Positions 1 through 64,000 of a DNA stretch of 64,000 bases are shown piece by piece. The stretch covers positions 3,422,077 to 3,486,076 of the forward strand of contig JARUPZ010000025.1 of NCBI GenBank assembly GCA_031213475.1, read 5' to 3'. Origin of the DNA: Nereocystis luetkeana. Lineage: Eukaryota > Sar > Phaeophyceae > Laminariales > Laminariaceae. Positions within the stretch are counted from its first letter, which is position 1, and each line of letters opens with the position of its first letter. The position numbers and the translations under genes are program-made. The notes below the pieces were generated by a model, which was not told where the DNA came from, made no database searches, and saw only the letters and a list, made by a program, of their open reading frames with translations.

Positions 1-1450
1 CCAGCGTTGCTATTTCTACCAGGTACCTACGTCTTGGTTTCACCGGATGTAAAGTTGGCATTATCCATCCCAGCAGCATATTCCCCGCGTACGTGATGCT
101 GCCTAAAAGTGCAATAGTACCTTATACCAGGTACTGACCTAAACCTCACCGGTATACCGCTTTCGTGGCATTTTTCGAGGACGGAGCTTTTGTATCTGTG
201 GTGATACAATTATATAGCCGCACAGAGAGCGATCGTGGATGAAGTTATACCAGCCGTTCGTTTATGTATGTATTGTGCGTGGTGCAAGACGCTTCACCCC
301 GCGGGCCGTTTCGCCCGCTACGCTCGCTCAGAACGAATGACACAACAAAAATGTGTGAACCGTAAGGGGACAGAGTTGACACAATTTCGTCAAAAATGAT
401 TACTTACAAATGCAAAGGTTTACATGCTTCCGTAAAACAAACCGGGCGCCGTGTACCCATGTATCGTGTCACACAACGTACATGCATACATATGCACAAA
501 AGAGGAAGGACGTAAGAGTGCGGTACTGTAGCGATCGTGTCGCCCAGTTTTGAATGATTTTCGATTCCGCGTCGAGGTTCAAAGTCTGTACTGGTACATA
601 TATATATAAAAATTGTCGACCAAAGGCGTCCGTACTTACTTTCGGACATTTTTAATCTCGAAGTTAGGGTAGAATGTTTCATGTTGATGTTACTGTGGGA
701 ATTTTGATCAAGGAGCTTTTGTCGGGGCGCGACTACCTTGCTTTATGCTGCCGCTTTTCAATTCTGACTCGAGCTCAAATATCCGTGTTTGGAATTTCTC
801 GATTGGTTTTCGAATGTTTATCTTGAATTAGTGTGGGGGCGAGTATCTTGCTCCTCCTTGACTGCATTTCCATTTCGAGGCGAGTTCCGAAAACCGAAAA
901 AAAAAATCCGCTTCCGAGTTGTTTTTGCATTTTTTTTTTAGATTTTGTTTTTTCGTACAGTACATGTTTTGCCTTGAAGTTAGCGTTGGGTTTCGCCTCG
1001 AATTTAGCACATAATTTATACATTGAAGTTAGTGCAAGTAATTTACCTTGGAGTTAGTGCGGGAGCAAACCCGGGAGGGCCAAAGTGAAAAACGATCAAA
1101 ATGTAGGAAAATGAATAAGCGAAGACGAGAGTCTTCAGGTGGAGGCCCTCGTAGACGTTTTGATTTTTTGTCGTAGACTCTTCGCTGCGAGCAAGGCTTT
1201 CTAATTAATGATGGCCCGAAAAAAGAATTATTTTCCCCGAAAAAAAGAGAAAAAACGTGCGTGAGTCAAAGTTCACGTTAGACTGTATGTTGTACTGACG
1301 GCAGGGCGGGTATGCAGGTTCCTTGACTTTTGGCAGGTAGGTGCGCCGGGTATGATTAACACTGCCCGGCTGCACTGACGTATGATGCAGCAGCACAGTT
1401 GTACTCACGAGTACGAAAAGTTTGAAAAAAAAAAACTATTAATAGAAAGG
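1..1450. other. Intergenic DNA, no gene recognised
   Basis: Only short ORFs without recognisable domains are present. Two TACCAGGTA words lie at about 17-25 and 126-134. A T-rich stretch near 900-960 and A-runs near 1,420 are low complexity. A short C/T/A-rich stretch at 1,454-1,485 resembles telomere repeats (CCCTAA-like) but is only about 30 bp and internal. Confidence 0.6.
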
Positions 1451-1486
1451 CATAAACCCTAACCTTACCCTAACCCTCACCCTTAA

Positions 1487-1575
1487 CCCCTTTAGAACCG
1501 CAGTCCCACTTGTGGGACAAACCAGTCACATTTCAAGTAGTTTGTCCCCAAAACGGGACTGCGGTTCTAAAGGGG
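1487..1575. mobile_element. TTAA-flanked palindromic MITE (family P), copy 1
   Basis: An 89-bp near-perfect palindrome starting CCCCTTTAGAACCGCAG and ending with its reverse complement, with TTAA immediately outside both ends. TTAA flanks and termini beginning CCC are typical of piggyBac-type elements. There is no coding capacity, so this would be a non-autonomous derivative. It is one of more than 20 related copies in the window. Confidence 0.8.
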
Positions 1576-1579
1576 TTAA

Positions 1580-2840
1580 CACTCGAGTAAAACGGCTTGT
1601 GCACGCGATGCCAAATTCGTTCGAGTAAACATTATTTTGAACATCGGAACTGCTGCCCCTGTCTGTGGTACCGTTCGCTCTCCACGCTCACAATAGATCG
1701 ACCCGATATGGGGTGTGCCCGGTTCCACTCCCTCTCTGTCTCGGTGATAGCCGACGAACGGCGTGCGATAGGCATACGCCGTGCCGGCCGTGCCCCGTGT
1801 CTCTAGCTGGTTAGCTCGGGCATGTGGCTTTTCAGCTCACCCATACGTTGGCGCAAAATATTATATCGAATGGTGCCGCTGTCCTCTGGAGTAAGCGCAG
1901 CATGGACGTTCATTTCCAAACTCCAGATGGCGGCATTTTTTTAACGTACATCGTGTGTGCGCCCGAACGGTAGAAGCGAAGCAAGATCCTCTTCGTTGAC
2001 ACCTGCTGACTGCAAAACCAGGTTACGCCCAGACATGATAACGGGTACTCTCCTTTCTCCTGCCCCTCCCTCTACACGCCGGCGCGCCCGCCAAACCCCG
2101 CGGCGGCCTCACGCTCGCCCTCGTAGTGTGCACATGATAGCACCAGGAGTTGCCACTGTATATCTGAGGCGTTTGTTTCGGAGCATTTGAGGTACTGTAG
2201 GTTTGGATCGCGTTTTATATACTGAAGAAAATGGGCCGTTGCCCATAGAACGGTACACCAGGGACGTACGAGTCTGCGTACCAAAGTTTCGGTAAGTTTT
2301 TCGAGGCAGCTGTAATGCTACCGAAAGTGGAACTACACCGTAAACTGGCGCAAAAATACTCGGTATACCGCTTGATGGTATTTCATACGAAACGAAGGTT
2401 TTGGGGCTTTTGGTTACGGTATAGGACACCCTTGGTACGTAGCCTAGGGAATTCGGGTATTCGTCCTGCTGTATATGTGAATTTGAACTTGCAGGGTCTA
2501 AGTGTTGGATTGGGGGGCGTGGGGGGTCAATTATTTCCCCCGGAAATACTAATTTATTTGCCGCTGGAATGGAGCTCCGATCTTAATCAGGGGTGGAACC
2601 ATCCAGCGACCAAGCGTACCGCAATATAGACATCGCGCACGTTCCACGCCGAGAGACTCTTGATTCCACGTTCCGACATGAGTGATCTATGGAGTGTCCA
2701 TGCCTTACCTGGAGCATATATATATGCCAGGTATGTGTCTTTGTAGCTGTTGCGTACTGTTTTTAGTGGGTCATCTTTGACCAGCAGTATCGGTCGAGGA
2801 TGGTATTGCTTCAACTCAGGTGAGCCCCCCCTTTTCCTCT
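1580..2840. other. Intergenic DNA, no gene recognised
   Basis: Overlapping short ORFs on both strands (longest about 106 codons) show no domain or motif I recognise. The words around 2,360 (GGTATACCGC) recur near 150 and 10,620, which suggests old repeat remnants. Confidence 0.5.
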
Positions 2841-2842
2841 AA

Positions 2843-2931
2843 CCCCTTTAGTACTGCAGTCCCGTTTTGGGGACAAACCAGTCAAATTCCAAGTAGTTTG
2901 TATCCAAAACGGGATTGCGGTTAATAAAGGC
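2843..2931. mobile_element. Family P MITE, copy 2 (degraded right end)
   Basis: The left arm reads CCCCTTTAGTACTGCAG and the right arm is its diverged complement. The right end has lost the exact CCC terminus, but a TTAA follows a few bases further on. Confidence 0.65.
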
Positions 2932-3730
2932 TTAATATCTGCGATCTACTTTTTCCGTAGGTCAAGCTGAGTGCCGTCGGATTGGAAGGACCGAAAAGGT
3001 CAGTTTCCCATACACTGTAAATTCGATGGGGTGCGTCTGGATGCTTTCCTTATCGTCCGTCCGGTCGAAATTGTAGTTGTTGTGCTCTTTGGAGTACCGC
3101 AGGCGAAAGAATTATTGAAAGTGCTTCGCGTCCTGCCCGCGGGTTCTACAAGGGGTTGTGTGCTTTGAGCAGGAGCAGCAGTAGCAGCAGTAGCAGCAAC
3201 AGAGTAGCCACCCATTATCGGAGAGATGTCTAGGCTGCCGGTGTGTGGTGTGATCGTGTCTTCAGAGGGGTGGAGAGAGATGCGGTGGGGGCTTCAAAAA
3301 CGTTTTCGATGGACAGTTTTTCGATGGGATGCGTAGATCGGATTACTCGATCCAAACAGTTGGGATCGAAAAAGTCTATTTTTCATACCTGGTACAGGAC
3401 AAGACACCCGATTTTGTCTCCGGTCGGAAATCGTTTTTTTTTTTCCCCCACGTACTCGAGAGACGGCATGAGAATAAGCCCCCAGGCCATGCTTCGGACA
3501 GACCGCATTCTGTTCCGGCTACCCGCTGCAATGTGAAGCGCACGATGATAGTTTTTACGCGTCACAGGCCCACGTTACAAGGAGACGTTTGGCGACGGCA
3601 ACGGTTCCACCTAATATCGGGCACGTCACCGATTCCTATTTCGCGATTCAAGACGCTTACAGGGCAGATAGGTGCCTGATTCTCATCATCTAGGTCACGC
3701 TGACGGGTGGGGGGCGTATAACCTGCACAT
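2932..3730. other. Intergenic DNA, no gene recognised
   Basis: There are short ORFs only. An imperfect AGC/AGT trinucleotide run sits at about 3,170-3,205. Nothing else was resolved. Confidence 0.5.
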
Positions 3731-3739
3731 GCTCTGGGA

Positions 3740-4000
3740 CACGGTTGAGGCTTCCTGCAATGGAGGTTCCCCCTAAGTTTCCTGAGAATCTCCACTGAAG
3801 GAGCTCCATACGCCTCTCCCCGAAAACTGACTTCAGCAAAAAATTAATCGCATCCCGATGAACAATCCCGTGTCCCAAGTATACAGAAACGTCATTTTTC
3901 GAAACAAGAATGACATTCTGACGATTTTGGGCTAAGGAGCCCCGTCATTCACAAAACAGCTCAGCCGGAACGTGCTGCCTCTATCGCAGAACGCGTCGGT
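3740..4000. mobile_element. Short TIR element (family T), copy A
   Basis: This segment of about 260 bp aligns along its length with 7,279-7,517: a GATGGAGG-like left end, the shared internal words CTGACTTCAGCAAAAA and AATCCC, and a right end GTGCTGCCTCTATCGCAGAAC that is nearly the inverse of the left terminus. It encodes nothing. The two copies lie in the same orientation on either side of the EsV-1-7 gene. Confidence 0.65.
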
Positions 4001-4245
4001 TCTTAAGTTGGATCCGTACTACGCAGATCCTGTGCAACAAACAAACATCTCTTTTCGGTAGGCTAGAGTCTAGATTTTTCTAGACCGTTATACTGCCGAC
4101 GTGTGAACGGTTCAAGACTTCCGGAAAATCGAGACGGGGGATGTGCATATACATGCGCGATGCACAACCCGGGGGCTCTCAATAACGCAGCAAACTCACG
4201 ACAGATGTGCCCGAATACCATTCGAGCTAATACTTTCAGCCAACA

Positions 4246-4620
4246 TCTTAACGGGAAACCAACTCAACGGCGAATTACACCAAACAGAACGATACCCAAA
4301 ACATCTACTACATACAGTAGTCTATTCAAACAACAACCACACAGAACGGCTGGTGTCTGTCGGTCACCATTAGGGGAATACGTTCGTTTCCCTGGGCTCC
4401 CCATCTATTGCTGGTGTTTTCCCTCGTGATCACCCCACCCGACTCCACTCAGCGGCGACTTACACCGAACAAAACAACACCCAAAACACCTACTACATAC
4501 AGTAGACTATCTAAAACAACCGCACAGAACTAACTGCCGCCGTCTTGTCGGTCGCCATTTGGGGAACACGTTTGTCCCCCTGGGCTCCACAGCCACTACT
4601 GGTATTTTCCCTCGCGATCA
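4246..4620. repeat. 185-bp tandem duplication at the 3' end of the EsV-1-7 gene
   Basis: Two units about 185 bp apart share long blocks, for example ACAC-C-AAC-AAAC at 4,277 and 4,462, CTACTACATACAGTAG, and GGGGAA-ACGTT-G-CCC-TGGGCTCC. A third, partial unit begins near 4,615. The end of the coding region therefore lies in repeat-derived sequence, just beyond unit 2. Confidence 0.8.
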
Positions 4621-7152
4621 CTCTACACGACTCCACGCGCAAACTTTCACACCCGTCTTCGTCTGGGTCCACGCAGACGGAGTGTACGTTTCCGTTTCAA
4701 ACCCGCCTCCGCCTCCATATTGGAACACGGATCGGGGCACCTCGCTGGCGACCCACAATTCCGATTTCACTCCTGCAGTAGGAGCAGGAGCAGGACCAAC
4801 AACAGCAGCTGGTTCCAAAAATGGATGGCCTAACCCCCCGACAGCAGCACCACCAGCAGCTGGTTCGGGCAATGGGCGCTTGGTCCCCCTGCTACCCGTT
4901 CTCGTGGATGAAGCCTCCGCCTGACCGGGGGAGGGGCGAAAAAAGTCGGTCTTCCACTCCATTCCTTCGGCACCAACACGGCACGAGCCGATTCTATCAC
5001 CGCTTGTTCCCGAACTCGACACCACCCCATCGCTTCCCCCGACAGAACCCGGGCCCGTGCTGTTGGAGATCAGTCTGCTCTGTAGGTAGGAGTATACGAG
5101 GCCTCCCTTGGCGTGTCGCTCAAAGACATCGTTTGTGTCGGCATCATCCAAGACGGGCGGCACCTTAGTCGTGCCACCTTGGCGGGAGCACCTGCCGGAC
5201 GCGACGTCAGCCACACCCTCATCCGCGCGTGGGGGGCATACGTCCGGCTTGCTCCTGCCGTCAGCGCCGCCTTCCGATGTTTTTTTTCTCGCCCGGCGAG
5301 AGAACCGTTTATGGACGATGATGACCATACCAGGCTTGGCGTGCGCCGCGCACGACACCGCCAACGCCTCCCTGCCAGGAGCGCCGTACCTAGGCCACTG
5401 CCTGCAGCCAGGGTGAGTGCACCTCCTACATGTGACGTTTATCATGCCTTCTTTCGCGTGTGGGGCGCAATAGTCGGGCTGCCTGCTGCCCTCCTCGCCG
5501 AACGACGGGATTGTGAAGCAGCCTGGGTGGACGCACCTCCTAGACACGAGGTTCACCGTGCCTTCCATGGCGTGTTCAGCGCAGGTTACCGCCTTCCCGC
5601 TGCCGTCCACGCCGTACGACGGGGTTTTGTAGCAGCCTTCTTGGAGGCATGTCTTGGATACGACGTTTACCATCCCCTCTTGAGCATGTCGGACGCAGAG
5701 CTTCGGCGTGGTGCTGCCGACCACGCCATACAACGGGGTCTTCCGGCAGCCTGAGCTAGAGCACCTGCTGCGTGTGAGCTTGGCCATTCCGTTGACGGAG
5801 TGTGCCTCGCAGAGTTCGGGCTTCTTGCTGCCTTCCAGACCGTGGGTCGGGACTTTCGCGCAACCCGGATGAGAGCACTTCCTGGAGGTGATGTTAACCA
5901 TCCCTTCTTTGGCGTGTTGGGAGCAGACTTCCGGCACTCTGCTGCCGTCCACGCCGTAAGCCGGCGTTTTCGTGCAGTCTGGGTGAGAGCACGGTTTCCG
6001 AGTGAAGTTGATCATTCCCTTCTTGGCGTGTAGGCCGCACCATTCTGGCTCCTTGGTGCCGTCAATACCGTACTTCGAGGGTCTGGAGCAGCCCTCGGCG
6101 GCACACGTAGTGCTGAAAACGTACGCCGCCCCCTGCTTGGAGTCCGGGAAGACCGATTGCTGTTTGTTGCTGGTGTCGACGCCACTGTCTGGGGGGTTCG
6201 CCGAACTAGGGCTGGAGGGAATCCTAGATGTGGCGCTATTCACCTCGTCCTTGGCGTGTGGGGATAAGACGTCCGGCTTGTCACTACCGACCACGTCGTG
6301 CGAAGAGGTTGTGGTGCAGCCTTCGGCGGATACTTTTTCGTTGGTGACCTCTGCCGTCCCCTGCTTCGAGTCCGGCGACATCAACTCCGTCTTGTTTTCA
6401 CGGTCTACACCATGCGCTGGGGATTTCGCGCAACCAGAACGCAAGGGTCTCCTGTGCATGACGTTAGCCATACCCTCATGGGCGTGTGGGGCGCAGAACA
6501 TTGGCCTGCCACTACCCTTCAAACCGTAAGACGAGAACTTCGAGCAGCCCGGGTGAGCGCACTTCCTCGCACAGACGTTGACCATCCCCTCCTCGGCGTG
6601 TTTAGAGCAAAACCTTCGCTTGCCGCTGCCGGGCCGACCGAACGACGGGACCTTCTCGCAGCCTGGGTGGAGGCACCTCCTAGTCGTGATGTTCATCATC
6701 CCCTCCTTGGCGTGTTGCGCGCAGGTTTCCGGCCTGTTGCTGCCGTCCACGCCGTAGGCCGCGACTTTCAAGCAAGTTGGGTGGGAACACCTTCTGCACG
6801 TGACGTTGATCATTCCCTCCTTGGCGTGCGGTGCGCAGAATTCTGCCCTCTTGCTTCCATTCAGGCCGTACCCCGGTATTTTCGTGCAGCCTGGCTCGGA
6901 GCACCTCCTAGACACGACGTTCACCATCCCCTCCAGGGCGTGTTTAGAACAAAACACCGGTTTGCTGGTGCCGTCCAGACCGTAAGTCGAGCTTTTGGGG
7001 CAGCCTGGGTGTCCGCATTTCCGGCGACCGAAATCAAGTTTAACGATGTCTGACTGCGGAGAGCAAACCTCCGGGTTCTTGCTGGGGCTCATACCGCCCG
7101 AGGCCCTCGCGATGAAGCAGTCGGCGAAGCCGTTCTTGATGGCGTCGTCCAT
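4618..7152 (-). CDS. EsV-1-7 repeat protein, 844 aa, single exon
   Basis: The protein carries 17 consecutive 38-residue repeats from about residue 46 to 692. The consensus is C-x4-C-x16-C-x2-H-x12, typically CxHPGCxK.P.YGxxGSxxPxxC..HAxEGMVNVxxRR. This is the EsV-1-7 domain, named for a phaeovirus gene and known in brown algae from the developmental regulator IMMEDIATE UPRIGHT. Repeats 1-5 and 9-15 keep all three Cys and the His, so they probably bind metal (inference); repeat 15 has one extra residue. Repeats 6-8 and 16-17 have lost key ligands but keep exact spacing. The Pro/Gly/Ser-rich tail (693-844) contains a basic GTKRPLPEP stretch. No signal peptide or membrane segment is seen. The start at 7,152 is the first ATG of the open frame, and the stop lies beside a tandem duplication. 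The molecular role is unknown for most members. Confidence 0.93.
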   Translation of the reverse strand: MDDAIKNGFADCFIARASGGMSPSKNPEVCSPQSDIVKLDFGRRKCGHPGCPKSSTYGLDGTSKPVFCSKHALEGMVNVVSRRCSEPGCTKIPGYGLNGSKRAEFCAPHAKEGMINVTCRRCSHPTCLKVAAYGVDGSNRPETCAQHAKEGMMNITTRRCLHPGCEKVPSFGRPGSGKRRFCSKHAEEGMVNVCARKCAHPGCSKFSSYGLKGSGRPMFCAPHAHEGMANVMHRRPLRSGCAKSPAHGVDRENKTELMSPDSKQGTAEVTNEKVSAEGCTTTSSHDVVGSDKPDVLSPHAKDEVNSATSRIPSSPSSANPPDSGVDTSNKQQSVFPDSKQGAAYVFSTTCAAEGCSRPSKYGIDGTKEPEWCGLHAKKGMINFTRKPCSHPDCTKTPAYGVDGSRVPEVCSQHAKEGMVNITSRKCSHPGCAKVPTHGLEGSKKPELCEAHSVNGMAKLTRSRCSSSGCRKTPLYGVVGSTTPKLCVRHAQEGMVNVVSKTCLQEGCYKTPSYGVDGSGKAVTCAEHAMEGTVNLVSRRCVHPGCFTIPSFGEEGSRQPDYCAPHAKEGMINVTCRRCTHPGCRQWPRYGAPGREALAVSCAAHAKPGMVIIVHKRFSRRARKKTSEGGADGRSKPDVCPPRADEGVADVASGRCSRQGGTTKVPPVLDDADTNDVFERHAKGGLVYSYLQSRLISNSTGPGSVGGSDGVVSSSGTSGDRIGSCRVGAEGMEWKTDFFRPSPGQAEASSTRTGSRGTKRPLPEPAAGGAAVGGLGHPFLEPAAVVGPAPAPTAGVKSELWVASEVPRSVFQYGGGGGFETETYTPSAWTQTKTGVKVCAWSRVE

Positions 7153-7278
7153 CGTTACCTAGTGGGGGTGTGGGGACCAAGGAGCAAGGGGTGTTTGATA
7201 ACGTCAGAGGCTTTCAAAATGATGTGGAGGTACTGAGTAGGAGAACGGGATCGGCTGTGTTCCAGACGTTCTGGAGGC
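7153..7278. other. Upstream flank of the EsV-1-7 gene
   Basis: This is the short 5' flank of the minus-strand gene, before the family T element. I see no clear TATA box or other promoter motif. Confidence 0.4.
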
Positions 7279-7520
7279 GAGACGCGTTCTACGATGGAGG
7301 TTCACCCAAAACAAAATCTGAGGATCCTCACTTGAGAAGCTCCATGCCTCATCCGAAAGCTGACTTCAGCAAAAATCAAAACGAATCGCGACGAGTAATC
7401 CCATGGCCCGAGTCTTCAAAACGTTATTTTTCGAGATTGACACTCCGACTTTTTGGGGTCAATGAACCCCGTTTTTCAGAAAAAATATAGCGGAAAAGTG
7501 CTACCTCCATCGTAGATCGG
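7279..7520. mobile_element. Short TIR element (family T), copy B
   Basis: The left end is GCGTTCTACGATGGAGGTTC and the right end is GTGCTACCTCCATCGTAGA, an inverted pair of about 15-18 bp. The interior aligns with copy A. Isolated ends of the same family, GCGTTCTACGATGGAGG and a variant, occur at 29,377 and 30,076. Confidence 0.75.
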
Positions 7521-8575
7521 GTCGGGACGATCAATCAGTGCGTGGCGTGGTCATCGGCAGGCAAAGCAACGGCGTCCGCAACGCACGAAAGAGCCTAACC
7601 ATGTCTGAGGCAAGTGATAGTGCAGCTGTCGCTAGGAACTCGCACAGCACGATATTTCTGACCAGTCCTCGAGTAGCGGCTCCAGTAGTTCTGCGTCGGA
7701 AGAAAAGTATAAACCCAGGGACGAACGGTCAAGGAACTCGTCAAATTGCATGCATGATCACACCGAGAACACAAATCGATAAAATCGACATAGACAGCTG
7801 GAATCGGGCGCGTGATTTATAATGGCTCCTCCAAGTCGGCTGGTCTGCGGCTGCTAGCACTCATCGATAGGCGTCTGCCGCCGTTCTGCAGTCGTTAACT
7901 CTCTCTCTCTCTCTCTCCGCTTTGTCTGCGGCACATGAGGCTTGTCGTGCACGCACGGAAGCCTCGTCTATTGCTGCCTGTGCGACTGCGCCCCCAACGA
8001 AGCGGGCCTGACATCCCGCCGCATGAAAACCACGTAGACGAAACCCACAGCAGCAACCACGGGAGGGCAGCCGATCGCAGCAGGGACTCCAGTGATGCGC
8101 AAAGCATTAACGTACTCTTCCCCTAGCCCGGCGGCAAGCGCTTGCCCTTTACAGATACCCCGCCGGTGTCGATGGATTTCTACTGCGGCCCCCAACCCAT
8201 GCCGACGAGGTATCTCGATGTGCGACATGCAGACGAGATCGCATAGCACCAGGAACCACAACGGAGCAGAAGAGCGCGGCAGGCAACCCAGGGAGCGATT
8301 CCCATCCGCGATACGGTGTGTGCACTCCGAGGGCGCCGGCGGTCCGGCTGCCGAGTGGCTAGACGTCACCTACACTGATGGCCCAACCCGCTCTTCTGTG
8401 CTACGTCTCGACGGCCGCAATACCTTAAGCTCAATACTTGAGTCTCAAATCACTCCCGCCTCCAAAAAAAAACGCGCGATCCTCTCGCCTTTGAACGCTC
8501 TGCTATCTATTTTCAATCTGGCTCATATCCAGCTTCTGCCATCTGGAAAAGGGCCACCCTTTCATTGGGCACCGG
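7521..8575. other. GC-richer intergenic DNA with a (CT)n tract
   Basis: Contains a (CT)n run at about 7,900-7,918 and overlapping ORFs on both strands (133 codons minus, 191 codons plus at 8,092-8,667). No domain is recognised in either. Confidence 0.4.
7968..8369 (-). CDS. Hypothetical 133-codon ORF, possibly non-coding
   Basis: I do not recognise the product. The C-terminal half contains one hydrophobic stretch (GVPAAIGCPPVVAAVGFVYV) followed by RR, which could be a single membrane segment. A 191-codon ORF on the opposite strand overlaps it, and at most one of the two can be real. No splice partner, polyadenylation signal or repeat of the ORF was seen. Confidence 0.15.
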   Translation of the reverse strand: MTSSHSAAGPPAPSECTHRIADGNRSLGCLPRSSAPLWFLVLCDLVCMSHIEIPRRHGLGAAVEIHRHRRGICKGQALAAGLGEEYVNALRITGVPAAIGCPPVVAAVGFVYVVFMRRDVRPASLGAQSHRQQ

Positions 8576-8579
8576 TTAA

Positions 8580-8678
8580 CCCTTTTAGAACTCCAGTCCC
8601 GCTTTGGAGACAAACCACTCAAATTCCAAGTAATGTCTTCCCAATTGTCCCCAGAACGAGACTGTAGTTCCAAAAGGG
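8580..8678. mobile_element. Family P MITE, copy 3, TTAA on both sides
   Basis: A 99-bp palindromic element from CCCTTTTAGAACTCCAG to CCAAAAGGG with TTAA directly outside each end. It resembles copy 18 (46,341) in carrying CTCCAG in place of CGCAG and a longer right arm, so the two form a subfamily. Confidence 0.85.
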
Positions 8679-8754
8679 TTAAGTGGGAAGCACGCATTGG
8701 CTCGAACTGAAAGCAGGCACGTCGTTGTCAGAATTCTGGGACAGAGAAAAATTT

Positions 8755-10215
8755 AATTGGGTTGGGTTGGGTTGGGCTGAGTTGGGGTGGGTCGGGTTGG
8801 ATTGGGTGGGCTTGGGTGGGGTTTGGTGGGATTGGGTTGGGTAGCGAAGCACCGGTGGGAAATCCAACGTATCACATCGTTGGTTTTGGGACGGGCTTCC
8901 CAGGGTTTCGTTGATGTTGACAGAATACGTGGGTCGGTAAGCTCGTGGGTTGCTCGGTGGGTGGGTGAGTGTGTGGATGAAAGGGTTGATAGGTGGGTGG
9001 GTGGGTGGGTGGGTGGGTGGGTGACCAGGTGGGTGGTTTGGTGCGTAGGTGGCGCTGATCCAGTGCTGGATGGGTGCCGAGCGCACGAGCATGTAGGCGG
9101 GTGGGTCGGTGGGTGGCAAGCGGTTAAAACATAAGTGAATCGGTTGGGTTTTGTGTTTGAAATTGAGTCGGTATTTAACGGATGTTGAACGGGTTTCGTG
9201 GGGCTGGTTCCAGGTGGCGACGCGGAGCTTAGACCTGGATGGTGGTCGTGAGGGGTATCGGGTTGGGTTGAATCGGGTTCGGTGTTGATACGTGTACGGA
9301 GCAACAGAGGGGGTACCGAATGGGTGGGGGGGGGTTGAAGTGGGTTGTGGGTAATTTGTGGTGGGCGGGTGCGTAGGTCGTGAGCGTGCAAAAAAACACC
9401 ACTAGGGTGGTTGCGATTGGTACAGATGTCTACGCTAGTTTGGGTGGGGTTGGGCGGGTGGGTAGGTGGTCAACGGCGCTTGGTGGATAACGGATGGGTG
9501 ACTGGGAGGTGCGTGGAAAAATCGCGGGAAAACACACAAAGTGGTTTTGTTGGGGGTGGCGCTCGTGTCGGGTTTGGTTCGGTTTTGAGAAGGTTGTGTT
9601 GGTGCTTGGTATGGCTGCGAACCAGACGCGGCAGTAGGTCAATTGTTCCTTACTGCCCTGGTTGGTTGCGTGGGTGGCTGGGTGGGCGGGTGGAGGGGTA
9701 GGTGGGGGTAGGTGCGGGGCCTGGTCAGCTGGTGGATGGGTGGGTTCTTGGGTGGATGGGTAGGTGGATGGGTGGGTCAGTCGTTCGATGGATGGGTCGG
9801 TGGGTCAGCAAGTACCTGGGTCGAAAACAAGTGTCTGCAATGTGGTTTGGTTGGGTTGGTTTGGATCGGGTCCGGTTGGAATGGCGTTGGGTGCCGGTGC
9901 GGAGCACGAGCGTAGATACATGATTGGGGGGGTAGCTCCGTGTGCAAGTGGGTGGCGGGCAGCTGGTGCATGGGAGTTGTTCACGGCCGATGGGTGGGCA
10001 GAACACAAAAAAGGTTCCGTTGGGGTTGGAGTTTGGGTTGAGCTGGAGCTTGGGTGGTCGGGTTGGGTTGTGTAGGTTTGGTGTTCGGTTACGGAGCATA
10101 TCGGTTGTGTGGGTAAGTGAGTCGGTCGGTTAAGCACAAGGAATTTAATTGGGGTTGGGGGGAGGGGGGGTGTAATGGGGCTGGGTTGGTGTTGGATCGG
10201 TGATTAGCGGTTTGG
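8755..10215 (+). repeat. G-rich GGGTT/GGGTG minisatellite
   Basis: About 1.4 kb whose plus strand is dominated by GGGTTGGG, GGGTGGGT and GGTTTGGGTT words, interrupted by unique stretches containing CCAAAACC-like pieces. A pure GGGT run lies at about 8,993-9,021. Many windows contain four or more closely spaced G-triplets and so could form G-quadruplexes. The Pro/Thr-rich frames on the minus strand are by-products of the repeat. Confidence 0.85.
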
Positions 10216-10429
10216 TGGTTGGGTTTTGTTGTTTTTTCAACGACTCTTCGATGCTCTACCGATATCGGTGCTACACAGATCAGTCGAAAACACGAGAACC
10301 AAAACATTGTTGTACGAAAAAGATTGTTTGTCCCTAGTTCAAACACACGATACGCGCTTCAAACTCTTTCGCAACAGGGCGAGTGTTCTCCGTGATCGTA
10401 TCCCTTTGTGGTAGTGCAAAACACTATTA

Positions 10430-10535
10430 TTACGGGGGGCCATAGTTAACAGGACCTATGGTATACCTAAAAAACTTATATGTTTAACCATTTTTACTAA
10501 CAATATTTGGTCCTGTTAACTATGGCCCCCCGTAA
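10430..10535. mobile_element. TA-flanked palindromic MITE (family M), copy 1
   Basis: A 106-bp element running from TTACGGGGGGCCATAGT to the complementary right end, with TA on each side. The long inverted arms enclose an AT-rich centre (AAACTTATATGTTTAACC). There is no ORF. TA flanks suggest a Tc1/mariner-type integrase acting in trans. Confidence 0.85.
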
Positions 10536-10814
10536 TAGGCCCTAGGCCCATACATATCTCACACGCGTTCACTGCTGCTGTAGCAAATCAACAGGACAGC
10601 ATTTTGTCCGGGATAAACGTGCCGGTATACCGCTTCCGAAGCTGCACAGTATCGGCGAAGGTCGCTTATTTTTATTCGCCGGTTCTGTTGTCAACCAGAT
10701 TAGTTTGTTTTTCTAATAATCACTTTCACTTTCCAGCTTGACTCGTAGGAGGTGATACCCTCAGCGTTTTTTTTTTTTGCTCTTCAAGCCGTGATCACAG
10801 ATGCCGTCTCTTTT

Positions 10815-11035
10815 CCCCCCCGGTACGTGCCTTCGTTTATTGTCGTGCATAGGGTTTATTCAGCATTTATTTCCACTCCTAGTCAATTTTCCTCGAATTA
10901 ATTATGAATGTAGCTAACTCACGTTTTCGCGCTTTCCGCTGATAATTATTCTAGGCAAGAAAAAGTCCTTGCGAGAACGCGCTCGGTAAGGCTTGAACGC
11001 ACGAAATTGATCTTACCAGATTGGTACCTGTAAAT
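10815..11035 (-). mobile_element. tRNA-derived SINE, copy 1 (5' end degraded)
   Basis: On the minus strand it shares the body GCGGAAAGCGCGA-A-CGTGAGTTAGCTACATTC and the 3' end AAGGCACGTACCGGGGGGG with the copies at 40,270 and 61,380. The head retains a box-B-like GTTCAAGCC, but no clear box A remains. Confidence 0.7.
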
Positions 11036-11039
11036 ACCA

Positions 11040-12860
11040 GCAGTATCATTTAATCAAGTTATTCATAACAGTACGGTTTGCACCTGCAAGGTAGTGTACC
11101 GGGTATCTCGCGAACTAACTGTAGATCATGCCAGGAACACACCGTGCGTGTGCACATAAAGCGCTCGGAAAACGAAGTGAAATAAGTATACAAGAGGGCG
11201 TGCTGGACCAGACCCGATCCACAGGAGGAGCAGAGTGACCGTGTCCACACTACACGAAAGCACTTCGGTAAAGCAAACGCAGCTGGGGTGTTCCGTATTT
11301 CACCAGGGTCTGGCGGCATTGCTTTGCGGGAGATCCAGAAGATTCACAAAAATTTCCGCAATGCCGCAGCTGTTGGCTGTAGTACGTGGACGGCCGATGC
11401 TGTGCTTACGGAAAAAGGATTGAAGTGGGAGGTATGTACACGCTCGTTTAAGCAAAAAGCCCCAAATGTCGCTGGCCATGAATGCCGCATGCAGTCGCTG
11501 CTTGAATGCCACATATTTGCTATTATACTGACCAGATTGACGAGCACAACAAGAGGGTGGTATACCGCCCTTCCTTTATCAAATGCGTAGGGCTGGCACT
11601 GGAGGCGAAAACGTGTCCCGTCCAGCCACAGGCCTTCAAAAGGGTACGTAAGAAATAGCCAGGCGTTTCCGCAGGAAAACACTTTATTTTGCGAAACGAA
11701 CCGGTTCCAGGTACTTCTAGGCATCGCGCAAATACGCGAAGAACTGCCTGCGTCAGTTCAGTCATAATATTTAACTTCAAAATCGACGGTATACTGGAGC
11801 TAAGTAACTTCGAGGCAACGCCTTATTTTTTTGCACTTTTACCGCATAAAAGCCCAAATATACACGCCGGTTTTCGGGTATTAAATCTGACAATGTGCAC
11901 AGGTACTCCATGTGCTCCTGTCAAGCCGTCGACTCATGTTTTGTGTTGTATTTTCCGCTGAAAAAATTGGATCCGGTAAAGCCATTTCTTATGCAGGCTT
12001 ACTTGAATTGAAACCTGGGCCCTTTTCACGAAGGCGAAAAACCAGAATGTTGTGCAACCTCAAACGTCGCAGTTTCGTCAGAAACAAAAAACTAAACCTC
12101 AGCAAGTTTGATGCGGCGACTTTGAGCATTCTGGGCTCCAGTTTGTGTCAAGGCTAAAGGCTGCAATGTGAGGTTCAAATCTGAGCCATTATATAGATAG
12201 GCTTACATATTTGCTTTAGATAGTATATAACACACGCTCTCACCGGAAGTAGTGCTCGTACCACACATCTACGTGGCACACGAGTATAGATAGCTGCCGC
12301 ATACTCAAAATGTAGAAGCGGCCGCATACAAGCCCACATACATTCGCCCGGCTCTCAGCCAGGAAGTATGTGTCATTACGGCATCGGGGAGGCCTGACGC
12401 GGTGGGTGTGCCCCATATTTATGATGATGATGATGAGCTGTCGACGAACGAGCTCTGCTGGTTGGGCAGCTTGTGTGTATACCCGTTCGACTGTTCGTGT
12501 TGCTGCGAGCCTGCAATCTTCTCCTCGAGGGGCGACAGGATGTTCTCGACTCGCCGAGCACGCTCGGCATCTGGGTGCCGTCGCCGCTCGATCGGGTTCG
12601 AAAGCGCTGCGCGCGCAGAGGCGGCACGTGATGGGCGGTGCTCGGGTGGCTCGATGCTACCTATATTGTTTTGAACGACTGCGACCGGGCACCTGCTTCG
12701 CGTGGCGCCAGCAGCACTGCTTCAAAGTATATCATATATATATGCCTGGCACAGCAGCACGTGGTTTGCATTTCAATTTATATTACAGCAAGCAGTAGTA
12801 GGTCTCCGTGTCATGAGAAGAAAAAATAAATGCGTATTCATTAAAGTGTTGAGGCCTGTA
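11040..12860. other. Intergenic DNA, no gene recognised
   Basis: ORFs up to 142 codons occur, notably 12,370-12,798 plus, which includes a GAT-triplet run read as Met repeats. None shows a domain, and the ORFs on opposite strands overlap. Confidence 0.4.
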
Positions 12861-12864
12861 TTAA

Positions 12865-12960
12865 CCCTTTTAGAACCGCAGTCCCGTTGTGGGGATAAAC
12901 CAGTAACATCTTAAGTGCTCATTGTCCCCGAAACGGGACTGCGGTCCTAAGTTAAGGGGG
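12865..12960. mobile_element. Family P MITE, copy 4, TTAA on both sides
   Basis: The left arm CCCTTTTAGAACCGCAG and the complementary right arm are flanked by TTAA at 12,861-12,864 and 12,961-12,964. The right terminus carries a few extra bases (GTTAAGGGGG). Confidence 0.85.
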
Positions 12961-13270
12961 TTAACGAGAAGCTTTATTACTGTAATTAATTGAATGATAC
13001 GAATCGCATTTGAATTACAAGTAAGTAGACGAAATGGAGTATTGTAGATAAAGCATAGCGGAACGTATAGACAAGGTAGCAATTAATCGACCTTGTGCAT
13101 AGGTTTCCTTCGTTCCCGTGGCTTTCTTCTTTCGGGACTGTTTTGAGTGACCAACGCTGTAGCTCATGCTGCACGTTGTTGGATGGCAAGCAAACAATAC
13201 AATAGAGCGTTTGCGACAGAAGTGAATACAAAAAATTGCTTCCGCTAAAAAAGCGTTGCTCCTTCCCATC

Positions 13271-13408
13271 ATGAAATTTGACGTGTTTGCGGACGAGGTA
13301 AACGAACTTCTGGAGGGGTCACCTCCGAAATTGAGGGGGACAGTGGCGATGTGCGGCAACGCTGCAAAAAAAAAGATAACGAAAAACAAAAAAACAGCGT
13401 GCGGGTAG
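13271..13408 (+). CDS. Possible 45-codon small ORF
   Basis: An ATG-initiated small frame with a balanced, acidic start (MKFDVFADEVNELLEG) and a lysine-rich end. The composition is more protein-like than its surroundings. A 151-codon ORF on the other strand overlaps it. I do not recognise it, and it could be an isolated exon or chance. Confidence 0.12.
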   Translation: MKFDVFADEVNELLEGSPPKLRGTVAMCGNAAKKKITKNKKTACG

Positions 13409-13574
13409 CAACGGCAGCCCAGCAACGGTGTCGACGGCAGAGTTGGCGGCCGTGCAGCTACTGCTGTCACCCCACGACCGCAAGCAGCAGCACAGCTAGC
13501 GACAGCTAGCTAGCGATAGCGGCAGCTAGCTATTAATAGCGCTAGCCGCAGCTCGAGGCAGCATCGGTTTGAGT

Positions 13575-13812
13575 AAAAACGATAAGCAGCACCAGCACCG
13601 GCACCAGCATAAGCACCAGCACAGCACAGCACCAGCTTCCATCTTTCGATTGCTGCTGCTCTGCTTCTGCTGTTGTTGCTGCTGCTGCGCTCGGCCTACG
13701 CGCGCAACAGCCCCCGCCTTCTCCGCTCCGCGGTCGCTGTTGCCGCTGTTGCTGCTGCTGTTGCTGCTGCCGCTGCTGCTGCTGCTGCTGCTACTGCTAC
13801 TGCTACCGCAGT
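13575..13812. repeat. CAG/CTG-type trinucleotide-rich tract
   Basis: Imperfect CAGCAC repeats pass into (CTG)n and TGTTGC runs, mainly 13,590-13,630 and 13,650-13,800. Homopolymeric Cys, Leu and Ala frames here reflect the repeat. Confidence 0.85.
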
Positions 13813-14359
13813 ATGGTGGAATTGAGACGATACGCGAGCTGTCATGCTGTCGCGCTCTCCAAGCAAGGAGGTACGAGCACGAGTACGAGTACGAGTTATT
13901 TTGGGACGGCGTGTCCTCCACGGCACCAAGCGGGCGAAAGCGTGTAACGAGGCAGCGGGGCGCCGGCGGCCCGCTGGCACATTCCAACGTGGCTCGTCCG
14001 CGTTACACTCCAGCCACACCTTTCTAGCCGCTGTGCTCCCAGAGACTCAATCTATGTACAGCAAGCAGCATGGTGCGTGGAAGCATGGAAGATGCTCGCT
14101 GTTATTATCCTTCGAGATGCGTCCTGCGATAATGATCGGTGCGTGTAGGGCAATGAAACAGAGAGACAAAAGTCACCGCAACTTTTGATCAAATGCTACC
14201 TTCCCTAAAGCACATTGTTGCCGTTTTTTCAAAATCACCTCAAACAATTACCTCGGGAGGGTTTTTGGAGATTCTAGAAGTAAAAGTGGGGGAAAAAAAT
14301 CGGCAACACCCTAAATTCGTGAAAAATAAAAGTTGGGGTCCTATCGAGGAATGACATAT

Positions 14360-14866
14360 TTATTTTTTGGGAAAAAATAGAATAACGCCCCAAGGGCCAA
14401 CGGACACCCGTGGGCAACCAACGAGGCGAGCGACAACGCGCGTCCTCTCCGGGGCGCTGCGGCCAGCGGCAGATAAGTTCTGCCGGGATCGGCTAAAAGA
14501 GGCTATCGTGCTTGGGATATCTTGGGTGGATGGCGCCGCCTCAAAGCCCGAGGCGGGCAGCGACGACGGGGGAACAGCGATCAAACGTCTGAGCGAAGCC
14601 GTGCCCTGGTCGTCGGTGCTCGCTTGCTTTGGGAGGCAAAGAGAGATGAAAAACTGTATTTGCGACGGCCTAAAAATGATCGGAGGGTCCGCGGGTGGTC
14701 CACTTTGTGCTAGGGGCCGTTGGACCTCGCGCTGCGTCTGCTCCGGTGGCGCTGCCTCTCGGGAATTGTGGGTCTTAAGGTTCCATGGATCATGCCACCT
14801 CGGGCTGGACACCTCCCCAAATTGATCAACACGAAGACCAAAAGAAGTCCCAAAATACTTGTTGTG
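14360..14866. other. GC-rich segment with overlapping long ORFs, unassigned
   Basis: A 152-codon frame on plus (14,367-14,825) and a 179-codon frame on minus (14,360-14,899) cover the same DNA. Neither has a recognisable domain. The minus ORF starts inside a MITE, which argues against that start. The segment may be an exon or transposon fragment, but I cannot assign it. Confidence 0.25.
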
Positions 14867-14867
14867 G

Positions 14868-14954
14868 GTTATAGAACCGCAGTCCCGTTTTGGGGCCAAA
14901 CTACTTGAAATTTGGTTGGTTTGTCCCCAAAACGGGACTGCGGTTCTAAAAGGG
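14868..14954. mobile_element. Family P MITE, copy 5 (left end eroded)
   Basis: The left terminus is reduced to TATAGAACCGCAG. The right arm is intact, ends CTAAAAGGG, and is followed by TTAA at 14,955-14,958. Confidence 0.8.
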
Positions 14955-14959
14955 TTAAG

Positions 14960-17300
14960 GTCGACCTCGACGAGGAGTGCTTCTCAGTTTTTTTTCTGTA
15001 CATCCCGGAAAATTTCGGTATTTACCTAATAGTCTATAGGAAAATGCCGAGAATAATTACCGAAATTTCGGGAATATATATACATACTACTGAAAAACAG
15101 GCCTTTTTTCAATTTTATTCGGACATACATGCCTGCTTGGTGTTTGACTTTCCGACCAATCAATGCAAACTAAAGCGAACAAAAACAGTATCAGAATTCA
15201 ACAAAAAAGTGCTTGGTTCATGCGGGCCCTTATTTGTTTGCGCGCTCATCAGAAAATACACCTGCCTGCACTACTTAAAATAAGACGGCACAACCAGGAG
15301 AGGCAAAAGGGCCCCATTTTCGAAACCTAACAAAATAAAATAAAAACAAGAAACGGCGTAAAGGCCCAAATACCCCCCCCCAATGGTCAAATGACTAAGG
15401 CAAGCAACAAATGAGTACGCCCCCCTAAAAAAGAGGTACGTTCGGGTATATCGGGCGAAAACACACTCAAAGATCCTTCGGGGACGGGTTGGCACGGGTT
15501 CACCGAACACGTGTGGCGAATTCAAAGTTCCAAGGCCTTAGACCTATGCCAATGGAAACGCGAAGTCAAAAAGTTTTCTTCGAAAAATATTGTTTTCAAA
15601 GAATAATAGCCGAAAACATCCTCCTACCGCCGCCGTGGGAAAAAAGAAAAAGTGTCAGATATTTCTTCTGATTTTTTCTAACGGCTGCAGGCGGCGCAAA
15701 TTGTTTTTTCTCGTTGCAAATTGTCAGCACGCCGATGAAAATCAGCTCGTGCGACGATAGACGCTCGATCTCGACATGGACTCAGCCCACGGCCAACCCG
15801 CTCAGTGACGGGCAAGGCCAAGGAGTGTAGATGACGGCCTCGAAGATATCAGGTGGATCCATGGTCTAGGAGGCAAGAGCTTGCCGGCAAAGTCCGACGG
15901 TATCCTCCCCAACTTGAAAAAAAAAGTATTGTTGCCATTCGAGACGGATCGAGGAAAAATATCATATGTTTCGTGCATGCCAGCGACCAATTGTTTTTTT
16001 TATCATACGCCTGGCCAGTGCCCGCCAGATATCACCGGCCGTTGTGTGAACACGGTGACCCTAGGGTGGGTCAGAGCCCCTAACGAGCGCACTCCGTTCA
16101 GAATTCATGACGCAATCGTTGGATTTGTCGGTCGATCATCCGCCTGAGTTTTTCTGAAGCCGATCTTGGCCCAATATCGGCCCCAGGATTGTTTTTTTCG
16201 GGCTTTTCCAAAATTTTGGAACTTTCCGTGAAAGGTTTGAAGAAACTTGCCCGTAGCAAGCTGTACCTGAACTTTATTTACGGGTATCTTTGGAATTCAA
16301 TTTTTTATGAGAACTTTGCGTTTCCATTGGCCTACTGATAGCTCTTGTCTCCAAACAACGGCGTGGACACTGATTGGATGCTCAATTTTGGGGGCGTAAC
16401 TTTGAACCAGCTCGTATCGACTACCTGGTAGTAGTCAGTCGTATACTACCAGGTATACGGCTGTAGTTTATTCGTATTCATGTTGTAAGAGCAAACAACA
16501 CGGTGGCGGGAGCGACAAGACCCTTATAAGACGGTGAATGAAAGCGGGGCAGGCGCGAGGGCACACAACAGAACGATAATGCTACTACTACTGCTAACAG
16601 ACAAATCGGAAAAATGGGAACGAAGCCTAAAATGAGAACCAAGCCGTATCTATCTCCAGAACCATGTGGTGTATCAGAGAACCAAAATGATCCTGCGAAA
16701 CCCCTTGGCCAGCCCTGTGAGAGGAGCTCGTCAGAACGGTCATGCTCCATCTCGTGCCTTCGGGTGGGCGCAAAAAGCGATATACGCTGGCTCTATTGTG
16801 ATTTCTCTAGATGCTGGCTACCGCGGCGATGCCGAGGACTTCCAGCCTGAGCGACAGATCATTCGAAGGCTGCTGTACAGCCCCACAGGACTGTCAACTT
16901 TTTTTCTTGGAGTTGTACACAATTGGTTTGCTTTCTAAAAAAAACCGTCCGTTCCCATTTTTTGTTTCGTTCCCATTTTTCCGTTTTGTCTGTTTGCTGC
17001 TATAAATTCCTGGAAATATCTTGAAAGGGTCACAACGAAAAGCCCAGCAGCAGTGGGGCAGAGTGGCTGCACAAAAAATTCAAAAATCATTTTTAAAAAA
17101 AAAGGATACACTAGGAGGGTGTTTGCAAAGGAACCGATTACGGTTGGGTCGCGAACCACAGGGTACTCACCAAACCAAAACATAATCGGGTTTGAAACCG
17201 CCTGCGAGAACCCAAAACGATCATTTCGGTTTCGAACTGGAAATAAAATTCTAGGAATTTAGAATACAGCAACAAATAAATGACAAATTTAAAAAACCGA
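14960..17300. other. Intergenic DNA, no gene recognised
   Basis: AT-rich with short ORFs. Two scar words, TACCTGGTA (about 16,418) and TACCAGGTA (about 16,447), flank a 20-bp spacer. Duplicated words such as TTCGTTCCCATTTTT occur near 16,960. Nothing else was identified. Confidence 0.45.
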
Positions 17301-18480
17301 AATAGAACTACGAAAAATGGAACACCGACGGCTTCGCACGAGATGTAGATGCTGCTCTCTGCTGCTGCTGCGTGGCTCGCTGCGTTTGTGTGTACTCTGT
17401 GTGCTCTATGGCAGTCATGCGAAGAGTGTCAATCGATGCGACCGGGGCCTGTTGTGCAGTGCGTGCGTAGGCGTGCTGTGGGTGTGCCTGTGGTGCGGTA
17501 ACACGCCCCAGAGCCCAGAGTACCTCTACTTTGTTGAGTTGCCGCAGCAACAACAAGCAGCACAGCAGAGCAACAACTTCAGCAGCAGTCCAAACGCGCA
17601 CGGCGCCGTCAACGATGCTGAAGCTGCACCCTGCCAGCCCTCCGCCGAATATGGCCGTATGCCTTTGACGGCCATAACGAGAGCTTCGCGTTGACACGGA
17701 CTCGACGAATGGTCCGTGCGCTTGGTTAGATAGATTGGTGGTGAGAGGCAACCCATGTATCATGCCTCACTTCTTCTGGCTGCTGCTGTACGCTGTGGGA
17801 TGAGAACCTGACGTCGTCAACGATTATTATTTCTTTCCAAATACGATGTTTTCATTCGTCCGGGGCGATCCGGGTTGTCCTGGCAAATAACTTAATGATC
17901 CTAATCGAAACCCAAGAAGCTAAACCCAGCCCGCAAAAATTGTGAAGATATGGGCCATATGAGCCGATTTTGAGTCCGGATTTTGGGAAGTTGATTTTTT
18001 TGGGGGGTCGGGAGAATAGAAATAGTAGGCCAAACCAAACCATAATCTGAACTTCGCAAACACCATATATATATATCGCAGCAGAACGAAGTACATTACC
18101 TGGTAGTATTTGCAATTTTACTTGGTTCTACGGGCAGTAGTTCAGATTCGTGTCCTCCCCCTGCTGTCTTCTACAGTAGACCTACAGTTAGTTGTAGGGA
18201 AAAAAGTCGAATCCGATCTTGTTTATATTTTACTGTAGTAGTATGTACTGTACTACAGCAGCAGTGCGTAACCTCTCGGGATAGGACAGGCTTGGTGCAG
18301 CAGGTGCGAGACTTCTTCGCACTTTAATCCAGCATGTGGGTCAAATGCCCCGCCTGTTATCACGATACGATAGGTACCTGGTGCATGCGTCTCGTACGTA
18401 TGCGCCAGATAGCATCAGCGCCTGCAGGCTTCGAACTGCGGAGGATGAGTTCGGAACAGCTGTAATTTGAAATTACCCCC
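17300..18480. other. Intergenic DNA, no gene recognised
   Basis: Opposed ORFs of 125 codons (17,317-17,694 plus) and 151 codons (17,308-17,763 minus) overlap and contain CAG-type low complexity. A scar word lies at about 18,098. Confidence 0.4.
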
Positions 18481-18487
18481 CGACAGG

Positions 18488-18612
18488 AGCAACAGCAGCA
18501 GCAGCAACAGCAGCAGCAACAGCAGCGGCAGCAGCAGCGGCAGCAGCGGCGGCAGCAGCAGCAGCAGCAGCAGCAGCAGCGGCGGCGGCGGCAGCGGCAG
18601 CGGCAGCTATTA
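18488..18612. repeat. (CAG/CGG)n trinucleotide tract
   Basis: About 120 bp of CAG, CAA and CGG triplets, ending beside a CTATTAATAG palindrome. All open frames across it are homopolymeric. Confidence 0.9.
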
Positions 18613-18619
18613 ATAGCAG

Positions 18620-19640
18620 TGGATTTACAGCAACAGCAATAATAGTACAGATGGAAGCGACGGCAACAGAAGGGTTTCATGTGTCACTCGAGCAGCAGTT
18701 TCAACAACCATGCCACACACCTCAGTCCTCGTCGGTGTGTTAACTCTGAGGATCGTCGTGGCTTCTGACTGCACACCACATTCGTACCATACGAAAAATC
18801 GAAACACACCTCACGAGTAGAGCCGAGCTCCTGATTGGGTGTGACGCTATGTAGTAAGTCCTATGTGCGTGTCGCTGCTTCACGCCGTGTCCGACGCCGG
18901 TTGGCCTTCCTGACTGCGGCTGTTGGCGCTCTCTGCGGGCTGGTGTCTGCGCTCTCCGCCCCCGGATGTACTTGCGCGCTCGTCTCAATAGGGGGGGGGG
19001 CTTTGGTGTTTTTATTCCTCTATCCTAATGCCTCGCAACAAATTGGAGATCCTAGGACGACAGACGGTGAGCCGTGAGCATGGTTTACAAACACCTAACA
19101 GTAGCTGGAGGCCAGCATCGTGCCAGGTACACAACAACGGATACATATTTCAACTGCGGAGGAGTCGCCCGGCAGAATGATGAGACTGGTTCGGAGATAA
19201 GCGATGGCAGCGGCAAAATTCAGGTAACGCATGCTGCCAGGTTCTCGTAAAGCCATAGCAGCAGTAAAATACCAGCAAGTTTCCGGGAAAGTCCTCTTCG
19301 TTTGGTGTGACAGTTGGAAGTTGAGAGCATCAGTATCACCCCCGACTTCACGTCGCCCGCGCCGACTTGAAGGGGGTGGGTCACGACCCAATGAACTTGC
19401 AAGGTGTATTCGGCGTATTCCCTATAACGGTTCCCGCTGTGGCTAACTCGAGTTGAGGTGACACGGTATAAGGGATGATTTGTATGTGTTCTCGTCGATG
19501 ACTTTAAAGTTGTATGCGCCCCCTTGGGGATTTCATGGAATTTGGTCCGTGTGTGAATACTTATGTTACCGAAATCCAAACCATTTTTTCTTCAAATGGA
19601 AATAAATAAAGAACGGGTGAACTTTTCTCTGGGGGAGAGG
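18620..19640. other. Intergenic DNA, no gene recognised
   Basis: There are only short overlapping ORFs of no recognisable family and one G9 run at about 18,991. Confidence 0.4.
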
Positions 19641-19644
19641 GCGC

Positions 19645-19785
19645 TTGCTCTCTTCTTGCTGTCTTCCTGGCTCGCTGTCTTGCTGTCTTGCTGCCTTGCT
19701 CCCTTGCTGGCTTGCTGGCTTGCTCCCTTGCTGGTTTGCTCCCTTGCTGGCTGGCTCCCTTGCTGGCTTGCTGACTTGTTCCAGA
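19645..19785. repeat. TTGCTGGC/TTGCTCCC octamer-like minisatellite
   Basis: About 140 bp of imperfect 8-bp units (TTGCTGGC, TTGCTCCC, TTGCTGTC). Reading frames through it give repetitive Leu/Ala or Ser/Lys/Gln peptides. Confidence 0.85.
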
Positions 19786-19789
19786 GCCC

Positions 19790-21555
19790 GACAAACACGC
19801 TGAGCCCAGGGAACCAATCTGCTGTGATATTTCAAATAATCTGCTCATCATGGTGCTTTTTTGCATGTATGTATGTTAGCAATCGATACGCAAGGTAGAT
19901 CTCGCTATTTTATCATCCAGTCGGTACGTTCGTTTTTGCAAGTTATATACGAGTGCTGGTATCACGCAGCTTTCAAAGTTTGAGTATCGATCACGCAATC
20001 GGCCGAACTCACAGATAGTTGACGTATCTGTGTTCCAGGGCAAATAAAAAGTATATATATATCGCGACATGTGTTGAGAATATGGGGGCTGAGAAATCCG
20101 GACTGATCATTTATCAAAAACGTACCTGCCCTGGTAAAAACTTACAGCTAGTATAAGTAACCATTTATGCTAAGCGAGGGACGCTACTCTAAATTTAATC
20201 CTGTATTATCGTAGGCTTTAAGAGCCTACCCTATGCTCAACGTTGAATTTCAAACTGTTTTTGTCTTGAAACTTAGGTAAGAATTTACAGCTAACCATTG
20301 TGCTCAGCTAGGTAAGATTTTAGAGCTAATAATTCGTGCTAAGCAAGGAATGCAACTCTAAATCCTACCTGGTAAAAGTTACCCGGTATATAATACAAGG
20401 CGCTTCGCTCCGCGCGGGCGGCCTTCGCAGCCTGCTACACTCGCTCAGGAAGGAAAAATACATCAAATTACTATGCCAAGCAGACAGAGGTCCATGATTG
20501 AATTTAGCTTTTTTAGAATCGATCGTAGTTGCAAACTAACTACTGGCGCCATATGATCCAGGAGAAAACAGCTCGGACGCCACATACCCTTCGCGTCGCG
20601 GGTGGTTGCCGGAAGTACGTCGGACTCTACGCTCGCTCACATGACGTACGTACGCACGTACATACCCGAGGTAGGGCAATCCTTTCCTCTTTTGATGTGT
20701 TTGCTGTAGTATGTACTGCTGTACGACAGAGAAAGCACAGCACGGCACAGCGGCACCGCAAGAACAATGAAAATGAAACCGAAAAAAATTGGGAAGAAAA
20801 AAATGTCCCCGTCCCCTCATGAAATACTTTTGTGTCCGATTGAAACACCTTGCACCGGTAAAAAAAAAAAACGCCCATCAGAGCTTCTCTCTCAGCCTCG
20901 TATGCCGCCCGCCCCTCTCACGACCACCTCGCCACCTATTCGGTCCGGGTAAAATTTTCCTTACCCTCTGCCACAGTGAGCCCCGTCGCCCGCCTCGCGT
21001 TAAGCCCGGTGCTCACTGTGGCCGTCGTTCGCCTGCTCGACAATGTTGTTATTCAGACTGGGCACCTCCCCCTGTGATTTTCAACCCGGTCGTAAAAACA
21101 AGCACCGCTTGAATATTATCTTGCAATGCCGCACGACCCTTATAACTCGTACCTGGTACGTACCCTATCATAAATCGCAAATCGAGGCCCGACAGAGCCT
21201 ATTCGTGCATCCCTCGTGTCTCGAGGCACACGTGTCGACTAGGCACGAAAGCGGCGACCGCGCTTCTTGCAATGCCCCCTCTACCCACCAGCACCCGCTG
21301 ACAACCGCGACGGCGCCGGGCTCAACCGCGGTGCCGTACTCGGAGTACACACACGCACACGAACCGAAAGAAGAAAAGAGGAAGACAGGACCGAGAGTGC
21401 CAAGAGAAAGGGAGGAAACAAAGACCCGCAGGAAAGGTCCGGCAAGTAAGTGCTGAAGGGAGGCGGTTTCGAAGTGGGAGCTCTGAGAGGCCAGGGATGC
21501 ACCAACCGAGCACACTCAGAGAGTGAGATCTAAGTCCGTGGTTCTATAGTAGCAT
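19790..21555. other. Intergenic DNA with diverged internal repeats
   Basis: Between 20,130 and 20,400 the motif TTACAGCTA-(ATTTATGCTAAGC)-CTCTAAAT recurs three times in diverged form. A scar TACCTGGTA lies at about 20,373 and another at about 21,150. No gene was identified. Confidence 0.45.
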
Positions 21556-21559
21556 CTAA

Positions 21560-21648
21560 CCCTTTTAGGGCAGCAGTCCCGTCTTGGGGACGAACCATTC
21601 AACTTCTTGGTACTTTTGTCCTCAACACGGGGCTGCTGTCCTGAAAGT
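21560..21648. mobile_element. Family P MITE, copy 6
   Basis: A palindrome with arms CCCTTTTAGGGCAGCAG and CTGCTGTCCTGAAAG. The flanking TTAA has decayed (CTAA on the left). Confidence 0.7.
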
Positions 21649-22184
21649 CTATCCTCACCGTTGACCGTCACGATAAGCCGCGAGCCTTCACCAACATATT
21701 ATACGTGTTTGTGCCTCCTGTCTGTCACGTGCTGTAGCTCTCGCTAGGGACTCGCGTTGATAGACATGACATGTAATGTGGTGTTGGGTACACTCACTGA
21801 TATGATGGACCAAGCCTGAGTCAGTTCGTTAAAGCCCCTCAGGGTATATATATATTGTCCAGGTAGAACACGCACGACAAGGAAGAAAGGGGGGAACATC
21901 AAGAAGAAGTAGAAGTAGAAAAAGAAGAAGGCGAAGGGGAAGAAGTGGACAGAACACGTCCCAACCCGTTGACCGCTCCACACAGAAACACGCATATTTC
22001 CTGTGTGGAACTCCCAAATACCGATACACATGAATCCATGCACCAAGTACGTGAGCATCCCGAACGTGTGGTACAGGCCAACTTTGCGCATTGGTACAGC
22101 TCTATTCCTGTATCTTTGCTATAATGCATTGCTTTTTTACGTGTTACCGCTATGCAGGGTGCACACCCGAACCCGGCGTCATTG

Positions 22185-22375
22185 GCATCTCTTTTTTGGG
22201 AGAACATACCAGGGGTGTTCTACCTTTTTTAAGCGTCTTACGTGAAACGTATTGAAATAATACCATTACATTCTAGTCCAATCATTGACATCTCTTTTTT
22301 GGGAAAACACAGCAGGGGTGTCCTACCTTTTTATGCTTCTTCCTAACTGAAATATACTGAAATAGTAGCTGTAAG
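22185..22375. repeat. Tandem duplication, unit about 108 bp
   Basis: Two units share ATTG-CATCTCTTTTTTGGGA, ACA-ACCAGGGGTGT-CTACCTTTTT and a GAAATA tail. Confidence 0.75.
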
Positions 22376-22379
22376 TACT

Positions 22380-23050
22380 ACTGTACTACCAATAAACTGT
22401 TTGCTTCAACGATAAAATATCGTGAGTATTCAAAATATATTGTTCCTAAGGCTGAGCACAACGCACTCACGTACATAGCACGGCCGCACTAGCTTGATGC
22501 AGTGAGCGACATCTGTCACCGCACTCATTGTCACACTCCTACTACGCACTGTGGTAGCCGAACCACACATCGGAGCGTCCGCAATATCACAAAACAAAAA
22601 GTTACACAATATCGACGGTATTCACCCGTACGCAAAACATACTCCAGGTGGTTAACATGGATTTTCACGTAGTCCTTTTCGTCTCACGGCGCAATGCGTC
22701 CCGGTGCAATTTTACCCAACGGCACCGCACCGTGCGATTAACCTTTGCAAATCCGTATCTTACAGCACCGTAGCATTCCCAACATAGAAACACCGCAGCG
22801 CAATGTGCAAACCCATCGTTGGGAACCCTCAACGAAGCGCGCCGCTGACTGCCATAGCCCGTAAAGAGTGAGAAGGCATTCGCACCGCCCAATATATGAT
22901 ACCTGGTATCCGGCACCTGGTAGTAATAGTCTACTACGGTGCGGGGACGGTGCGGTGCTTTTTTTCCACTATATTTAAACGAAGTGAAAACCATATGCAT
23001 TGCTTCAAACCACCCCGCACCGCACCGTATGATAAACAAAACTAGGAACA
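22380..23050. other. Intergenic DNA, no gene recognised
   Basis: The 200-codon minus-strand frame covering 22,665-23,267 runs into the CACCG array and is Arg/Cys-repetitive, so it is not supported. Scars occur at about 22,898. Confidence 0.4.
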
Positions 23051-23054
23051 TCCA

Positions 23055-23285
23055 CACCGCACCGCATCGCACCGCACCGCATCGCAACGCAACGCACCGC
23101 AACGCACCGCAACGCACCGCAACGCACCGCAACGCACCGCAACGCAACGCAACGCACCGCAATGCATCGCACCGCATCGCATCGCAACGCAACGCACCGC
23201 AACGCACCGCAACGCACCGCACCGCAACGCAACGCAACGCCCCGCGCCGCAACGCAACGCCCTGCACCGCATCGCACCGCAGCGT
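23055..23285. repeat. Pentanucleotide array (GCACC/GCAAC)n
   Basis: About 230 bp of 5-bp units CGCAC, CGCAA and CGCAT in mixed order, with CGCACCGCAACGCAACG as the typical pattern. All frames through it are open over long distances because the unit contains no stop codon. Confidence 0.95.
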
Positions 23286-23599
23286 ATCATTCGCCAGTAT
23301 TCAAATCCGCACCTCACACGAGGGGCCCTGTGCCTCGCTTCAGAACGAAGTTGGTCATATATTTGTTGTTGACTCGGCCTGACGACCAATACCATGGCGG
23401 TTGTGCATGCCGCGGGGCCCAAGGGTGCAAAATTCGTCAGACTGCGAAGACCTAGGGTAGCCACTCACGTGATTCGCTCCAAGCTGCCGAACAACACGGT
23501 CTTAGCGTTAGCGTCCCTGCCGCAGTCTCTGCTCACAGGGAGACACACCTTTTGTTAACTCGCCACGCATGCTTTTGTGTTCCGTTATGGGTGTCTGGT

Positions 23600-24215
23600 T
23601 TAGTAGACGACGGCGCACCGTGCCCTGTACCACGTACAACATCAAGTCAACGATTGCTTCCATTTTCTGCCCCTCGCCCCTGCCTTCGGAATATGGATGG
23701 ATTTCCGATCCGGAGATGGGACCCTATCGTCCCCGGGTGGCGCTGCCGATCGCCGCACCGTGCCCTACGCCCCGTATGATACCACCAAACAAGCCATGTG
23801 TTCCCGTTGTCTTCCTCTCGGCTTTGCCTTCGAAGCATGCAAATCACGCCACCGTGCCGTACGTCCCCCATCGTAACATCGAAATAACAATTCGCTTCCG
23901 TTCTCTGCCTTCATGAGAAAACAAAACAAAACCGGACGAACAGTACTAAAACAGTGAGCACAGGCGCCGCCGAGATGACTGGAGTCGATTCTACGTAGGG
24001 AATTCATGCGATCCCTTGAACTCCAGAACCTTGAAACCAACCGTCGCTTCTGTTCGTTGTATCTCGGCTATACCAGGTCCCTTCCAACGAGCCTTGGCCC
24101 GCACACCGTGCCGCCATGCGCGTAATCCCCTGCGACGTTTAACCAAACCGTGTCTCCCGTTCTCTTCTTCTCCCAAACGTTTGCCTGCGCAATAATACGA
24201 CACTCGGACCAACAA
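23600..24215. repeat. Degenerate repeat, units roughly 90-130 bp
   Basis: Blocks around CACCGTGCC(C/G)TACG-CCC, CC-(A)AC-A--C-TGTGTTCCCGTT-TCTTC and TGCCTTCG recur at about 23,615, 23,755, 23,850 and 24,100 (the last in a different order). The overlapping minus-strand frames share E-E/D-N-G motifs because of this. It could be a decayed coding repeat, but no family is recognised. Confidence 0.5.
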
Positions 24216-24595
24216 CAGCCTGCAGTGCTACAGTGGGCTCAGAATCCACCATGGTTGGGATCATCTCGGGACCACCCCACCAGGGGCTCCGCGTCGGGCT
24301 CGGGGCGGTGAGCGGATGGTATGCCCCCGCGGGGTTATCTCCCAGGCTGTGCTTCCTTTGTTGCGCGGCAACTGCCGTGCATGAATTTTATCGTGTAGGC
24401 GCTCCCTGCGGTGATACGCTGTCGGTACACCAGCAGCGACGGCGACGGCAGCCGGAGGAACAAGGATGGTACTACGGGCGACGAAGGAGGGCTAAAAGAG
24501 TGGGGGCGTGCGAAGCACAGCAGTCTTTGTTGTGCCCCGGTGGGTGATGCTCGCTTTCAATATTTCTTTTCCCCGCTGCTGGTGGTGGGTGTTAA

Positions 24596-24686
24596 CCTTT
24601 TTTTTGGACCGCAGTCCCGTTTTCGAGACAAATCACTAAAACATCAAGTCGTTTGTTCGCAGCACGAGATTGCAGTCCTTGAAGGG
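24596..24686. mobile_element. Family P MITE, copy 7, TTAA on both sides
   Basis: TTAA lies at 24,592-24,595 and 24,687-24,690. The arms have diverged (CCTTTTTTTTGGACCGCAG on the left). Confidence 0.8.
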
Positions 24687-24710
24687 TTAACCCTTTCGGA
24701 TCTTAAGGGG

Positions 24711-24731
24711 GGGGGGGGGGGGGGGGGGGGG
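24711..24731. repeat. Poly-G tract
   Basis: About 21 consecutive G. Confidence 0.9.
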
Positions 24732-24739
24732 ATGATCTA

Positions 24740-25640
24740 CAGACAGGTGACGATAACACCAACGACTACTGTGTGATCGGGGGGTGATGTCACTTGGTGT
24801 CCAGAGCGACAACGCAAGCAAGGAGTCGCGCGGGGCACGGGCGCCGGTACGGTCCGACCCATGCTGCTGGGCACCCACGCTGCTCGCAGTTGGTTGACAT
24901 CATCAAAGCCATCACACCTTCTTTTGATTACTCGTCTCGGGCTCCCGAAGAGGGTGAATAGGTGATTCGACGCGTCCTCCTACTGTGGTAGGGGTGGCAA
25001 CGTTTCGGCCAGAAACGCATATCTTCGTATGCCTCCCGAGGCTCTCCTCTCGCCTGAGGAACAACCGAAACATTGTTGGAGCACCACTCGTGGTTTACGC
25101 GGTGTGTCGTTGCATACCTAATAAACCATCGGGTTTTATAGGGTATGGTGACTGGCCTAGGCTTTAGGCAGGCCTAGGCTTTGGGCTGGTTCATCGGAGT
25201 TAACCCGTTGATCTTTTCTGAAGATCGTTTTTGTTTTTTTTAGTGGGGTTTCTGAGCTCCTACACTACAATCGAGTGAGGAGCGCCTTAGACCCTTTGGG
25301 TCCTGTCCATGCCGTATGCACGCGCACCCTCTGCTTTTTACGCTGTCTACGACCTTTGTCTTATGGTGTTATACTCTTATCCCTTGACAGGACGCGAACC
25401 TATCCCAGCGGCGATGAGAAGCGTGATGACAACGGCGACGACGGAACGTACTAAAAGCTGACGGCAGCGCGTGGGAGCCAACGGCTACGGCGGGAAAGGG
25501 AAAACCGCTGGGCGGCACGCCCGATTCGTCGTCTGTCGGTGCTGCCACAGAGAGCGGTAATAGAGATTGAGGCCTGCCAGGACAGGACATGTCTATAGCA
25601 CGGTTTGGCATAAACGTTTTTAGCTGACTAGGCTCTATAA
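24740..25640. other. Intergenic DNA, no gene recognised
   Basis: The segment near 24,880-24,960 (GTTGACATC-C-AA-CCATC, CCCGAAGAGG) has a relative at 26,430-26,500. An 80-codon GC-rich frame at 25,369-25,611 has no recognisable domain. Confidence 0.4.
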
Positions 25641-25648
25641 CTTACTTA

Positions 25649-25850
25649 GCCCTTTCAGGACTGAAGCCCCGTTCTTCGGGGAACAAGCTATTACGCAGGG
25701 GGGCATAGATAATAGGACCAAATTTTGTTAGTAAAAACGTTTAAATATGTAGGTTTTATGTATATCATAGGTCCTATTAACTATGGTCCCCTGTAATACT
25801 TAGATTGTGAGTGGTTTGCCCCCAGCAATGGACTGCAGTTCTAACAGGGA
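25649..25850. mobile_element. Family P MITE, copy 8, split by a family M MITE
   Basis: The left arm (CCCTTTCAGGACTGAAG...CAAGC) ends at 25,688. The right arm (CTTAGATTGTGAGTGG...GCAGTTCTAACAGGG) resumes at about 25,799. Between them sits a complete family M element with TA on both sides, so the M insertion is the younger. Confidence 0.85.
25691..25796. mobile_element. Family M MITE, copy 2, nested in family P
   Basis: TTACGCAGGGGGGCATAG to CCCCTGTAA with TA at 25,689-25,690 and 25,797-25,798. Confidence 0.85.
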
Positions 25851-25916
25851 GTAGAGGTACACCACTTTTTGCCTCGCATTGCAAATATTTCTGATTGATG
25901 GGGCCGATCAACTTAA

Positions 25917-26012
25917 CCCGTTTAGGACAATAGTCCCGTTTTGGGAACAAAACTATTGTACTTAGATTTCGAGTGATTTCGTCCCCAAAACGAGCTTGCA
26001 GCCCGAAAAAGG
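25917..26012. mobile_element. Family P MITE, copy 9, TTAA on both sides
   Basis: The arms are CCCGTTTAGGACAATAG and GCAGCCCGAAAAAGG with TTAA outside each. It lies 66 bp from copy 8. Confidence 0.8.
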
Positions 26013-26279
26013 TTAACCTAAATATCGTTGGGAAATACCTACCAATCCAGTGTACCGGGAGGGTGTTTTGCACTATGATTCGTGGTGCAACTGTTAGTTG
26101 TTTATCCAACATCATTTTTCGGGATGGCATACTCCCGTAATACTATCGAGCTCCTGGCATCCCTCGAACTATTAAATATTTGCAAAACTGAAACCCACAG
26201 GGATTTTTAATATATGGTTCGCCCAGAATTATGGGTGCAGTTCTGAAGAGGTTAGCTCTCTTCTTGGGGCATGGGGTGG

Positions 26280-26500
26280 GAAAACTTGACGTTAAAAAAA
26301 AGTGTCGACTACGGCGACGGCCACTGCATGATGACAGAAGTTGGTGTCGGAGGTATAATGCGGGGAGTCGTACTACGCCAATGACACAATACGACCCTTC
26401 CCCCGTATTCCTGGTCGTAGACGGTTCAATGGTTGACATCGCCAAATCCATCGCGACCAATTTCGGGTCGTTATCTCTCTACTAGGAGTCCCGAAGAGGA
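26280..26500. repeat. Dispersed repeat (CGACGGC-ACTGC...GTAGACGGTTC family)
   Basis: The ends match the segment at 46,085-46,280 (CGACGGC-ACTGC at the left, TCGTAGACGGTTC-ATGG at the right). Single blocks recur at 24,420, 32,640, 33,990 and 36,555, often next to a G-run. Function unknown. Confidence 0.5.
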
Positions 26501-26673
26501 ATTAAGCTGTGATGTAGGAGAAGCCTAGCAGGCTGCCCGGGAGCCTCAAAAACGTATTTGCTATGCGTATGCTCCTACCCTGGCACGCTTTGGTTGCACC
26601 CCATTTATTGCCACCGACCGTGCTACCCCAGTTGTTACCCATGGATCCAATCAGGGCCTATTTTCAGTTATGC

Positions 26674-26930
26674 GGGGGGCGGGGGGGGGGGGGGGGGGAT
26701 CATTGTCATTCACGGCTGTAGTCATATCACCATAGGGCTTCGCATTCCTACAAAGCCGGAGTCGGGTTTTCACCAACCGGGCAGATCTTGCTTGCACCGA
26801 GCGCGAAACACCGAAAAGCACCGCGAGGTGTTGGGCCAGTCGCTTGGAGAATGAGCTGCATTACTGCTATCCTACTGAGAACCGGATTTGTGGCGGGCAT
26901 TCTTGCATGTGTGGATGACAGCGTTAACGG
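26674..26930 (-). mobile_element. Poly-C-tailed dispersed repeat (family R), copy 1
   Basis: In minus orientation it ends in the G/C homopolymer at 26,674-26,698. It shares CGGTTGGTGAAAACCCGAC, AAGC-ATGCC, a GATGCGAAG block and TGCAGCTCATTCTCC-like sequence with the other family R copies. Confidence 0.65.
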
Positions 26931-27539
26931 ATTGATTCGATTTCTGCTGTGGCCACTTCCAGAGACGGCAATGGGTTTACTATGGAATTGCCTCGTGGGT
27001 GTCATATCGTATCATGTAGGAAACCACGTGATACGATCATCCCCCTTGTGCGGACGAAAGGTTTTCCCCGCACATAAAGGATCTAACTCGACCACCTTCC
27101 AGTCCCTCGACGAATTTCCTTCAGCACTGGGTTGAGGCATTTTCGTACACCTAGAGTTGGCTTCCCCGTTCCGTACCCTCATCGTTCGGCTCAGGTGTTT
27201 CTTTTTCTCGGCTTCGTGAAAAGGTGGTTTCGAGGCAGTCACGACGAGGCAGGGGGCTTTTTAAGGACCGTCCCCAGGTCCTAGTATCGGAGTTGCTAGA
27301 TACATGTAGAAATGTGCCAAATGCGTGGCTTCGTTTGGGAGTATACTCTTATGCTTTCTCTGTGTCATAAGTAAACGAAGTACGCACATGTCGGCTACCG
27401 TAATTTACATATTTTTTGTTGTGCATACTACTGTGATAATTAGGTCACGGTTGTGTGTGTGTTTTCTCTCGCGGTGATGCACAATACGCCAGTTCCAAGG
27501 TACTGGAGTAGACCCCGACACATATGGACCCCCCCTCCC

Positions 27540-27850
27540 GTGGAACTGTGCGCACCCTGGCCAGATAATCGATTCTCGAACCATGATCTAGATAATTCAA
27601 GGCAGATATATGCCCGATCTTGTATGATTTGTATGATCTGTATGATCTAGCTCATGTTGCCGAGTGGGACCGACCCGCATAATCTGCACGATCTACTATT
27701 ATTCCTGTAGCACACGTGTTTCCTGGGTAGGATCTGTCCTACTATGCAGATCCTGCAAAACCTCTCACAAGGGCAGGCGAGGAACTGCTAAATGATCTAT
27801 CTGTAGACGATATATTTGCAGGTAGATATATCAGGATCTGCTTGAGGTGT
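27540..27850. repeat. GATC-rich dispersed repeat (family G), copy 1
   Basis: Shares ATGATCTAGATAATTCAAGGCAGATATAT, CTAGCTCATGTTGCCGAGTGG, CACATGTTTCCTGGGT-like, CTATGCAGATCCTGCA and a final GATGATCTATCTGTAGA with other copies at 28.6, 33.0, 38.5, 40.0, 40.9, 48.7 and 59.0 kb. No coding capacity. Confidence 0.7.
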
Positions 27851-28317
27851 GGAACTTCGCCATCATCAATGATACCCACTTTTCCTTCGCTCCATCACCC
27901 CTCTGGGAAGCGAGAAACAGCGACAAAAACACGAGAAAGAACCGTGCAATGAGTACAGATAGGACTATTAGCTTTATGGCCGGACTCTTTGTGACTGACG
28001 GAGCTCATCAGCCGAGGAAACTTGTGCCCCACAAGGCACACGTCGTATCGTTGCACGGTCATTTTCGTTAGCACCCAGATATACGTAGGCGATGTGGTAA
28101 GTGTTCGTCGGGTTTAGGCCTGCTGAACATATTTATCTGAAGCTAATTTTGAAACACTAATAGTGCAGTTCCAGAAAATATATGTACCACCGCTATCGTA
28201 CGGTAGTACCCGTAACTTAAAGGAGGTATCTATCATTGAACGACCGGGGAGAGCATTCGGTAGTGTTTCACCAGGGGTACAGGAGCATTTGCAGTTCGGA
28301 CAAACGCTCGACCCCGA

Positions 28318-28563
28318 CGACGGCTCCTGTCATCCATATGCAAGTCCTCCTCACAAGCGGTTCTTAGTAGGATGCAGCTCACCCTTCATGCGACTCGCCG
28401 GACACCTCACGGCGCTTTGCGCTTGGCGCTAGCGATGTCTGCCTGGTCGGTGAAAATCCGACATGCTCCGTCCCGGCATTGTAGGGATGCGAGGGTCTAT
28501 GGTCACACGACTACGGCCTTGGGTGAAATCGAGTATATCTCTCCTACCGAGTACCCCTCCCTC
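28318..28563 (+). mobile_element. Family R repeat, copy 2, nearly full length
   Basis: Runs from CTCACAAGCGGTTCTTAGTAGG through CAGCTCACCC, CGGTGAAAATCCGACATGC and ATGCGAGGGTCTATGG to GAGTACCCCTCCCTCC. Confidence 0.7.
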
Positions 28564-28639
28564 CTCTTCATTGTGGCCTGCAAGTAAGTAGTTCCGACCA
28601 CAAACAAAGACCGCACCCACAACGAAGCTCTCGCGCACC

Positions 28640-28905
28640 TTGGACAGATAATCGATTCCCACCTCCTCATCCTTCTCTACCGTAGATCTTTCAAGGCATA
28701 GTATATATATGTAGTCCTGATATTGCGTCATCTAACTCAGGTTGCCAGATAGGACCCGTATAATGGGCATGATCTTCAGTAGCAGATGGTTTCCTGGGTT
28801 GGATCTGCCCTAGAAGGCAGATCCTGCTCAACCCCTCACCACAGACAGCAGGTGAGGAACTGTTAGATCGTCTCTATGAGCTGTATCATGATCTGTTCGA
28901 GGTGT
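28640..28905. repeat. Family G repeat, copy 2
   Basis: Same block order as copy 1, including GTTTCCTGGGTTGGATCTGCC and GCAGATCCTGCTCAACC. Confidence 0.7.
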
Positions 28906-29169
28906 CAGCTGTTCGCATTTGAAATGTACCGTCGAGACCCTTCCAGATACACCACGTCTCTCGGCGCCGACCTATCCCACGGTATAATAGGCCCTCTTTG
29001 AAACACCAAACATTATGACCCGCTGAGCTGCTCAGAAGAGTAGCTACTGACGTAATGGTTAGCATGCCAGCCTTACACACAGGAGCAGCGTGTTTTGCTT
29101 CACGAGTACGAACGGATGGAAAACCTTGTGGTCAGGGTAGAGCAAATTAATTTCTTTGAGGATATATTG

Positions 29170-29170
<1 letters not shown>

Positions 29171-29239
<69 letters not shown>
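29171..29239. repeat. Uninterrupted poly-C tract, 69 nt
   Basis: The longest homopolymer in the window. Its length in the assembly may not be exact. Confidence 0.9.
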
Positions 29240-29240
<1 letters not shown>

Positions 29241-29439
29241 ATGTAAGAAGCCCCTTATCGTGATATTGCTCTACCACTACCACCACACCCCTTATCGTAA
29301 CATTGCTCGGCTACGTATCTGGAACCAGTGCTCTCCCCGCTGTCGAGAACATCGGCTGGGGAATTTGCCTGCGGACGCGTTCTACGATGGAGGCACGTAG
29401 TGATAGCACATTTCGAATAAAAAACGTCCCTGACTGCTT

Positions 29440-29508
29440 AGCCTTTTCAGGGCTGCAGTCCAGCTTTGGGGACAGCCCAATTAGATTCTGACTAGTTTGA
29501 AAAAAGGG
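29440..29508. mobile_element. Family P MITE, copy 10 (internally deleted)
   Basis: The left arm is complete. Most of the right arm is gone (GAAAAAAGGG followed by TTAA), giving about 70 bp. Confidence 0.7.
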
Positions 29509-29851
29509 TTAAGCCAGCATTGTCGGAATCTCGTTTGTTTTTCGCGCGTAATTTTGCGGGTAACGATATATCTACGCCATTCGATTTGAAACACCGGCTA
29601 AGGCGTGGGCACACTTTCTTCTCAAACTCCGAATTTCTCAGCCAACGCAGGTGTATAGGGCTCCTCAAGCAGGGAGCCTAAAAAAATATAGGGAGTTGCA
29701 TTCCCACCGTCGCATGCATCCGACGGGGGGGGGGGGTGTCACCTTGCGTGCCATATACAGGATACTGTAGTTCAACCCCATTTGGGCTCGATCAGAAACA
29801 AACGATGGCGATGAAAGAAACGACGCCTCCAGTGCATCACTCTGCGGCGGG

Positions 29852-30040
29852 TTGAGGGAGGGGGTACTCATGCCATGCATGGCCGTAGTCGTATGACCGT
29901 ATGCCTCTTGCATCCCTGCAGTTCCGGGGCGGAGTGGGGATATATTATTATAATACTGGGTAGTGGGATGCAACGTGGTCATAGTCGTATGAAGATAGGC
30001 GCTCGCATCTCCACAAAGGCACTGAGGGGAGCACAGCGTC
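29852..30040 (-). mobile_element. Family R repeats, two partial copies
   Basis: CATGCATGGCCGTAGTCGTATG follows a G-run at about 29,855. A second, more diverged piece (GTGGTCATAGTCGTATGA) lies at 29,970. Confidence 0.55.
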
Positions 30041-30119
30041 GGGCTTCCTCCGACCACAGGCAGTTATTGGTTGCCGAGGCGTTCTACGATAGAGGAATCA
30101 CAGTTTCGAAAAAAAACAC

Positions 30120-31080
30120 TTTCTGAGTCACCATGGCGTCCTACCCAAGTCAAAGGATGTGTACGTGACTTGTGCTTTACATGTCTGGGCATAATCACGA
30201 GAGGTGTGCAGCATCACCAGTCGTATTCACGCGTTTGTCCGTGTTGAAGTCCGCGTCATACCTCGAGGGGACATAGGAGCCTCAGAACAGCTACGGTGAA
30301 CCTCTATATCGTGGACCGCCTCTGCCTCAAGCGCGTTGAAACGAAACGTTAGGGGATCTGGCGAGTCTCGCATGAAGGGCGAGCTGCATGCATCATCCTA
30401 CTAGGGCGAGTTGACGCGTGCTGCGGCACCGAGGGGTATCCTAGCTGCTCCCCGATTTCTTTGAGGCTCCTCGCCTGGGGAGGTACCTGAGGAGGTATGT
30501 CTCTCTGCTTCACCCAAACCAAAACACCCACGAAAAGGCGATCAACATGAAATCACCCCGTGACGTGTTCTTGACAAAGGGAATATGTCTGCGGTACGAA
30601 ATAAACAGCGAGAGACAGTATACCAGCCCTAGTGTAATATTATCGTGCCATGAACACGCGAGCTAACACACCCACCCACCCTGAAACGGATTTTTCGAGC
30701 CAACGTTTTCTCCAGAACTAGGGGGGCATACATTCATGCACACACATAGATACATGTGGACATACACGCATGCATACATGAACACATAAAATGGTGGCTT
30801 TGGGAAGTCTCTCGCGTCGGCTCTCTTCCCATGGATGCCTCGCTCGGGGTCTCTGCCCTTCACCCGTTGTCAAGAAAGTCGGAAAAAATCGAAAGTTCGA
30901 TATTGGAATATTTCGGAGCTTTCGATACGATAACCAACACAAACAGCTACCTACCATGTTTGCTGCTATTGCTGCGCGGTTCCAAATATATATGGGAACA
31001 ACACCCGCCACAACAATGGCCGACGACTGCCCGCTCTCGGAGACTTAACTGCCCACACAATGTAGAGCTTGGAATGCCAA
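30120..31080. other. Intergenic DNA with one dispersed repeat
   Basis: The segment 30,680-30,855 (GATTTTTCGAGCCAACGTT-TCTCCAGAAC, AAAATGG-GG-TTTGG) is related to 46,900-47,040. It contains a CATACA/CACACA-rich stretch at 30,727-30,790. No gene was recognised. Confidence 0.45.
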
Positions 31081-31085
31081 TATAA

Positions 31086-31173
31086 CCCCTGAAGAACAGC
31101 AGTCCCGTTTTGGGGGCAAACTACTTGAAATTTGACTGGTTTGTCCCCGAAACGGGACTGCGGTTTTAAAAGG
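31086..31173. mobile_element. Family P MITE, copy 11
   Basis: CCCCTGAAGAACAGCAG to GCGGTTTTAAAAGGG. The TTAA flanks have decayed (ATAA on the left). Confidence 0.75.
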
Positions 31174-31368
31174 GTGCACCTAGAGCCGTTCTTTTCGAAG
31201 AACGTTTTTCCTTGGTTGCTTCTTGAGAAACCGAAAAAACAGGAACAGAGAAAAACGAGGGAATATTTCCTCGATATAAATCAGGAAATTTTACCAAAGG
31301 CAAGTACTATTAATCAGAAACGCTTTTGAGCATACCCCCATGAGGAAAATCGGTGGGGGAGGAGCGGG

Positions 31369-31378
31369 GGGGGGGGGG
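31369..31378. repeat. Poly-G tract
   Basis: A homopolymer preceding a TACTCGTTTGTTGCTTGCCTTAG block that recurs after other G-runs at about 31,863 and 32,040. Confidence 0.75.
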
Positions 31379-31417
31379 GTACTCGTTTGTTGCTTGCCTT
31401 AGTCATTTGCCCATTAA

Positions 31418-31516
31418 CCCTTTTAGGGCTGCAGTCTCGTTTTGGGGACCATTGGGGACAAAATACTTGGAATTAGACTGCCTCGTCCCCACACCGGGAC
31501 AGGAGTTCTAAAGAGG
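31418..31516. mobile_element. Family P MITE, copy 12, TTAA on both sides
   Basis: CCCTTTTAGGGCTGCAG to GAGTTCTAAAGAGG with TTAA at 31,414-31,417 and 31,517-31,520. Confidence 0.8.
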
Positions 31517-31699
31517 TTAACCACGCATCGCTTTTGAAAAGAACAAAAAAAAAGAAAGCCGGCAAATTTAGTACAAAACACTCTTGTTTTTCGATATTTA
31601 ACGCCCCCTACTGGAACACACCGTTTCAAAAAAACGTATATGGAATATGACAGCCGTATCCCAGTGTCTGAGGGCGGGCCAATACTGCATCTCCAAGTC

Positions 31700-32360
31700 A
31701 TAAGCCAGGGGGGGGGGGGGGGGGGCGGGGGGGGGGGGGTACACACTCATGTCGTGCCACTACAGTGCGGTAGGGGGGAGAGTCATGCACCTTTAGGGCA
31801 TAAAATCATACCCCTACAGTGCGGTATCGGGGTGAGGCGGGGGGGGGGGGGGGGGGGGGGGGTATTCAGTTGTTGCTTGCCTTGGCCATTTAACCACTGA
31901 CCACGCATCTCTCCTTCGAGACGGAGCACCGTTCCTACTCCTGATAGAGACACTTCCAACAGCTGGGCGCTCATTACGTTGTTTCCATGTATTACACAGA
32001 AAATTCTTGCTATATAATCACATCCCCTTGCTGTTGCGCTGGCTATTCAATTGTTGCTTGCCTTAGCCATTTGACCATCGGCCAGGGACTCCTTTCGGGG
32101 TTGAGCACCCTCCCCACTCTTACAAATTAGAGACACCTCCAACATTTAGGCGCTGACTTCGTGTTTCCCATATATTACATGTGCACTTTTCGCTAATCTT
32201 ATCCCCTTCCTGTTTGGCCGCCTGTAGGAGGTCGGGGGGGGGGGGGGGGGGGTGAACTCATTATCATGTAGGAGGGGAGTGTACATGATAGGAGAGATGT
32301 ACTCGATCTCATCCATGGCCGTAGTCGTATGACCATAGGAGGGGGGGGGGGGGGATTTTT
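31700..32360. repeat. Cluster of poly-G tracts with a repeated intervening segment
   Basis: Poly-G runs lie at about 31,710-31,739, 31,840-31,861, 32,234-32,252 and 32,340-32,354. The stretch GTTGTTGCTTGCCTT-GCCATTT-ACCA, then GAGACACTTCCAAC, GGCGCT and TTACGT-GTTTCC, occurs twice (31,869-31,990 and 32,050-32,170). A family R fragment spans 32,255-32,340. Confidence 0.75.
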
Positions 32361-33224
32361 AACTCAGTGTCCTAAAGACGCGGAGCGCTATGCCTCGCCG
32401 GAAACCCCACTTCCCTACAGGAAAATGGCGAGCGCCCCATTAACAACGAAAGCTTCAGTACAGTACGTAAGCAATAAAACACTTCAAGCAGGATTTATTT
32501 TAAGATGTTTCGGTGGGTGCATACTCGTAGTAGCTCCCTTTGGGAAACGGTTGATGGTACGCAAGCGCCTGCACGGATTGCTCTCCTCGAAACACCTGTC
32601 GACACGTGCAGAGGGTAAAATTGTTTCGACAAAAAAAAGCGGAGATTACAGCGACGATCGGCGACCGAGTGGCAATGAATGGTTGATAACCGATCGGTAC
32701 CACAGTAGCAATGGTTGATGCAAGGGGTCGTACCGCACGGGTGCCACGTCACCCAACGGGCATGTGCCACTCGGCCTTCGCGCTGCGAGTACTGCTGTGT
32801 AGACCATCGAGAACACCAAAAGTCACACCGGAATTAGTTTTTTTTGTCGCTATGTCTGCGGGGCCTCAAAAAAGGAGTATACGCGGGAAAAGGTGCTGCT
32901 GCTGTGCCTGGTGCGTACTGAGCGCCTCTCCAGGCGCGAGGAAACTGCCCCCGCCGTATCAGAAGAACGGAGCACATGGTTGAGAATGGTATCGGTAGCC
33001 CTTCAAGTTCGTGGTGGAAGCCCCCATCAGTCAGACACGCGTAGTTTCGCAACCTGGGACACAGATCATCGACCGATTCCCAGAGCATGATCTACTATGT
33101 ACCTGTAGATACTTCGAGGTGCATACCTCTACCCCCGACCCTCGTACAGATGACCTTTTGGTAGCTCGTGTCGTAGGGTGGGATGCGTGCCATCGGCATC
33201 AACTACTTGGCACATGTTTCCTGG

Positions 33225-33745
33225 GTTGGATCTGCGCTGTGAAGACCCTGCGCAACCCCTCACAACTGCAGGCGAGGAACTAGATGATCTATCTGTAGAT
33301 AGATAGATCATGATCTGCCTACTACGCAGATCCTGCACTTCCTCACACAACGGCAGGTGACGAACTCGATGATCCAAAGTAGATAGACAAATCATGATCT
33401 TCCCTGTAAGGCAGATCCTGCACTACCTCTCACAACGGCAGGTGACGAGCTAAGTGATCTACAGTAGATAGATAGATCACGATTTGCCCTGTAAGGCAGA
33501 TCCTGCACTACCTCTCACAACGGCAGGTGACGACCTAAGTGATATACAGTAGACAGATATATCATGATTTGCCCTGGAAGGCAGATCCTGCACTGCCTCT
33601 CACGACGGCAGGTGGGGAACTAGATCATCTACAGTAGACAGATATATCATGATCTGCCTACTACACAGATCCTGCACTACCTCTCACAACGGCAGGTGAC
33701 GAACTAGATCATCTACAGTAGACAGATAGACAGATCGTGATCTGT
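33225..33745. repeat. Tandem array, six units of 85 bp (family G)
   Basis: The block CACTACCTCTCACAACGGCAG starts at 33,251, 33,336, 33,421, 33,506, 33,591 and 33,675, so spacing is 85, 85, 85, 85 and 84 bp. Each unit also has CAGATCCTGCA and GATCATGAT. A non-tandem family G copy precedes it from 33,040. Confidence 0.95.
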
Positions 33746-33960
33746 ATGATCTGTCTATCTGTGCGGGGCGTTCTTAATTTGGCCCAAGAGTACCCTCCTC
33801 TGCATCCTCCCAGCACACCCTCCGGTCCGACCATCAGCAAGCCCCCCTGTTGCAAACGGTATCTCTCTAAAAACCATCACCCCAAAAAAGCGTCCCGGCA
33901 GTGTTTTACCGCCTTGACACACGTCTCTCGTCTATCATAACCCTAACCTTGGGATTTCAG

Positions 33961-33987
33961 GGGGGGGGGAGGGGGGGGGGGGGGGGA
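33961..33987. repeat. Poly-G tract with one A
   Basis: G9, A, then a long G run, followed by GAACTGGTGACGATAAAAA, which resembles sequence after the G-run at 24,711. Confidence 0.85.
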
Positions 33988-34365
33988 ACTGGTGACGATA
34001 AAAAATCACGAGTACAGCGACGACCACTGAGTGGGTGGGTGGTGAACTATGACACAAAACACTGGTGCTTGAGGTACAGCGCAGGGAGACCTTAATACTA
34101 CAGCACAGGCACAAAACAAAACAAAAACCTACCCGTAGCTCGTGGACAGACGCCTGGTAAACCTAAAGCTAAATCACATTATTTTATTTTTTCCTCGTGT
34201 ACCTCGACGCGTGCTTGCCTTATAGGGATGGCACCTTATTTTCCTGAGCCTTCTGGCTTGACTACTGTATATGTAGCATATTCGGAGCTCCACACCTCAC
34301 GAAACAAAAAAAATGAGATCAACGTGTAGGATTTACCCAAAAAAAACGCCCCCTGGCTTTGGGCG

Positions 34366-34560
34366 CTAACGAAAACAATTTCTGCACCACAGACGCGACC
34401 TATACCGGGTATATTCCCTCAGCTGATGAACTCCGTCATGCAGAAGCCTCTGCCTTGGAAGGCAAGGAGAAGCGCTTACGCACGTATTTCTCGGGATCCG
34501 AGAGCGGTTGACCCACCATTCAGGAAATGGCGACAACGTGTCAGCGCTCACGGAGCATGC
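34366..34560 (-). pseudogene. Partial duplicate of the fucosyltransferase last exon
   Basis: The minus strand at 34,500-34,551 encodes VSADTLSPFPEWW, matching the C-terminal VSADKLAPFPE of the exon at 34,806-34,982 and lying about 300 bp downstream of it. Here the frame continues for about 50 more residues instead of stopping. It may be a truncated tandem copy, or it may preserve the original C-terminal end. Confidence 0.5.
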
Positions 34561-34629
34561 CCCTCACGCTCGTAAACGTCGTAGACCATAGATAAAACAA
34601 AAAGTTATCGTTGTTTCGCTCCTCTATCT

Positions 34630-34670
34630 CGGAGGGGGGGGGGGGGGGGGAGGGGGGGGGGGGGGGGGGG
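34630..34670. repeat. Poly-G tract with one A
   Basis: About 34 G with one A, located between the two copies of the fucosyltransferase 3' end. A second G run lies at 34,780-34,796. Confidence 0.85.
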
Positions 34671-34805
34671 TTCACAAAGCGGTTATAACATTTGCACATT
34701 ACGCTGAAAAAAGGGGTCCAACACTAATTCCAAGAAAGTGTATATATCCCGAAAAATACATGGCTGCACTTTTTACCGGGGGGGGGGGGGGGGGGTTCTT
34801 GACCA

Positions 34806-49905
<15,100 letters not shown>

Positions 49906-49925
49906 CTAAAGGAACTCGAGCAACG

Positions 49926-49958
49926 GCATCGAGGGAAAAAAAAAAAAAAAAAAAAAAA
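49926..49958. repeat. Poly-A run (T run on the gene strand)
   Basis: About 22 A on plus, so a long pyrimidine tract just upstream of the acceptor of the first visible fucosyltransferase exon on minus. Confidence 0.9.
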
Positions 49959-50106
49959 ACGATTTTGCCAAGAAGGAGAGAGGGAGATGCGACGATGAGC
50001 CTTCAGACGCATAGCACGGCGGTAGAGGGAGGAATGGGTGGGTCAATATACCCTGGTACCTGGTAACTTTCTGAACCTCCTCACTCGATTTGAGCCCCCC
50101 CACCGA

Positions 50107-50182
50107 ATATGGTCATACGACTACGGCCATGCATGAGATCGAGTACCTATAGAGAGCCCTCCCACCCCCCCCCCCCCCACGC
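50107..50182 (+). mobile_element. Family R repeat, strongly 5'-truncated copy
   Basis: TATGGTCATACGACTACGGC to GATCGAGTACC, followed within 35 bp by a C14 run. Confidence 0.6.
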
Positions 50183-50457
50183 CGCCGCCTTCGGCGCGAC
50201 TACAGGCAGTATTGTTTTCTCACCCCCTTCGCCCACACGAAAGGGGGGGGAAACTATGAAAGGTGTGAGTCCGCACGGACCCGAATCACCGACTAGTTAT
50301 TCAGTCGGACTAGCAGTCACCAGGGTCTAGTCGTTTCCCGGAGGTGCCGACTATCCGACTTATTGGGTTTCCGTAGGAAGGACTGCTGAAAGCGGGATTC
50401 ATTTTTCCAAGTCTGTTCTTTTTATATTTTCGGGCAAGGCTCGCCTTGGCCGGGGAG

Positions 50458-52260
50458 GGCTGATTCGGCTCTCGCTTAAGTCGACATTTGTTAAGGCGGC
50501 AAGTTGGCTGCACATCAGCTGGCCTGGCCAACCGACGCGCTGACCGAAGTCAGCTGGTTGGATAGCGAAATTACCCTGAAGGAGCTAATAACCAGGGCTT
50601 TTCGCGGGTCATCAGGGGGGTTTCAAAATGTCGCGGGTCGGGTCGGGTCGGGTCGGGTCGGGTCGGGTCGGGTCATTTATTTTTCAAAATCTCGCGGGTC
50701 GGGTCGGGTCGGGTCGGGTCAAAGGGTTTTAAAATCTCACGGGTCGGGTCGGGTCTGGTCAAGAGGTTTCGAAATCTCGCGGGTCGCGTCGGGTCGGGTC
50801 AGGAGGTGTCAAAAATGTCACGGGTCGGGTCGGGCTATGACCCGTGAGATACAAGTCATTCGCGGTTTAGGTTATCATGACCCGCGATTTTTTCCGGCTG
50901 AACCGCACGTCCGACCCGCGGGACTGGCCCACGGATCAGTATTTTTGCTAACCTGTGCAGCTACCTGCCGGAAGGCCGCCTTTCTGACCCGCGGGTCTGG
51001 CCCACGGGGCCGACATTGTGCAACAAAAAATAGTCGACGTTTGCCGCCCAAAGGCTTCTCTCGTGCCGACACGTAGACCTCCGAGAGCATATCATAGCGT
51101 GTAGAATAATAATAATAATCACACGCGAATCCCGGGTCGGATGAAGCCGTACATGTAACAGTAGTATACTATTGTGTCCATGTGCACGTCCGTCCATTTT
51201 CACAAACAAAACGGCCACACTCTCATGCAGGGTGCAACAATGAAGAAAAGACATGACAGCAGTGTAGCAAGCCCGAGCTCGTCACGGCAGCAGCAGCAGT
51301 AGTAGCAGCAGCAGGCCCCGGATCCTCGCGGATCGTGGCCCCCGCTGTCAGATCCACCGCTTCAGTGCTTGCTGCTCGAGGCCGCACAGCTAGGCCGCTC
51401 GCCGGGGCGCCAGCAGAAGCCATCGGGTCAGAGCTATAGGGTCGACCCAGGGGCCGGGAGGTATCCGCCCGGCAGAGTGCGGGTGTGTGCCTTTCTTTAT
51501 GTCATCATCTTTGTGATCATCGTGGTCATTTTTGAAGCGCACACAACACAATTCTCCAAACAAATACTAAAAATAAAAAAACGAACACAAACGTACGACT
51601 TTTTCGGAAAAATACAAGGGACCAAGGACCATCCAACCGACCAACGCACCTACGTTTATATCTTTGGGCCCGTGAGCTTTCGTCTTTGACCCGTATGTCA
51701 TGGGTCCAGTTGACCCGACCCGCATGAAACCCGTGTCTCACGGGTCAATCGGAAGGTGGCGGGTCGGGTCGGGTCGGGTCGGGTCAAAGTGTTTTGAAAT
51801 CTCACGGGTCGGGTCGGATCGGGTCAAGGGGTTTTTATATCTCGCGGGTCGGGTCGAGTCGGGTCGGGTCAAGAGGGTTTCACAATCTCGCGTGTCGGGT
51901 CGGGTCAGGTCAACACACCTCAATATTTTCGCGGGTCTGACCCGACCCAACCCGACCCGACCCGTGAGGTTTGACCTGACCCGCGAAAAGCCCTGCTAAT
52001 AACTAGCCGGGTAGTACACCCAAGACATACACGTAGCCCTAACAACTACCAGGTACAGCAGTATGCTGATTCGGCTCTCGCTTCAGTCGCCTGACATTTA
52101 GGCGGCAAGCTGGCTGCCCATCAGCTGGCCTGGCCAACCGACGCGCTGACCAAAGTCAGCTGATTGGCTAGCGAGTTAACTACCCTGAGGTAGCTAATAA
52201 TTAGCCGGGTAGTACAGCCAACACATACTCGTAGCCCTAACAACTACAAGGTACAGCAGG
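50458..52260. repeat. Tandem duplication of a ~200-bp unit, first unit split by a hAT-like element
   Basis: Unit 1 is 50,458-50,592 plus 51,996-52,068. Unit 2 is 52,069-52,260. Shared blocks include GCTGATTCGGCTCTCGCTT, CATCAGCTGGCCTGGCCAAC and GCTAATAA-TAGCCGGGTAG. Confidence 0.9.
50593..51995. mobile_element. Non-autonomous hAT-like transposon, 1,403 bp
   Basis: The termini are CAGGGCTTTTCGCGGGTCA and its near-perfect inverse, bounded by the 8-bp direct repeat CTAATAAC at 50,585-50,592 and 51,996-52,003. A CAGGG terminus and 8-bp target duplication are hAT hallmarks. Subterminal regions are GGGTC pentamer repeats (50,635-50,840 and 51,765-51,965). No transposase-like frame is present. Confidence 0.9.
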
Positions 52261-52819
52261 ACACCAGGAATGCAACACTACTTGGTACGTACATGCATAC
52301 ATGTTTTTTCAAAACTTGGGAATCCGAAAGAGCAACCGGAACAAAGACAACTTCGGAGTCCGAAAATCGGAAACGATTCGGAATCATCATCAGGACAACG
52401 CCCAGCTCCAGCTTGAAAAAAAGAAGATACAAGAAAACAGGGAGATATTTACGCCCCCCCGCCCCCGCCCCCCCCCCGCCCCATCCCTCCCCCCCTAACA
52501 AAAAACAGAATCTGCAAAACAAAAACACATACCGGTACCAGGTACCAGGTACCGGGTATACTTCATCTGCTGGATATACCGGGTGCGTATAAATAGTTGG
52601 AGGCGACGATCACCCGTGTACCAGCGGCGTGAGAGTGAGCCGCCGAGCAGTGCGGTTAGGCTCAAGCTGCGCCCGCGCCGTACAACGCCTTGCATCGTAC
52701 CCCGCCACGCGAAGCGCCTTGCATACGATAATAGTACCTACATTTAGGTTCAGTCCGCTGGTGTCGCAGCGTACAACTATAATAGCTACTTACCAGGTAC
52801 CGGGTACCCGGTAACTCTT

Positions 52820-52908
52820 CTAGAACCGCACTTCCGTATGTGGAGACGAAATACTCAATTTTCGAGTAGTTTGTCCCCAAAACGGGACTGCGGTTCTAAA
52901 GGGGTTGT
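52820..52908. mobile_element. Family P MITE, copy
   Basis: TCTTCTAGAACCGCACTTCC to GCGGTTCTAAAGGGG. The flanks have decayed. A triple scar word lies immediately to its left. Confidence 0.75.
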
Positions 52909-53321
52909 TGATAGCACTATTAATACCACTCTCTGTACCACCACGATTATACTACTGCTGTAGTGTTTGTACGTACTGCTGTTCTGCTGGGGATGTCGCC
53001 CTGTCTTGCCGAGAGCAGGAGGGCTGGCTCTATCGACAGAGAGAGGCACTGCCCGACCTATCTTTCGCTTCGCGTGGGAAACTCGAGGCCCGGGGCGAAA
53101 CGGCACATCAGCTCAAGTGGAGGCACAGCGTACACATCGACGGCCGGTACCGGTTCGCACCAGGAGCCAGATATACGCGTATGCGAAACGTGTCGTCTAC
53201 CGCTGACTTATTTATTTATTTATTGTCTCATCCCATTCATTATCTTCGCACATCTTCTTCTGTCTCTCCTTCCCACTCGTAACTCAGATCCGGGGTCACA
53301 TAGCAGGCTCTTCTCCCCCCT

Positions 53322-53560
53322 TCCCGCTACGGTACGTGCCTTCATTTTTTTTCGCGAGAAGATTTCAGCCTTTTCTTCCCTCGTCGACTCGCATCGAATT
53401 GTGCCTACCCACGCTGCGAGGCGCTCTCAACAACTGAATCTTTTTTTATTTATATTTTTGCAAATAAAGTCAAAGTCCGACCCACCTGGGGCTCGAACCC
53501 AGGACTCAAACAAGTAGAATTCGAGGTTAACCACTTGAACCACCGGGGCAACCGGTACTG
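53322..53560 (-). mobile_element. SINE with a different tRNA-like head
   Basis: On minus the head GGTGGTTCAAGTGGTTAACC (box A) and CTGGGTTCGAGCCCCAG (a perfect 5-bp T-stem with 7-nt loop, containing box B) resemble a tRNA, but the acceptor arms do not pair, so it is not a functional tRNA gene. The tail ATTCGATGCGAGTCGACGAG and ATGAAGGCACGTACCG match the other SINEs. Confidence 0.7.
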
Positions 53561-54319
53561 GTTACCTGCGACCACGGACTGCATTGTATTTTGTGAGTTA
53601 ATGTGAGAACAAACAACAACAAAAAACCCATCATCCTGCGTATGCTGGCTGTGTGACCACAATGGGAAATACGCCGATTTCCGAAGAGACCTGAGGAATG
53701 ACCCGAGGGTACAAAATAACCCCAGGTCAGGCAAAGGTGTCAGGAGACATGTCAAGCAAGGCAGAACCTGTGCTGTCAAGGTTGTAGGACCGGCGTTTCC
53801 AGATTAAAACCTACCAGGTACCTGGTATTAATTTGGGGTCAGTCAAGACATGTCAAGACAAAGTTGGTGTCTGTCAAGGGTACGAGTAGGAGACCTGTCT
53901 GGGTAGACTTGAACAACTTGAAAATATTTCCGATTGCGAATACTAACGGCACACCGATCTCTCCGAAAATGAAAGGGTATTTTTCCCAATCTAGCGTATC
54001 AGGTATGTACCAGCTAATACGTACACCAGGCGCATAAACCGATTTAGCACTGCACTCCCGTTTGGGGCATGACTTACTTGGAACTTCGTACATACCATAC
54101 AGTATACTATTAATAGTATCAAGTAGTTGGGTACTTGCAAATAATATCGAAGAGGTGGGTACTTGGAATTTCAAGCAGTACTCGTATCAAATCGGTGGGT
54201 ACTTGGAATAGTGTACTACTGCTGTAGTACCATGGTACCAGGTACCTGGTATCAAATAGAGGTAGGCCGGTACTTGGAATTACAGCAGTAGTATGTATAC
54301 CAGGTACCAGGTACCTGAT

Positions 54320-55540
54320 ATCAGATAGGCATGATAGGTGGGGGTCGGTGGAGTGCCGCAGTACTGCTGTACATCGGCACAATAACACCGACGTGCTTGA
54401 GATCTCCCCATACAGGAGTTACGAGTACTGCTGGCTGTAGTTAGTTGACTTTATGTCGGGACGGCTTTGGTATGCTTGTTCCATTTTGTCTCTCCCCCGG
54501 ACCCATAAAACGAATACAACTACGAGTAGTATACTACTGTAACTACGTACCCGTAATAATACGATCATCGTACGTATCGTGTGTCCGAACTACTGTAATA
54601 CTCAGACACGACAGACAACTTACACCACCACAGCAACATGAGCTTCCCTTCCCTACAAAAGGGATCAGCCAGCCAACCCAGCGGGACCCAGACAACAGCA
54701 TCCGCCGCTCCTATTAATAGTATTGTCAGCCACAAAAAGAAATCACGAGGGATCTCGGAGGTAAACGTTTGGGAATGAACGACATGGGGCGGACGGAGCA
54801 ACACAGCAGTAAGTATACGAGTGCGAGCGTCTTTAGAAAAGACACGACAAGCAATCTATGCACGTGAAGATAAATAAGAAGTGTCTCTTTTTTAATGCAC
54901 CGAGTACTTTTACAGCAGCTATACTCGTAGCAGCAGCTGAAGTAGTATGTAGAGTACTTGATGGGTTGTCTCTGATCTCACCAGCATTCTCCAACTTCTG
55001 GGACGTAACAACGTCACCGGCGAGCCAGCAACCGAGGAAGAAGGCCTGAGTTAGGAGGCGCCCGAGCTTCGCCATGACGCCCACTTAGCTCGACTACCCC
55101 TGCGAAGAAGCTGCTGGGCAAACTGCGGTGCCAGCAAAAAACAAGGTGGTCGCAAAACGCGGGACATTCTCCAATAGACAGGAGGGAGGTGATTCAGATA
55201 AAATTCAAGTATATATGAAACCTCCCCTTGGATTGAAATATGAATATATTGAATGGAAACCCTTGATCGCATCATACTCCCGACATCGAGACTCTCACCG
55301 CGCTTGGACAGAGACTTCGAGAGGACCACCTATTCTCGCGCTGGCAAAGGATCTGCACTGAGGCTCTACGGTGCCATCGCAGCCGGTAGACGTCGGCCGT
55401 TGCAAGCTCGCCGCGAAAGTATAAAGTGGACGACAAATTGCCTCTGCTGCTGGGGTTGTGTTTTTTCCCCCATTTCCTCCACCACCACAGGAGACTTGGA
55501 GACTTGCCTGAACTGGGAGTGCCCGACGGTGACGAGATAT
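54320..55540. other. Presumed 5' flank of the CAF1 gene
   Basis: No promoter element was recognised. On minus, 54,620-54,780 contains a hydrophobic frame (FFLWLTILLIGAADAVVWV) with a good GTAAGT donor, but its phase does not fit the fucosyltransferase, so it is left unassigned. Confidence 0.35.
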
Positions 55541-55541
55541 C

Positions 55542-64000
<8,459 letters not shown>

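Follow-up and report, generated by a model that had tools for sequence, protein, structure and literature searches.

Nine-letter palindromes scattered through the Nereocystis luetkeana genome are probably excision footprints of a CC-tipped, TA-duplicating transposon family

A stretch of 64,000 nucleotides of the Nereocystis luetkeana genome (assembly GCA_031213475.1, contig JARUPZ010000025.1, positions 3,422,077 to 3,486,076), hereafter the window, raises the question of why one nine-letter palindrome, TACCNGGTA, recurs so often in it and what could have left it there. The exact count is 37, with 17 T, 14 A, 4 G and 2 C as the centre base, i.e. 31 W-centred and 6 S-centred copies, and Markov shuffles of the window (40 for each order from 1 to 4) average 0.7-1.7 with a maximum of 5. 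The initial annotation, made from the letters alone, had considered the mark strongly over-represented and had estimated about 30 W forms by eye; the estimate is close to the 31 counted, and its 19 coordinates all fall at real sites with an offset of 0-14 bp (52,033 is really 52,047). The over-representation itself, 37 against about 1 expected, persists against a Markov background and in counts over the whole genome, as it had proposed to check.

In the window, strong enrichment is restricted to the one-base spacer, as TACC-N{k}-GGTA is found 37 times for k=1 and 0-6 times for other k up to 30, except for k=8, where the count of 11 largely reflects chained copies. When odd 9-base palindromes are ranked irrespective of their centre base, TACCNGGTA comes first in the window, the runner-up reaching 13. 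Besides, 20 other 10-kb pieces (200 kb) hold 96 copies vs. 3.5 expected, with 0 to 13 per piece, and the spacer variants k=0 (14) and k=2 (18) there stand above other spacings, the chained k=8 apart. Over the 465,085,209 bp and 1,987 contigs of the genome counted, taking the identical pattern reversed as the control, TACCWGGTA occurs 182,395 times vs. 1,744 and TACCSGGTA 10,882 times vs. 1,899, in other words 193,277 sites or one per 2.4 kb.

What such a mark, or scar, adds to the DNA appears from the comparison of plain and scarred paralogs, the difference being exactly TACCNGG at a TA, i.e. a 7-bp insertion with duplication of the TA, which bears out the TA specificity proposed earlier. Over 264 kb (the window and the other pieces), 122 sites or chains were found, two near an end were dropped and 120 were tested. 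Under a strict definition of the plain-TA paralog (identity of at least 75%, gap-free within 6 bp of the junction), 10 of the 120 have one, six of these 10 lying in the repeat MITE1, and one strict match, the scar TACCTGGTA at 39634-39642 within a GATA microsatellite, is to be discounted; a looser test gives plain-like paralogs for 13/120 and scarred paralogs for 8/120. MITE1 has the ends TATTACGGGGGACCATAG and about 15 copies in the window. Its copy at 49429 reads GGTCC-TACCTGG-TATTTAATATGG (scar TACCTGGTA at 49458-49466), exactly 7 bp more than the plain-TA copies, which read GGTCC-TATTTA, and its copy at 41677 reads AAAAACC-TACCTGG-TATATATTT (scar TACCTGGTA at 41726-41734) where the other copies have the plain TA of AAAAACCTATATATTT. 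In three further copies, the TA scarred in copy 41677 carries the variants TACCAGGGTA (44932-44941) and TACCAGGTG (42828-42836, minus strand) and the possible variant TACCAATA (44508-44515). The scar TACCTGGTA at 21150-21158 corresponds to a plain TA in paralogs in L019 and L035, as does the two-scar chain (A, T) at 53812-53827 in a 76% paralog in L019.

Most window sites have flanks with no visible relation to one another, in keeping with the unrelated contexts noticed at the outset. Besides the scars located elsewhere in the text, the window contains TACCAGGTA at 17-25, 16447-16455 and 47909-47917, TACCTGGTA at 3386-3394, 18097-18105, 38783-38791 and 57161-57169, TACCGGGTA at 11097-11105 and 34403-34411, and TACCTGGTA at 50057-50065, which adjoins the variant scar TACCCTGGTA at 50049-50058. 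A target duplication of 5 or 9 bp was considered and rejected, the N5 on either side being unlike each other, and so was the idea that the adjoining N5 are older decayed scars, as they bear no likeness to CCNGG. A piggyBac-type element, with a TTAA target and seamless excision, does not match the TA target and 7-bp remnant found here. Of a different kind are the hairpin-like stretches of 28 to 37 bp at 2706-2733, at 16422-16455 and from 18375, bounded by TACCTGG and CCAGGTA (or CCAGATA); they are perhaps abortive excision products, and they were rejected as the source of the scars, being too few.

The target TA is often accompanied by another one. Once the scars were removed from the sequence, 28 of the 29 window sites could be scored, the remaining one being lost at the window edge, and 92 of the 93 sites from the other pieces. 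In the window, a second TA lies exactly 7 bp off the target TA in 15/28 sites vs. 3.3 expected (p = 1.1e-7), which is the top of all distances from 2 to 40, and TA draws matched for local TA density have a mean of 5.1 and never reached 15 in 20,000. The second TA is 7 bp leftward for TACCAGGTA at 125-133 and 48852-48860 and for TACCTGGTA at 16422-16430, 22900-22908 and 63576-63584, while the scars TACCTGGTA at 20366-20374 and TACCCGGTA at 20380-20388 share a single empty site holding four TAs in a 7-bp register. In the other 200 kb, the second TA at 7 bp is found in 35/92 sites vs. 11.4 expected (p = 4e-10); distances of 4 (33 vs. 13.9) and 2 (30 vs. 13.6) are also enriched there, and several others weakly, so that an A+T-rich setting is part of the target preference. 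Pooling the 120 sites, the preference is essentially confined to 7 positions per side and is gone at -9, the half-sites being most marked at -7 (T in 107/240, 61 expected) and -6 (A in 105/240, 59 expected). The two TAs of the scar itself, TA-CCNGG-TA, have the same 7-bp spacing.

Scars can also follow each other directly. Two-scar chains are located at 36932-36947 (A, T), at 53812-53827 as mentioned above, at 54236-54251 (A, T), preceded by TACCATGGTA at 54228, and at 54298-54313 (A, A), followed by TACCTGATA, and three-scar chains at 52536-52558 (A, A, G), preceded by the variant scar TACCGGTA at 52530-52537, and at 52791-52813 (A, G, C). The window chains amount to 8 adjacent pairs vs. 1.5 when an 8.2-fold preference is simulated; target preference alone does not account for them. 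The other pieces hold only 3 adjacent pairs among 96 sites, which makes the cluster at 52.5-54.3 kb unusual.

The scars are young. One-mismatch forms number 26 vs. 21.9 expected in the window and 118 vs. 75.2 in the 200 kb, where some decay is thus visible, about half of the latter excess consisting of TACCNGGCA/TGCCNGGTA (27 vs. 6.8 expected), a specific change at the outer TA, and the divergence per scar site is estimated at ~3-6%. MITE1 copies are mutually ~63-93% identical in gapped alignments, so that most of them are older than the scars. In at least one case, TACCAGGTA at 52047-52055, the scar was in place before a local duplication, the duplicate at 52245-52253 differing by one base. 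Regarding coding sequence, the stand-in was open frames of 220 aa or more and good complexity (23,162 of 264,000 bp), in which 3/133 scars lie vs. 11.7 expected, bearing in mind that many such frames may not be genes; an equal excess inside exons, named at the outset as an argument against transposon footprints, was not observed with this blunt proxy. Of ten window frames submitted to Pfam, the only one above the curated cut-off was a gene for an EsV-1-7 repeat protein (4618-7158, minus strand), a single open frame of 846 aa and free of scars, with 12 matched stretches of PF19114; the best named relatives of the protein include Ectocarpus proteins at ~45% identity over part of its length.

As for a candidate source, TA-flanked inverted-repeat tips CCACTCYGTCC...ATATAAG are present in the window (58524, 43764 and, in a CCG form, 43903) as well as in L018 and L036; the tip CCACTCYGTCCC...ATATAAG appears to resemble the tip of plant Stowaway elements. 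The window copy at 58524-58805 is degraded, TA-CCACTCCGTCCCTG ... CCGAACAGAATGG-TA with tips alike at 13/20 positions, and itself contains the scar TACCTGGTA at 58637-58645 and the variant TACCAGGGTA at 58760-58769. CC tips lie on the minus strand at 43744-43764 (TA-CCACTCTGTCCC) and 43883-43903 (TA-CCGCTCTGTCCC), and related ones on the plus strand at 42514-42534 (TA-CCACTCTGGGCG) and 42273-42293 (TA-CCGCTCTGGGTG). Genome-wide, TACCACTCYGTCC was counted 1,045 + 1,056 = 2,101 times vs. 9 + 9 = 18 for the reversed pattern, and tips with G as the third base 147 + 135 = 282 times vs. 18 + 22. This genome count carries the case for the CCACTC tips, rather than a simple probe search of 320 kb, whose result was weak (6 tips when up to 2 mismatches were allowed vs. 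a shuffled-probe mean of 2.0 and maximum of 6). An alignment of ten tips, each including 20 bp of flank, is invariant at TACC and at several bases after it, and at no column before the TA. In contrast, similarity around CCCTACCTGGGGTATG continues past the TA, and this repeat was rejected as a source.

Full elements, defined by both tips as TACCACTCYGTCC ... GGACRGAGTGGTA, were also found. Two 83-bp elements, C1:14488590-14488672 and C2:49035-49117, have the facing tips TACCACTCTGTCC at both ends between TAs; both exact pairs come from among the first 100 TACCACTCYGTCC places listed, so there are at least two, and a third inverted-repeat element of 83 bp between TAs, L018:5162-5244, has 14/18 matching tip bases. 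In the 83-bp elements inspected by eye, the flanks show no TA at 7 bp. In L053 (C1:20359587-20362478), two facing CCACTCCGTCC tips that match each other lie 2,892 bp apart, the sole long pair examined; none of its open frames exceeds 144 aa, hence no autonomous copy there, and it represents either one long non-autonomous element or a pair of distinct ones. The initial annotation had put forward a TA-specific transposon of high activity with ends starting in CC and had suggested looking for full TA-CC...GG-TA elements. The 7-bp TA insertions, the youth of the scars, their depletion in long frames and the CC tips all support the former, and the 83-bp elements correspond to the latter.

Each TACCNGGTA is therefore read, with good though not full confidence, as the excision footprint of a Tc1/mariner-type (Stowaway-like) family with tips 5'-CCACTCYGTCC that duplicates TA on insertion, the putative link between tip and scar resting on the fit of the letters. 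Insertion favours a TA that has a partner TA 7 bp off, the same spacing as in the scar. At excision, one strand would be cut at the tip and the other ~3 nt inside, leaving each flank with the 3' overhang CCA; the last bases of the two overhangs would come to face each other (A against A), each overhang would be extended by copying the CC of its partner as GG, and the mismatch would be resolved to A or T, giving TA-CC(A/T)GG-TA. CCG tips would similarly yield the rarer S-centred scars, TACC(G/C)GGTA, and the A:G ratio of tips (2,101:282) agrees in direction with the W:S ratio of scars (182,395:10,882), the ratios themselves differing. Full filling of the CCA overhangs predicts TACCATGGTA, seen once in the window (54228-54237), and the spacer-2 variants listed from the 264 kb are mostly TACCAGGGTA, TACCATGGTA being rare, which counts against this way of joining.

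The numbers call for a comment, as 193,277 scars vs. 2,101 exact CCA and 282 CCG tips make ~80 scars per exact tip. Mutated tips are not included, therefore the true scar:tip ratio is lower, if still large. A scar needs just one visit and no survivor, so that ~80:1 could arise in a family with frequent jumps and few net gains of copies, unusual as this would be. Within the single assembly, no site turned up in both a filled and a scarred state. More tentatively, and with something less than an even chance in our opinion, the system may recognise two TAs 7 bp apart and recreate this geometry with every scar, landing sites thus breeding landing sites; the ~190,000 young scars, ~80 per surviving exact tip, would then be its main trace.

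Several other explanations deserve to be weighed against excision by CCACTC-tipped elements. A different, nearly extinct TA transposon with CCWGG tips, cut 5 nt inside, would leave self-complementary overhangs that anneal around one mismatch, which explains the core directly and follows the pattern of the Sleeping Beauty overhang footprints; this is improbable, as 264 kb contain no CCWGG tip family, no base consensus follows TACCWGG and, in the accounts available, known cuts are 2-3 nt inside. The scars being very many and the elements comparatively few, one may also think of programmed or somatic elimination of TA-bounded DNA segments. Programmed DNA elimination of this kind is not known to us from brown algae, the excisions of ciliates leave just a plain TA behind, and the same assembly holds elements with fitting tips, all of which renders elimination quite unlikely.

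The scant decay in the window (26 one-mismatch forms vs. 21.9 expected) is what a functional palindromic site under selection would display, and it has to be set against the decay of the 200-kb sample (118 vs. 75) and the fact that sites arise as whole 7-bp insertions in old repeats; selection is accordingly given very little weight. No more is granted to a spread of the motif by slippage, duplication or gene conversion, despite the chains, the pair 54236/54298, the duplicate of 52047 and the several MITE1 copies scarred at one and the same TA, since most window sites lie in visibly unrelated flanks and A, T, G and C centres are mixed within chains. Finally, CCWGG is the Dcm methylation site of E. 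coli, which could evoke a sequencing or assembly artefact; an insert that includes a TA, avoids long open frames and obeys a target rule makes this the least probable explanation of all.

Transposases exist in the genome, and those elements that bear one and have visible tips end in TTACGG or CAGT. Pogo-type DDE_1 domains gave 46 matches in the genome, 12 of which were examined, and the pogo-like element in L048 has tips starting CAGTACCGG and adjoining TA. A Tc1/mariner-like element of 4.27 kb is present at three loci (L050 15-4287, L051 and L052) in copies ~99.5% identical, with inverted repeats TTACGGAGGCTCATAATTAG between TAs and a transposase frame of 483 aa matching DDE_3 at 47 bits; this TA-duplicating family is young, and the element looks like an autonomous kin of MITE1. 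The search with PF01359 returned 0 matches, control genomes likewise giving 0. That with PF13358 also returned 0, yet a transposase of the same genome matches PF13358 at 47 bits, so that this zero is a miss and not an absence. In viral contigs, two MITE probes found 0 matches, and the chained motif was found in nine contigs, whose ~82 kb contain 3 more motifs, which is near chance.

Other short TA-bounded motifs were noticed in the window along the way. TATTAATA occurs at 1437, 13531, 18608, 40705, 41754, 52918, 54108, 54712 and 60658 (9 vs. 1.1 expected), five times as CTATTAATAG, and could be a footprint of the TTACGG-ended family, i.e. MITE1 and the 4.27-kb element. TAC(A/T)GTA is counted 28 times vs. 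6.9 expected, four of them within a tandem repeat at 33.4-33.7 kb, and the CAGT-tipped pogo-like element of L048 is noted beside this excess. A second TA-flanked MITE family, with arms TAACCCTTTTAGAACCGCAGTCCCGTTTTGGGGACAAAC, is found at 1483-1579, 12848-12916 and 57054-57148, among others.

In the open-licence PMC literature, no report of this footprint was found and, among the matches listed for the string TACCAGGTA, no title deals with transposons. In Ectocarpus, Mariner-Tc1 elements are described, in the available part of the survey, as 17 families of mostly non-autonomous copies, including a 4.4-kb autonomous family and a 217-bp dependent one; the words footprint, excision and palindrom- are absent from the main text as available (PMC12477816). 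Footprints are usually studied singly, and a genome with one per ~2.4 kb naturally documents the rejoining of transposon breaks and the choice of targets by a transposase. Modest numbers of elements can go together with a huge cut-and-paste activity, and each scar, by adding 7 bp, shifts the reading frame and makes an easy marker between strains.

Among known systems, plant Stowaway-like MITEs and their mariner partners are described in the excerpts available as short TA-flanked elements with conserved tips and small tip-derived footprints (PMC4561436, PMC3695323). The elements presented here are likewise short, TA-flanked and conserved at their tips, and would leave footprints of this sort; they differ by the host group, by the tip CCACTC and by scars far outnumbering exact tips and, unlike for the plant mariner-partnered MITEs, no transposase was found linked to the CCACTC tips. 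Sleeping Beauty also duplicates TA, and its cut ~3 nt inside the tip leaves the 3-nt 3' overhangs that form the footprint (PMC7827188); Mos1 is similarly described, in the part of the literature at hand, as cut about 3 nt inside the tip. Whereas the Sleeping Beauty footprint is the 3-nt overhang, here CC would come from one side and GG from the other, with one shared base. The same accounts of Sleeping Beauty and Tc1/mariner excision, as far as they extend, make no mention of a TA pair 7 bp apart. TA is also the target of Passer (pogo) and ISY100 (IS630), for which the footprint measures 0-4 bp or the cut lies 2-3 nt inside (PMC9976928, PMC2170065), and the available portions of these reports describe no CCNGG core like the present one. 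Against this background, the type of element looks familiar, and it is the scale and the two-TA rule that stand out.
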